Positions 1 to 64,000 of a stretch of 64,000 nt of DNA are shown here, in pieces. The position numbers and the translations under genes were made by a program. Position 1 is the stretch's first letter; every line of letters starts with the position of its first letter. The stretch lies in NCBI GenBank assembly GCA_026770025.1, contig JAMXDE010000081.1, positions 1 through 64,000 of the forward strand. The letters are read 5' to 3'. The stretch comes from Craspedostauros australis. Its lineage: Eukaryota; Bacillariophyta; Bacillariophyceae; Mastogloiales; Achnanthaceae. The notes under the pieces are model-generated. The model saw nothing but the letters and a program-made list of their open reading frames with translations. It ran no database searches and was not told the DNA's origin.

Positions 1-295
1 AATTCCGTTGGACGGACCTGCTGGATGTTCGGAGACAAACGAGCGTGATCACATCCTCTACCATTCCCAACAGTGTGTGTCCAAAACGACACAACGCACT
101 AGCGTACCACCCGCGTCGCGTGCGCAGTAGCTGCGAAGATCCCGCAATTTCTGCAAGATAGACGAACGGAAGAAAAAACGGTAGCCGAACGTCATGGACC
201 AAGTTCATTCCATGGGCAAGTACTGCCGTTAGTGAGGCCGCTTGTTCTGGAAAGAGAGACAATGGTGGAGAACAAGACCTCTCACTATAGGGGAG
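1..295 (+). pseudogene. RNase H tail of an upstream family-A copia copy
   Basis: This stretch repeats 7878-8174, the 3' end of the family-A polyprotein (end of RNase H through the polypurine tract), and runs straight into an LTR. It is therefore the 3' end of a second family-A copy that starts before the window. It differs from 7878-8174 mainly by single-base insertions and deletions (for example extra A's near 175-180 and missing bases near 205-245), so no reading frame survives. It is either a decayed copy or poorly corrected sequence; the choice between them is inference. Confidence 0.8.
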
Positions 296-1016
296 TGTCC
301 AACAGCTAGATCGAAATTTAGGCTAACAGCAACATGATTGGAACGTGATTCTCGACTCGATTGATAGTATCGTCGAATGAGTCTTGATGATGCGAATGCT
401 GTGTTCGGGTCTATTGTCATCAGATATGAGTAGGCACTGACATCAGAGAATGACATCAGAGGATCGTCGTGAGATCGAGGAATCAAGAATAAGGTGATAG
501 TCATGGTATGCTGACTTGTCTAGTGACGACAGGGGCATCAGGAAGCACGTGGTAACAAAACAATTAGGAAATAGGCCTGTGATGTCAGGGATGATGCAAG
601 CAATCTACTGGACGTCGACGGTTGGGATAAGTAGAGTTCAGGGATTCTAAGACAGCCAAGACCAGGCAAGATTAGACAAGATCAGACAGAAGATGTAGCA
701 GACCCAAAGGCGAGAATAAACACGAGCTATCGTGTAGATCGACATAGCCATCTTGGGCAAGTTTTAGAAAAGACGCGAGAAGAAACCACGAAGGTAGTCG
801 AGCAGCACGTAGCAACGTGCAAATAGGCACCATCTTAGAAATAGGAGATCATCATCTCATAATTCAAACTCAATCCATCAAATTGACCAGCCAAACTAAT
901 AGCAAGCAACAACAACACCAAACAACGACTCCACCTCTTGGGCTTGAGCACCCTGGCGGCCGTAGTAAGTGCAGTGTTTGGTGCTGCCCCCTTGTCCTGT
1001 GTGTAATGCTGTATCA
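296..1016 (+). repeat. Family-A LTR (shared between tandem copies, 5' LTR of copy A1)
   Basis: A 721-bp direct repeat of 8175-8894. It starts TGTC just after a purine run (AGGGGAG, 289-295), as an LTR does after its polypurine tract, and its last bases before similarity to the second copy ends are ATCA (1013-1016). Because RNase H coding sequence precedes it and a gag/pol region follows, one LTR serves as the 3' LTR of the upstream copy and the 5' LTR of A1. The exact right boundary is inferred from where the two copies stop matching. Confidence 0.75.
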
Positions 1017-2944
1017 GATTAACAGTCGCAATCTCTATCGGAGGCATGAACGAATCCTGAAGCGCTGGCTGCCTTGGTGACATCACGCTGTCCCCTTCCT
1101 TTGGATTCCGGGCCCACAAGAAAGGCCGCAACGCGTTCGTGACGACGAAACCCACAATTGCTCGTGTAGTGCAGATTGTACGTGCCGCCCACCTGCTTTG
1201 CCTGCTAAAAGTGCAGAAAGGCTCACCGCTGTTGCGAATATCGCAGGCGGAGTATTCATTCCAACAACCAAGTTCCGCATCATGCGTTACTTACGGATAG
1301 CTGGTCAGCTAAAAGACAAAGGTATAAAAGCCCGTTGAAGCAAGACACACGTAAACACTTGGACCTGGTCAGCATCGACAAAGGTGAAAGCCCGTGAAGC
1401 AAGATTACACGTAAAAATTGGAGCGGAAAGGCCCTCTGAAACCTATCGGCATATCCCCGTGAGTTGTCGGCGACTGGTCAGTCGTTAACGCTAAGTCTAA
1501 GCCTACTTGAGATCGGTTAACGTCCAAAAGGGAACGCAGAGATAACTGCCAACGGACTAGCGTCCGCCTTGACTGGGGAAATAAGAAAAATCCGGATCGG
1601 TAGAATACCGGCGGAAGCAAACCCGTAAATAAAGCTAGCATTGTGTCGATAGAATATCACGCGACTAAGTCTAACGACACCGAAAGGCTGGTTTAAGGCT
1701 GGATGAAAACGCGAGTGGTGGAACAGGTGAATCAAAGCAGTTGCTTGGCCACTGCGGGGCACCGCGCGCATTAGGCGTTGCAAAATCCTGTTAGCATCAG
1801 TACATCGGGCAAGCTGCTGCCAGATCTAAAAGAAGTATAGCAAGCTGATTCGTGGCAATCAAGAGGCACGGATTGGATCGAAGGTTCCAACTGGCGTGAA
1901 ACCAAGGTGCACCACATCCTGCGGTGTGGAGCACAGCTGAACAAAAGCCAAAGGAATACGGCGTTCGGAGAGAAGAAATTTCCGAACGGGCAGGGCCACC
2001 AACGCGCAAATCCATCGCGACGTTTCATCGCTTTTCAAGACCAACAAACTAACAACCAATTCCATCCACAACGCCCATTTGCGTCAGTCCACCTTATGAT
2101 TGTGTGAATTCCTACGGTTCACACACATCACTGGTGCGTACAGCGGTCACAATCTTCCGCCATCCCAGTCATCCATCGGGGACATCCGGTCCGCGCGCCA
2201 ACAAGAATCCAACCGAGGAAATTCACACGAACCTGAGTGACATTTTTTCACCGGCACCCTTTCGCATCGGATAAGTGTGGGGTGTCTTCGCATTTTGTCA
2301 ATCGGGCAAAATTCACACGGTCCCGTCTGGCCTTCCATCGTCAGTCAGTCACAATTCGAGACATCGCGCACGGATTAACGCAAGTCCACTCGTGGACATC
2401 GCCACCACCGTTGAAACCTTCGCCATCACTGACGCTTACCATCCGGCCACCACTTCCAATCGACGACGAAATTCGGACAAGCGCAGAAATTTCACAGTCA
2501 ATTCTGGCGAACGTTGCGACATCACAGCGGATCGCGCAGTTCATTTCCAAAGTGTGACCACTTTCCTAGGGAGCTGCGGGAATATATTCGTCCTTAATAA
2601 TATCAAACAAATTGAACCAACAACCACATCCTCGCAACACCAAGCTACACGATGTCCAACGCAATCCCAATCAGACCCCATCCTGGCACACTCCTCAGCG
2701 TTCTCGGATAGACGACTCGTCCCAATGAGTGGCTTATCTTGTCTTATCTTGCATACCGAAGAGATCCGAAACCATCATGGATTTCGCTTCGCTCCCATCG
2801 CGAAGACATGCCTGAGATGAACGCCACACTCCAGGTGCCCTGACCCAGACCCCGACTACGTAGCCCAACTGTCTAAGTAGCAATCCGGAAATTCTCAAAT
2901 GCCATTGGCTGGTTCAGTGTTCAACCTAATCCCACTGTAGAGAC
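1017..2944 (+). other. Non-coding leader of copia A1 between 5' LTR and gag
   Basis: About 1.9 kb without a convincing reading frame, which is long for a copia leader. GATTAACAG follows the LTR end, where a primer-binding site would lie; I could not match it to a tRNA 3' end. A TATA-like GGTATAAAAG lies at 1320-1329. It sits at the start of an imperfect tandem duplication of about 61 bp (AAAGCCCG...GCAAGA...ACACGTAAA at roughly 1326-1363 and again at 1387-1424). A small older insertion inside the leader cannot be excluded. Confidence 0.5.
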
Positions 2945-4190
2945 ATGGCGGGAACTTCAACCCAAGCCTCTTACATGGAGTATGTCGCTCGGACGTTCAC
3001 ACCCTCGCCTGCATCCTCCACCGCCATGCCTGACGCAGCCACAGCGCATTCCCCTTCGAGACAACGAAGACCCGAACCAACGGAGAAGACCGGACACGAC
3101 CTCGCCGCAGAATTCAACCGTAGCATCAAGCGTAACATTAGCGACTATCCCAAGTTGTCTGATGATAAATACTTCGCTACATTCCATCGTCGCCCTGCGT
3201 GCCACCGCTGCTGCTCATGGCATCTCCAATGTTCTCGATGTTGACTACACCCCATCCGATGAACAAGCCGAGCTCTTCAAGGTGCAGTCCACCTTCCTGT
3301 TCAACGTGTTTGTATCCAACCTGCAGACCACGAAGAGTAGGAAGTGTGTCAATCCGTATGAGTCGATCTGTGACGGCCAAGCCGTCTACTGCAGGCTGGT
3401 CCGCGAGTACACCACCGGTGCCACCGCCGTCAACACCATCCGACGCATCCGAGACGAGATCATCAAGTTCAAGCTGGATAAGCAGTGGCGCAAGACTCGT
3501 GAGCAGTTCCTGGACCTGTGGCAACACAAGGTTCACGAACTTGAGGCCTTGCGTGATGATCCAATCGACGACGCCAACGAAGAAGGAAGTGGTTTGACCA
3601 ACGCCATTGAGGCAGGACAAGGCTCTGTACCAGTCTATCTTCCAGACTGACTACCTGCAGACCGCTATCCTGGCCTACTCACCCGGCAGGTCGCAACCAC
3701 CATGGAGTTCGACACCCTCGTGGAGCTCGTTCGATCCTACGCTGTCCAACTCGATGGCCACGACGCCAACAAGCCAAAGACGCCACGGCAAGTTAAACAC
3801 ACCGACCAGCGCAAGCAACATGGAAGGATAAGGACGACGGACCCAATCTCTGGAAGCCCAACAAGGACTACAGCAAGGATGACACGAGAACGGCTGCCGC
3901 GAGAAGAGTTCCAGAAGCTGTCGGATAAGCAGCGCAGCGACTTCCTCCAAGCCCGGCGAGCCAAGTCTGGACGTGGTAAGAAGGACAAGCCTAGGCGTTC
4001 CGCCAACAACACCAACCGCAGTGGATCCACATCCAACCAGAACGACCAAACAGGACACCCAGGACCAACAACAAAGGTAGTAACAACAACGAGTCTAGTT
4101 CTACCGCAGGAACAGCAATCAACCGTATGCTATCCAGTGCCATGTCTAGCGCGTCTTCTGGGAACCGCCGACTACCCTCGTCATTGACGG
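2945..4190 (+). pseudogene. Copia A1 gag region, frameshifted
   Basis: An ATG at 2945 opens a frame (MAGTSTQASYMEYV) that carries a gag-like segment ending in FNRSIKRNISDYPKL and continues after a one-base shift near 3180 in the frame used to 3649. That part is helical and charged (VHELEALRDDP near its end), as in copia capsid proteins. A third frame from about 3702 to 4187 is strongly basic (KSGRGKKDKPRRS) and could be the nucleic-acid-binding C-terminus. No CCHC zinc knuckle was seen. The assignment rests on position before a protease and on general composition, so details are uncertain. Confidence 0.6.
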
Positions 4191-4520
4191 TCGCACCTAC
4201 ACCCTGTCCCACACGAACGTATCGTACAAGTTCAACAACGCGAACGTGACGGTGCAAGGCGCATTGGTGGACGGAGGTGCGAACGGCGGTCTCGTTGGAG
4301 ATGACATGCTGGTGATAGAGTCCACGTCCAACCGAGCTGATGTTTCTGGAATCGGTGACGCAGAGATCAAGGATCTGGCGCTGGTCACGGCCACCGCTGT
4401 CATCCAGGACCATCTCGGGACCGGTGATCGTTTGGTTCCATCAGTACGCCAACTACGGGAAAGGCGCACCATCCAATTCTGCCAATCAACTCGCGGCGTT
4501 TGGATTGGATGTCAATGAGC
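4190..4520 (+). pseudogene. Copia A1 aspartic protease region
   Basis: One frame reads ALVDGGANGGLVGDDM around 4260-4310, followed by glycine-rich strands (VSGIGDAEIKDL). The D-G-G-A signature flanked by hydrophobic residues matches the active-site loop of retrotransposon aspartic proteases (usually D-S/T-G-A), which cut the gag-pol polyprotein. It lies between gag and integrase as expected. The frame closes at 4516-4518 and the polyprotein resumes in another frame (4500 onward), so the gene is broken as read. Confidence 0.65.
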
Positions 4521-5730
4521 GACCCAAGAACCTCCCTGGCGGCCGGCAAACCATCGTCACACCCAGACGGATTCATCATCCCGCTCACCGTGCGTCAAGG
4601 CCTCGCATACATGGACATGCACAAGCCAACTCAGGCAGAGCTAGACGATCTGCCACACGTGTTCTTCACCTCCGACCAAGAGTGGGACCCATCTGTCCTG
4701 GACGGGGAGGCTGATCTGGACAACATTCCCGCAACCGAACGCGGCGAAGGCGGACGACATCGACCATCACCATCTCCAAGTGCGTTCAGTACACTCAGTC
4801 CGCTGCAACGCTCGGGGATGGGGAGAAGGCGGTCAAGGCCGGGCCACGCAACATCGTGGGTAAGCGCCCAACTTCCATGCGCTACGGCCGTACTTCGGGT
4901 GGATTCCAGCAGACCGCGTGCGTGACACTCTTGCATGTACTACCAATGGTATCGCATGTCTGAGCGTTATCCCATGCGTTAAACACTATAAGTCTAGATT
5001 CCCCGCAGCCAATGTCAACCGACTTCACGATGTGTTTCCATGGACACGTTGTTCTCTGACACGCCCTGATCATCATGATGGAGTCCCCGGACACGGTGGA
5101 TGTACCATGGTACAGGTGTTTGTGGGATCCAACACGCGCCTCCACAGCGGCCGTACCCTCTGGCAAGCGAAGTCCCATGTTCCCCATCGTTGTCCAGGAC
5201 TTCATTCGGGAGCATGGTGCCATGGACGTGTTGATGTCCGACAACGCCACGGCGCAGATCGGACGGCAAGATGAAGGACATCCTCCGGCCAGTACTGCAT
5301 CGCAGACCACCAGTCCGAACCACATCACCAACATCAGAATCCTGTTCGAGCGACGCATCCAGGATATCAAGCGCAACCACCAACGGCATCATGGCACCGA
5401 ACTGGCACCCCTGCCAGGTTCTGGCTCATCTGCACCTGTACGTCGTGGGACTGCTCAACCATCTGTCACAGTCCACGGCCGGTCACATCACACCCATCCA
5501 GGCCGCCACTGGCCAACGTCCCGACGTGAGCAAGTATCTCAACTTTCCACTGGTGGGAGCCGGTTGTACTACAAGGTTGGGGACGCTGCCTTCCCTGGCA
5601 CCACGCAAGAACGCCGTGGACGCTGGGCTGGACCGTGCGAGCACAAGGCGTGATGAACTGACGTTCTGGGTTCTAGATGACGCAAACGCAACGGCTGTTG
5701 CCACGCTCGAGCATCCGGCGTGTGTCTGAT
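4500..5730 (+). pseudogene. Copia A1 linker and integrase region, frameshifted
   Basis: From 4500 one frame reads GFIIPLTVRQGLAYMDMHK and then a stretch rich in D and E, a protease-to-integrase linker. Integrase signals are scattered over three frames. TMVQVFVGSNTRL lies near 5103; MDVLMSDNATAQIG near 5222 supplies a catalytic-type aspartate; ERRIQDIKR near 5350 supplies the glutamate of the D,D-E set after a one-base shift. HITPIQAATGQRPDVSKYLN near 5480-5540 resembles the copia integrase tail. The fragments are in the right order, but at least three frame changes separate them. Confidence 0.65.
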
Positions 5731-5899
5731 GACGCGCGAAACCTTCGGGCAGACTACCCCCTGCCTGATTCTGGGAGGATGGTAACGTGGGTGACGAAGC
5801 TAGCGAAACCGAAAATCCAGAAGATTTCGACAGTGACAGCACACCTAAAGCTAGACAACCGTTTGTGCATGCACTATCTGACCTGGTAGCCCACATCAC

Positions 5900-6540
5900 A
5901 TGGAGAATCAGATCCAGGTTGTAGTCAAAGTTCCCCAAGTTCAGTCCTGATGAGCTGCTCGGATTGACCTTCCTCCATCAACAGGATGGACTCAAGTGGA
6001 GAGCTCGAGTGATCCGCAAAATCAAGGACGGAGACGCAGCCAACCATGACAACATCAAGATGCTCATCGCATATGGCGACGACGACACGGAAGAGCTCAT
6101 CGCGTACACGGATTTAGCCTGACATCATCGAACAGCAGCACGAACAGGAGATCGGCGACGGGGAGATGTGCGTTTTCAAAGCCATCACCGGTCATGAAGG
6201 TCCATTCCACTCCAGTCACATCAAGTACAACGGTTCCTCCTACAACGTAAAGGTACAATGGGAGGATGGCAGTGTGACCATGGAACCACTGGACGTGATA
6301 GCCAAAGACGACCCTGTCTCATGTGCAAAGTACGCCGCAGACAACAACCTCCTCGGTCTGCCTGGCTGGAAAAGATTCCGTAAACTAGCAAAGAGAAAGA
6401 AGAAACTCAATCGTCTTATCAATGCTGGTAAACGCAAAACACGTGCACAAGGTCCTATCTTCAAGTTTGGTGTTCAGGTTCCACGGAACGGAAAGGAAGC
6501 ACGCCAGCTTGACGAGAAGAACGGCAACTCCAGTGGGTAG
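5900..6540 (+). pseudogene. Copia A1 post-integrase segment with chromo-like fold
   Basis: The frame 6166-6540 reads SYNVKVQWEDGSVTMEPLD and then LPGWKRFRKLAKRKKK. A short strand, W-E-D-G, another strand, a loop and a basic helix is reminiscent of a chromodomain or Tudor-like barrel, which some LTR elements carry after integrase to steer integration to particular chromatin. The preceding segment (about 5940-6120) has similar strand-like sequence in other frames. I infer a chromo-like targeting module; aromatic-cage residues could not be confirmed by eye. Confidence 0.45.
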
Positions 6541-6542
6541 AC

Positions 6543-7680
6543 GCTGAGAGAAAAGAAATGGCTCAGCTCCACGAGTATGGCACGTTCAAGGATCTCGGAA
6601 AGAACACTCGGAAACCAGACGGATACAAGCAGATCAAGCTCCTCTGGGTGTACGACGTGAAGCACGACCTTCGGCACAAGGCAAGATGCGTAGCAGGAGG
6701 GCACTTAACGGATCCATGCAAGGATATGGCATATGCAGGAGTAGTCAATCTCAGATCATTCAGGATTGCACTGCTTGCTGCGGAACTCAACAACCTCAAA
6801 CCCATGGTGGGTGATATTGGTAACGCCTATCTAGAAGCATACACAAAAGAAAAGATCTGTTTCGTTGCTGGTCCTGAGTTCCAAGAGTTTGCTGGTCACA
6901 TGATGATCATTGTGAAAGCGCTCTACGGACTACGCACATCCGGTGCTCGATTCCACGAGTCTCTGGCCGACACACTCCGCGGACATGAAGTTCTTTCAGT
7001 GCAAAGCTGACCCGGATGTGTGGATGAGGGATGCTGGTAGATGCTGGGAATACATCTGTGTGTACGTAGATGATCTGATGGCTGTCATGGAAGACCCACA
7101 GTCGTTCTTCGACACGCTCATCAACAAGTACAAGTACAAGTTGAAAGGTGTAGGACCAATCAAGTATCACCTCGGCGCAGACTTCGACCGAGACAAAGAC
7201 GGAACCCTGACTATGAGCCCGCAATCTTACATCAAACGGATGCTGGCGAATTACGAACAGGTGCATGGGGAGCTTCCACGGACCTACACCAGTCCCATGG
7301 AACACAACGACGCCCCCGAGCTAGACACATCACGTGAACTAAACCCTGTAGAGACCAGACAGTTTCAATCACTCATCGGCGCCCTTCAATGGTGCATCAC
7401 ATTGGGACGGTTTGATATTGCTGCAGCTGTGATGACTTTGTCTAGATTCAGAGCTCAACCCAGGATTGGTCACATGGACCGCGCTAAACGTGTGTATGGA
7501 TACCTCCGAAAGCGTTCTGATGCTGCCATCAGGTTCAGAACGGGAATTCCAGATCATGAGCGCTTCTTCAAGGTTCCTGACCATGAATGGATGTACTCTG
7601 TGTATGGTGACGCCGAAGAGGAGACCGCGGACGACGATCCAACACCCAAGGGCAAGGCAGTTCGTATGACGACGTTTGTA
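6543..7680 (+). pseudogene. Copia A1 reverse transcriptase, frameshifted
   Basis: The first part (6558-7008) carries RT fingers and palm: KLLWVYDVKHDLRHKARCVA, VGDIGNAYLEAYTKEK with the first catalytic aspartate, and KALYGLRTSGARFHE. After a frame change near 6990 the second part carries YVDDL (about 7064-7078), the catalytic pair, then LGADFDRDKDG and FQSLIGALQW, the conserved copia RT tail. The order and spacing are those of Ty1/copia RT. The catalytic residues are present, so only the frame change, real or a sequence error, breaks it. Confidence 0.8.
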
Positions 7681-8149
7681 GATGCCAACCTCATGCACTG
7701 CCAAAGTGACTGGCAAATCTGCAACTGGTGTTCTTCATCTGCTCAACCAGACACCCATCGAATGGTTCAGCAAGCGCCAGACCACAGTCGAGACTGCAAC
7801 CTATGGATCAGAATTCGTAGCGGCAAGACAGGCAACAGAGCAAGTGATTGCGATGCGCCTCACTCTTCGTGCAATGGGAATTCCGTTGGACGGACCTGCC
7901 TGGATGTTCGGAGACAACCAGAGCGTGATCACATCCTCTACCATTCCCAACAGTGTGTTGTCCAAACGACACAACGCACTAGCGTACCACCGCGTGCGTG
8001 CCGCAGTAGCTGCGAAGATCCTGCATTTCTGCAAGATAGACGGAACGGAAAACGTAGCCGACGTCATGACCAAGTTCCTTCCATGGGCAAAGTACTGGCC
8101 GTTAGTGAGGCCGCTTCTGTTCTGGAAAGGAGAGACAATGGCTGGATGA
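7680..8149 (+). pseudogene. Copia A1 RNase H
   Basis: A frame change near 7680 leads into an open stretch ending at 8149. It holds VETATYGSEFVAARQATEQ, MFGDNQSVI, KRHNALAYHRVR and NVADVMTKFLP. These are the E, D, N-K-H and 'T-K' motifs of copia RNase H, which removes the RNA strand from the cDNA hybrid. The catalytic E and D are intact. It ends 25 bp before the 3' LTR, with a purine tract between. The same DNA, with more indels, is present at 1-295. Confidence 0.75.
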
Positions 8150-8174
8150 ACAAGACCTCTCGACTATAGGGGAG

Positions 8175-8894
8175 TGTCAACATCTAGATCGAAATTTAGG
8201 CTAACATCACACATGATTGGAACGTGATTCGACTCGATTGATAGTATAGTCGAATGAGTCTTGATGATGCGAATGGTGTTCGGGTTTCTATTGTCATCAG
8301 ATATGACGTAGGCACTGACATCAGAGAATGACATCAGAGGATCGTCGCTGAGATCCGAGGAATCAAGAATAAGTGATAGTCATGGTATGCTGACTTGTCT
8401 AGTGACGCCAGGTGCATCAGTGAGCACGTGGTAACAAACAATTAGGAAATAGTCCTGTGATGTCAGGGATGATGCAAGCAATCTACTGACGTCGACGGTT
8501 GGGATATATGAGTCCTATGGGATTCTAAGACCAGCCAAGACCAGGCAAGATTAGACAAGATCAGACAGAGATGTAGAAAGACCCAAAGGCGAGAATAACA
8601 CGAGCTATCGTGTAGATCGACATGCCATCTTGGGCAATGTTTTAGAAAAGACTGCGAGAGAAACCACGAGGTAGTCGAGCAGCACGTTAGCAACCGTGCA
8701 ATAGGCACCATCTTTAGAAATAGGAGATCATCATCTCATAATTCAAACTCAATCATCAATTGACACACCAACTAATAGCAACAACAACAACACCAAACAC
8801 ACCGACTCCACCTCTTGGCTTGATCACCCTGGCGGCGTAGTAAGTGCAGTGTTTGGTGCTCCCCTCTTGTCCTGTGTGTAATTGCTGATTATCA
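8175..8894 (+). repeat. Family-A 3' LTR of copy A1
   Basis: 720 bp matching 296-1016, preceded by the purine run AGGGGAG (8168-8174), and running from TGTCAACA to ATTATCA. The next base (8895) is inside a family-B gag gene on the other strand. GTCGG (8895-8899) is the expected right-hand target duplication; its partner would lie left of the window. Confidence 0.8.
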
Positions 8895-11402
8895 GTCGGC
8901 GAGCCAGGTGTCCTTGTTGACCTTGTCCTTGTACTTGGTGCTCAGCTCGTGGAGTTGCTCCACAGCTGCCGCAGCTATCTCGTCGTCGAAGCTGCCGTCG
9001 TCGTCGTCTTCGTGAACTCCATCTTCGTTGTATGGAGGATGATGATCTCCGTCATCCATGTCGTCGGGTAGTTGCGCATAGTCCGATGGAATTGTACTGT
9101 TCCGATGAGATCCTGTGGCTGGATCGTATGGGTGGACGCGTGGTCGTTCGCGTAAGAGTACCCGCATACATCCTCCAAGGATGTAATGAAGATCCGTCTC
9201 TGGGATCGTCTCTGTCTCGGCTGCTTCCAATATGCGATTGATCACAACCGAATTGGCGAGAATCTCTTCGATCGATCTGAAGTTCTCGGATAGGATCGAT
9301 CCCATCATATTCACCCATATTGGTCTCAGCACTCCTTGTGCGACTCCTGGGAACAAGCTCACTCCTGCTTCCATCACTGCATCGAAGATGAGTTGCTTCT
9401 GGATCACCAATGCTGTCTCTGTTGCATATGGGACGGTGTCATGACGATGGAGGTAGTTGGACCTGTTGGGATCCTCGATTGGTGGGAAGTCGATATTCCC
9501 TGGGTAAACGACACGCTCGTTTGGATTAAAGCTATCGTCTGGATGATTGCCGTTCTCTGATTCGTCGCTGTCATCCTCGTCGAAGATACCCGATCTGTTG
9601 ATCCCCGCCGCTGGAGGAGGAGGCGCCGCGCCGCGGTTCGCCTCGTCGTCTTCATCTGTGCCGTCCTCGTCGGCGTCGTCGTCGTCATCGCTCATGGCCT
9701 CTTCGATGTCGCTATCGTTGGCCTCTTCGTCCATCTCAGCTTCGTCGCCGTATGAACCGATCAGGTCGTGCGCGTTGAAGCAGCATTCGTAGCTCACTTC
9801 GCGTCTTGGATCCACCTCGTGGATGATTGGCTCCTCGCTGAGCCACTCCGGGATGATCTCATCATCCTGCACTTCGTCGTCACTCCCGACGTATTCGAAG
9901 TTATCGAAGAAGGAGTCTTCGATGTAGTCGTCGGACACCAACATGCAGAGCGGCATGTCCTTTGCTGAGAGTACCATCTCGTGCCCGCTCTTGTCGTGTC
10001 CTTCCGTAGCCGCGTTGGCTTGTTCGTTGTTCTTCTTGCTTTCGTTGAACTTCTTCTTTCGGCACTCCGCCTCACGATGTCCGAAGATGCCGCAGTAGTT
10101 GCACTTGCCCTTGAAGCCGCTTCCCTTGTTGCGCTTTCCGTTCATCTTGTTGTTGTTGTTGTTGTTGTTTTTCTTGTTGTTCGATTTCTTGCGTTCTGGG
10201 CAATCGGCGGATCTATGGCCATACACACCACAGTTGTGACAAGTACCCTTGAAGTTACCGGTGCTTGTGAAGCCGGTGTCGTTGCTCTTCGTGTTACTGT
10301 CTTGGAAGTCGTCGACGTATGCTTTGCCTCCTCTATGCGTGGCGTATGCAGTGCGGAGTACTCCTCTGATCGTGTTGATGGTAACCAGTTCCGGATTGAA
10401 CGTGAGTTGGTGTTGGAAGTTCACGATGTGAGTTCTGTATTCGTTGCTCACCGTGCTGAGGATTTGCATGATCATTTCTTCGTCCGTGATCTCGTACTTG
10501 ACATCGTGGAGACGCGATCGTAGGCTCTCGAGTTGCGTGATGTAGATGTCGGGGTCCGTGTCTCTCTTCATCTTTTCGTTGTTGAATTGGCGCTTGAGTT
10601 TGATCTTCGTCACCGCATCGGATGGTCGGAACTTCTCCGCGAGAACGTTCCACGCTCCGTGTGCGTCTCCTTCGGGGTAGTCGTCGGAGATGCATTGGTT
10701 GATGTACTGGATGGCCTGCTTACCTTTTCCTTTCTCTGCATCCATCATGAGGATCAGATCGCTGAAACAGTCGCATCCTAATTCGTAGATCTCCTCCATC
10801 GCTTCCTTATCTTCATCGGCGGCTGCCGCGATCTCCTTCACTGTTGGGACCTTGGTCTTGCCCAACATCACGTCTCTCGTCTTCTGTGCACGAGCGTATG
10901 CCTTCGCTTGGGACTCCCATGCGCTGTAGTCTTCCTGTTCACCGCTGAACATTGGCGCCTTGATGCGTCGTTTGTTCATGTTGGCTGATGTCGCCATGTT
11001 GGTTCGTTGTTTCGTCGTTAGTGCGCTCGCGCCCTTGATTTCCGTCGGTTTCTGTGTTTCCGATTCTTCGATTTTCGCTTGTTGTTTCGCGAGGATTGAT
11101 TTGCTCACAAATTCTCCTCCTGGTGGTGTCTCACTTTTCCCACCCTGTTTGGCTGTGCGAATGCTCTTCGTCACACCAGTCTCCTCTTGCTTGACCGCCT
11201 TGAGAATCCTCTTCTCCTTACGGTGTAGTCTTGCAGACCGTTCTTCTTCGGTCTCGTCGATCGCGCTTGCGTCTGCGCTTGATAGGACAGTAGCCGCGGC
11301 TGCTTCCTTCTCTTGTCGTGGTGGAGTCTCACTCGCACCTTCTTCTCTCTTAATAGTCGGATTGGACAGAGGGATGTCTTTCAATTCCTCTTCCTCGCTC
11401 AT
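8892..11402 (-). CDS. Family-B copia gag with two CCHC zinc knuckles, cut at the protease active site
   Basis: 836 residues with ATG at 11402. Residues about 125-350 match the copia gag capsid (UBN2-type) family: MFSGEQEDYSAWESQAKAYA, then a helical region ending near FNPELVTINTIRGVLRTAY. Two zinc knuckles follow, CHNCGVYGHRSADC and CNYCGIFGHREAEC (both C-X2-C-X4-H-X4-C), separated by a basic Asn/Lys-rich stretch; these bind RNA. After them comes an unusual acidic region of about 380 residues with long Asp/Glu runs. The frame ends TWLAD followed by a stop contributed by the LTR of element A. W-L-A-D is how a copia protease active site begins (usually followed by S/T-G-A), so the natural product was gag-protease and the stop is an insertion artefact. 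Confidence 0.85.
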   Translation of the reverse strand: MSEEEELKDIPLSNPTIKREEGASETPPRQEKEAAAATVLSSADASAIDETEEERSARLHRKEKRILKAVKQEETGVTKSIRTAKQGGKSETPPGGEFVSKSILAKQQAKIEESETQKPTEIKGASALTTKQRTNMATSANMNKRRIKAPMFSGEQEDYSAWESQAKAYARAQKTRDVMLGKTKVPTVKEIAAAADEDKEAMEEIYELGCDCFSDLILMMDAEKGKGKQAIQYINQCISDDYPEGDAHGAWNVLAEKFRPSDAVTKIKLKRQFNNEKMKRDTDPDIYITQLESLRSRLHDVKYEITDEEMIMQILSTVSNEYRTHIVNFQHQLTFNPELVTINTIRGVLRTAYATHRGGKAYVDDFQDSNTKSNDTGFTSTGNFKGTCHNCGVYGHRSADCPERKKSNNKKNNNNNNNKMNGKRNKGSGFKGKCNYCGIFGHREAECRKKKFNESKKNNEQANAATEGHDKSGHEMVLSAKDMPLCMLVSDDYIEDSFFDNFEYVGSDDEVQDDEIIPEWLSEEPIIHEVDPRREVSYECCFNAHDLIGSYGDEAEMDEEANDSDIEEAMSDDDDDADEDGTDEDDEANRGAAPPPPAAGINRSGIFDEDDSDESENGNHPDDSFNPNERVVYPGNIDFPPIEDPNRSNYLHRHDTVPYATETALVIQKQLIFDAVMEAGVSLFPGVAQGVLRPIWVNMMGSILSENFRSIEEILANSVVINRILEAAETETIPETDLHYILGGCMRVLLRERPRVHPYDPATGSHRNSTIPSDYAQLPDDMDDGDHHPPYNEDGVHEDDDDGSFDDEIAAAAVEQLHELSTKYKDKVNKDTWLAD

Positions 11403-12281
11403 TCAGCCTGCTGCTCTTGAATGATGTTCGTCTTCCTCGCACGATCCGATCCGCGGGCTCGCCCTGATCTATCGTTTATAAACGTGTTGGCAAGTTCCGC
11501 TCACGGTAACCTACGATCGTGGAAGATGGTGGTGGTTGATAGTCGTCTGTTTGCTATTTCATTAGTTGGCTACTCCGATACTCTTGGTGTACACCAGTTG
11601 TCTTGCCCGATGCTCTCGGCGCTTCAATCTGTTTCGTAGATTCAGTCTCCGACTATGAGTCGGTACGCGAGATGCTCTCTCGCTCCTCTCTGTATTCTCT
11701 CTCTCTCTCTCTCTCTCACCATCGTGTGCTCGTGCTACACGATACTCCGTGTTCGATGCGTGCTCCGCATTCGACACTCCATTCATTCAGTACTGGTTTC
11801 TACTCCATGAGTACTTACCATTTGAAGTTCACCTTCAGTATCCATGATCTTCATGGGTCATCGTATCTTCGCCTCCTGTTCTGATTTGGAGACAGCTGTC
11901 GACGTGGTGACATGTTGACATCCTGTCGACGTCAGTAGGTGTCCTTCTGCTCTCCAGATGTCACGTTCCATTGGTGATGCAGTAGTCTGTCAGATGATAT
12001 CGTCATCTGAGGTTTAGTTGGGAAGTACCTCGAGATTCTCTTGGTACCATTGATGCATGGACGGACGATCTTCTGATTCTCTCAGAAATCGTTATTTGCA
12101 AATTTCCTCCAGAAATCTTGCCCCTTTTCGTGTGTTCCATTTCCCCTGTAATTCTGACGAATCACAGTATACTATCGACACGAATGTAGTTATACCGTCC
12201 AAGTGCGTATGAGAGAATAGCGGGTGAACGATGCACATATACACGTACATCTTGACATATACTCACATGTACATCTCGACA
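8895..12281 (-). mobile_element. Family-B copia B1: 5' LTR and gag, interrupted by element A
   Basis: Read on the - strand the order is a 796-bp LTR (12281 to 11486), an 83-bp leader, then gag (11402 to 8895). The gag frame is cut at the start of the protease by the LTR end of element A. The LTR is an inverted copy of 14399-15192 and both have TG...CA ends. The gag frame is intact over 836 codons, pointing to a young element. The rest of B1 (protease, integrase, RT, 3' LTR) is not in the window; it should lie to the left of element A if the insertion model holds. Confidence 0.8.
11486..12281 (-). repeat. Family-B LTR (5' LTR of B1)
   Basis: 796 bp, inverted copy of 14399-15192. On the - strand it starts TGTCGAGATG (12281 leftward) and ends TTGCCAACA (11486). 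It holds a CT microsatellite (about 11697-11718) that is longer than in the B2 copy. The two LTRs differ by only a few substitutions over about 795 bp, indicating recent activity of the family. The - strand sequence after its end begins CGTTTATAAACG, a 12-bp palindrome where a primer-binding site would be expected. Confidence 0.9.
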
Positions 12282-14378
12282 GACGACGACATCATACCAT
12301 CCGGCGACGAAGCCGACGATGACACAGGCGTCACTCCTCCGAACACACCAGCGAGGTCTACACATGGCACACCATCCAGACCTCCACCGAGCAAGCCAAG
12401 CAAGCGTGACATAGCTAGAAAGGAGAGGATCCGACGTCACGAAGCACGAGGCAGGAAGGGAGAAGTTAATCCCAAGCCAACTACAGGGAAGAGTATTTCC
12501 AGAGCTCTGCGCGAGCTCGCAGACTTCAACGAACGAGGTCGAAAGGAAGAAGGCTATGAGAGCGATTCATCATCCAATGAGGCGAGTGACGAACTCAGCG
12601 ACGAGATGATCGACGATTCCAACAACGAAACTACAGATGACGAAGAAATCGAAAACGAAGATGAAGAGGTCGAGATCACTCACCATAGCACAACTGGATT
12701 ATACGGGATGAATGCAATCATCACCGAGAGACCAGCGATCGACATCGGATTGTCGATGCAGGACGAGAACAAGGAACCAGAGAAGCACATCGAACCTACA
12801 ACGTTCGACGGAGCCTTCAACCACCCAGATCCCATCCATCGAAAGGGATATCGAGCAGCCATCAAGAAAGAGTTCGACTCCATGGACACACGCAAGGTGT
12901 ATAGCAAGATAAAAAGAGACGCCATCCCACGCGGCCGCAGATGCTGCAAATGCAAATGGGTCTTCAAGCTGAAGCGTGACGGCACACATCGAGCGCGGCT
13001 CGTTGCATGTGGCTATTCACAAGTCGCAGGAGTAGACTTCCAAGAGCATTACTCACCCGTCATCCATGACGTGACCTATCGGGTCATGATGGTGATCATG
13101 CTAATCAAGAAGATGGACTGCGCACTCGTCGATGTCGTAACGGCATTCCTACATGGAGACCTTGACGAGGAGATCTACATGAACTGTCCCAACGGGATGG
13201 ATCATCAACCAGACGAAGCCCTGACCCTACACAAGCCAATCTACGGACTTGTGCAGAGCGCCAGGCAATGGTTCAAGATGTTGGTATCGACCCTCAAGAA
13301 TATCAACTTCGAACAGAGCGCAGCAGACCCGTGCCTGTTCTACAGGAAGACGAACGAAGGAAGCATGATCGTGGCCATCTACGTGGACGATTGCTTCTGT
13401 TGTGGAGACTCCAAGGCATTGGAGATATTCCTGAAAGACATCCAAGGCAGCAAATTCAAGGTGACAATCGAGCGCGGACTCGGAGACTACCTCAGCTGCA
13501 ATATTGAACTGAACCATGACAAGACTAGAGCGACATTGCGTCAACCACATCTCATCCGACACCTCATCGAAGAGTTCGGAACCAAGGTTGAGAAGATGCA
13601 ACGCTATGGGACACCGGGAACCCCGGGTCAAATCATCATACGACCATCCGAAGATAACGGACTACAGAAGGTCGGACCGGAAGAACATGCCGAATATCGC
13701 CGAGGCGTCGGTATGCTACTCTTCCTCATCAAGCACTCGCGACCAGACATCGCGAACCCTGTGAGGGAACTCTCCAAGGTATTGATTGGGCCCACCAAGG
13801 CCGCAATGAAGGAGATGTACCGGATCATCAAGTATGTGATAGATACAAGGGACTATGGATTGAAGATCCATCCAGCGCGTCCAGACGACGACGGCTGGGA
13901 CATGGAGCTCTTCTGCGATAGCGAATATGCAGGAGACAAGAACACAAGAATCAGCGTAGGGGGATTCATCTTATACCTGTGCAAGGTACCAATCCTTTGG
14001 CGATCCAAGGCACAAAAAGCCGTCACACTCAGCTCATCCGAAGCAGAATACGTTGCCCTTTCCGAAGCGGCAAAGGAAATCTTCTTCGTTGTACAGCTAC
14101 TCGAAAGTGTGGGCGTCCCAGTGAAGACACCGATCAAGGTCCGTGTGGACAACATCGGAGCGATCTTCATCGCCAAGAACCCATCAACATCCCAACGATC
14201 GCGGCACATCGACGTGCGCCATCACTACGTGAGGAACATGGTAATCGACAAAACCATCGAAATCATTTTTGTCAAATCCGAGCAGAACACAAGCGACGGA
14301 TTCACCAAGAACATCAAGGCCGACTTGCAACGTGAACACGAGAAGTCGTACCTTGACACACCGAGAACATTCGAATGA
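12282..14378 (+). CDS. Family-B copia reverse transcriptase-RNase H (5'-truncated polyprotein)
   Basis: The frame is open from 12231, but the first 17 codons are B1 LTR sequence; true pol sequence starts at 12282, giving about 698 residues. An acidic, Ser/Pro/Arg-rich linker (to about residue 150) precedes RT. RT motifs are CKWVFKLKRDGTHRARLVA, DVVTAFLHGDLDEEIYM with the first catalytic Asp, PIYGLVQSARQWFKM and IYVDDCFCCG with the catalytic pair. RNase H follows: LFCDSEYAGDKN, LSSSEAEYVALSEAAKE, VRVDNIGAIFIAKNPS and QNTSDGFTKNIK, with all catalytic acids present. The frame is intact to the stop 21 bp before the LTR, so this half could encode active enzyme, although protease and integrase are missing here. 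Confidence 0.9.
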   Translation, partial: DDDIIPSGDEADDDTGVTPPNTPARSTHGTPSRPPPSKPSKRDIARKERIRRHEARGRKGEVNPKPTTGKSISRALRELADFNERGRKEEGYESDSSSNEASDELSDEMIDDSNNETTDDEEIENEDEEVEITHHSTTGLYGMNAIITERPAIDIGLSMQDENKEPEKHIEPTTFDGAFNHPDPIHRKGYRAAIKKEFDSMDTRKVYSKIKRDAIPRGRRCCKCKWVFKLKRDGTHRARLVACGYSQVAGVDFQEHYSPVIHDVTYRVMMVIMLIKKMDCALVDVVTAFLHGDLDEEIYMNCPNGMDHQPDEALTLHKPIYGLVQSARQWFKMLVSTLKNINFEQSAADPCLFYRKTNEGSMIVAIYVDDCFCCGDSKALEIFLKDIQGSKFKVTIERGLGDYLSCNIELNHDKTRATLRQPHLIRHLIEEFGTKVEKMQRYGTPGTPGQIIIRPSEDNGLQKVGPEEHAEYRRGVGMLLFLIKHSRPDIANPVRELSKVLIGPTKAAMKEMYRIIKYVIDTRDYGLKIHPARPDDDGWDMELFCDSEYAGDKNTRISVGGFILYLCKVPILWRSKAQKAVTLSSSEAEYVALSEAAKEIFFVVQLLESVGVPVKTPIKVRVDNIGAIFIAKNPSTSQRSRHIDVRHHYVRNMVIDKTIEIIFVKSEQNTSDGFTKNIKADLQREHEKSYLDTPRTFE

Positions 14379-14398
14379 CCGAATGCACACAGGAAGGG

Positions 14399-15192
14399 TG
14401 TCGAGATGTACATGTGAGTATATGTCAAGATGTACGTGTATATGTGCATCGTTCACCCGCTATTCTCTCATACGCACTTGGACGGTATAACTACATTCGT
14501 GTCGATAGTATACTGTGATTCGTCAGAATTACAGGGGAAATGGAACACACGAAAAGGGGCAAGATTTCTGGAGGAAATTTGCAAATGACGATTTCTGAGA
14601 GAATTGGAAGATCGTCCGTCCATGCATCAATGGTACCAAGAGAATCTCGAGGTACTTCCCAACTAAACCTCAGATGACGATATCATCTGACAGACTACTG
14701 CATCACCAATGGAACGTGACATCTGGAGAGCAGAAGGACACCTACTGACGTCGATAGGATGTCAACATGTCACCACGTCGACAGCTGTCTCCAAGTCAGA
14801 GCAGGAGGCGAAGATACGATGACCCATGAAGATCATGGATACTGAAGATGAACTTCAAATGGTAAGTACTAATGGAGTAGAAGCCAGTACTGAATGAATG
14901 GAGTGTCGAATGCGGAGCACACATCGAACACGGAGTATCGTGTAGCACGAGCACACGATGGTGAGAGAGAGAGAGAGAGAATACAGAGAGGAGCGAGAGA
15001 GGATCTCGCGTACCGACTCATAGTCGGAGACTGAATCTACGAAACAGATTGAAGCGCCGAGAGCATCGGGCAAGACAACTGGTGTACACCGAGAGTATCG
15101 GAGTAGCCAACGTAATGAAATAGCAAACAGACGACTATCAACCACCACCATCTTCCACGATCGTAGGTTACCGTGAGCGGAACTTGCCAACA
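14399..15192 (+). repeat. Family-B LTR (3' LTR of B2)
   Basis: 794 bp from TGTCGAGATG to TTGCCAACA, inverted copy of 11486-12281 and preceded by the purine tract AGGAAGGG. Differences from the B1 LTR include a shorter GA/CT run (about 14961-14980) and a few substitutions such as GGAAGATCG for the TCAGAAGATCG form. The right edge lies in a family-C gag gene. Confidence 0.9.
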
Positions 15193-16754
15193 GTGCAGGT
15201 GTCAATTCCGATTGGCACATCACCCATCTGATGCAATGTCGTCTGCATCGCGGAGATGCCTTGCAGTGCTGTGACCCATAACATTGACTGGATGGGTGTG
15301 CCTTCATGTCGGTTCTCACTGACGTTTCCATCGCTGGGAGTGGAATGCTGGCTACTGTCGTAGTGGCCATCGCTGTCGTCGAAGTGGACGTGAGGAGCTG
15401 ACTTGGCATGGACCTTGACGGATTTGGACGAGGACGATTTCTTGTCGTGCTGGCGCTTCTTCCCAGAGGAGTCAGCGTTCTTGCCGGATCGGGCGCGACA
15501 GTCGGATGTCTTGTGCTTGCCCCATGCCTTGTGATTGTCACACCAGTGGAAGGTTGTCCCTTGATGGACGAAGTGCTTGGGATCGTTGCCCTTTGGCGGA
15601 TCGCGGTTGGCGAGAGGGTGGTTGCCGCGCTTGTGGCGAGCTGTCCCTTTGTTGTCTTTCTTGTTGTTTGCTCGCTTGCCGGACGCTTTGGTGAGCGAGG
15701 CCTTGAGCTGCTTCGTCTCGGCTCGGAGGGCGAGGAGCTGCTTGTCGCGGGAGAGGCGGTTCCATGTGCCGGCGTTAACCAAGCTCTGGTACTTGGTTTC
15801 AGCAGTGTTCATGAGGCTGACGTAGTCTGGAGTGCCGGAGTCGCTGCAGCGCTGGATGCGGTTGACGAACTCCTCATTGTCTGCTGTGTTGTACGCAGTG
15901 ATGAGTGCGAAGGTCACTTTGCTGCCAACTGCTTCGCCTTTGGACTGTAGAGTGAAGACTTGATTGCGAACGTGGTCGTTCAGCTTCTTGATGTCGTTGT
16001 CGAAGTCTTTGAGCTTCAATCGATGTAGATTCATGCGGATGCTCGTGCTGAGATCATCTGTGTCGATGCTGACATGAGAGAGGACGACGCGTAGGAGCGT
16101 TGGTCCATCCATGAGTCCGTTGATTTCGTATGTGCTGCGCTGTGGCAGGATGCGATTGACGAGGTTGGGGCTCAGCGAGTTGAGGATGGCGACACCTATG
16201 AGGTGCGCAGCTTGCTTCTCGACGCTGTCATTGATGTGACGCAATGTGGCACTGGTGCGCACATGGTCGATGGTGGTGAGTGGATAGTTGTCGAGGATGT
16301 TGTACATGCCTGTTGTTGTGGCGACTTGGAAGATGTCGATGCATTGCATCATCATCGCGCGAGTGCGAATGTTGGCGAGGAAGACGTTGATGTTCTCTGG
16401 AGCACCTTCGAACTTGTCGTCACTGAGCTTCTCTTGTGCTGTCTTGATGAGAGCAGCGCCTGTCTTGGTTGTTGGATCGATGAGGGATCCATATGGTGTT
16501 ACAGCAAACTGTGCTGGTTGCTGGTTGGCTGGCAGATTCGGATTGGCTTGGACGACTGGCTGTGCTGCTGCTGCTGCTTGGACTTGTGCTGCCACTTGCT
16601 GCTGGATGATTTGGACGAGTTGTGCCATGTTCAGAGTGATGGGCTGTCCTCCTGCTTGTGGCTGTTGCTGTGCTGCCTGTGGTTGCACAGCTGCTTGTCC
16701 TGCAGGTGCGGTTGCGGCTGTGGCGTCGTTGGGTTGGTTGCCTTGATCCGCCAT
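15168..16754 (-). CDS. Family-C copia gag with an unusual C/H knuckle, cut in the protease
   Basis: 528 residues from ATG at 16754 (MADQGNQPND); an upstream in-frame TTG at 16805 is less likely. Residues 10-95 are Gln/Ala-rich. About 105-330 form a helical capsid-like region (for example LKLKDFDNDIKKLNDHVRNQ). A basic Lys/Ser region follows with FHWCDNHKAWGKHKTSDC, a possible metal knuckle spaced C-X2-H-X5-H-X4-C instead of the usual CCHC. The last family-C residues are GIDTCT at the protease active site; the final seven or so codons are read from the B2 LTR. It is the intact counterpart of the decayed gag at 18233-18954. Confidence 0.8.
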   Translation of the reverse strand: MADQGNQPNDATAATAPAGQAAVQPQAAQQQPQAGGQPITLNMAQLVQIIQQQVAAQVQAAAAAQPVVQANPNLPANQQPAQFAVTPYGSLIDPTTKTGAALIKTAQEKLSDDKFEGAPENINVFLANIRTRAMMMQCIDIFQVATTTGMYNILDNYPLTTIDHVRTSATLRHINDSVEKQAAHLIGVAILNSLSPNLVNRILPQRSTYEINGLMDGPTLLRVVLSHVSIDTDDLSTSIRMNLHRLKLKDFDNDIKKLNDHVRNQVFTLQSKGEAVGSKVTFALITAYNTADNEEFVNRIQRCSDSGTPDYVSLMNTAETKYQSLVNAGTWNRLSRDKQLLALRAETKQLKASLTKASGKRANNKKDNKGTARHKRGNHPLANRDPPKGNDPKHFVHQGTTFHWCDNHKAWGKHKTSDCRARSGKNADSSGKKRQHDKKSSSSKSVKVHAKSAPHVHFDDSDGHYDSSQHSTPSDGNVSENRHEGTPIQSMLWVTALQGISAMQTTLHQMGDVPIGIDTCTVGKFRSR

Positions 16755-17037
16755 GGTCGCTCTTCGAGTTTCGTTGTTGTTGTTGTTTTTGGTGCGTGCG
16801 ACCAAACGAAACGATCAGAGCGCGTGTTTCACGTTGCGCAGAGGAAGCGTGTGCAGGTTTTTCACGTGACCGGAGGTGTTGGGGGGGGTGAAACCTGTCT
16901 GTTCTGAAAATTATGACTGTGCGGAGCGGTCATTTGCTCAACGTGGATCCTACGCGTGGTTTGTGCGGTATCGTCTGTCCATCGACACTCATTGTTCGGA
17001 TTCGGCCAGATTCGGGAATTGGCACTAAATCTGCACA
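15193..17037 (-). mobile_element. Family-C copia C1: 5' LTR and gag, interrupted by B2
   Basis: Read on the - strand: a 188-bp LTR (17037 to 16850), a short leader, and gag from 16754. The frame is cut right after the protease signature (GIDTCT) at 15193 by the LTR end of B2. The same polyprotein segment is continuous in C2 at about 19030-19080, which confirms that the cut is an insertion point. ATATT (17038-17042) is the predicted right-hand target duplication. Confidence 0.8.
16850..17037 (-). repeat. Family-C LTR (5' LTR of C1)
   Basis: 188 bp, inverted copy of 22731-22917, with terminal TGTGCAG...CTGCACA inverted repeats. It includes a G8 run (about 16881-16888) corresponding to a shorter C run in the C2 copy. 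Confidence 0.85.
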
Positions 17038-17165
17038 ATATTCTGTTCCCACAGTCCCGGCAAAAGATACCAATTCCAGGCGCAAACCAACAACAGCCAT
17101 TCATTTTGTTTTACTTCCAAAGTTTTGGTCGTGGTCGTGGTTGTCGTTGTCGTTGACTTTTTGTT
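17038..17165. other. 128-bp spacer between opposed family-C LTR starts
   Basis: Unique-looking sequence between the start of the C1 LTR (reading left) and a truncated LTR start reading right (17166). It contains a GTCGTGGTCGTGGTTGTCGT simple run (17127-17146) and no reading frame of note. Confidence 0.4.
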
Positions 17166-17207
17166 CAGATTTAGTGCCAATTCACGAATCTGGCCGAATC
17201 CGAACGA
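17166..17207 (+). repeat. Truncated family-C LTR fragment (first ~42 bp)
   Basis: CAGATTTAGTGCCAATTCAC and what follows match the first part of the family-C LTR in + orientation (compare 22735 onward), then similarity stops. It may be what remains of the 5' LTR of C2. It is followed by a short duplicated phrase, AGTTCACTAACCAGGTC, at 17210 and again about 30 bp later. Confidence 0.65.
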
Positions 17208-17627
17208 GCAAGTTCACTAACCAGGTCTTTTTTAGGCCAAAGTTCACTAACCAGGTCGTTTTGGTGCCTGGCACGATGATTGGATGACTGAAATGGTCGG
17301 CGTATCACTGCGACAGCATTGAAAATGTTAGTTTAGCCACGAAGTGTACACATCAACCATGTCCCTGTTGGACAGCGTAGAGTACTCTAGTTTATGATGT
17401 TGTCGATGAATCCTGTTGAGCAGAGGGTCGAATCAGCTATTATCGATTGCATGCTGACATCGCCATTGGCATGTACCAACCTTGGAATGGTCTACATCCA
17501 ACCGCAAGGAGTTTCAGACTACATGTAGTCCATTCCTGCGATACCGTTCGGTCACTGTGTGTACTGTGTTGGTCATATGTGCATACAAAAAGTCAAGCAT
17601 ACTTGATTGTAACAACCCCACCACTCC

Positions 17628-18232
17628 AAACACACTCCATGGGGTACAGCCACGAAGTTTGAGGTCTTGGGTCCTTCTGGAAGGTACTCATACCGATGGA
17701 TCTGGATATCATGGCGTCTTGTGTGTGGCAGTACTGTGAGCTACACATCAAACGACATCTTGATCTGTAGATTTAAGTCCTTCCCACATGGATCTATCAC
17801 TTTGAACTCAATATTCGTACACTTTGGAGGAGATTCGGAGGCATCGAAGTGTTGGATTGGAGTATGATTGACATTTTGTATGCACACATGCTCAGAACGT
17901 TGTACAGCGCGATGCGTACCGTTCCGTACTACTTGGTATCAGCATCCGTAGAATTGGATCCCTTCTAAACGGATCTAGGACTTCAAACTCGATGACCGTA
18001 CTCTTTGGAGTGCGCTTGGAGTTGTCCAGTTGATTGGATCTCTGAAAACGGCCGGTGCAATACATCGATATGCATAATACTGCACAAGGCGATGCATACT
18101 GTGCAGTCTCGTCCGACGCAGTACTGCGTGGTATCAGCATCCGTAGATTTCGATAACTTCCAGACGGATCTAGCACTGCAGGCTCCATGACCGTACTCTT
18201 GGGAGTGTGCTTGGAGTGGTGCAGTTGGTATC
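17628..18232. repeat. Diverged repeat family, four units (one inverted)
   Basis: A motif of about 70-90 bp (core GTAGATT...ACGGATCTA...CGTACTCTTTGGAGTG) occurs at roughly 17767-17835, 17940-18030 and 18135-18225 on the + strand. The last two are about 195 bp apart and share flanking sequence around GTGGTATCAGCATCCGTAG. An inverted copy lies at about 17628-17700. No reading frame is supported. It sits between the C1 LTR and the truncated C2 gag and ends where C2 coding sequence begins. Confidence 0.6.
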
Positions 18233-18954
18233 AATCTACATTGGTTGAAGCTCAAAGACTTCAACAACAACATCAAGAAGCTGAACAACCACGTTCGCAA
18301 CCAAGTCTTCACTCTCCAGTCCAAAGGCGAAACAGTTGGCAGCAAAGTCACCTTTGCACTCATCACTGCATACAACACATCATACAATGAGGAGTTTGTC
18401 AGCCACATCCAGCGCTGCAGTGACTGCGGTACTCCAGACTACATCAGTCTCACGAATACTGCTGAGACCAAGTACCAGAGCATGGTCAATGCCAGCACAT
18501 GGAACCGCCTTTCTTGCGACAAGCAGCTTCTTGCTCTCTGAGCCAAGACGAAGCAGCTCAAAGCGTCAATCACCAAATCATCCAGCAAGCAAGCAAACAA
18601 CAAGAAGGACAACAAAGGGACAGCTTGCCACAAGGTGGCAACCACCCTCTTGCCAATCAAGATCCGCCAAAGGGCAACAACCCCAGGCACTTTGTCCACC
18701 AGGGAACCACCTTCCACTGGTGTGACAACCACAAGGCATGGGACAAGCACAAGACATCCAACTGTCGCGCCCGACCTGGCAAGAACGCTGACTCCTCTGG
18801 GAAGAAGCGCCAGCACGACAAGAAATCGCCCTCGTCCAAATCCGTCAAGGTCCATGCCAAGTCAGCTCCTCACGTCCACTTCGACGACAGCGATGGCCAC
18901 TATGACAGTAGCCAGCATTCCACTCCCAGCGATGGAAACGCCAGTGAGAACTGA
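18233..18954 (+). pseudogene. C2 gag remnant
   Basis: It begins at the equivalent of the NLHRLKLKDF segment of C1 gag and follows it to the end of gag, including the same C/H knuckle (FHWCDNHKAWDKHKTSNC). There are stops at 18539-18541 and 18952-18954. In C1 both codons are CGA (complement of 15723-15725 and 15309-15311), so each stop is a single C-to-T change in a CpG. A frame change near 18620 also separates the two halves. Confidence 0.85.
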
Positions 18955-19640
18955 CATGAAGGCACGCCCATCCGATCAATGTTATCAGTCACAGCACTGC
19001 AAGGCATCTCCGCGATGCAGACGACATTGCATCAGATGGGTGATGTTCCAATCGGAATTGACACCTGCACGTCGGCCACAGTCTCTGGACAACGTGGTGA
19101 CTTCAGCAACGATCTTCAGCCAGTCCACGGCATGGCCATACAAGGAGTTGGAGGGTCCATCCCCATTCAATCCAAGGGCACACTATCCTGGACAATACTC
19201 GATGATGACGGCCAGCCACTGCGGATAAAGATAGCCAACGCTTACTACGCGCCACGGCTTCGTATTCGACTGTTCTGTCCACAGCAATGGTCAGACCAAG
19301 GTCCCCGCGATCATCACGGCAGGCACTTGCGTACCTGCACAACCTACGGCAACCACACAGTCCTGCGCTCCTCGCGTCACAAGGTCACTGTCTACCATCA
19401 TCCTGGCACCAACCTGCCTCTGATGTCCGTCATCCACGCCAAGCGACATGCGCCAGCATTCCTCGCTACCTCCAGTCCTTCAAGCAATCCTGAATTTTTT
19501 AACATCACCGACGTCCCCGACGGCATGATGGAGGTTCATGAAGACCCCAAGCTTGCCGAGTTGAGGCCCGATCCTCTCCAAGACAACGACACACTGGTCC
19601 GCGATCAGTCGGCAACACATCCTGTTGGTGCATCCGATGC
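18955..19640 (+). pseudogene. C2 aspartic protease
   Basis: The open frame 18979-19926 starts with the gag-protease junction. GIDTCTSATVSG at about 19042-19080 occupies the place of the D-T-G-A active site, followed by MAIQGVGGSIPIQSKGTLSW and IANAYYAPRLRIR, the flap and C-terminal strands of copia proteases. The active-site glycine is cysteine here, and C1 has the same GIDTCT, so the variant predates the decay of this copy. Confidence 0.7.
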
Positions 19641-20655
19641 ACAGGGACAGCTACTCCGGTGGCACCATCGCTTGGGGCACCTTCCCTTCCGTGTCTTGCG
19701 CAACATGGCATCACACGGAATCATACCACGGCACTTGGCCAAGGCCGAGTTCCCTCTCTGCTCTGGGTGCATCTATGGCAAGGCCGTCCGCCAGCGCAAG
19801 CCAAATTGCATCACGCGCGTCGTCAAGCGAGCGCGATTCCCAGGGCACATCGTATCGGTCGATCAGATCGTCTCTCGCCAGCCTGGGGTGCTTCCGCAGC
19901 AAAAGGGCACGCACACCTGGTCGTGATACACATGCGTGACAGTGTTTGTTGATCAGTACCTTGGTATTGACTACGTTCACTTGCAGCTCACCCAGTCTGG
20001 TGCCAACACACTGCAAGCCAATCAGGCTTTCGAGCGCTATGCTCACTCATTCGGTGTCTGCATACACCACTACCACCCCGACAAAGACAGATTCGCTGAG
20101 CAGCTGTTCCACACAGCTGTCGCAGCAGCCAATCAAACCATCACATTCTGTGGAGTCAATGCTCACCATCAGAATGGCATCGCCAAGCAACGCATCCGCA
20201 ACCTCCAAGAGTCCACTTGCTCGATGCTCTTGCATGCGCAGCACCATTGTCCTGATGCCATTCATCCGTCTCTATGGCTGTATGCTCTGCGCTACGCCTC
20301 TGAGATCCGAAGGAACGCTGCTCGAGAGGGAGGTATATCGCCACTCCAGCGATTTGTACAGATCAAGGTCCAACCCTTGATGCAACACTTTCACACATTT
20401 GGATGCCCTGTATACATCCTCAAGGCTGCACTGCAACAAAGATCCCAGGTTCCCAAGTGGAGCAGCCGCGCCAACATTGCCATCTTCCTTGGCATGTCAG
20501 CTGAACATGCGAGCAGCGTACCTATCGCTCAAGATCGACACAGGGTACATTTCGCCACAGTTCCATCTGAACTTCGACAACAGGTTCCAAACAGTCAAGA
20601 CCAACCCGCTAATGCGTCCTGGCGCATCACAGTGGCAGCGTCTCACGCACATTGA
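19641..20655 (+). pseudogene. C2 integrase with mutated catalytic glutamate
   Basis: RWHHRLGHLPFRVLRNMAS and CSGCIYGKAVRQRK (about 19660-19800) form the HHCC zinc-binding N-domain (GAG-pre-integrase). The frame stops at a TGA (19924-19926) and resumes at 19936. In the core, VFVDQYLGIDYVHLQL and HYHPDKDRFAEQLF carry aspartates, and HHQNGIAKQRIRNLQE carries Lys (AAG, 20185-20187) where the invariant catalytic Glu belongs. GCC-GAG to GCC-AAG is a G-to-A change in a CpG, so the enzyme would be dead even without the stop. Confidence 0.75.
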
Positions 20656-22190
20656 CGAACCAGCCAAGCTCTCACAGCAGATGCGCTCCAAACGCATCAC
20701 ACGTGCTGTTCAGCACCAGCTTTCCGCAAGCACACGTCCTCCTGGGACCACACATGCTGCACCTGACGCCAAGCCATTCCAGCTTGACATGCAGCACAAG
20801 TTGCAAAGCCTTCCGAGGCACAACCTTCCGAGGTCCAGCCCTCCGGGGCACAGCCTTCCGAGGCAACGTCTTCCAAGACAGCCAGCAAGCTCACCTTCAG
20901 AGGGAGCTACACCTACGCACGCCATCGCCACGCAGAACGCATCACGATCCGCTCCATCCGCAACAGAACGTGCAGACACCAACCAGCTTACACTCCAACT
21001 CCAATCATACCACACGCACACAGCTCGATCCTTCCATGCATCCAACATCCTCAACATGAACTCCGGTGATCTGCACCCCATGTCATTCGCAGCAACGCTC
21101 GCAGATGATGACACCATGTACTGGGGGCAAATGCAGAAGCAGAACGACTGCGACAAATTCATCAAGGCAATGCACAAGGAGATCGAAGACCACCAGTCCA
21201 GACAGCATTGGGAGGTCGTGCAACGCAATCAAGTGCCAAAAGGGCACAAGATCCTGAAAGCCGTCTGGTCATTCAAACGCAAACGCAGACTTGCAACCGG
21301 CGAAATCTACAAGTGGAAAGCACGGCTATGCATGCATGGAGGAGAGCAACAACATGGTGTCAACTACTGGGAAACATTCGCTCCAGTTGTCCAATGGTCC
21401 ACCATCCAGACATTCCTCACTATGGCCGTCCAACGGCGCTGGCACACTCGCCAAATCGACTTCGTTCTGGCGTTCCCGCAAGCAGATGTGGAATGCGACA
21501 TCTTCATGCAAGTACCTCAGGGGTGCAACGTGGACGGAGACAGCAGGTCTCACGTTCTCAAGCTCAAGAAGAATCTGTACGGCACCAAGCAAGCAGCTTT
21601 GGTATGGCACCGACACGTGGTTGACGGCCTGATGCAGCATGGATTCCGGCAAAGCCAAGTCGACGAATGTCTTCTCTACAAAGGCAACACATCCATTCTG
21701 CTGTACGTTGACAACGCCATCATCATTGGCCCACACAAACACGAGATCGATGACATCATCGAGCGCCTCAAGGCACGGTTTACGCTAACCGACGAAGGCA
21801 ACATGAGTGAGTATCTGGGCGTTCACATCCAACGCACTGACGACACCATCACACTCACACAACCGCAACTCATAGACCGAATCATATGAGCAGCCAAGAT
21901 CGATCCTAATGCACCAGGACGAACCTATTCGACGCCAGCCGTCAAACCGCTCCTACACAAAGACACCGGTGGCCCTGCTGCCACTCGACGATTCGATTAT
22001 CGATTGGTTGTGGGGATGCTCAACTTCCTCACACGATCGACGAGGCCTGACATCTGCTTCACAGTCCATCAATGCGCACGCTTCATGGCTCATCCAATGA
22101 AGTCACACAAAGATGCCATCGAATGGATTGTACAATACCTCACTCACACATGGGATATGGAACTCCGCATCTCACCTACCCGATGACTCC
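20399..22190 (+). pseudogene. C2 reverse transcriptase with YVDN in place of YVDD
   Basis: After a frame change near 20510 an open stretch to 21889 carries a low-complexity Pro/Ser/Arg linker with a short repeated phrase (around 20815-20880: LPRHNLPRSSPPGHSLPR). RT follows: AVWSFKRKRRLATGEIYKWK, QIDFVLAFPQADVECDIFM and NLYGTKQAALVWHRHV. LLYVDNAIIIG has Asn (AAC, 21713-21715) in place of the second catalytic Asp, again a CpG change (GAC-GAC to GAC-AAC). A TGA (21887-21889) then interrupts it and the thumb continues to about 22185 (VVGMLNFLTRSTRPDICFTV). Confidence 0.8.
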
Positions 22191-22697
22191 ATTCACTGCT
22201 ATGCTGATGCAGACTTCGCAGGAGGCTTCACACAAGCCAACAACGACCCCAACATGGCAAAAAATCGTACCGGATACGTCGTCCTGTATGCAGGATTCCC
22301 CATCATATGGAACTCCAAGCTGCAAACAGAAGTCACACTCAGCACCACAGAAGCCAAGTACGTGGCTCTCAGCCAAGCTCTATGAGAGGTTATACCCATC
22401 ATACACCTCATCAACAAAATGAAGCAGCACATATCGTCATTTGACACTTCTCTGCCAACAGTTCACTGCACAGCATTTGAGGACAACTCCGGTGCCCTCG
22501 AACTCGCCAACGCACCCAGAATGCGTCCTCGTACCAAGCACATCAATGTCAAATACCATCACTTCCGTGAAGCTGTCAGTAAAGGGCTCATCACCATCAA
22601 AAAGGTCGACACGTTGGACCAGATGGCTGACATATTCACCAAGCCCTTGGCACACCCACTATTTGAATCTCTGCGATTGCGACTATTGGGATGGTAA
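22113..22697 (+). pseudogene. C2 RNase H
   Basis: After a frame change near 22185 the sequence reads IHCYADADFAGGFTQ, TLSTTEAKYVALSQAL, TGA at 22383-22385, then FEDNSGALELANAP, TKHINVKYHHFREAV and DQMADIFTKPLAHPLFE, ending with TAA at 22695-22697. The D, E, D motifs of copia RNase H are in place. The stop follows CTA and is most simply a former CGA. The purine tract and LTR follow. Confidence 0.8.
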
Positions 22698-22730
22698 GCG
22701 CGGTCCGCCCGTGCCACCGACAAGAGGGAG

Positions 22731-22917
22731 TGTGCAGATTAAGTGCCAATTCACGAATCTGGCCGAATCCGAACGAAGAGTGTCGATGGACAGACGATAC
22801 CGCACAAACAACGAGTAGGATCCTTGTTGAGCAAATGACCGCTCCGCACAGTCATAATTTTTCAGAACAGACAGGTTTCACCCCCCAACACCTCCGGTCA
22901 CGTGAAAAACCTGCACA
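22731..22917 (+). repeat. Family-C LTR (3' LTR of C2)
   Basis: 187 bp with TGTGCAG...CTGCACA ends, inverted copy of 16850-17037, preceded by the purine tract AAGAGGGAG. The right flank starts TTCAT (22918-22922), a candidate target duplication with no matching left flank found, as expected for a 5'-truncated copy. Confidence 0.85.
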
Positions 22918-23553
22918 TTCATTCTTCAATACACGAGTAGCGTATGTATTCACTTCGTTCGGCTCGGTCGGCGATCTTCGTCGAGATCATTTCCGAAAGA
23001 ACAGCGATCTGTTGCCCTCTGCATGAGGCCGCAGCCTGTTTGTGCTTGTCTCCCATCTACTCGTACGGATGACGACAGCTCACAGTCCCCATCCCTTCCC
23101 CTCCAGACATTCTTTCATCACGACCATGACAAACGTAGACTACTTGTATTCGTGCTCGTAGTAGCTTGGATGGTGTCCACGCAGGCGCCGATGCTCTGTG
23201 AGTGGTAGTATTCTGCCTTTGCCTTCCGCCATCGACCCTGCGCACAACGCACAACAACAACAGCAAAATTCCAACAACGAGAATTCGAATACGGTATTGG
23301 ATGATACTCCGCCCACTCCACCTGCTTCACCAAGAGTGTGATAAATCACAACAACAACTAACCAGCTCACAGGTCACAAGGAAAGACACAACGGCGAAGC
23401 GATCATCCCAGACACACACAAACACGCGAACAGACATATAGCATGTTGGTCACAACAAGACAAACACAGCACATCATGTGCACGTCCCAGATGATCCAAC
23501 GTTAAATATCGTGTTGCCGTCGGACTGCTTTCCGGAGCTGTGATATTACTGCC
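22918..23553 (+). other. Intergenic region upstream of HA-alpha1
   Basis: The boundary between retrotransposon and gene DNA. No reading frame, RNA or repeat is supported. The last 300 bases become rich in CA and ACA (for example CACAACAACAACTAACCAGC near 23350), as do the leaders of the other two alpha genes. Confidence 0.4.
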
Positions 23554-25398
23554 ATGTCGCAGAGGTCACTTTCTGTAAACAGCAACGTCTTGCGAATGCC
23601 CTGGAACTGTTCCTGTGCCTCTCCGAACCCATTTCCACCACAACAACGCACACACGTCTTTCAAAACGGGAACCGCGACCGACAACAAATCACACAACAA
23701 CAACAGCAACAACAAGAAATCCGGCAAACGACATCATCCTCTCCCAGTCTCATAAATTCATCCACCGACCAACCAATCAATCAATCACCTTCCAAACACA
23801 GCAACCACAACAACCACAGCAACCACAACGCAACAACGCAACAACACACAACGATGATGTCCATCTACCAGCTCTGCAACCCTGACCTTGACATGATGAA
23901 CGCTGCCATCAACAGTGAGACCAACAGCAACAGCGATTTCTCCAAAAACGGCACTGCTCACAAAATGACCAACAACAGCAGCAAAAACAAAGCAAACAAC
24001 GCAAACAAAGAAAACAAGCGCACGTTCAACGCGATGCAATCAAACGCACCAAGCCACACACACCGCGACACTCGTAGCAATACCACCACCAGCAAAGACA
24101 ACACGGACAGCAGCGATGGCACCGCGTCGACGACATCGCTCGAGCCACGGCCAATCGGATCGAGCTACGTTCAGGTGGTGGATTCGGTTGTTCCGCAGTA
24201 CACCTTCAGCGCTGCCAACAGGCACCATATCGATGAGGTCAACACCTTCCTTTATCACATCTTCAGCATCGATCAGCAACAAACGAAGAAGCAGCAACAT
24301 CAGAAGATGGTGAAGCAGCGCACCGACGTGCGCGATATCAACAACAACCACAGCCATGTCAACCATGATATTGATGTCACGTCAAGCTCACAATCGACAG
24401 CTGATCGATTCCTCGGCAACAACAGCACTGCATTTGATGCCACAAGCAATGGAATGATGGCTGACGCGCCACCCACCAAGCAAAGGAAGCTGAGCCACCC
24501 ATCGATGATGACATCGTCCAAGTCTGTCTTTGCCGATTTCGAATGGCAGGATGATCGGCAAGCCGATCATCAGTCTCAAGCCCAAACGCGAAGGCAAAGG
24601 CAGATGCAAAGCAATGAGGTCGAGATTGATATGGGTGGCTGCGACGGCAACGGCAACGACAATGGCAACCGCATCCAACGCCAAGCATGCCATACCGCCA
24701 ACACCAATACCGACACCAGTACAAGTACAAGTACAAACATCGATGCTATCATCGACACAGACATCGTGTGGGAGGACTATCCAGCCATGACATCGCGCAG
24801 CTCAGGAAGCAACACTCAGGCACTCGCAACCGCAACCGCAACCGAAGCTACTTCCGCATCCACATCCGCATCCACGCCCATCAAGTTCCGAAAATACCAG
24901 GCCAACCAATGGGAACAGCGGTACCATGAGCTCGTCCAGTACCAAAAGCAGCACGGGCACTGCCTCGTCGATCCAAACGACAGCAAAACGCTCTCGCACT
25001 GGATCAAGCGACAGCGCTTCCAGTACAAGCAGAAGATGGATGGCAACCATTCCACACTCACGGATGGCAGGCAGAGCAAGTTGCAGGCGCTCGGCTTCGT
25101 GTGGGACACTCATGAGGCCGCTTGGGAGTTCCATTTCCGAGAGCTCATCGACTTTCAGAAGGCGACAGGGCACACGAATGTCCCCACTCAGTATGCGCCG
25201 AACCCGCCGCTCGGTATCTGGGTGAAGGGACAGCGCCGGCAATATCGGTTGCATTCAATTGGCAAGAAGTCGACACTGACCGCCGTGCGTGTCGAGCGCC
25301 TGAATGCGATGGGCTTCGTCTGGGCCATCCGCGCATCTCGCATGACTCGTTCATCATCTGGCTCGTCTGGATCTTCCAAGTCGTCGGGATCGTCGTAA
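23554..25398 (+). CDS. Double HA-domain protein, alpha subfamily, gene 1
   Basis: 614 residues from ATG at 23554. An in-frame ATG pair at 23854/23857 (MMSIYQL) may be the true start, since the preceding 300 bases are Gln/Asn-coding CA-rich sequence like the untranslated leaders of alpha2 and alpha3. Residues 1-440 are low-complexity (Asn, Gln, Ser, Thr) apart from a segment around residues 208-235 (VVDSVVPQYTF ... HHIDEVNTFLYHIF) recognisable in the other alpha genes. Two helicase-associated domains follow, about 451-515 (WEQRYHELVQYQKQHGHC, LSHWIKRQRFQYK, LGFVWD) and 522-588 (LIDFQKATGHTNVP, IWVKGQRRQYRLH). The tail is Ser/Gly. HA domains are three-helix, probably nucleic-acid-binding modules; no helicase motor is present. 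A DNA- or RNA-binding regulator is an inference. Confidence 0.85.
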   Translation: MSQRSLSVNSNVLRMPWNCSCASPNPFPPQQRTHVFQNGNRDRQQITQQQQQQQEIRQTTSSSPSLINSSTDQPINQSPSKHSNHNNHSNHNATTQQHTTMMSIYQLCNPDLDMMNAAINSETNSNSDFSKNGTAHKMTNNSSKNKANNANKENKRTFNAMQSNAPSHTHRDTRSNTTTSKDNTDSSDGTASTTSLEPRPIGSSYVQVVDSVVPQYTFSAANRHHIDEVNTFLYHIFSIDQQQTKKQQHQKMVKQRTDVRDINNNHSHVNHDIDVTSSSQSTADRFLGNNSTAFDATSNGMMADAPPTKQRKLSHPSMMTSSKSVFADFEWQDDRQADHQSQAQTRRQRQMQSNEVEIDMGGCDGNGNDNGNRIQRQACHTANTNTDTSTSTSTNIDAIIDTDIVWEDYPAMTSRSSGSNTQALATATATEATSASTSASTPIKFRKYQANQWEQRYHELVQYQKQHGHCLVDPNDSKTLSHWIKRQRFQYKQKMDGNHSTLTDGRQSKLQALGFVWDTHEAAWEFHFRELIDFQKATGHTNVPTQYAPNPPLGIWVKGQRRQYRLHSIGKKSTLTAVRVERLNAMGFVWAIRASRMTRSSSGSSGSSKSSGSS

Positions 25399-26152
25399 AG
25401 CAACCGCTGAAGTGGCATTCCCATGTCGCTGGCGCTTGCGCTGACGGCGGCTGTGGCGGGCGACGATGACACCGGCACCTACACCGACACAACACAGCAG
25501 AACGGTGACCATGTCCGAGTACACAATGGATTCAGACGTATGCAGACACATCCAGATACTCTACTCGACACTCTATATAGAACATCAATTTTGATTTTCT
25601 CCTCTCACTTGTCCACACAATCAAACGCGAGTGTAGACACTCATACACACAAGCGCATCTGTATGGTATACATATGCCGCACGTGGACGATCACAGAGCG
25701 TAGCCTGTCCGGTACCTGTGCTGCTATCGCCATCGTTACGTCGAGGTGCCGTGAATCAGCTGCGGCGCCATGCTGCAGGTACCCTAATTTATCTTCAGCT
25801 CCTCTCTCTTCTCCTCTCCTTCCATCTCGTCTCGATCTCCGCACTGCCGCACCCTCGCTCCGCGTTCCTTCATTTCGATCGGAGCTGGTCCGCCCGTTCT
25901 CTCGTCGCTTGGCTCTGCCTCAATCTGCGGCGGATCCCTGGGTGATCCAACGGCAGACTTGCAGCAGAGCTCAGATGGGTTTGCGCTGGGTTGAGGCCAC
26001 AGCGCAGCAGCCACAACTCCGTGCCAGCTCACACGAGCACTCGTGGTCGTGCCGTTTTGCGGAGAAGAATGGAGGTGGAAGGAGGAAAGCCAAACTCGCT
26101 TTTGGGACGTGGATTCGCCATTCGCTTGTCGCTTTGTCCTCTTTGTTCGTTC

Positions 26153-26198
<46 letters not shown>

Positions 26199-26221
26199 GG
26201 TGGTGGTGGTGGTGGTGGTGA
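26153..26221. repeat. Microsatellite (GTT)n then (GGT)n
   Basis: About 69 bp of perfect GTT triplets changing to GGT triplets near 26183. Confidence 0.9.
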
Positions 26222-27885
26222 TCCATCCGTTTAGTAGGTGGGAAACAGTCCACAGGATCTGCAAAAGGGACAGAAGGTTCACTTCGCCGGAGAAGGTCTT
26301 CTGTCTGCGTCATGTTTGTCGACAAGAACCACCGAGTTCGGCCACGTTTCAAGTTTCTGTTGTTCCCTTCTCGTTCGTTCCTGTTCGCATCCGTCCTTGT
26401 GCTCCCACGTTCGTACATGTCTGTGTGGTGTTGTGGCTTGCAGCTTCATGTCTGTGCAAGTACTGGTACGCACTCGCACATACTTGTACCGTACGTGTCT
26501 GCGAGCAAACTGATGCGAAGTTGCCCCGCACAAGACCACAAATAGGAGAGAATGTCCGATCGCGGATTTCTGAGTTTGGGGACAAGTTGTGATGCAGTTT
26601 GGGGACCAACAACACTGTCCCCATCACCACGTGCCATACCCGCATACTCAGTGGTAGCGACCGTAATCTAAGCTAATCACAAACGACGAACTGTTCTCCA
26701 TGTGTGACAGAGAGCGCAAGTAAGAGTGACCTGCAAGCGACGAACACTCGTATGTGCAATGGAGTCCACTGGAGCAACAAGGATAACTGTAGACCAGAGA
26801 ACATGGGATGCCATGGAGTTCAACGAGAGTGGAGGGAACCTGACCTCGAATCGAGTCGAGTGAAGTGGTGTAGACGAGTACTGCACGTTTGCTTGTCGAA
26901 GACTTGGAGTTGAGCAGAGTATCATCTCCGTGAGAGTACCTGTTGCTGTCGTTCTTGTCATTGCTGTGGCGGTCATTCGAGTTGGCAAGAGTGCGATTTG
27001 CAGCACATTGCAATTTCCGAGAGAAGAACGTCGACCAATCCACGGCATCTGCATTCATCTGAGAAGACACCTGCCTCTTGGGGTGGCTGATGTGAGAACA
27101 TCATCGACGACCGCCGTGTCCGCAGACGTGAGCATCGTCATCATTCTACAGACATCAGAAAGGGGACCTGCAGCTTCAGCTCCAGACCCAACCTCAGACT
27201 TGTGTCCAGACCCAAGCGCATCGGAGAGATCTCTTTGGTGGAGAAAGAGAAGGAGGACGAAGAGAAGGACGAAGAGAACGATGAAGAGACGAGACCCGAA
27301 ACAGCGGAGATGCGCGCAGACACATTGTTTCTGTTCACCTCTTGCAGTTCGGGTTGGATCATTGGCTTGATGCTTTCCACGTCCCACAACAGCGTGTCGA
27401 CAACAACGCTAGCAACAGCAGTGAGGCCGCACAGTATCTGCAAAGCGATGAACCCGGGTTGTGTTGTCTGGAATCTATCGGTCGAATAGTTGTTCGTGTC
27501 ACTCCGATGACGAACGGCGTTGTGTCCGTACTACAACTCTTCGATGTTCTCCTCATGCGCAGGTGCAGCACTTGTATTGCAGTGGATTGCAGTTGGTCGT
27601 TTTGTTTCGCATTGTATTTGATTTCTACCTTTCGCTGGTATTACACTTATGACGATGCGTCACATGACCCCCAACACTTAATACCCAACACGGCATCGGG
27701 GCAACGTGGCATAAACAGAACCCTCATGTGACGTGGCGAATGGTAGCATCATCCTTCACACACGCAACCACAACCACGTACATTCTCGTACCGCGAAAAA
27801 ATACACACACACGATACGAGCACGAAGCACAACGGAGTTTTTGTGTGGCACAAAGGCCACTGCCGCCTTTCTCCCTGTTTCACCG

Positions 27886-27930
27886 ATCACAGAACCATCA
27901 CAGAACCATCACAGAACCACCACAGGACAA
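27886..27930. repeat. Short tandem repeat in the alpha2 leader
   Basis: Four near-copies of ATCACAGAACC in a row, the last altered to ACCACAGG, within a G-poor, CA-rich leader 260 bases before the alpha2 start codon. Confidence 0.75.
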
Positions 27931-28188
27931 CACAACAAGAGATCTCACAAAAAGACCCTCACCACAGGATTCTCACAATTTACAGACACATCACAGCATC
28001 ACATCATCACATCACACCAAAACAGATCGCCACATCGGACCACCACGCACAACTAATCACGTACTCACAATCGGCAACACCACGATTGCACCAGTATCCT
28101 GATCTTCCTGTCTCGTGACCGTGAAGACATGACCAAATACAGCATTGCTGTCAACACCATCAAGCAGAACAAGTGAACGAACTCCAGC

Positions 28189-29799
28189 ATGGATGGCATG
28201 ATGATCGGTGCAGTGGGCGACGGCGTGGTGGATATCAACATCGGTATCGCAACATATCCAAACATCACTATGGACCTCGCTCTCGGCCGTGGTTCTCGAT
28301 CTGGTATCGATATCGACGCCGACGTCGACACCAACACCGGCCCAACCAACAGCAGTGCAGTCGGCAGCAACCCATTGGAACCAGCGCCCATCGGCTGCAA
28401 TTCCACCCGAGTGGTCCACTCCGTGGGGCTCATGGACACTTTCGCGAATCATGACCGCCATCATATCCAAGATATCCACCAGGTCCTCCGCCCATTTGAT
28501 TGCTCCCAGCATCACACCGATGAGCCACCACAGCATGAGTGCGATTGGGAGAGGCATTTCGAGTGCTCCATTTCAGCATCAACAATCGATGCGGATTTGG
28601 AGACGACGGAAATCACAAGTAGGAGCGGACGCCAACGCGAGAGCGAGGTTGATATCCTATGCGCTATCATGGAGAGAGAGTCTATCAACGAAGCGGTCGG
28701 CATGGATGCGGCGCACGATTTCGCTGGTGTGAGAGAACTCCTGGACGACTTCGGAGACTTCGATGACGAACTCAATGGAGACTTCGATGGAGGATTCGAT
28801 GATGCATTGCTCCCTCATGCACGTGGCAGAAATCGTGGCGATACCAACAACGCTGACACCGTCGGTATCATCGACTTCGACATCGACATCGGCAGCATTT
28901 ATGACACCAACCAATCTGTGACGAAGCACATGACGCCACATCAACACACGTCCACCGCAGTGCTTGAGATGTGCCGTCAACCAAACATGGAACCACATGC
29001 TGCAACGACTGCTGCTGCTCAATGCATTTGGACTTCACCGCGAATAGGATCGTCGATCACAGCACCAGCGGCGGTAGCCACAACAATGACGCACAGATCG
29101 CAGGCGAAGATAAGAGCAAGGACAGCCACAAGGCCGAAGACCAAAACGAGGGCCGCCAAGAACGTTTCCAAGACACCTCGAACAACCAAACACGCTCCGG
29201 GCAATGGCAGCAGCGGTATCAACGGCAGCAACAATAGCAACGGCAAGAACCTCGTCAAGTTCCGGCACTATCAGTCCAGCCAATGGAGCGTCAAGTACCA
29301 ACAGCTCGTTCGCTTCCACAGGCAGCACAATCACTGCCTCGTCGAAGCGAAGGACGACAAGACTCTCTTTCACTGGGTCAAGCGCCAACGATGCCAGTAC
29401 AAGCAGAAGCAGGAGGGGCGTCACTCCACTCTCACTGATGAACGACAAGGAAAGCTGCGGCAGCTCGGCTTTGTGTGGGACTCTCACGATGAGGCCTGGG
29501 AGAGGCGGTTCAGCGATCTCATGCTGTACAAGGCAAAGCACGGCCACACGAATGTTCCCACGATGTACAGCGACAATCCTTCGTTGGGAATCTGGGCAAA
29601 GAGTCAACGCCGTCAGTACCGGCTGCATTGCAACGGGCAGAAGTCCACGATGACCACCAAACGCATGGATCGACTGAATGCGGTTGGCTTTCCGTGGATG
29701 GTGCGTCCTACGCCGATGGGAGCCATCAAGGAGACATTTGGGTCAGCTGTTGTCGGCGATCTGGTGGGTTTGTATGGGACTGTCGGACAGGCAAGGTAG
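28189..29799 (+). CDS. Double HA-domain protein, alpha subfamily, gene 2
   Basis: 536 residues from ATG at 28189; the preceding leader has no other in-frame ATG that extends the match. The N-terminal half is acidic and varied (DDFGDFDDELNGDFDGGFDD near residue 185) and holds the subfamily segment RVVHSVGLMDTF...HHIQDIHQVL (about residues 70-95). A basic stretch (about 300-360) precedes the HA domains at about 364-428 (WSVKYQQLVRFHRQHNHC, FHWVKRQRCQYKQK, LGFVWD) and 436-502 (YKAKHGHTNVPT, IWAKSQRRQYRLH). No helicase domain is seen. It lies 2.8 kb after alpha1 and 2.1 kb before alpha3, all on one strand, as expected for tandem duplication. A role as a nucleic-acid-binding regulator is inferred from the domain only. 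Confidence 0.88.
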   Translation: MDGMMIGAVGDGVVDINIGIATYPNITMDLALGRGSRSGIDIDADVDTNTGPTNSSAVGSNPLEPAPIGCNSTRVVHSVGLMDTFANHDRHHIQDIHQVLRPFDCSQHHTDEPPQHECDWERHFECSISASTIDADLETTEITSRSGRQRESEVDILCAIMERESINEAVGMDAAHDFAGVRELLDDFGDFDDELNGDFDGGFDDALLPHARGRNRGDTNNADTVGIIDFDIDIGSIYDTNQSVTKHMTPHQHTSTAVLEMCRQPNMEPHAATTAAAQCIWTSPRIGSSITAPAAVATTMTHRSQAKIRARTATRPKTKTRAAKNVSKTPRTTKHAPGNGSSGINGSNNSNGKNLVKFRHYQSSQWSVKYQQLVRFHRQHNHCLVEAKDDKTLFHWVKRQRCQYKQKQEGRHSTLTDERQGKLRQLGFVWDSHDEAWERRFSDLMLYKAKHGHTNVPTMYSDNPSLGIWAKSQRRQYRLHCNGQKSTMTTKRMDRLNAVGFPWMVRPTPMGAIKETFGSAVVGDLVGLYGTVGQAR

Positions 29800-31931
29800 G
29801 CACGGAGTCGACGAGCTGATCAACTGGCCAGCGCATGCATACATGCATGTATGTACATGACCACAGCAACACGAATACATATTATACATAACGAAGTAAC
29901 GACATAGCACTGCATAAATTCATGGAATAGAGTATTCGTGTACTAGAGTGGAGTTGAGTGGAGTTGAGCGGAGTACGTAGAGTGGATGCGTCGATACTTG
30001 CGCAGGGATTGTGAGACTGGTTAGGGTAGTCCATGAATGCTGGTGAGGCGGAGAGATGAACAGGTCCAGGTAATACACGCGCCACGCGACCCGTCTGTAA
30101 CCCATTGCGGTGGCGTGAATACGATGGTGACGATGGGATGGGATAGGATCAAGGGAGGTCGCACAGTATCGCACACTCAACAACGGCGATGTAGTGTGGC
30201 GCTATATCGCATTGCGCGTGGAACGGGGCGTGGCTATGCACCAGGTCGAATCGCACCGCACCGCATTGCATCGCATCACATTGCATCGCACCGTCAAGTA
30301 CCACATTGCACGTCACTGCACAGATTCAGAACGGCTGGCGAATCTGCGGTGTTTTTTTGCGTTGCATTTCGGATGTGGGCACTGCGGTTATCGAGATTCA
30401 TTCTTCTGTTCATGATCTCGATGGGATGTCGATGCCACCGTCAGTGAATAGTAGAGGATGGCCGCTTCACACCCTGCGAAAAGTTGACCGCGATACGCAA
30501 CCACCCCACTCGTTCTCATCGGATCCATCAACGGTGGAAATTATCGGCGGTAGTGTCACTATCATCGGTAACTCTTTGCGTATTCCATTCCGCTGCTATC
30601 GATGCCGATGCTGATGCCGACGTTGAACTGCCGCCCATCAGGATCTTGCTCCCATTCCTACTCTGCCCCGTCGTCGTATGCCACAACCACCATCGAGGAA
30701 ATGCGATGCTGCGATGTTGCATTTCTGACCGCTGTCTGCGTCCACTCTGTTGCCGTCGGTTGGATTGACACGCTGATGCCAGTACGAGTAGAATGTCGAC
30801 CGCCATCGTTGGCTGCACGTCGCTTGTGCGCATGTTGGATTCGCCCCATGCTTTCGCGCCGCATCGTAAGATCCATGGCATTACGTTGCATCCCATTGCG
30901 TCTCATCCCGTCGCGTTGCGGTGCTTGTTCGGGCGTCTTTCCACCCATCTCAAAATGTGAGGGAAAGTCATTTTCGAGGCGGAAATGGACCTTGGTGAAA
31001 GAAAGTGGTTTACGGGATCGGAGTTGGCGAGACACGCAACAACGCCGCAAAGTAGGGTTCTGGTTGGGTTCGGCGGGGACTGCGTGGTTGTGGGACTGTG
31101 TTGATACGTCAGATTGTGTTGTGAGGTGTCGCGGATGTTCGCAATCGTTATGTAATTCGATGCGTGGAACACAAAGAACATACTCAGAGCAGATCAAGAC
31201 GTGCAGAAGGCACTCCCAACGGAGATATCGAAGGTAGATGATGTTCGCCGGGCGGGGATCGGGTAGAGTTCGGGTTGCAGTTGGTGGCTTTGTTGTGTGT
31301 AATTTCGCCGTCGTGTTGAGGTTGCTAAATGTTGAACACGTCTGAAGAGCAGATGGGTCATTGCGTTAAATATGATGTTGTCACATCGGACGATTTGTAT
31401 GTTCTTTGGTTGCGTTTAGAGTAGTCCAATGAATCATGTGTGTCGTTCCCGTGCTTCATTTATCCGAGTTCGTTGTTGCGAAGTCGGTTCTGAGATGTTG
31501 GTTTGTTCGTTGATCCGTGTTGTGCGTTGGTGTGTGATGTGTGATGTGTGATGTGTGTGATGGGCGGTCGTGCGAGTGCGAGTAAGAGCAAAAATACGCA
31601 GATTGATTGACGTGACTGGGGTCGCTTCCACATTTTGTGGGTCTGGTCACGTCGATCACAACCTGCTTTGGGCAGATGCCTCTGACACCTTCATGCTCAC
31701 AATTTCAAATCCATCCGGATCCAAATCCAGCCCACAACCACACACAATCACCCGCAAGCGCACTCCCCTATCGCTCACAGTCACGTAAGAAGCTCATCAG
31801 AACTGCACAGCGAAAACCAGAAGCGAAAGCAGAAAGTCGAAAACCGAGCAACCGCCAATTCCATCCACCCGACCTGCACCAACCCACATCAACCAACAGC
31901 AATCCACATCAACGACGACAACAACGCCGCC
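29800..31931. other. Gene-poor spacer between HA-alpha2 and HA-alpha3
   Basis: 2.1 kb without a supported gene. It contains a GAGTGGAGTT repeat (about 29945-29975), a CGCACCGCATTGCAT-type repeat (about 30250-30295) and a TGTGATG run (31530-31561). The last 250 bases are CA-rich leader sequence of alpha3. An AT-rich patch (CATATTATACATA) lies about 80 bases after the alpha2 stop. Confidence 0.5.
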
Positions 31932-33287
31932 ATGATGATGTTCACACCAACTTCCACACAATACAAGCACAGCAACACCATAGTCACCACATCCGACAAC
32001 GATGTCTTCTTTCCAGTCGACAGCGCAACCATGACGATGAACATGACCACCGCCATGAACATGAACGGCATGGTGCGCAACCAGAAGAGGAAATCCCATC
32101 ATGATCACGATGAGGATGTCGGCCCGGATCCCATCCAGTACACAGGAATGCGCATCGTCAACGAGGTTCGATTGGAGGACACGTTCGGCCAATGCCGCAA
32201 CTCCAACGCCAACGCAGAAATCGGCGCCACCAAGGACAACGACTGCACGTGCGACGCTTCGTGCGGTTCGGCAGTCCCGATGCATGAAGTCGAGACCTTC
32301 CTGCGATCGCTGTTCCGAGAAGACGCGTACCACCGCAGTCCCGCATCCGTTGCAACCGACGGGTCAACCAACACCAGCGCTCCACAAGGTCGAAGCGTCC
32401 ACGTCGAATGCAACGACGAGCCGATTGACGCATTCACTGATGTCCGTCATTTCTTGGTGGACATGGAGGCGGGTGTCAACAGCAATGCCAGCAACAGCAA
32501 CAGCAGTGCCGAGATCAGCGGTAGCATCAGCAACAGCGGAAACGACCATTGCCACGACGGCGACGCGAGTCTGATCGGATTCCATGCCGACATGGACATG
32601 TTCAATTCCCATCATTCCTTGCTGTGCTCCACATCTGCACCATCGGCGACTTCGATGACTTCGATGACATCCCCACCTCCATCCAAGATACGAAGAGTGA
32701 TCAGCGACACGAGAATCTCGCCGACGTCCACCAAGGCCGCACCCTTTGCACCATTTCACAACCATCACAACGCAGCATCACCAATCAAGTTCCGCAAGTA
32801 CCAAGCTGACCAGTGGGAGGCACGATACCACGAGCTCATCCAGTACCGCGAGACGCACGGCCATTGCCTCGTCGATTCCAACACGGACCGCACCCTGTCC
32901 CACTGGATCAAGCGACAGCGTTGCCAGTACAAGCTGAAGCAGGACGGCAATCACACCACGCTGACCGACGAACGGCAGAGCAAGCTGGAGTCCCTGGGTT
33001 TCGTGTGGGATTCGCACGAGGTTGCCTGGGAGTACCGGTACCAGGACCTGCTCGCCTTCAAGGCCAGAACCGGTCACACCAACGTGCCCACGGTGTACAG
33101 CAACAACCCGTCGCTGGGCATCTGGGTGAAGGGACAGCGGCGGCAGTACCGCCTGCACAGCAGCGGGCAACGATCCACGCTGACGGCGAAGAGGATCAAC
33201 CGGCTGCGCGACGTCGACTTCCAGTGGGTGTCACCATCCATGGTGAACCGCGCGCCGTTCCCCACACGAGTCGGCCTCGCAGCGTGA
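31932..33287 (+). CDS. Double HA-domain protein, alpha subfamily, gene 3
   Basis: 451 residues starting MMMFTPTSTQ at 31932, following a long CA-rich leader. The N-terminal region carries the alpha segment IVNEVRLEDTF (about residues 75-85) and, farther on, MHEVETFLRSLF (about 116-127), a variant of the same block in alpha1 with a Cys-containing insert. An Asn/Ser stretch follows. The HA domains are at about 293-357 (WEARYHELIQYRETHGHC, LSHWIKRQRCQYKLK, LGFVWD) and 364-430 (LLAFKARTGHTNVP, IWVKGQRRQYRLH). The domains resemble alpha1 more than alpha2. The G/C content of the domain-coding part is visibly higher than in the leader. Confidence 0.88.
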   Translation: MMMFTPTSTQYKHSNTIVTTSDNDVFFPVDSATMTMNMTTAMNMNGMVRNQKRKSHHDHDEDVGPDPIQYTGMRIVNEVRLEDTFGQCRNSNANAEIGATKDNDCTCDASCGSAVPMHEVETFLRSLFREDAYHRSPASVATDGSTNTSAPQGRSVHVECNDEPIDAFTDVRHFLVDMEAGVNSNASNSNSSAEISGSISNSGNDHCHDGDASLIGFHADMDMFNSHHSLLCSTSAPSATSMTSMTSPPPSKIRRVISDTRISPTSTKAAPFAPFHNHHNAASPIKFRKYQADQWEARYHELIQYRETHGHCLVDSNTDRTLSHWIKRQRCQYKLKQDGNHTTLTDERQSKLESLGFVWDSHEVAWEYRYQDLLAFKARTGHTNVPTVYSNNPSLGIWVKGQRRQYRLHSSGQRSTLTAKRINRLRDVDFQWVSPSMVNRAPFPTRVGLAA

Positions 33288-34303
33288 AGTCATCGTCCGC
33301 TTACACAGTTTTGACATTGTACAGATAGGTAGGATAATCATGATAGCCTCAAAGAGATAATGGTTTGCATACAGCAGCTCAAGCATCATGGAATGGAACG
33401 CCATCTTTCAGCACTATGCTACGTCCGCGCCTGCACCGAACCTCGCTGCTCGTCCATCCATCCATCTGTCTATCCGTCTTGCGCATGATACAAAGCGAAA
33501 CCGACGGCGACGCGACGACGTTTCTGCATCGGACAGGATGGAAGACTGAGGCCGGTCCTTGTGCGCATTCGTCCACCTTGACCCGCAAGATCCGTAGCGC
33601 GGGCTTGCTTCACGCAGGGGATGCTACCCGACTTGGCCACCCTTCTATTACACCACAGATCAAGCTGGGCAGAAGTACCTGCTCGCACGAGCACGAATGA
33701 TCTGCCGATCTCTTTGGCCAAAATAGGCATGATGAATAGTCAATTCGAATACTTTTCTGTTGGTACCTGCGGAGTTTTCTCAAAGAAACGGGATCAAACG
33801 GGAATGGAATATTGAAAGCTGCGGCATTATACAATTACTGTTAAACTTCACAACGAAAGAGAAGCAATGTGTGTTTGACATAATAATAACGCCATATTAA
33901 CGTATATGGCCGTTGATAGATGAGACATGGATGTGACCAAAAATAACCCGGATGTTGAGCACGTGCATGAGGACAGACTGTATTGGGGACAAAATAAAAT
34001 GGCGCGTTTTTGTGTTGTTGGCGTTGCTCTTTTCTCTTCGTTTGTCTCCGTGTTGTGTTGTGGCGACAGACATTGCTGGATTGAGTTCTGTCTTCCGTTT
34101 GGTCTTGTTGTTGTTGATGTTGTTCTCGTCTGTCAGAAGCCATCGACCAGACGGACATGGACCTTTGATCGAAAGCTCTGGACCAAGGCGGGGGAAAGGC
34201 AACCAGCCGCAAGGACCGGAACACGATTGATGGGAAGCAGCAGCGCAGAGCACGATCAGAAACGCGATTGGCGACGCTGGTGAGAACAAGAAGTCGCAGC
34301 AGC
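33288..34303. other. Spacer between HA-alpha3 and the coiled-coil gene
   Basis: 1.0 kb with only short, overlapping frames; nothing supported. An in-frame TTG at 34268 extends the next gene only if non-ATG starts are allowed. Confidence 0.4.
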
Positions 34304-37300
34304 ATGCCGCTTTCCGTTTCGGCAGAAGAATGGGATGATAGCAATGATAACAATGTCAGCACTGGCATGAGTATCAGCATCAGCAACAAGAGCAAGAGCA
34401 GCAGCCGCTACAGCCGCAACGACGCGACGGACAGCGATTCGGGTGGTCGGGACCATCAGGATCATAATTTCCCACTTCGGACCCGCGCGACAGCTGCAGT
34501 TGGAGTGGACGAAGCAGGAAGCAGCAGCTACGAGAACACGGGAGACAGCGCCAGCAACCACAGCACTAGCAGCACCCACAGCAGGGACGACCAGAACTTC
34601 TACAAGAGCATTCTGCAATCCGCCATGGGCCCTCAATCCATCAAGGCGTACGAATATCTCTTCATTGATGAGTTTGGCGGTCGCAAAGACAGCGACGACG
34701 ACAACAAAGACAACAACGATGATGCGGATACCAACGAGGACGACGACAACTTCACCAACTTGGTGTCTTCCGTGTCCAGCCGGGCGGGAGCGCTCAGCAG
34801 CAAGTGCAGCGCGGCGCCGTCGTCGATCACCATGCCGACAGTTCTGCAGCAGATTGGCAGTCCCAGGCGCAACATGTCGGCGCTGCCCAGCGTCGTCGTG
34901 CAACCCTCGACAGGAAAGAAGAACAAGGGCGTCTCCAAACCCAATGTGATGGAGGGGGTGGAGATGCTGATCAAGAGCCAGCTGTCCGATGACGCGTCCA
35001 TCGTCTCGCCCTTGGTTTCCATCGATCATGCCGTGGAAGAGGAGCTCCAGAAGGTGCTTCTGACGACCAGTACGGAGAAGTTTATCGAATCGGAGCCTCC
35101 GACGGATCTCATAGATACGGACAATCCCACGCCCAAGCAATCCAACATGAACACGACGAGGGAGTCTGCGGCATTATCGTTCCGAGAGAGTGAGCGCGTC
35201 GATTCCACCACGCCTGGTGCTCCTATTGCTACTGCTACCGCTACTGCCACCAAGGATCCAAATGTCACTCCCACCAACGAACTCAACAAGGAATCATCGC
35301 CATCGTTGCAACGGATACTCTTTGGAAATCGTCAGATGCTGGAGCTTGACAATAACGACTCGCCTGGACAGTCCACAGACTCCACGCCGTTGTCCTTGTC
35401 GGTGCATGGCGATGCCGCGGGACAAAGAGCAACGGCACCGGCACATGAAGATGCCCATCCCATTGATGGTGAGCATGAGCCACCAAATCACGTGGACGAA
35501 TCGCCGGATCGCAGCAGGTCGGCGGGATCGCTGTCATTCTCTTTCTCCCGAGTTTCGTCAGATGCGGAGCTGGAACGGTTTCTCGATGAGCAGCTGGAAC
35601 AGCGAGAGTATTCTGGTGCGCAGATACCGGATGTGACGGAGAGCGACTCGACCGCCAAATCATGGAAGAGCAGGCTCAGGGAGGTCTCGGCTCGCAACTC
35701 GAAGCTTGGGGCAGATCTCAGCGACTTGCTTGGCGCCGGGCGTGAGCACCGAATGGCGGATAAGGAGCAGCTGCAGAAAGAGCAGGATGGCCACCATGGG
35801 GGCGATTACGTGACCATCTCTGGTGGGGATGCCAGGTATCGGGATGAAATCGACAAGCAAAGTCAGAGAATCCAGCAACTGGAGGCAGAAAACAGCGACT
35901 TCCAAAGAGCCATCGAGCAATTGAACAAGCAGCTTGAAGAGAAGGAGCAACAACTGGAGAGAAAGGACAAGGGCATGGTTCTACAGCTGCGGGAGCTGGA
36001 GGATCTGCGCAAGCAACGGGAAGACGATGTGCGCCGATGGAGATGGCAAAGCGACATCATGGGGAATCAAGAATTCAAGTCCGCCATGGACGATCCACCA
36101 CCCACCACGCCGGCTTCTGATGGCGCAATGATAGTTTCCGGCGAAGCCAATCCTCCGTTCTCAACCTTCGCGCTCGCGATGGCCAAATCCGGCCAGGAAG
36201 GCGACAAGCTGGAACTCGAGCTGGAGCAGGAGCGCCGGATGGCACTGCAGGTCCGAGTCGTGGAGCTGGAGCGAGAGTTGGCGAATGCAAGGCAAGTGAC
36301 TGCGCCCATCAATGTCACCACGAGCAGCGCCAACGCTCGCGTGCAGTGGGAAGACTCCACCGATGGCGAGTCCTTGATGCGATCCAAGAGTCTGGACTAC
36401 TCCCAACGGTCCACCTCCAGGCTGAACGATTCGACAGTGTTCGTGGAGCTGGAGATTTCTCAGGCCCAGGTCAAAGAAACCACCGAGCTACTAAAAGGCA
36501 CGCAACGAGATCTCGTCCAAGCGAACAAAAGCATGCAAAAATGGAAGGACAAGTACACCGAGGCTTCCATCACAATCGACGATTTGGAAAGAAGGATGGC
36601 GAGGAAGACTGCGAGCCATGCGGCCGAATTGCGACAGAAGGATGGCGAGCTCGAGCTCCTCAACCAGCAAGTTGCCGCCTTGCGACGTCAGCAAACCAAA
36701 TTGGCGACCAGTCCTCAGCACATCCTGCACGATGGAAGCTTGATGCTTTCGCGGTCGGCGTCAAACGATTCGCCCGTCCTTCCTTTTGATGAAGTCGAGC
36801 AGGATATCTCCAATCACCCACAGATGGATCAACCCTCACCGGCATCCTTCTCTCGGAATCAACTCGATATCTTCACTCCACGCAAGCAGCCGGTCGGCTT
36901 CGGGAACTTGGGGGATATTTCTCCCATCCACCCGGAATCGAACACTCCGATCGACATGTCCCAAATGAATCCGAGCTTCGATGTCAATTCAGAAGACTTT
37001 GACGAATACGGGGATCGCATCAGCGGAGTCAACCGCCAAGAGGAAAGGAGGGAGAACGAGTCGCTCAATATGGACATCGACGAGCTCATGCACGACATCC
37101 GACAAATGACGATGGAACGAAGCCAACTGTTGGAGGATATCAACGCCGACGAAGCAGATAGCCGTCCCGCAGCGTTGGAGGCGAATCCAGGGATATCTGT
37201 CGCCCTCGTGGTCAATTCGGAGCATGCCCTGTCCGAATCACATGGCATCGTCGAGTCATATCAGCATGATGGGGTAATTTGTGACCGAACCCAGCTTCTC

Positions 37301-37978
37301 GAAAGAGAGGAGGCCACCATTCTGCAATCGAGGAATGATCACAACGACGAATCCAAGCTTTTGGATCAAACCATCTCTCTCATGGAAAACATGATCGGCC
37401 TTGTGCATTGTGAGAAGGGCGATGACTCCATCAACTCGAGAGAGGCTTCCGTCCTCGACCAACTCGAAGTGCTCTCCGACTTGCTCAACGAGACGGACCA
37501 ACAAACGAGCCTCGACCGGATATCCAACATCCTCAAGGGCCCATCCATACTGGAGAGGCAGCAACGACAGAAGGAGGAAGAGCGACGCATCGTTGTTTCT
37601 ACGACCACGTCTTCGGTGAAGACGGGAGGTCAGTTGGCACCCGCGCCCGAACTTGACGAATCACAGGCAACGTCAACAGACCATGCCAACTCCACAGCCG
37701 GGAGCATCCACGTTTGGGAGGAACTGGTGAACGAACTGCGCGGCAAGATTGCGTTCTTGGAGTACGACAGGGCGGAAGTTGTCAGAGTCACGAAGGATAT
37801 CATGGAGCAGGAACTGGAAACGCATCGTCTTAAGATTTGCGTCGTCACGGCGACGGCGCAAAGAGAAGCGAAAGAAGAGCTTTTGGCATTCCAGCGTCAG
37901 ACCCAGCAAGTGCTGCAGAACCTGTACGGATCCGTCTGCAGGAACTGCCAGGAGAAGCTGCGTTCCGGCGTTGTCTGA
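34304..37978 (+). CDS. Large acidic coiled-coil protein, function unknown
   Basis: 1224 residues from ATG at 34304 (MPLSVSAEEWDD). Residues 1-450 are acidic and Ser-rich with Asp/Asn runs and look disordered. From about 510 to 600 there is strong heptad-type coiled coil (QQLEAENSDFQRAIEQL, QLEEKEQQLERK). More coiled coil lies at about 635-680 (LELELEQERRMALQVRVVEL) and 705-810 (TELLKGTQRDLVQANKSMQK). Further short charged helices follow, and a final helical segment ends QNLYGSVCRNCQEKLRSGVV, with a C-x-x-C close to the C-terminus. The layout resembles scaffold, centrosome or cytoskeletal proteins, but no named family is recognised. No intron is needed. It is the longest host gene in the window. 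Confidence 0.85.
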   Translation: MPLSVSAEEWDDSNDNNVSTGMSISISNKSKSSSRYSRNDATDSDSGGRDHQDHNFPLRTRATAAVGVDEAGSSSYENTGDSASNHSTSSTHSRDDQNFYKSILQSAMGPQSIKAYEYLFIDEFGGRKDSDDDNKDNNDDADTNEDDDNFTNLVSSVSSRAGALSSKCSAAPSSITMPTVLQQIGSPRRNMSALPSVVVQPSTGKKNKGVSKPNVMEGVEMLIKSQLSDDASIVSPLVSIDHAVEEELQKVLLTTSTEKFIESEPPTDLIDTDNPTPKQSNMNTTRESAALSFRESERVDSTTPGAPIATATATATKDPNVTPTNELNKESSPSLQRILFGNRQMLELDNNDSPGQSTDSTPLSLSVHGDAAGQRATAPAHEDAHPIDGEHEPPNHVDESPDRSRSAGSLSFSFSRVSSDAELERFLDEQLEQREYSGAQIPDVTESDSTAKSWKSRLREVSARNSKLGADLSDLLGAGREHRMADKEQLQKEQDGHHGGDYVTISGGDARYRDEIDKQSQRIQQLEAENSDFQRAIEQLNKQLEEKEQQLERKDKGMVLQLRELEDLRKQREDDVRRWRWQSDIMGNQEFKSAMDDPPPTTPASDGAMIVSGEANPPFSTFALAMAKSGQEGDKLELELEQERRMALQVRVVELERELANARQVTAPINVTTSSANARVQWEDSTDGESLMRSKSLDYSQRSTSRLNDSTVFVELEISQAQVKETTELLKGTQRDLVQANKSMQKWKDKYTEASITIDDLERRMARKTASHAAELRQKDGELELLNQQVAALRRQQTKLATSPQHILHDGSLMLSRSASNDSPVLPFDEVEQDISNHPQMDQPSPASFSRNQLDIFTPRKQPVGFGNLGDISPIHPESNTPIDMSQMNPSFDVNSEDFDEYGDRISGVNRQEERRENESLNMDIDELMHDIRQMTMERSQLLEDINADEADSRPAALEANPGISVALVVNSEHALSESHGIVESYQHDGVICDRTQLLEREEATILQSRNDHNDESKLLDQTISLMENMIGLVHCEKGDDSINSREASVLDQLEVLSDLLNETDQQTSLDRISNILKGPSILERQQRQKEEERRIVVSTTTSSVKTGGQLAPAPELDESQATSTDHANSTAGSIHVWEELVNELRGKIAFLEYDRAEVVRVTKDIMEQELETHRLKICVVTATAQREAKEELLAFQRQTQQVLQNLYGSVCRNCQEKLRSGVV

Positions 37979-38528
37979 GGCTGCAACTGCGAAGAGTTGC
38001 ACACGTCCCGCGCTCCCGCCGAGAATCATGTGCCGTGGTCTCTCCAGATCTTCGGGATTCATGGTGACTCCGTCTCAATCTCCGCGCACGCTGAAGAGCA
38101 TCTGATTTTGCATGATCCCGTGGATTTCAACGACGATTTCGCACAGAAACGAAATCGAGATGGAAGCAAAATAGACACTCGCTCAAGAATCGAGGCATGG
38201 ACATGCAGAGCACGACAGCAATCTGGCTTGCTGTCACTCATATGATTTGTTTGGTACCACAAATTAAAAACATCGCCGTCTTCACCCACCCAAACAAACA
38301 TCAGACGAATCATCGACAGCATTGATATCCCTCACGGCAGCCTCGGGGCGTACCATCCAAACTCTCGCGGAACCAACCGGAGTAAGCAAAGCGAAGAGGA
38401 GCCTTGTGTCCTATTATATTAGTATGTACCATTAAAGTAAGTGCAGCAAAAGGATAACTACGAGAATCAACAGGCAGCGACAGCAATCAATCCCATTCCC
38501 TTCGGTTGCTTTGCTTTGGTTCGGGACG
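37979..38528. other. Spacer after the coiled-coil gene
   Basis: No gene seen. Contains CTATTATATTAG at 38411-38422, an exact match to a sequence downstream of the TPR gene (59981-59992). Confidence 0.45.
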
Positions 38529-39908
38529 ATGAGCGTTCAGAGCTGTTTGGAAAACAGACCCACCATCGTGTATCCACGCCACGAGAATGCCCTGAGCGTG
38601 GAAAACACGGAAACAGAATCAGACTGGGAGACTCTGGTATCTAGCTTCTCCCACCATACTATCTTCGCTCTCGATGGCGTCCGCCTCATCCTTGCGAAGG
38701 TCCCGCGCTCATCATGGACATGCGTTGATGACTGGCAAAAGGCAGAAGAGGAGATGTGGAAGGCCGGCACAAACAACAGTCTAGAATTCTGTAGCTTGGA
38801 ACGATGGGTTGCATTCGATACAAACAGCTACCTTCCGGACAACTTTGCCTTCTTGGTGTGGACGAACGAGATGTCCAAGCAATGGAGCACGTCCAAGCCC
38901 AAGGTCGGGAGAAGCACAAGGGTACTGTCGAGACTTTTGACCATGCTCTGGTCGGTGACGGCGGTCACTTCGGTCCGCTTCTTCCAGGACGAGTCGAACA
39001 CTGCAGTTCCGAATGATGCTCTGCTGAAGGTGCTGAGAGCATTGCACGGGGTAAAACGGAAGGCAGGGACGATGCAGGTCGAGTTGCAAGGTTTCAACTT
39101 TCGCACTTTCACCGAATTGACCTTCCTCAAAGCACTTCGCCGTGTGGCCCTGTACGACTGCAAGCTCGCCCGTGGCGATGGGAGCGATCGTGCCAGTACG
39201 AATATGCTTCCATCCTCAAGGCCGGCTGGAGAGGGGCCGGGCAACCAGGATGAACAAGATGAGCCTCCTCGCAGCGCGCAATCATCTCCGCCGCCAGCTA
39301 CCGCCAGTACGGGACTCAGCGAACGAATCACCATCCATTATGAGGATAGCCCTTCGCTGGGAGGTTGGGGCTTGAGCACGATCCTGGTTGCCAATCAGCC
39401 CGCGCTGACACACTTGGAAGTTCGAAGTTTTGTGGGCAACCCGAGCTCTTGGCGACAGCTGATTGAGACTGTTCGATCTTGCCGCACGCTTCAGTACTTC
39501 CTGGTCAGCATCCAAGGACGTGGCATTGGCAGAGGTCTTCAGTTGGATGCATTGCAGGTTCTGTTGACCGGTCGCACGTGGCAAGATGATCCAACAGATG
39601 TTCTCTGCGACCATCGAAGCACAGCCATCGGGGGTGAACTGACCGGTTCCAAGCATCTGGCCTCGTTGCGATCGCTCGAAATGATTGATCTACAAACAGC
39701 TGGTGGCCATGCCGAAAGCAAGGACGGTGGGTATGGCAGTGGCACGGGCAGCGCAAGCCGTATTGCGATGAAACGCAACTCGACCACCATCGTAGCGGGC
39801 CTCATTGGCGCCCATGCAGAACTTTGCCGTCTCAATCTGCACACCTCATGGCTAGACAGAGCTCTGTACGTGAAACTCATCGCTCCAATCCTCGACAGCC
39901 GCAAATGA
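38529..39908 (+). CDS. Possible leucine-rich-repeat protein
   Basis: 459 residues from ATG at 38529 (MSVQSCLENRP); an in-frame TTG 18 bases upstream is less likely. The N-terminal 130 residues are Trp-rich and unrecognised. Later segments have the spacing of degenerate leucine-rich repeats: FTELTFLKALRRVALYDCKL (about 205), PALTHLEVRSFVGNPSSW (about 295), CRTLQYFLVSIQGRGIGRG (about 325), LASLRSLEMIDLQTAGG (about 375) and HAELCRLNLHTSWL (about 430). A Ser/Pro linker with acidic residues (about 235-265) separates the first repeats from the rest. An F-box was looked for at the N-terminus but is not evident. LRR proteins usually mediate protein binding; the partner is unknown. Confidence 0.6.
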   Translation: MSVQSCLENRPTIVYPRHENALSVENTETESDWETLVSSFSHHTIFALDGVRLILAKVPRSSWTCVDDWQKAEEEMWKAGTNNSLEFCSLERWVAFDTNSYLPDNFAFLVWTNEMSKQWSTSKPKVGRSTRVLSRLLTMLWSVTAVTSVRFFQDESNTAVPNDALLKVLRALHGVKRKAGTMQVELQGFNFRTFTELTFLKALRRVALYDCKLARGDGSDRASTNMLPSSRPAGEGPGNQDEQDEPPRSAQSSPPPATASTGLSERITIHYEDSPSLGGWGLSTILVANQPALTHLEVRSFVGNPSSWRQLIETVRSCRTLQYFLVSIQGRGIGRGLQLDALQVLLTGRTWQDDPTDVLCDHRSTAIGGELTGSKHLASLRSLEMIDLQTAGGHAESKDGGYGSGTGSASRIAMKRNSTTIVAGLIGAHAELCRLNLHTSWLDRALYVKLIAPILDSRK

Positions 39909-40366
39909 AGCTCCGCCGCACCCAAAGAGAGGCGGCGCCAAATCTGCGAACCTGCTTTGAAGGATGATGAACTAGTAAAGTATTGCGCTACTCTATTCTC
40001 CATTCTGTTTAGATGTGCTTTGCATGGAGCACATATTACATGACGGACAGCGCATGTAATGGAGCCGGAGCTGCACAGTCTTTGAAGAGTGCATCAAAAT
40101 TTGTTTTCATGTTACTGAGTGCTGTTATGTACTATAGGAACTTCGGCATGCGTCTGCTATCACGATTGGACGTGCGTTGGTTGGCATCCCTCTCCGTTTC
40201 TCCCTTGCTCTCTCTCCCTCTCGTCAGAAGGATGTGGGGAAACCGGACATTGTACATGAACAGACGTTTTGATTCACGCGCAGGGAAAATGATCTGTCGT
40301 GAATTGGGTGGTGGGTGGATGTGTCTCGTCTCATTTTGCTTGGTGAGCATCGACAACGGCACTTCT
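39909..40366. other. Spacer between convergent genes
   Basis: 458 bp between two stop codons facing each other. The + strand open frame that crosses into the next gene (40013-41014) is antisense to the HA exon and is not a gene. Nothing else seen. Confidence 0.4.
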
Positions 40367-42190
40367 CTAGAGAGCCAAGGCTGGAGCCTCCGGGCTGTGC
40401 GACGATCTCACCTCCCGAGGCGTCCACACGAAACCCATCTGCGACAGCTTCGAGATGCGCTCATCGTTCAGGTTCGACTTCTTGCCGGCGCGATGCAGCT
40501 TGTACTGACGGCGCTGGCACTTCACCCAGATCGCCAGCGACTGATTCTCACCGTACTTCGATGGGACGTTGCAGTGGCCGTACTGGCACTTGAAGCCGTT
40601 CAGCTGTCGGAACCTCTCCTCCCATGCGGCGCGGTGGGAGTCCCAGCAGAAGGTGAGATCCTCCAACATCTGCTGGCGTTCCGCAGTGAGGGTGGAATGG
40701 GTGCCCGCCACCTTGGCCTTGTACTGGCACCGTTGGCGTTTCACCCAGTGGGCGAGGGATGGGTTGGCCTTGTAATCGAGCGGGACGAGGCTGTGTCCGT
40801 GCTGCTGCACGAAGTGGAGGAGCTCCTTGTACTTGCCCATCCACTTCTGTGTGTTGGAGGCACCGAAGCGCTGTTCTTGTTGTGCGCTGCCATGGTTCTG
40901 GCTGTGGCTGTGCCTGTAGCTGCGGTTGCAGTTGGTTCGACGGTTGAGTTTCTGTTGCTGTTGTTGGTGCTGTTGTTGGTGCTGTTGCTGTGGGATGAAC
41001 TCATTCGTCAATGACAGTGGCAACGACAGTGATGGTGGCATGGAGGCGCACACTGATGCAGATGCTGACGCAGATCCTGATGCCGACATCTGGGATGGTG
41101 CGGGTGATGTTGGTTGCGAGACCTGTGGGGGTGGTGTGAAGCGTGTGAATAGAAGTAAAGTGAAGTACCATGCAGCGAAGTATATTGAAGCGATGGAATA
41201 CAACGTGAGATGAAGAAATGAAGAAGCGCGCTCAACCAACATCACCATCCATACGAGTACTCTCCATACTACCGAAATCGAGACGGATCAATCACAACTT
41301 ACTGTTCGTTGAGTATCGATGGCATGCTGGTAGGTCGATGACGTTGCTGGAGCTCGTTGGTTGATGGTTGGAGCATTGGAGTCGACAAGATCGGCCTGGA
41401 AGTCATTGCTGATACCATTGATGCCACTCATGCTAGTGCTGTTGATGCCACCAATGACACCAATGCCACTGAGTCCATTGAACCCATTCAAGCCATTGAG
41501 TCCGCTCAAGCCATTGAGGCCGCCCAATCCGTTCAACCCGTGAAGCCCATTGAGGGCACCAAAGCCGTTCATACCGTTCATACCGTCCCATCCATGGATT
41601 CCGTTGATGTTGTTGGTGCTGTTGATGCCATTAAAGCCACTGAGGCCATTGGTGGTGGGCAGTCCAGGCGTTCTCGGTGCTGTTCCAGCTCCAGCTCCAG
41701 GTGCAGCACCGCCAAACACGGACATTGTCAATGATAGGCCGCTGTTGGTGGATGCCTTGGCGAATGACTCGAAGCTTCGCATGGCGAAATTGTTGTGTGA
41801 TGGAAGCCGTGACTGCTGCAGCTGCTGTTGGGCCTGGAAGGCATCCAAGCCGAGGCTGAGGTTGGCGTTGCCGTTGCCGTTGGCACAGGCATCTGGGCTG
41901 AAGGCTGCGGCCCTAGCAGGTGCTGCTGCTGTTGTTCCAGGCATGCCACCGTTCAGTTGAGCGTTGAATGCATCGAGCGCTTGAGCGGAAATGTCTACAC
42001 CAGACAGGCTGCTGTTGTGCAAGCCCGACCAACAATCGGCGTTGGAGTTTGCGTTTGGTTGGACGTCGCAGGTGCGACTATCGGTTGCGAAGTTGACCAT
42101 CTTGCCTTTGGTTTGGTTGGACGTTGGAGGCGCAGATGCAGTGGCTGCTGTTTGTTTGGGATTGATAGAAAGTGAGTCTCCAGAAATCAT
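40367..42190 (-). CDS. Double HA-domain protein, beta subfamily, gene 1 (two exons)
   Basis: Exon 1 is 42190-41303 and exon 2 is 41122-40367, with a 180-bp phase-0 intron (GTAAGT donor, CCCCACAG acceptor) giving 547 residues. The splice is supported because reading through ends at once (TVSCD stop) while exon 2 has no good start and because the paralogue at 55.6 kb has the same sites. Exon 1 (MISGDSLSINPKQ) is Ala/Gly/Asn-rich and ends in a long Gly-Leu-Asn repeat (LNGLHGLNGLGGLNGLSG). Exon 2 has a Gln/Asn tract, then HA domains at about 390-455 (WMGKYKELLHFVQQHGHS, LAHWVKRQRCQYKAK, FCWDSHRAAWE) and 462-530 (CQYGHCNVPSKYGENQS, IWVKCQRRQYKLH). It is an inverted, near-identical copy of beta3; the two diverge only at both protein ends. 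Confidence 0.9.
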
Positions 42191-45100
42191 GCTTCTCGAC
42201 TCGCTGTCCTGGGGAATGTATCACACCGATGGCTTGATGGAGGTAATAATAGGTTGGTCTGCGATTGGCCTGAGATATGGTTATTGTGTGAATCTGATGA
42301 GCTTGTTCTATTATGAGTATTACAATATGTCTGCGTTGTGGCAATCGAGACGGGAAAGCGCGCTGGTGGTTTTTCTTGGTATGACTGCGTGGCAGCAACT
42401 TGGAGCGGTTCCGAGGCGTGGCTCCTCACTTCCGTGTGATGGGTACCTGTCGCAACAAGGGTACCTTGACTCTTCCGAGGTTTGTGGAGCATTGTCGTGG
42501 TTGTTGTGGTGTCCGAGCCGTAAGTATGGTACGTGCGAGCTTGGAGCACAACTGGAATTTAAGTGCTTTGTGCTTGACGAATGCGTGCTTTGGACACGGC
42601 AAAGCGTTGGGGCCAGACACCTGTGGTAGAAAATGTGCACAAAATGCTGTGCTGGCGCGCCGGTTTCAGTCCTTGTATGTCAATAACAACAATCACCTTG
42701 CGTACACACGGGGAAACCCTTTGTCCGTGGACGAACCTCTTCGGAGGTAAGCTTCTTCCTTGACTACTTAGTCAACAATCCAAAAACAACCTTTTGTGCC
42801 ATGACACAGGATCGAGAAATGGACGCGCAAACCACATCCTCAAGATGTGTTGGTTCATTCCCCTCACGAACACTCGCAGTTCGCTAAGCCTTTTGGTTCC
42901 AATTTGTTCGTGCGATTTCGCTTGCCGATAGGCCAATCTTCGCCGTCGGTCGAAGAAGTTCTAAACAAACACTCCGCTAATGTTTTCGCCTCCCTTGTCC
43001 CCTTGGTCTCGCTTGTGGGTTGGACGAAGAACCCTCGCCGGTTTCTGACAAAGAGTGAGAATGTTTGGCACCATTTCGTATTGGAACATTCTGCGCCAAC
43101 AGATGGTTCGGATTTTTGCCATTGTGCACGTCACCAAAGCGTACTTCGGTGACGTATGAGTTGATACTTATGCTGGAGAAATAAGCCACTTGTGCCAAGG
43201 GGGCGGCCTAACGCGCGACGCATCGCATCTGTAGTTGGCAAGACACTGCACAACATGTTCAAGACAGCATTACAACACACCAAGGCAATCGAAGCCACAC
43301 ATTGTTGTGTCAAAACCACCAAAAGTCTCCAGATCGAAGGAATGAGGGTGGTCACAACAGCCCATCTTCCTCCACAATCGTGTGCTCAATCCGGGAAGTA
43401 TCGAGAGTGCGATGCAAGGATCTGAGACAAGGGAACACCACTACCCCTGGAACCACAAGTGGCAGCGACATCGTTTGCGGTAATACCGTCTGAAGGGGTG
43501 AGAATGAATCCAAATCAATCCACCGACCAACAGAGAAGGACCAGTGAAGGCTCCGGAATGGTAGCGTCCAAAACGCGGAGATAGTGTGCACTTCGGCTCT
43601 GCTCGTAATCTGTTCGGCTAGAGATGATGCAAGGGATCTCTACATCTGCCCGTCTCGTGAGGCGATGGCATACATTTTCCTCCGAGGAGGCCCATGCGTT
43701 CGTCCAGTGAACTCATGGTACATTGCCAATACATACGACCTTGGTAGAAGAGAAGAGATAGAAGCAGCGGAGTGTCGGACTAACCAAGGGATGAAGCAGG
43801 CTCAATCCGATTGAGATTGCTCTCGAGCATTAGATTCGTGGATTCGGACGGAAACAACAGAGGGGAAGAGTTCTACTCTAGCTCTCACAGGAAAGATCAC
43901 AGAGAGAGGCCCAAAGGAATTCTTCTTGTGCACAAGTTCGGTGAAATTTGCGACAAGGAGGCGACACCACAAGTCGACACAAGCAATCTCATCAACAGCG
44001 CCAGCATCAACCCCAACAGCTGGACTGCTCCGCTCCATCAAGATTCATCAAGTGCCAACATGCGTGCTGTCGGCTGTGTCGTTCCTGTAGTCGCGGTTGC
44101 GTTTCATCAACCGTGGATGCGGTCGCATGATTCAAGTCGGCGGCAACAGCGTGTGTGAGAAAGAACAGAACAGAGAACGTTGGAGCATGACAGATGAGAG
44201 GACGAGGAAAGAAGCTGATGTGAGTGGTTTTCCTGAAACAGACATATAGTATTCTATCCTTCAAAGCCTACGCAAATCTGATGCGGTACGATGCGTCGGT
44301 GCCTGCGCTGTTTCTCCTGTGCTTGGTGCTGTGGCTCCCTTGCTCTCCCAGAGCACTGGTGCATGGATATCACGTATCGCAATACAGTGAAGAAGCACAG
44401 TGCTCTCCCTTAATGAGAGGGGCCTGAAGCCGCCGCGGAGATGATGATCGCATTGTCTGCGATTGCCATCCCACGAACCCGACATTGCATCGGATCGCGA
44501 CGGTCGGAACGCCACAGTGCGATCGCAGCACGATCGCACAGTTGGTTGGTATTCCTGCTGGTCTGTGTTGCATCGGTTGGAAAACTTTCTGCCCATGAGA
44601 ATGTTGGACGAAGGCCTAGTAATGATGCGTGCGGTCTGGATACGGCACATCGAAGCCCGCGTTTGTGTTGGCAAGCGTCGGCATTCCTCGCCACGCTACG
44701 AGCTCAAACATGTGACATGTAACATGGTGCTCTCCTCGTCAGCTTCGCAGTGCCGCAGTGGATTCCTTACCTCCTCAACGATTACATCAAATAATACTCA
44801 AGTAGAGTACGGCAGATCGCATCATTGGATCCTTCTATGACGTCAACCAGCACGCCACTTCCTCTTCCTCGCAGCCGTCGCCGCCATCATCTCCATTGTC
44901 GACAACATCGGAAGAAGAGATGATGTGTGTCCATGTTTGGTTTGGGTGGATTGTGCGTGGTTCTGTGCGACTGTGCCGCGATCACGTCGCTGCCCACAAA
45001 GATCTTTCATGGCGACCAGTACTGTTGTTTGGCGCGGATCTTGGAACAGACGGACAGACCACACAGTCTCCAACCAAACAAAATGGTCACCAATGCGAAC

Positions 45101-47067
45101 CTGCCAATACAAACACCAACACCAACACAACAAACGACAGGAAGAATGGCAACAGCGTAACCATCATGGAGAGGCAGCCCAATCTTTGTGTACAACCACC
45201 AATACTGTCGTCACAATGATGTGCGCCCCATGCCGAGCGATGAGAGCATGAATCAACGAATGAACGCACAAACAAGTTCAAAAGCCGCCTCAACAAGTAC
45301 ACTAACATGAGCGAGATGGTGACATCCCAATATCGATGATGCCACGTTCGGCACCAAGCAACACGTGATGCGCGGTCTTTGACGCGAGGATGGGACATTC
45401 CTGCTGGCACAATGCCGCAGTTGCGTTTCGAGGAGATGTGAGGCCCAAGGGAAAGGAAGGCGCACAATCCATGCGCTGATGCATGGTGTAAGTTTGGAAA
45501 AGGATGTGATGGAACCAATGGTGCTTGAATGCTCTGCGGCTGCTGTCTTTGGCAGTCTGTTGGTACTCGCAGTCAACTCTGCTTTGCAAAGCTCTCGCTC
45601 CCCTTCTCTCTCTTGTTGGTCAAGGACTTGGGTGAAGACAAACCGTATATTCATAATACCCGACGGGTGGCCGAGCCATTTCCCGATGGAGGTGTTGTTC
45701 TACATCATGAGATTTCTGTCTGACAAGTCCGATCGGAGCGCTCGTAGTGTCCTTCCACTCCACCGGCAAGAGAGACCTGAGATATGACTACTTGTGGCCA
45801 AGCATGATCAACCAGCACATTCACCGAAATGACGCACGGTTCCACCACCCAATTTGGTCTCACCACCACTTGCTGTTTGGGTACAGGTCCACTTCGTCGT
45901 GTTTCTCCTCTCTTCCCATTGCCACATCACAGATTGGCTAGCTTCGCAGCAGCAATCGCAGCAGCACCAGGCGAGCCTCGTGCGAAGGCACCAACCATGA
46001 CGAACGCAGCTTTACGGAGCACGATCGTACACTCGCTATTCTATGCTCTGTTCGTCACGTATCGTATTTGCGACAAATATGCGGAGTGCCCAGTCTCTCG
46101 GCACCGCGCAAAAACGTGGTGGACATCCTCATTCAAGACGAGGATGTGCTCATGCTCTACATACTCCATACCCCTGAGTGAGTGAAGCAACCAATTTGAC
46201 AAGCAGCCAGCCAACGAACCAACCAACCAGCATGTTGCGACACAACAAAATGACGACACTACAACACATACATCCTGAATTTCGTCTTTGCGATGAACAT
46301 GGAGGGTATAACGATTAGTCTTTCGGATTGTTGAGTGCTGCATTGCAGGGAGGAGGGAGCGCCGTGGCGGTTGCCATGGCAGGGACATGCGATAGCAGAG
46401 CGTCTGTGTGAACATTCATGAATGATCGGATCTCTCGCGCGCTCTCTCACACACGCGCACAATTACGCATTGGTTGCTCGTCGCTTCGTTCGCACTCTCA
46501 TACCGCACATTGCACACCACCGCCATCACATCAATGAAGTTGCATGGCGTGGATTCTCTCGTACTCGATCACACTCGTACATCACAGCCAGAGATACGGA
46601 GATCATGAGGTGATGGACGGATTGCTCGTCCGAGTTGGAGACCAGAGTTGGCGCGAGTATTCGCCGACGGCCATTGTTGGTGACTCAGGCCTCTCTACTT
46701 TCGATTCTTTAGCATGTCTTGTCAGAACTTGCCTCCACATCGCCACAAAACTTGACACCAACAACAAGAAACAACAACAATCTTTCCTGGGTGGCCTCCA
46801 AGCAACAAGGGAGAGAGAGATGCAATCCAAACAAACCGACCACAGATCTCTCCTTTGCATCAGTGTGTCATGTCTGGCACAATCATTTCGAGAAGTCGCT
46901 TCAGCATTCTACTCAACATCAACGCAGCAACATACTCGTAGATGCTAGATGATATAATACCATACATTGAGTACAAGCAGTAGTCGTAGCAGCAACACAA
47001 TCATCATTGGGAAGGACAACGGCAACAAGAGCAGCGGTATCAACGTAGCAGCGGCAGCAGCGACAAG
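42191..47067. other. Long gene-poor region
   Basis: 4.9 kb between the divergent beta1 and MND1 genes. Apart from the F-box-like fragment at 45479-45941, only short overlapping frames on both strands are present and none carries a recognisable domain. No repeat family, tRNA or retrotransposon fragment was recognised. Confidence 0.45.
45479..45941 (+). pseudogene. F-box-like fragment with a frameshift
   Basis: The frame 45479-45787 contains HFPMEVLFYIMRFLSDKSDR and then ARSV. A one-base shift near 45746 leads into VSFHSTGKRDLRYDYLWPSM in the frame ending at 45941. Together they match the F-box pattern (P-x-E-V-L-x-x-I-x-x-F-L, D, a Val-containing helix, L-W). F-box proteins link substrates to SCF ubiquitin ligases. 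It is either a broken gene, a sequence error or one exon of a gene whose other exons I could not find. Confidence is limited because only about 50 residues match. Confidence 0.35.
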
Positions 47068-48268
47068 ATGGTGACATCCAAACGAATGTCCGCGGAGGAA
47101 AAGCGGAAGGTGATCATGGGGTGAGTGATGCGAAGGGGCTGATTTCGTGCTTGTCTCGAGAGCGCTCTCAAGTGTAGTACAGTCGGAGCCAGTAAAACAC
47201 AATCGTGAACTTCCACATCAGCGCTGGTAACAAGTCATCGCCTCTTTCGCCAGGCGCACTTGCGCATCCATGCACACGCCAAAGAGCACACCCGCAGACG
47301 ATAACTGTGGATGCTCCATGCACGCGCTCTCGTGCTCCTGAGAGGAGAGCAGCTGTTTTGGCACACGCAGCCAGCGGGAAGTCGGAAATTCGTGCCGACA
47401 CATCAAACTCACCCAGTTCTTGGCCTTCTCAATAATGCCATACCATGCCACGCACTGTATTGTGTTGCATTGTATTGCATTGTATTGCATTGCATTACAC
47501 GACAAATTCCGAACTCATCATCACAGTATCTACCACGAGACTGGTCAGGTGTACATCGAAAAGGAGGTACTTGCCTTGGCGATCAAAGCCGGTGTCAGCG
47601 GCAGCGCCGTCGCCGACGTCCACCAGGCGCTCGTGGACGAAGGGCTCATCTGCAAGGAGAAGATTGGCGGCAGCAACTACTTTTGGGCGTTCGCCGGCAT
47701 CAAGGAATGGCGGGCCGTCACTCGGCACGATCAGACCTTGCGAGGCATCGATGAGATCAACGAGAAGATCGAACAGACAAAGATGAAGCTGGTACAGGCG
47801 CGGATGGAACGCCAGGAGACCGACGTGGTCATGTCAGAGACGAAAGCAGATGCTGACGCCGACGCGATGTGCGACGACAAGAACACAATGGCAGGAGATC
47901 GCAGCAAGGAGAACACAAAGTCAAGCGGCGATAAACAGCAGCCGCCACAGAGGGATGCTGCCAACGGGCCAACCACTGCCGCAACTGCGACAAGATCCGG
48001 CAGACTTGCCGAGCTCGGCGAGATCAAGAAGCAGAAAGAGACGCTGCTCAAGGAGATCGAGGTGATGGCGGAGAATGATCCAGCCGCGTTGGCGGATCTC
48101 GAAGAGCAACTCAAGATCACCACCAACGCAGCGCACCGTTGGACCGACAACATCTTCGAATGCAAGTCGTACATGGTCAAAAAGAGAGGAGTGGACAAGA
48201 AGGAGGCCTGCAAGATGATTGGCATCACCAGCGCATTCGATTGTAAGTGTTCATCGTCGCGTTTCTGA
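47068..48268 (+). CDS. MND1: Meiotic nuclear division protein 1 (MND1)
   Basis: Exon 1 is 47068-47120 (MVTSKRMSAEEKRKVIM) and exon 2 starts at 47527. A 406-bp intron (GTGAGT donor, CATCACAG acceptor) joins them within a Gly codon to give KVIMGIYHETGQVY, matching the MND1 N-terminus. Exon 2 contains the winged-helix start (VYIEKEVLALA, LVDEGLICKEKIGGSNYFWA), a coiled coil (IDEINEKIEQTKMKLVQARM), an acidic Ala/Asp-rich insert not usual in MND1, and the signature WTDNIFECKSYMVKKRGV with KKEACKMIGI. MND1 pairs with HOP2 and helps RAD51/DMC1 invade the homologous chromosome in meiosis. Read through, exon 2 ends at 48268 (264 residues). A GTAAGT at 48243, right after FD, may start a last intron, so the final ten residues are unsure. 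Confidence 0.9.
47456..47500. repeat. Simple repeat inside the MND1 intron
   Basis: TGTATTGCAT repeated about four times just upstream of the intron's 3' splice site; the complementary direction reads as ATGCAATAC. Confidence 0.75.
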
Positions 48269-48849
48269 AGTGATGGAGTTTTCTACTCGTACGAGTATGT
48301 GTGGTGGTTGTTGGTGATTGTTTTGGGGCTGCTCAGTTTGCGACTCCGTTGCGCGGCCTTTCGTTCAAGTAGCTACCCATGACAAACCGACACAAACCGA
48401 GACGTCAAGAATGAAAATGAATGCATCTAAAGGTGCAGCGCTGTCTTATTTCGATCTCGTTCACGAGGCCACTGGGTGTATTCTGTTCCACTCCGCTCTC
48501 TCCTCACACACGCCTCGATCCCCGCCACGCAATGCAATCCCACACAACATATTCCGAACGCACACAACACACCAACATCCGCGCAATCGCCATCCAGACC
48601 CAAGCTCCGCATAGCACAAGCTCACATGTCGCATTCCGCAATGTGCATCAAATGCTATTACGCCATTCAAATAACGAAGCTTTAGAATGAACAGCTAGTC
48701 ACCCAGTCCGTCAAGCCATTCTAATCCAAAACTTAACCCAGCGTTCACGCCGACCAAAAGTACCTACGACATCGCGGAGCATCATTTGCGTATGTGCATT
48801 CTAGTTGGACAGCGATGAACCTACTCTGGAGTATGGAAACTCGATCGAA
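48269..48849. other. Spacer between convergent MND1 and CRAL-TRIO genes
   Basis: 580 bp between facing stop codons. It may contain a last short MND1 exon (a candidate acceptor CTCAG at 48332-48336). Nothing else seen. Confidence 0.4.
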
Positions 48850-50505
48850 TCACTGTTTCTTCGCCCCTCGGCTTGTGGTGCTGCCGTTTTCATCTTTCAA
48901 GTCTGCCGATGTTTGGGTCGATTTGCGCGCCAAATTGCGAAACCCCATAGCGATCTTGCCCCGTGCCTTCTTGCTGGACACCTCCCGCCACAGCCCATCC
49001 TTGTGCCGCTGAATGAACCGCGAACCTTCTGCCTTGAACTGGCATAGCAACCGCTCCGAGAATGCCGTCTTCGCAGAACGGTCCGACACAACGATCGATT
49101 GGTATTGGGACAGATTCTCCTCCAGCGTCCGAATGAAATTCAGGTTGCCTGGGAAGAATTGCTGGACAGCACTCCTCCCCAGCAGAATGTCGTTGCTTCT
49201 GGGAACGGGGAGGCCCGGAGCGCTGTCCGGGCTGTCAGCTTTCGCCAGTTCAGCTGATACTATTTCCCGCAGTTCATCCTCTTCGATCATCCTCCGTCCT
49301 TCCAGCGCCCAGAGTTCCCCCATGCGTTGCTGGAAGAGGCCCGCCTTTAACGTCCCCTCCGAATCCAACGGAAACGACTTGCTCGAGATCCCAAACGAGT
49401 TGAGGATGTACTGGCATTCCACATGAGAGCCAAGATGGAGTCGGCACCTCGACGACACTTCCTTCGGTGCTGCGAGGACCAGCAGGGAGAACAGACGCTT
49501 CATCATGATGTTGTCGAAGCAAAAATGAGCGGCGGTGACCCGCATCGGGATGACGTCGAAGAGCAAGGTGCGTGCTTCGCGTATCAGCTCGCGGTTGGCA
49601 TCCGCGACGGAGATGTCGATCGGGTATGTGACAGGCACAGCACCGCGTCTGTGAGATTCGTCACTCAGGCGCTCGATGCATTGCATGGAGATGTACCAGA
49701 TGGCCGACGCTAGGCAATCATCCGTGCGCACCGTCTGCAGTCGGTATTTGTACAAATTTACCACAAGGCATCGCCCCACGCTGTCGGTGCAGTCTGGGAA
49801 CATCTGAAAGCAGCCGGCTATCAAAGCCTCCTGCACATCCGGTTTGAGGTCGTTCCAGCACAGCTTGCGTCCGAGGCAACCCAATCCGAACAATGCCAGC
49901 TTCTTCTTGAAATGCAAGACCAGCCTTTCGGCCGCCTTCTGCGGTTGGAAAGATTCGGCTCGCAGGAATTGCAAACGGAACTTGCGATCCTCCACATAAG
50001 TTTGCGAAAGGAAGTGCGCTTGCTTGTATGGCTCCTTCGCGGAAATGTTCTCGATGCATGTATCGAGTTGATCGAGCTTCGAGTTGACAAAGTCTGCTGT
50101 CTCTTCGATGACGCTCCCGACGCCATGGATCTCCTCATAGATCTCCGTTCGTTCCTTGACTGACAAACTCTTGAAGTCTTCCACCAGCCTCTGCTCTGCG
50201 GAAGATACGATCTTTTCATCCTGATCGACGCCACGGAACCATCTGGGTTGATGCCGGCAGTTACTTTGCCGCGGATACCTGTCGTGAGAACGGTGGAGTT
50301 GTTGCGAGTTCGAAAGACGTCCAGTTGCACACTCGCTGCCCACCATGCACGGAGCAAAGCATCCGGCGATTGATCCGCTGTTGCCGCAGCCCAAGGTTAG
50401 GTCCCCCGAGCTTGATGAAGAGGACACGGATGCCGATATCGATGTCGACGATGAGGTTACGGTTGCTGCGTCCTGATTCCAGCTGCCTGGAAATGATCTC
50501 TTCAT
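48850..50505 (-). CDS. CRAL-TRIO (SEC14-like) protein with C-terminal DUF6824-type block
   Basis: 551 residues from ATG at 50505 (MKRSFPGSWNQD). The frame is open to 51075, but the added 190 residues look non-coding and include a TATA-like stretch, so the later start is preferred. After a Ser-rich leader, residues about 105-130 (VKERTEIYEEIHGV) and 190-210 (AAERLVLHFKKKLALFG) look like the helical region before a CRAL-TRIO domain. About 310-400 carries its lipid-binding fold (LLFDVIPMRVTAAHFCFDN, FSLLVLAAPKEVSSRCRLHL). SNDILLGRSAVQQFFPGNLN (about 438) then opens a block of roughly 90 residues matching the N-D-V-L-x-G-R...H-P-G-N pattern of DUF6824; here H is replaced by F. Lipid binding or transfer is inferred; what the second block does is unknown. 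Confidence 0.8.
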   Translation of the reverse strand: MKRSFPGSWNQDAATVTSSSTSISASVSSSSSSGDLTLGCGNSGSIAGCFAPCMVGSECATGRLSNSQQLHRSHDRYPRQSNCRHQPRWFRGVDQDEKIVSSAEQRLVEDFKSLSVKERTEIYEEIHGVGSVIEETADFVNSKLDQLDTCIENISAKEPYKQAHFLSQTYVEDRKFRLQFLRAESFQPQKAAERLVLHFKKKLALFGLGCLGRKLCWNDLKPDVQEALIAGCFQMFPDCTDSVGRCLVVNLYKYRLQTVRTDDCLASAIWYISMQCIERLSDESHRRGAVPVTYPIDISVADANRELIREARTLLFDVIPMRVTAAHFCFDNIMMKRLFSLLVLAAPKEVSSRCRLHLGSHVECQYILNSFGISSKSFPLDSEGTLKAGLFQQRMGELWALEGRRMIEEDELREIVSAELAKADSPDSAPGLPVPRSNDILLGRSAVQQFFPGNLNFIRTLEENLSQYQSIVVSDRSAKTAFSERLLCQFKAEGSRFIQRHKDGLWREVSSKKARGKIAMGFRNLARKSTQTSADLKDENGSTTSRGAKKQ

Positions 50506-51845
50506 GCTGAGTATGATGAGTTCTGCGGCTTCTGCTGGGATTGCGAAGATCCTAATGTTCGTGGACCCGACTCTGTACCCTTCCAACGTATTGGTATGGT
50601 ACCATGTGAGTATTGTGGTATTATATACGGTAAAATGGCAACAGTTCAAGACGAATTTGAATATTGGTCGGCACGGATGGGAGCAGCAAGAGAGATAGTG
50701 AAGCAGAGGCAGCAGACTTGGCTTGCCTGTTTCTGGTGCAGTCGGTATGGTATTAGCGTGGGACGGTATGACACCTGCTCCATCTGCTTCGCTCTTGTGC
50801 CTGTGCGGAATCCTCGGCGAACCGAAGACCGAAGCAACGTTGGTTCCGATGGCAGCACTGGACTTGCACGTGTATGGTACGCTCACTCGCCGAGGGTGGC
50901 CGATGCCAATGGTGATGACAGTGACGACGGTGATGCCGCTGATGTCGCTGATGTTGATAGCAGTTGATTGAAACGCTCTTCCTCTCTGGGGAATGTTCAA
51001 CTTGCTTCGTTCGTCGTGTGCGACTCCTCGATTGTTGCCCTTCTTCCACCTCAACATAGGCCTTTGTGAATCCATATTTTCTCATAAGATGGAGCAAAGA
51101 CGCAATAATTCTCGCCCACAATGACAGCGAGTTGCACTTCCAATATTTGCAAAGACCAAAGGGGCAGTTCGGCTTTCACTGGAGTCGGCATTTCTCCCTC
51201 ACATGTGTCTGATTTCTACTCTGTTGTCTGGCGACGTGTTCTGTACGAAGGTGCCAGATTCGCCTTTGTTAAGCCTCCGGGCTTGCGTTGTTCTTCATCG
51301 CTGCTGTTGAGTATTGCGTTAAATGAGTCAATTCTCTTGTGGTGGTGGCGACCTTCGTGAAAACAGCCTATTGTAGGACGAATGTGTATTACTCCGTTTC
51401 ATATGTGCACGGTCGAGTATCCCTTTGTCCGGCCGCAGAACAATCGCATTCCGGAGCTTCTGTACTTGGTGGGCTTGTTGTTGTATTCTACCTTTCGATT
51501 TGTAGGTTCTTTGATGTTGGCCGCGCGGTGGTGCGCTTGAGTTTTGTGATTTGATGTGATGTGATGTGATGTGGTGTGGTGTGATGTGGTGTGGTGTGGT
51601 GTGGTGTGTTGTGATGTGGTGTGGTGTGGTGTGGTGTGGTGTGGTGTGGTGTGGTGTGATGTGGTGTGAGATGTGATGTGATGTGATTGTGGCTGTGTCT
51701 GGCATGACAGTTGTTGTGTGTTGTGGTGTGGTGTGATACTCTTTCTGTTGTGGTACTCATCCAAAGTGGTTCTTCTCCCCTCACAAAACAAACAACTGGA
51801 CACCATCCATCCATCATTAGAGTACTCCACTGCGAAGCCACCTTC
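50506..51845. other. Divergent promoter region between CRAL-TRIO and HA-beta2 genes
   Basis: 1.3 kb between two start codons pointing away from each other. TATTATATACGG (about 50609-50620) is a candidate TATA-like element for the - strand gene. The right half carries a long GTGRT repeat (51552-51690). No gene supported. Confidence 0.45.
51552..51690. repeat. Pentanucleotide repeat (GTGAT/GTGGT)n
   Basis: About 140 bp of GTGAT and GTGGT units, about 160 bp upstream of the HA-beta2 start codon, giving a strongly G/T-biased + strand. A weaker related run continues to about 51740. Confidence 0.9.
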
Positions 51846-53516
51846 ATGCCTCGGAACAACGCCGATGAAAGAAGAGAGGAGCTAGATCAACAGCACCAGC
51901 ATCAGGAACAGCAGCAGAGACGTAGTCATCAACAAGAGCAGCAACAACAAAGACAACAGCAGCCAGCCCCACCACCACCACTACCGCAGATGGGTATCCC
52001 CGCATTGCCTGGGCTCAGACTCGAAGATAACATTCTCAGCGAGGACTTCGAGCTGGTGAGCTTCGGGCCGCAAGCGACCACTCACGCTCTCGACAATGTC
52101 AATACCAATGCGGGCCGTTCCACAACCATGTCGCCACTCTCCACATTCGACTTCGTCTCTCCGACACTGGTGGGAACGAGCGGGATGAATGGTTGGGGGG
52201 TGATTAATGATTCTCTTCGAAGCGACAATGATACCACGCAAAGCCACACCCATAACCAGCAACAACAGCAACAGAACGGCAGTGACAACGCCAGCCCATC
52301 AGCCATGTTGCCACCTCCACAGCCGTCACAACATTCCGTGGAGGCGGATCGTTTGATGAGAGAGCTGTCAAATATGGATATGGAGCCGACGCCGCTTGCC
52401 CCAGCTCACAAGCTCAACATCGTCAACAACGTGACCCTGCCTCGCTTTCAGCAGAACTTTTGGCATTCCAATCCGCACGCCAGGCTGGATCTGCGAGGCT
52501 TCGTGGACTTCGTTGGTCCTGCTCCATCTCACGATGCTCCTTCGTATCCAACGCAACCACCTCAACGTCACCAATGCCATCACGCCGATACTGGCAACGC
52601 CGTGGAAACGAAACCGACTCCATCGCTATCGGCGGCCGCACCAAAACTATTCGATCATGCTGCATCGGCCAGCGTCCCTATGGAGACACTGTCGCTGATG
52701 CGAGCGCCAGATGATAGTCAGGAGGAGGAGGAAGAAGACAGGAAACCAGCCGCATCCACAGCACAACCACAGACACAGGCACTAGGGCAACCAAACGGCG
52801 CGATCAAGCCCAGCAGACGGGCGGAGATGGAGCTGCAGTCACCCTCCCAGTCCAGATTCGGCATGGTGCAACTCCGCAAGTGGGACAACAAGTACAAGGA
52901 GCTGCAGCAGTTCGCGCAGGTGCACGGGCATGCCGTCGTTCCGCTGGAGTACAAGATCAACCCCACCCTGGCCCATTGGGTCAAGAGGCAACGAGCACAG
53001 TACAAGAAGCTCATGGCGGGGAAGAGGTCATCGATGACCAACGAGCGCGTCCTCTTGTTGGAGAGGATCGGGTTCGTGTGGGATTCGCACCGCGCCAGCT
53101 GGGACGGCAGATGGCACGAGCTCCAGGAGTTCCAGAGACTGCATGGGCATTCGAACGTGCCGTGCAGCCACCCAGCCAATCAGGCACTGTCCATCTGGGT
53201 GAAATGCCAGCGTCGTCAGTTTCGGCTGTACCAGCAGGGACGCAGATCGAACATGACGGAGGAGCGCGTGGGAAGACTGGAGTCGTTGGGCTTTGTCTTC
53301 TCTCCAAGACAGCTAGGCGGGGATGAAAATGCCGATACCAACGCCAATGATGACGACGGTAACAACGATAACAACAGCGTCAGCAACAGCAACGTCAGGG
53401 TCAACAGCCCTCGCGCTGTCAGTGGCAGCAACAAAGAGAGCAACAACATGAACAGAAGAGATGAAGACGACAGAAACGCTGGTGGCAACGTTGACTTTGA
53501 CTACTTCGCTGTTTGA
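51846..53516 (+). CDS. Double HA-domain protein, beta subfamily, gene 2
   Basis: 556 residues from ATG at 51846 (MPRNNADERREELDQQ); the frame extends left to a TTG at 51711 but through the GTGRT repeat flank. Residues 15-45 are Gln/His/Arg-rich. The middle contains short conserved-looking acidic and aromatic segments (LSEDFELVSFG; FDFVSPTLVGTSG; LMRELSNMDMEPTPL) that resemble activation or docking motifs. HA domains lie at about 342-407 (WDNKYKELQQFAQVHGHA, LAHWVKRQRAQYKK, IGFVWDSHRASWD) and 417-485 (LQEFQRLHGHSNVPC, IWVKCQRRQFRLY). LAHWVKRQR and IWVKCQRRQ place it with beta1 and beta3. Unlike those two it has no intron in the corresponding place. The tail is Asn/Asp-rich. Confidence 0.88.
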   Translation: MPRNNADERREELDQQHQHQEQQQRRSHQQEQQQQRQQQPAPPPPLPQMGIPALPGLRLEDNILSEDFELVSFGPQATTHALDNVNTNAGRSTTMSPLSTFDFVSPTLVGTSGMNGWGVINDSLRSDNDTTQSHTHNQQQQQQNGSDNASPSAMLPPPQPSQHSVEADRLMRELSNMDMEPTPLAPAHKLNIVNNVTLPRFQQNFWHSNPHARLDLRGFVDFVGPAPSHDAPSYPTQPPQRHQCHHADTGNAVETKPTPSLSAAAPKLFDHAASASVPMETLSLMRAPDDSQEEEEEDRKPAASTAQPQTQALGQPNGAIKPSRRAEMELQSPSQSRFGMVQLRKWDNKYKELQQFAQVHGHAVVPLEYKINPTLAHWVKRQRAQYKKLMAGKRSSMTNERVLLLERIGFVWDSHRASWDGRWHELQEFQRLHGHSNVPCSHPANQALSIWVKCQRRQFRLYQQGRRSNMTEERVGRLESLGFVFSPRQLGGDENADTNANDDDGNNDNNSVSNSNVRVNSPRAVSGSNKESNNMNRRDEDDRNAGGNVDFDYFAV

Positions 53517-53777
53517 GCGTCGCCTTTTCATTCAGTTTGGGGTCATACTCGCGCTGAATGTGAATAGATGGAGATCGACCATCACATGAAGACAGGGTGT
53601 ATCGCGAGATCAAATGGAACCCTGACAGCAGTTTTGCATTCATCGATAGCTTCTGCCCTATTATATTATACTATACAATAATCCTTTTACCTCCACTTCC
53701 CTACACATGTACACGATAGGACAAACTCAAGGGGGTCTTTCAGATTGCATACCTGTATTCTCTGTCAGTCTCTGCCA

Positions 53778-53930
53778 GTCTCTCTCTCTCTCTCTCTGGA
53801 GAGAACAACTGAGGAATGTCCAAATAGATCAAACCAGAGCACTCTGCTCCTCTCTCTCTCTTTCTCTGACAATAGGCCTCAACCCATCCGGGCGAAGTTC
53901 AATCCTCTCTCTCTCTCCAGAGAGCAATCA
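53778..53930. repeat. CT dinucleotide clusters
   Basis: Three short (CT)n runs (around 53778, 53850 and 53910), two of them followed by GGAGAGA or CAGAGAG, giving small inverted repeats. Confidence 0.75.
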
Positions 53931-55321
53931 TCCGTATTTTGATCCATCACCTCTTCTACACTCCTGACATGACAGTGCCAGTACTCGGTCTCCTCCTCTT
54001 CTCCTGTGACTCTACCAATACGTCGTCATAGCTACTCATACTACTCTATAAAAGAATCGGTCACAGCGTGCCATGCCTGCGTGTTCCACAAGATTGAGCT
54101 AAATGCCAATACTCCAATAGTTCCTTCCCCCAAGGCTCGACCGCATTCCATGCGAGTTGGACTGGAGGTCACCTAACCACAGAACCCCAAGGGTCGCAAA
54201 GATTCTGAAAGAGGTCCATTCTGCACTCGACAGCGCCATGCGGCGACTCCCGGCTTGCGACTTCCTGTCGTGTGGCGAAGTCAGTGAGTTCTCCAACTTG
54301 CACAGACGAGAGCATGATAGCGCATGGACCACAGCGAAGCCGAACCGAAAAGCGGTACTGGTTGCGCACATGCGAGAACACATTGTATACTACTAGTTGT
54401 AATTCTGTCATCTTCATGTTCTTCGTCTGCTACCTGAAGTCGTTTTTTGGCACCATGGGCAGTAAAAAGATGGTTTTTGCAAACAATTCAATGATGTGGT
54501 AACAGTCCATTCTCTGCCTTGTGTGAGATGTTGCCCAACCCTTGCCGTCAACGAATGAGGCGCATTCGCGGCACATAACCGAATTACTGGGACGACGTTT
54601 CGACGAAGCCGATTGGCATCATGTTGTGATCTTTGTTGCGAATGCGACGCTTCTGCACAGGGAATCAAGCGATTGTTAGCGCGCTGTGTGCTTTGCGTCA
54701 GGTGTGTTCCTACGCTGCGAGACTCCTGTCCGCAGAGAGACGTCTTCTGCAGAGCGCCAATACTTCTGTTGCTGACCAAGGAGGCACATTTGGTTCCATT
54801 CATGCACTCCACAAATTCACAATGGACATAAAACCCTTCATCCCTGCGAGCATGGAACACACGACGGCGGTCCGAATGGTCTCTTTCTGGACAGAACTGT
54901 TTGTGGGTTGTTGGGCAATTGTGTGGAAGGCAGGAAAAAGAGGGTAACGGACTATCTCGAATCATCCGCAACTCAGCTCGCGAATCTCCAGACCCTCCAC
55001 AGTGTCCTCCTCGGTCGTACGTACCCATCATCACCACCAACAACTCTCTACTGCGTGTAGCGACACTACCTTCTGGTACACTTACGAGCTGCTCGGTGCC
55101 AGACCGACACAGAGAGAGGGTGCGTGCGTGTGTACCATGCCATGCTCCGCCAATGAAGTAGAATAGCATCAACACGAGCGGCAGCAACGACGAGACGATG
55201 TCGCCCACGTGCACAAAAGCTCACAAACTTGCATCTCTCGCAACTCAAACACAGACAGACACAGACAGAAAGCACGAAACAGCAATCAAGTAAGTGCAAT
55301 GCTCGCTTCGATGCCTTGGAT

Positions 55322-55373
55322 GCTCAGCACATCACTATGCCTCCCTCATGGGCTCTCTGGTGATGTGCTGAGC
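55322..55373 (+). other. Perfect 14-bp stem hairpin upstream of HA-beta3
   Basis: GCTCAGCACATCAC (55322-55335) and GTGATGTGCTGAGC (55360-55373) are exact reverse complements separated by 24 bases. The hairpin starts about 30 bases after a good 5' splice site (GTAAGT at 55290) and would be inside a predicted 5' UTR intron (55290-55580, ending CAAACAG). It could be a structured RNA or a small inverted-repeat relic. Confidence 0.5.
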
Positions 55374-55601
55374 GTCTTCGAACCACTGCGGTGACGATAG
55401 AACGTGCCAATGACTGGATCTGCGAGCACTCCTCTGATTCTAACATCGCTTTTATCGGCATTTGCAAATGTCCAATGCTTGCTCCCTTTCTCCCATTCCA
55501 TGTCCACCGCAATGGCTTGCACCTTGGCCGCAGGTCCGACATCAACCAGATCTCTACCGTATAGTGTACCATTCAAACAGCAACAAAGAGCAAGATCGAG
55601 A

Positions 55602-57461
55602 ATGATCAACACGCATCATCAACGACATCGGCAACAAGAAGAATCGCCCTCGCTTCTTCCTTCCGATTCGGCTTCACTGAGCATGGGCGAATCATTCCAA
55701 GTGTCGAAGTCATCATCCTCGTTGCCACCGCTTCGGTCTGCCTACGACGTGGTTCCGGCCGACAGCCCCAACGATGGCTCGTTTGCGATTGGCAGCTTTT
55801 GCGACGTCTTGTCCCAGAATGTAGACATCGGCGCCAGTGGGAGCAATGGCCGCCATCTCGGCCATCTTCTAAGCCAGGCCAACTCAGGCGATGCATCGCT
55901 GGGCGCTTCTAGCGCAGGCCAGGCGGCTGCAGTCTCGAATGGAGGTGCGGTCGGAACCTTCGGCGCCAACCTCAGCCTCGGCTTGGATGCCTTCCAGGCC
56001 CAACAGCAGCTGCAGCAGTCACGGCTTCCATCACACAACAATTTCGCCATGCAAAGCTTCGAGTCATTCGCCAAGGCATCCACCAACAGCGGCCTATCAT
56101 TGACAATGTCCGTGTTTGGCGGTGCTGCGCCTGGAGCTGGAGCTGGAACAGCACCGAGAACGCCTGGACTGCCCACCACCAATGGCCTCAGTGGCTTTAA
56201 TGGCATCAACAGCACCAACAGCATCAACGGAATCCATGGATGGGATGGTATGAACGGTGTGAACAGTATGAACGGCTTTGGTGCCCTCAATGGGCTTCAT
56301 GGGTTGAACGGATTGGGCGGCCTCAATGGCTTGAACGGGCTCAATGGCTTGAATGGGTTCAATGGACTCAGTGGCATTGGTGTCATTGGTGGCATCAGTG
56401 GTATCAGCAATGACTTCCAGGCCGATCTTGTCGACTCCAATGCTCCAACCATCAACCAACGAGCTCCAGCAACGTCGTCGACCTACCAGCATGTCATCGA
56501 TACTCAACGAACAGTAAGTTGTGATTGATCCGTCTCGATTTCGGTAGTATGGAGAGTACTCGTATGGATGATGATGTTGGTTGAGCGCGCTTCTTCATTT
56601 CTTCATCTCACGTTGTATTCCATCGCTTCAATATACTCCACTGTATGGTACTTCACTTTACTTCTATTCACACGCTTCACACCATTGAACGCGCATTTCA
56701 TATGCCATCCACACCACTCCCCACAGGTCTCGCAACCAACATCACCCGCACCATCCCAGATGTCGGCATCTGCATCAGTGTGCGCCTCCATGCCACCATC
56801 GCTGTCGTTGCCGCTGTCATTGACGAATGAGTTCATCCCACAGCAACAGCACCAACAACAGCAGCAACAACAGCAACAGAAACTCAGCCGTCGAACCAAC
56901 TACAACCGCAGCTACAGGCACAGCCAGAGCCAGAACCATGGCAGCGCACAACAAGAACAGCGCTTCGGTGCCTCCAACACACAGAAGTGGATGGGCAAGT
57001 ACAAGGAGCTCCTCCACTTCGTGCAGCAGCACGGACACAGCCTCGTCCCGCTCGATTACAAGGCCAACCCATCCCTCGCCCACTGGGTGAAACGCCAACG
57101 GTGCCAGTACAAGGCCAAGGTGGCGGGCACCCATTCCACCCTCACCGCGGAACGCCAGCAGATGCTGGAGGATCTCACCTTCTGCTGGGACTCCCACCGC
57201 GCCGCATGGGAGGAGAGGTTCCGACAGCTGAACGGCTTCAAGTGCCAGTACGGCCACTGCAACGTCCCATCGAAGTACGGTGAGAATCAGTCGCTGGCGA
57301 TCTGGGTGAAGTGCCAGCGCCGTCAGTACAAGCTGCATCGCGCCGGCAAGAAGTCGAACCTGAACGATGAGCGCATCTCGAAGCTGTCGCAGATGGGTTT
57401 CGTGTGGACGCCTCGGGAGGTGAGATCGTCGCACAGCCCGGCGGCTCCGTCTGTCGTTTAA
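55602..57461 (+). CDS. Double HA-domain protein, beta subfamily, gene 3 (two exons)
   Basis: Exon 1 is 55602-56513 (MINTHHQRHRQQEE) and exon 2 is 56727-57461, with a 213-bp phase-0 intron (GTAAGT / CCCCACAG), giving 548 residues. Earlier in-frame starts (GTG 55404, ATG 55410) would lie in the predicted leader intron. Exon 1 begins Ser-rich with an acidic segment (SAYDVVPADSPNDGSFAIG), then joins the Ala/Gly and Gly-Leu-Asn repeat region shared with beta1. Exon 2 carries a Gln tract and two HA domains at about 385-450 and 460-525, with sequence nearly identical to beta1. From the LSLGLDAFQ segment to the end of HA2 the two genes match at DNA level, including the intron; N- and C-termini differ (this one ends SHSPAAPSVV). 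The relation suggests a recent inverted duplication or gene conversion. Confidence 0.9.
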
Positions 57462-58109
57462 CTTTTTCTTTCTATAATATATACGTACAGTAGAGGATAA
57501 ACACCGATTCTAGAGAGGGAGACCGTAACGTTGATTTTGGAACAACAATTGCAGAGAAGTTGTGATTGGCCTCTCTTTTGGTGGAGGGAGGCGTGCTGCG
57601 TCGGTGACGATGAGCCGAGTGCAGCATTTCTACTCTAGAGCGAAGTCTATGTGAATGCGGAACAGTCTACGATGTGACTCATTGGAATGTATGCGTATAT
57701 GACCACTTGGACCGATGTGAGAAAGGACACAATGACCGACGATGGGTGCAATGACTTGCGCCAAAACGCGGGCTTCGCACCCACGTCGGAGGGTGGATCT
57801 GGAGAGGTGCGAAGAAGACGATGGTGGCGGTGGTGGTGATGATGGTGACGACAAGACCAACAAAAGCCGACCGAAGCGAGGACACCAACAAGAGCTCCAG
57901 CAAGACGACTCGCGACAGTATCGCAAGCGTTGGCACTACACGCACTCCGCACTGAACCAAAGCAAAGCAAAGCAAAGCAAATTGAGAGCAGACCAAAGTC
58001 AAGACGACAGAGACGAAGGAGAAGGATCTGGAGCAGGGCATCGTACTCTACTCCAATATAAGATCCAGCAAGAAAGATAGGAACCCAGGAGACATCCTGC
58101 GATAGCTGA
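57462..58109. other. Spacer between HA-beta3 and the TPR gene
   Basis: 650 bp with AT-rich CTATAATATATACG 11 bases after the HA-beta3 stop, a GGTGGTGATGATGG run near 57830 and an AGCAAAGCAAAGCAAAGCAA repeat (about 57959-57980). No gene. Confidence 0.4.
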
Positions 58110-59735
58110 ATGAGCTCGAATCCTTACGAATACTCCATCGACGGTTGGGACGCATCAGACGAATCAGACGCACCAAGTCCGCCAGACGCCAACAACGAAG
58201 AACGGTCATCCAAGGTTGCTTCTACACTTGCACCAGCATCTTCATCTTCAGTTGCTGCAGCATCCACCGCTCCGGCCAAAACACCAATCTTGGCAGGCAC
58301 CAAAACAGCTGAAGAAGCTTCGCCTGTGACTCCTTCCTTCTCGTACTTGCCTCCAACACCGACAAACACGACAACAGCAAACATGGAAGAAACTGCGCGC
58401 CAACACTACATCATCGGAGACAACCTCCGCCACAAGGGATTCTACGACGACTCCATCGTGGAGTTCCAAAAGTCGCTGGACATCCGCTCACGGCTGCTGG
58501 GAGAATGGCACCTGGAGACCGGCAAGACGTACTACGCCTTGGGGCTGTCCCAGCGAGCCCTGAAGGACTACCCGGCCGCTCTGCTGCACCTCACCAAGGC
58601 CGCGCAGACCCTGGAGCACGACGACAACATCGCCAGCGACGCCAAGGTCGATGAGAACCGCAAGGCCATGCTCGTGCAGGTGCAGTGCAACATCGCCCGC
58701 ACGCACCACACCCAGGCGGTGGACCTGCAGCGCGTCGGTCGCTACGACGCCTCCATCCAGGAGCACCGCAAGGCCCTCAGGATACGGGAGATCCACCTGG
58801 GCGAGGACCACCTGGAGTCGGCGCGCACCTACTACTGCATGGGCTGCGCCCTCTCGGACCGCGGCGACTTCGAGGAGGCCATCGCCGAGCTCAGGCGCGC
58901 GCTGCGCGTCAGGTATCAGGTCTTCGGCCCCGACCATCTAGACACCGTCGAGGTCGTCGACAACATCGGCATCGTCCTCACGGCCAAGGGCATGGACCTG
59001 CAGGACATCGAGGAGTACAAGCAGCTCCTGCCCACCATATTACAGACGGAGATGGAGGGCGACGAGTTCCAGACCAAGGCCCAGCACGAGAAGGACGACA
59101 AGCTCAGGGTCGAGCACTTCGAGGTCGCCATGACCAACTACAAGTCCGCCCTCAACCTGGAGCAGCAGCTGCTCGGCGATCTGCACCCGGCCGTCTGCAA
59201 CCTGCACCTCAAGATCGCCGACTGCCTCGGCAACATCAACCGGGTCGAGCAGTCCCTCGACGAGTACCGGTCCGTCATTGCCATCTACGAGGAGCTCCTC
59301 GGCAAGTTCCACGTCAAGGTCGCCGTCATCTACGGCAAGCTAGGCACCCTCCTCCTCACCAAGGGCGAGTACGAGACCGCCCTCTCCTTCTTCGCCAAGT
59401 CATACGGCATCTACGACTCCACCCTCGGCAACCACCCCGACACCATCCAGGCCCTCATGAACGTGCGCGAAGCCGCCGAGAAGGAGCGCGGCGCCATGAA
59501 CAGCATGGACATCCTCAAGCGCGCCGAGCGCCAGAAGAAGGAGGCCGTCAAGATCGGCGTTCTTCGCACGCAGGTCCCCACCCCGCCCACGTCGCCCACC
59601 AAGAGACGAAACCGCCGTCGCAACCGCAAGAGCAAGGGCAAGAATGGCGGTGCCGATGATTCCGCGGACAATGACAAGAAGTCCGGCATCGGCAGCGCCG
59701 AAATCACGCCGGTGGAAGTAGAGGATATTATCTAA
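58110..59735 (+). CDS. TPR-repeat protein, kinesin-light-chain-like
   Basis: 541 residues from ATG at 58110. After a 90-residue Ser/Ala/Thr-rich acidic leader (MSSNPYEYSIDGWDASDESD), tetratricopeptide units of 42 residues run from about 92 to 465. Examples are YDDSIVEFQKSLDIRSRLLG, YDASIQEHRKALRIREIHLG, FEEAIAELRRALRVRYQVFG, and a last pair with YETALSFFAKSYGIYDSTLG. The L-G-x-x-H-x-x-T/V turn ending each unit (LGEDHLESARTYY, GPDHLDTVEVV) is typical of kinesin light chains. The tail is basic (KRRNRRRNRKSKGK) and then acidic. KLC-type TPRs bind cargo peptides; many diatom genes of this type have no known motor partner, so 'KLC-like' is structural only. Third codon positions are strongly C/G from about 58480 to 59600, unlike neighbouring genes. 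Confidence 0.88.
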   Translation: MSSNPYEYSIDGWDASDESDAPSPPDANNEERSSKVASTLAPASSSSVAAASTAPAKTPILAGTKTAEEASPVTPSFSYLPPTPTNTTTANMEETARQHYIIGDNLRHKGFYDDSIVEFQKSLDIRSRLLGEWHLETGKTYYALGLSQRALKDYPAALLHLTKAAQTLEHDDNIASDAKVDENRKAMLVQVQCNIARTHHTQAVDLQRVGRYDASIQEHRKALRIREIHLGEDHLESARTYYCMGCALSDRGDFEEAIAELRRALRVRYQVFGPDHLDTVEVVDNIGIVLTAKGMDLQDIEEYKQLLPTILQTEMEGDEFQTKAQHEKDDKLRVEHFEVAMTNYKSALNLEQQLLGDLHPAVCNLHLKIADCLGNINRVEQSLDEYRSVIAIYEELLGKFHVKVAVIYGKLGTLLLTKGEYETALSFFAKSYGIYDSTLGNHPDTIQALMNVREAAEKERGAMNSMDILKRAERQKKEAVKIGVLRTQVPTPPTSPTKRRNRRRNRKSKGKNGGADDSADNDKKSGIGSAEITPVEVEDII

Positions 59736-60176
59736 ATCAAGGCAAGACAACGCAATGTAACGAAATTCAATGCATGGGGAGGGAAGCGCCAGCGAACCAT
59801 CTTCGTGTCGCAGCACGCACACACATACATGCACACACAAGCATTGATGCATGGACGCACAGATCAGCACATAGTACAAGCATAACGTGGCTTGTTCGCA
59901 TAACGTGGCTTGTTCGCACAACGAGTAGTATCAACGTCAGATGTTATCACCGTCCTCGTATCAAATTGCGGTCCTCCACTCTATTATATTAGCGCACTGC
60001 AATCGACAGAACAAAGGTTTCGACTACAGTGTGATTACGGTGTTGTGGCAGGAGCGCACAATGGCAGTGCAGTATGTCGCGCACATGTCAAATGCCACAG
60101 AGACCTGTTCCCGACCTGCGCCATTACGTGCGAGCTAGTCCGCGCATGGCAGAGTCACGACACACCCTGCGCAGAG
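59736..60176. other. Spacer between convergent genes
   Basis: 440 bp between facing stop codons. Contains a 16-base duplicated phrase (ATAACGTGGCTTGTTC, about 59882-59916) and CTATTATATTAG at 59981-59992. Confidence 0.45.
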
Positions 60177-62132
60177 CTACAAGTCGTCCTCGTCATCATC
60201 GTCCGCACCAACGAGAAGGACTTGACGCCGTCCTGCACGCGTCACAAACCACAGTCCGCTGTTGGGCTGCACCGCGCATTCCAGAACCACCTCACGCACC
60301 GTCATGCGGGGATCGTCACAGGATATTCCAACCACTGACCACTGCGTTGTCGTGTTGCAACAATCATCCACCATGCTGCGCGTGGGACATTGCATGGCCC
60401 ACAGATGATTGTCGCAGTAGGCAATGTCCACGATGGAGCTACGTGGCGTTGGAGATTGCCAATACGCCTGCGCTGCCGTTTCGAAATCCCAATCAAACTT
60501 TCCATTGCGATCGCGCGCCACTTTGCGAGGAATGAGCCGCAGGGAGAGTACGCCGCGTGGTCCCGCCGCCATCCATAGGTTCGTCTGTTGGCACGCATAC
60601 GCAACTGGAGCATCCTCGAAGGTGCAGCTGCTGGTCGGATCACAAGCCCAAGCATGCCATTGACTGCAACTATCATTGCGCGCGCTCGTACTAGTAGTGT
60701 ACGTGCACGGATAGGCATTCACGAATTCACACCAGAGATGTCCCGGGAAATGCAGTGGAGTGGAACATTCCCGATTCGCGGCTACGGCGTATGGAATCCC
60801 AACTCCAGTGTCGTCGTCCAATGGGATGTAGTGGACTTGTTGTCCCGATCCAGATGATGTGCTGAAGGTGCTCACCAGGATCAGGGCTGTCGTCGTCTCG
60901 GATTCCGTGGTGGCACGAGAACGGGGCGGCTGCATCGTCCCTTGTTGTTGTGGTGAGATGGACGATTCTTGCATGACAGTCTTGGTGGTCTGCAAGATCT
61001 TGGCATCGATGTACCGTCCGTTGATCAAACCAGGCAGTTCCCATTGTTGTATATGCTGCACAACCACAGCATCGTCGCGGGAGTTGGGCAGGATGAGTCG
61101 GAACGTATCTGCGTAAAATGGACACATGCAGTCATCGATGGCGATGCAGTTGAGCTCCTTGGGCTTTTCCGTGCCCTTCTCATGATGCGCCATGGCAGAA
61201 GCCGCGTCGACTTCATAAAACACGAACATGTCGTAGTTGGGCGTCTTGTTCCTGCCATCTTGTGGCGACTGAAAGACGTGCCATGTCCCGTTGATCTCCA
61301 TCAGGATGGATGAGAAGTAATCCAGCGATGGGAGTGTCGGGGATGGCGTTGATAGCATCGATGGCGCAATTGGCGGCGGCAACCACAACAAGGCAAGACA
61401 GGTCACGCCCTGGAATGTTGAAAAGGCAGTGACTTGGCATGTGTGCTGCGACAGATGAGTTGGATCGACGGTGGAAGGCACCGTGGCCCAGAGTGGGATG
61501 GTTGACTCCGTCGCAGTCCAGCCTTGTACCGCTTCGTTGCCATTCGTGTTGGGATGGAGCAAGTATTTGTTCAGTGCAGAACGGAATCGTGTGGAACCGT
61601 CGTCCGTCATGGCTTGGATTGGCACCGTGCTTTGATTGGCACTTGCGGTGCTGGCGCGGAATGAGTTTGGAGAGATCATGGACACAGACTGGGTCGTTGT
61701 GCTCGAAGACGCTGATGTCTTAGGTCGGAGACTTTGAAGCACTCTGCTCGAATCATCGTAGGTCGCAAACATGGATGTATACGGCTGCGCCGCTTGCTGT
61801 TGCTGCGGCGTTGCATCGGATTGGCTTCCGCTGCCATCGTCCATCATCATCATGCTGCTTGCGTCGACTTTCAGCGGAACGGAGGGAATCTGAAATGCGA
61901 GATCCCCGCGAACGCGAACCTGGCTGTGACCCACGCCAGTGGCAGGAACAGCGTGATTCGCAGCGAGCGGACAGAACTGCTGGCAGAAGCTCTGGCCCTG
62001 TGATGTGTCGCCATCTGTGTTCGGCATCGGACAGCAACATCCAACGATGACGTGACTCTGCGCAGCAGGCCTCATCGTGAGTGGAGCTTCGCCGCGTCCC
62101 ACCTGCGCAAGATCGATCTGCTGACTGCTCAT
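60177..62132 (-). CDS. Unrecognised 651-residue protein
   Basis: ATG at 62132 (MSSQQIDLAQVGRGE); an in-frame TTG 15 bases earlier is ignored. I do not recognise the family. The first 210 residues are Ser/Thr/Gln-rich with a Cys cluster (VIVGCCCPMPNTDG, FCQQFCPLAANH) and a Met run. From about 215 to 640 the composition is that of a folded, possibly beta-rich protein with many Trp and Cys: TWHVFQSPQDGRNKTPNYDM, WACDPTSSCTFEDAPVAYAC, LWMAAGPRGVLSLRLIPRKV, DIAYCDNHLWAMQCPT and SGLWFVTRAGRRQVLLVGAD. The repeated pattern of a short strand followed by L-W or T-W suggests a propeller-type fold, which is inference only. The end is acidic (DDDDEDDL). No signal peptide or membrane segment is obvious. 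Its start faces the next gene across 700 bp. Confidence 0.8.
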   Translation of the reverse strand: MSSQQIDLAQVGRGEAPLTMRPAAQSHVIVGCCCPMPNTDGDTSQGQSFCQQFCPLAANHAVPATGVGHSQVRVRGDLAFQIPSVPLKVDASSMMMMDDGSGSQSDATPQQQQAAQPYTSMFATYDDSSRVLQSLRPKTSASSSTTTQSVSMISPNSFRASTASANQSTVPIQAMTDDGSTRFRSALNKYLLHPNTNGNEAVQGWTATESTIPLWATVPSTVDPTHLSQHTCQVTAFSTFQGVTCLALLWLPPPIAPSMLSTPSPTLPSLDYFSSILMEINGTWHVFQSPQDGRNKTPNYDMFVFYEVDAASAMAHHEKGTEKPKELNCIAIDDCMCPFYADTFRLILPNSRDDAVVVQHIQQWELPGLINGRYIDAKILQTTKTVMQESSISPQQQGTMQPPRSRATTESETTTALILVSTFSTSSGSGQQVHYIPLDDDTGVGIPYAVAANRECSTPLHFPGHLWCEFVNAYPCTYTTSTSARNDSCSQWHAWACDPTSSCTFEDAPVAYACQQTNLWMAAGPRGVLSLRLIPRKVARDRNGKFDWDFETAAQAYWQSPTPRSSIVDIAYCDNHLWAMQCPTRSMVDDCCNTTTQWSVVGISCDDPRMTVREVVLECAVQPNSGLWFVTRAGRRQVLLVGADDDDEDDL

Positions 62133-62833
62133 CCTTGCTGCCTCCAATGATAGTGGCCAGCCTCTCGCTTTTACGTCGCATTGAATTGCACTACATTACA
62201 TTGCTTCACTATGTGTCGCCTATGAGCTGTTATATTATATGTGCTGTCCGTCGCTTGCCTGGATTCTGTGGAGGGTCGCGTCGATGTGTCCTTGTTTCCA
62301 CAGAAGCTCCTCTGCCTTGCTTTCCCAGCGTTGATGCGTTCTTGATGGAAGCCGAAACGTGGATACGCTGAACCGTGAAGTTGTCAAATCGTGTTTGCGA
62401 GTTGCACGATTGAATCATGTGTTAGTCCTTCCAAAGAGTTGCGGATAATTCAAATTATGCATATTAAATGGTTCGGATTCGTTCTCTTCGGCAAGAAGAG
62501 CATCTGTGCACAGATCTGTCAGACAAGATGAGAAAGCTTTTCAGATAAATAGTGGAAGCCAAAAAACGGACCTCATTTGTGGTGTATTTCTGCGTACGTG
62601 TGTGTAGCATAGGTACCGCAAGAGGAAACGCTGGATTTGGACACCCGCCACTTTGTTTGGCGCTTCGATTGACTCTGGGAACGTCGGCATGGTGAGTAAA
62701 ACTTACAGGCGTTTCATCGCGTTGCTCTGGCGCGCAGCGTACGCAATTGCGCACAAGTCAGCCAAGAAAGAAGACACAAAGGACGAGCAGAGGCGATCGC
62801 CAAGGAGAATGGAAGAGAGACAACCAAGTCATC
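62133..62833. other. Divergent promoter region
   Basis: 700 bp between start codons pointing away from each other. TTATATTATATG (about 62230-62241) lies about 100 bases upstream of the - strand gene. No gene seen. Confidence 0.45.
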
Positions 62834-64000
62834 ATGGACGGCCCAAGTAACGACAACGGAAATAGCAGAAACAACGGCATGGATTGGGATGCCGCACAAA
62901 ATGCTGCCGCTGGCAACATGCTCCGACGACGTAGATCTTCGTTGACTGCGCAGCAGATCCTGATGCTGGTGGGAGACGCATCGATGGACGACACCAACAC
63001 GAGTACCGCCGGCGATGCCGATGCCAGTGTTGGACGCGCGGAAGAAAGTGCCGAGCTGGCTGTGGAAGATCCTGTGAGGGATCCTGCCGAAGGCCATGTC
63101 GGAGACACCACTGACGGGATGGGCCAGGAGGCACTTGTGGAGAATGGCGAAGCATCCAACAAACAGCAGCAAGAACAGCAGCAAGAGCAACAGCTAGCTG
63201 AAGAAGACGCATCACCCACAACGCCAGCCATCGCGCAACCTTCATGGTCGGTTCCCACGCCTGGAACTGTCCGCATCGCCTCCACAGCCAACGGAACGAT
63301 CATTTCTGAAGCGCAGGTGAATTCACCAACCGACAACCCCACATCAATGTCTGCGCCTGGCATGTCTTCCTCCTCGATTCCTCTGCAGACAAAGGTGAGC
63401 ATCTCAGACTTCGACTTTACATTGAGCTTGATCTTGATCTCGACCTTCATCATTCCAGTGTCGTGCTCCCTTCACGCAGCTTGTTCTTGCGCTCACAACT
63501 CAACCAAATGCAATACCATGCAGTGCTATGTTTTGCTCACAATTGTCCACCCAACGAATACGTACTTGTGGGTCGATGCTCTAATGATACAAAAATTAAA
63601 TTGTACTACATTACATTATATTATGCCATTATACTGCGCAACACCTCCCCTTGTGTACATGAGCAGGGGTCAAAGGATGATGCGGAAGCCGCAAGCGCGA
63701 ACGCGACCGAGACTCACGATGGAAATGACAAGTTGGCCAAGGAAGGCTATGCGCCTGCTTCTCTCAAATCCAAGAATGGGGACAAGGAAGACGACAAGTT
63801 CGCGACCGCTGGCGTCCAAGGGATCGGCGCAGCTAACGCCGGAAGCAGCTATGTGCGGATTCACCGCACAAGCGATATTGAGAATCAGCCTGGTGGCATG
63901 GCTCCCAACCCCAATCTCCGAGCCTCCTCCGCTGCAATTTCCGCAGCCGACACATCGTTTCTTATGGGCCTAATCACGACGACGTCGGATGAGAATGACG
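62834..64000 (+). CDS. Unrecognised two-exon protein, cut by the window edge
   Basis: Exon 1 is 62834-63394 (ATG at MDGPSNDNGN) and ends ACA-AAG before a GTGAGC donor. A 272-bp intron ends GAGCAG at 63666. Exon 2 continues in phase from 63667 (GSKDDAEAASANATETHDG) and is open to the end of the window, giving at least 298 residues. The intron contains stop codons and AT-rich sequence in the exon-1 frame, while exon 2 resumes the same acidic, Ala/Asp/Lys-rich composition, which supports the join. The only ordered-looking parts are LRRRRSSLTAQQILMLVGDA (about residues 25-50), a possible short helix after a basic patch, and SSYVRIHRTSD near the end. A Gln/Glu tract lies at about 113-130. Family and function are not recognisable from this part. 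Confidence 0.7.

Follow-up and report, generated by a model that had tools for sequence, protein, structure and literature searches.

The HA domain (PF03457) is known chiefly from bacterial helicases, to which it is appended; here we describe it in a recently copying family of diatom genes that has no motor. SF2 helicases encoded by bacteria and plasmids (Lachnospiraceae, Ruminococcus, Micromonospora, Streptomyces) carry tandem HA domains in four to eight repeats alongside ResIII, DEAD or Helicase_C domains, and the SF2 motor was fused to HA in six of the seven bacterial proteins that we scanned. Bacterial HA helicases matched the query in two genome hits, at 31 and 32% identity. A Streptomyces plasmid also encodes a stand-alone triple-HA protein (L052). 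Among the open-access literature matches listed, none is a paper on HA-domain proteins in diatoms; PMC12787238, in its accessible part, treats HA2 of DEAH helicases, which is unrelated to the HA domain of PF03457. Algal transcription-factor surveys are built on known DNA-binding domains, and one of these surveys (PMC4827209) nowhere uses the word "helicase" in its main text. The six genes studied here lie in a 64,000-nucleotide stretch of Craspedostauros australis DNA (the window) and share the tandem HA arrangement with the bacterial enzymes, but lack the helicase domains.

Architecture of the six double-HA genes

Table 1. Positions of the double-HA genes, their domains and the duplicated stretches.
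Feature	Position	Strand	Protein or gene model	HA pair	N-terminal box	Matching copy
alpha gene a1	23554..25398	+	614 aa	24910-25323	EPxPI core, about 24139-24207	
alpha gene a2	28189..29799	+	536 aa	29284-29697	EPxPI core, about 28375-28443	
alpha gene a3	31932..33287	+	451 aa	32814-33227	divergent (PDPI...IV), about 32118-32186	
beta gene b1	40367..42190	-	predicted two exons: 42190-41303, intron 41302-41123, exon 41122-40367	40424-40843		
beta gene b2	51846..53516	+	556 aa	52881-53300	weaker (MEPTPL...IV), about 52380-52448	
beta gene b3	55410..57461	+	predicted two exons: 55410-56513, intron 56514-56726, exon 56727-57461	56988-57407		
b3 stretch, 1.5 kb	55964..57448					b1 41867-40383, 93.7%
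alpha trio segment	23324..33287					C34:541500-531366, inverted, 93.8-95.2% identity in three blocks

All six genes encode two tandem PF03457 stretches (whole-protein E values of 6e-30 to 3e-37 in Pfam), with scores of 103.8 to 127.2 bits that lie in every case above the cut-off of 28.4. No other Pfam family was found at E ≤ 0.01 in the six single-ORF window proteins, and the exons that precede these ORFs in b1 and b3 yielded only a Collagen repeat match below the cut-off (E 4e-4 and 7e-4; 20.7 and 19.7 bits versus 27.2), which is low complexity. The first-pass annotation had assigned all six genes a common plan, with a long low-complexity N-terminus, a tandem HA pair and no helicase. Pfam confirms this plan in each of them, and the absence of a motor holds for all 14 HA proteins scanned, since no helicase family was detected in the six window genes, with the added first exons of b1 and b3 scanned too, or in eight further members. 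DNA-binding Pfam domains of known eukaryotic transcription-factor families, such as HSF, Myb and homeobox, were likewise not found at E ≤ 0.01 in the scanned HA proteins. Among the six window proteins, NCBIfam gave a single match, below its cut-off, in b1, and PHROGs matched none.

The gene models of b1 and b3 include a predicted in-frame, phase-0 GTAAGT...CACAG intron that links an upstream exon to exon 2; the earlier single-ORF starts (41248 in b1 and 56568 in b3) fall inside these introns. From the first Met, the corrected lengths are 547 aa for b1 and 612 aa for b3. The similarity between the two genes drops abruptly at the 5' edge of their shared 1.5-kb stretch, within the gene, and this stretch represents a recent copy or gene conversion.

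Genome-wide family and recent copies

The six window genes are part of a large family and not a local oddity. We found 58 close double-HA loci in the assembly, 22 of which sit on three contigs that make up 1.5% of its length, in a figure for which the contigs were picked after seeing the data and the tandem copies are not independent. The window array, on contig C79, extends to two further double-HA loci outside the window, at 97.0 and 101.8 kb of that contig. HA loci are more clustered than HSF loci, with 36/81 versus 21/105 lying within 20 kb of another (both lists merged by hand). In a tree of 44 HA pairs, which covers part of the 58 loci and omits rows L010 and L026, the beta genes fall in a nine-row clade (97/98) whose rows are all on C79 or C58, and a1, a2 and a3 group with C34 genes (9-row node 81/73, 10-row node 92/90, 14-row superclade 93/96). 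The proposed division into an alpha and a beta subfamily is recovered in this tree, weakly so for alpha. Another unnamed family, DUF6824, is also huge in this genome, with at least 150 matches (150 of 315 candidates scored).

Recent duplication, which had been claimed for the array, is evident both in the copy of the alpha trio on C34 and in the b1/b3 stretch (Table 1). We considered and rejected a haplotig or assembly artefact as the origin of the C34 copy, because window positions 34304-40300 and 57500-64000 have no other match in the assembly (every candidate scored) and positions 43000-51500 have only weak ones (1/1, 7/7 and 1/1 candidates scored in the three flank searches). A further search with the same tool (38 of 45 candidates scored) omitted both the window itself and the copy at C34:531-541 kb, which shows that near copies may be absent from its output. 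The end of C34 (670647-679256) differs from the window, in the part fetched, by 510 gap openings and 186 mismatches in 8495 columns, with broken frames. Because gap openings are many, mismatches few and frames broken, we interpret it as the unpolished end of a contig from this same locus, or from its allele, and not as a third copy.

Conservation of the HA pair and of an N-terminal box

The W, L, W, R and L positions of PF03457 are invariant across 17 aligned domains of diatom type and bacterial origin. Within the diatom genome, a helix of the WVKRQRxQYK type is nearly invariant in the HA domains: in helix 2 of the first HA, R38 occurs in 47/47 and Q37 in 46/47 aligned pairs, and R111 is kept in 46/47. 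The C of WVKCQRRQ is present in 24/47. Some of the motifs that had been assigned to one subfamily, including this first helix 2 Q and R and the WVKCQRRQ C, are family-wide. The net charge per HA has a median of +5 (mean 4.9; 94 genome domains), compared with a median of 0 (mean 0.8) for 39 bacterial domains from seven proteins, six of them helicases, that represent 6 of 549 plasmid records and one of two genome loci. The charge is not uniform: values of +8 or +10 occur in certain bacterial HA domains, and a3 has a first HA with a charge of -1. The basic HA domains and their conserved helix support the earlier description of these proteins as probable nucleic-acid binders.

The HA pair is under purifying selection. 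Six close paralogue pairs differ in their HA pairs by 23 synonymous versus 7 replacement changes, four of the latter falling in a2 along with only one synonymous change; the N-termini of four close paralogue pairs show 60 synonymous versus 94 replacement changes. These counts omit the distant pairs b3/b4, L006/L020 and a1/a3, as well as the poorly aligned N-terminus of b2 and its copy (42.8 synonymous, 97.2 replacement). Both the basicity of the HA domains and their purifying selection are new here. Each HA is predicted to form three helices (pLDDT 92 for the single-domain model). At E ≤ 0.001, Foldseek matched neither the HA-pair model nor the single-domain model to any solved structure, helix-turn-helix proteins included; the VIA-align fold check, which sees just Foldseek's own candidates, also gave no match to a DNA-binding fold.

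A conserved N-terminal EPxPI...VV box is a further new finding. A strict regular expression, (E/D)PxP(I/L)...(V/I)V, finds it in 20/45 N-termini (two of these carriers being near copies of window genes) and not in the other 25; shuffled sequences gave a mean of 0.022 and a maximum of 1 (n = 1000), and non-HA ORFs 0/3372. A looser expression finds 24/45, with a shuffle mean of 0.14 and maximum of 2 and 3/3372 non-HA ORFs. Since the expression was composed after seeing the sequences, leave-one-out recovery is the fairer test: a 23-residue profile, from which three near-identical copies were kept out, recovered 13/16, with a3 among the three failures, and a 43-residue profile recovered 10/10. The HHI-E/D-V/I block previously noted in the alpha genes is indeed conserved, but it is only the tail of a longer block that starts with the EPxPI box. 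The beta gene b2 also carries the box, in a weaker form, and the box was not found in b1 or b3, upstream exons included.

Possible function and relation to known systems

A regulatory role is plausible because the proteins are motor-less, recently duplicating and endowed with a basic conserved helix. At about an even chance, judging from sequence, the six proteins would be nucleic-acid-binding regulators without a motor, most likely transcriptional; we are similarly balanced on the six genes being recent members of a large lineage-expanded regulator family, most likely nuclear. The two HA domains together may form a bipartite unit for binding nucleic acid, most likely DNA, for which the motor would no longer be needed. 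The N-terminus, probably disordered, could serve in activation, repression or partner docking via the EPxPI box. Growth of the family would then multiply regulators with a common basic contact helix, differing N-termini and a variable HA surface, a mode of action like that of large transcription-factor families having near-invariant contact residues. A bolder version, which we hold tentatively and consider doubtful, is that double-HA proteins constitute an unrecognised diatom transcription-factor class, of the same order of number as the HSFs, whose domain would descend from an accessory part of helicases, separated from the motor and more highly charged since; EPxPI would be a new cofactor-docking motif marking the class, and C34, C79 and C58 would form one regulator superlocus growing by segmental copying and gene conversion. 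A shared upstream motif is not claimed: in 6518 tests over 40 upstream stretches, against a non-promoter background, the top 7-mer (p 4.8e-6) is at best borderline and prone to composition effects.

Binding to RNA, or binding without specificity, would be just as compatible with the invariant basic helix. Post-transcriptional regulators, with a basic HA pair that binds RNA and an N-terminus that recruits decay or translation factors, would be in keeping with a charge and conservation that fit any polyanion. Disordered N-termini are common among RNA binders, and the DEAD-type motors next to bacterial HA decide neither for DNA nor for RNA. However, the name of one viral structural relative, T5 Orf172 DNA-binding protein (Foldseek E 0.066), points weakly to DNA, and we think RNA regulation unlikely. 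That same relative, the matches named giant-virus helicases and the HA-motor fusions of the bacterial proteins would also suit targeting subunits acting in trans, whose HA pair still guides a helicase or nuclease now encoded by a separate gene; such an arrangement is improbable, as a single motor would have to work with dozens of paralogues whose N-termini diverge.

Segmental copies, the homogenisation of b1 and b3 and the likewise huge DUF6824 family (at least 150 matches) could all reflect a largely neutral expansion, in which local duplication and gene conversion bring little functional gain. This we judge quite improbable, since the near copies that we compared have intact reading frames, the HA pairs evolve under constraint and much of the family has retained the box. 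Least probable of all, in our estimate, is genome defence or transposon control, with an array growing by arms race. The arrays are young and a copia reverse-transcriptase ORF (20507-21889) lies directly left of the alpha genes, but HA loci are no closer than HSF loci to copia reverse transcriptases (Mann-Whitney p = 0.60; 150 scored of 1493 candidates, locus lists merged by hand). PADLOC matched 0/6 window proteins at E ≤ 0.01, which is weak evidence for a eukaryote because its models describe prokaryotic systems; the bacterial HA helicase L045 matches PADLOC restriction and PbeA models inside residues 67-428, its motor part. Together with HA domains that are conserved rather than diversifying, these results do not bear out the defence link suggested in the first-pass annotation.

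If dozens of HA-pair proteins do regulate genes, as motor-less transcriptional regulators would, a sizeable share of the diatom regulatory repertoire is absent from lists of known transcription factors. The basic helix and the EPxPI box offer concrete mutation targets for a first functional test.

Beyond the bacterial helicases, PDB 2kta, a putative helicase, matches the first HA by sequence profile (E 7e-5); it is a single short domain and is absent from the Foldseek matches of both models. The profile search also gave Cas13h1, but weakly (E 0.15). The predicted folds align with viral HA proteins in BFVD (giant-virus helicases and a siphovirus HA protein; four matches at E ≤ 0.001, TMq 0.52-0.59), three of the four being named helicases, unlike the motor-less window proteins. 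The patterns used for IMG/VR led to no confirmed sequence relative there; one unannotated phage record matched. The diatom HSF expansion is comparable in gene number within the same genome, with 105 loci after hand-merging 118 matches against 58 double-HA loci, but it is built on a different domain; in Phaeodactylum, HSF is the best-represented transcription-factor family, at 67/196, according to PMC4827209. Set against the PF03457 family, the window proteins have two copies of the domain only, no helicase, a more basic charge and a long N-terminus, which in many members of their family carries the EPxPI box.

Gene models and domain content

The first-pass annotation proposed six genes with tandem HA domains and no helicase, and a Pfam scan bears them out as real: two PF03457 stretches were recovered in each ORF (6/6), and nothing else in Pfam reached E ≤ 0.01 in these six ORFs. 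Another eight HA proteins from this genome likewise have HA as their sole Pfam domain, in two to six copies per protein. The beta genes b1 and b3 extend beyond their single ORFs, a predicted phase-0 intron linking an upstream exon to exon 2; the former ORF starts (41248 in b1, 56568 in b3) are intronic. The splice sites are predicted from the reading frame, from matches to the consensus and from their conservation in both copies. The upstream exons abound in NG/LNG repeats and gave only a Collagen repeat match, below the cutoff, in the Pfam scan.

Features located in and beside the HA array (window positions)
Feature	Positions	Strand	Length	Details
b1 predicted intron	41302-41123		180 bp	phase 0, GTAAGT and CACAG ends
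b3 predicted intron	56514-56726		213 bp	phase 0, GTAAGT and CACAG ends
Mnd1 gene	47435-48268	+		Mnd1 HTH and LZ3wCH domains; middle of array; meiotic role
DUF6824 gene	48850-51075	-		between HA genes, Pfam scan
TPR-repeat gene	58110-59735	+		just outside HA array

The HA pair and the N-terminal box

The HA pair is more constrained than the N-terminus: six close pairs differ in the HA region by 23 synonymous and 7 replacement changes, versus 60 and 94 in the N-termini of four close pairs (Fisher p 2e-4). The alpha gene a2 alone holds four of the seven HA replacements, with one synonymous change. Net charge per HA domain has a median of +5 (range -2 to 11) in 94 domains from 47 pairs of this genome, and of 0 (range -5 to 10) in 39 domains from seven bacterial proteins, the latter being a small set and both samples non-independent. 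Predicted models place three helices in each HA domain (pLDDT 85 and pTM 0.54 for the pair; pLDDT 92 for a single domain). With these models, Foldseek returned four matches to viral HA proteins and no solved structure at E ≤ 0.001, and by sequence the HA profile hits a putative helicase domain, PDB 2kta, at E 7e-5. A weak profile match of the pair to Cas13h1 residues 632-695 (PDB 8wce, E 0.15) was also observed and may be due to chance.

Across 45 ORFs, the N-termini are rich in S, A, T, Q and P, with a median length of 365 aa from the first Met. Many carry a conserved box, (L/M)(E/D)PxP(I/L)x6(V/I)VxxV, after which members of the wider alpha group have D(T/S)F and a short block that closes with FLxxVF. 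A strict box regex matched 20/45 N-termini (mean 0.022, maximum 1 in 1000 shuffles) and 0/3372 non-HA ORFs of the fetched loci, the set within which the box is specific to the HA family. Leave-one-out detection recovered 13/16 boxes with a 23-residue profile and, in the wider alpha group, 10/10 with a 43-residue profile. Neither b1 nor b3 yielded the box, even with its upstream exon added.

Family size, clustering and copying

A PF03457 search of the assembly (74.8 Mb in 90 contigs) gave 151 matches from 150 of 220 candidates scored, hand-merged into at least 81 loci. Searching with the b3 HA pair yielded 58 loci at E ≤ 1.6e-26 (134/134 candidates scored), of which 55 cover 120 or more of the query's 140 residues. 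Contig C79 (121 kb, the window being its first 64 kb) holds eight of them, C34 eight and C58 six; thus, 22/58 lie on 1.5% of the assembly (expected 0.9). Within 20 kb of another family member lie 36/81 HA loci (random placement mean 3.2), versus 21/105 loci of the heat-shock-factor-type (HSF) family. Given these locus counts and this clustering, the window and one other array, with six loci each, are the densest of the family, which is otherwise more scattered. Repeated loci of another HA architecture occur at C57:347-374 kb and C72:140-149 kb, with the same or similar HA scores in each.

In a tree of 44 HA pairs, beta is a supported clade (nine rows, support 97/98) confined to C79 and C58, and each of the three alpha genes (a1, a2, a3) has a partner gene on C34. 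Since a sister relation between alpha and beta was not demonstrated in this tree, they appear to be two separately growing groups that meet on C79. The alpha trio segment (23324-33287) has an inverted second copy at C34:541500-531366 (93.8-95.2% identity), and b2 a partial copy on C58 (97.5% over 1072 bp); for the flanking pieces (34304-40300, 43000-51500 and 57500-64000), no near copy was found in the assembly by a search method whose lists can miss near copies. Between b1 and b3, near identity across 1.5 kb, intron included, ends abruptly within the gene, a pattern suggestive of gene conversion or partial copying. Window 23008-31473 also recurs in the noisy end of C34 (C34:670647-679256), which suggests, without proving it, that C34 and C79 belong together. 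Against the window, this contig end has very many small gaps and few substitutions, and it probably represents unpolished reads of the same locus.

Candidate function and relatives

We give an even chance to the reading that the HA pair is a motor-free putative nucleic-acid binder and the family a set of candidate transcription regulators. Anatomy, charge, conservation, selection, the box and duplication are observed; in this reading, the HA pair would bind nucleic acid without a motor, its target would be DNA rather than RNA, and the proteins would sit in the nucleus and may dock a cofactor. The link to genome defence raised in the first-pass annotation is the least supported reading: HA loci showed no closeness to retrotransposons relative to HSF loci (150 of 1493 copia reverse-transcriptase candidates scored), and PADLOC, a library of prokaryotic systems, gave no hit for the six proteins. 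Any special status of the HA family is weakened by DUF6824, another unnamed family that is also very large here (at least 150 matches, from 150/315 candidates scored), on which no literature was found by name or accession in open-access PMC. Diatoms usually have a handful of silicon transporters, far below the 88 PF03842 matches found across many contigs; 32 of the 88 are near full length (>760 bits), four of these with a stop. HSF gave 118 matches, and PMC4827209 describes an expansion of this family as apparently diatom-specific. By these silicon-transporter and HSF counts, the genome resembles that of a diatom.

The HA family was possibly acquired by transfer from bacteria or giant viruses. 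Bacterial HA proteins carry a helicase in six of the seven examined, whereas the six window genes lack one. The HA region of one bacterial protein is matched by 549 plasmid records, 317 of them from Streptomyces. One Streptomyces plasmid encodes a stand-alone triple-HA protein, motor-less like the window genes; HA proteins without a motor therefore also occur outside this genome.
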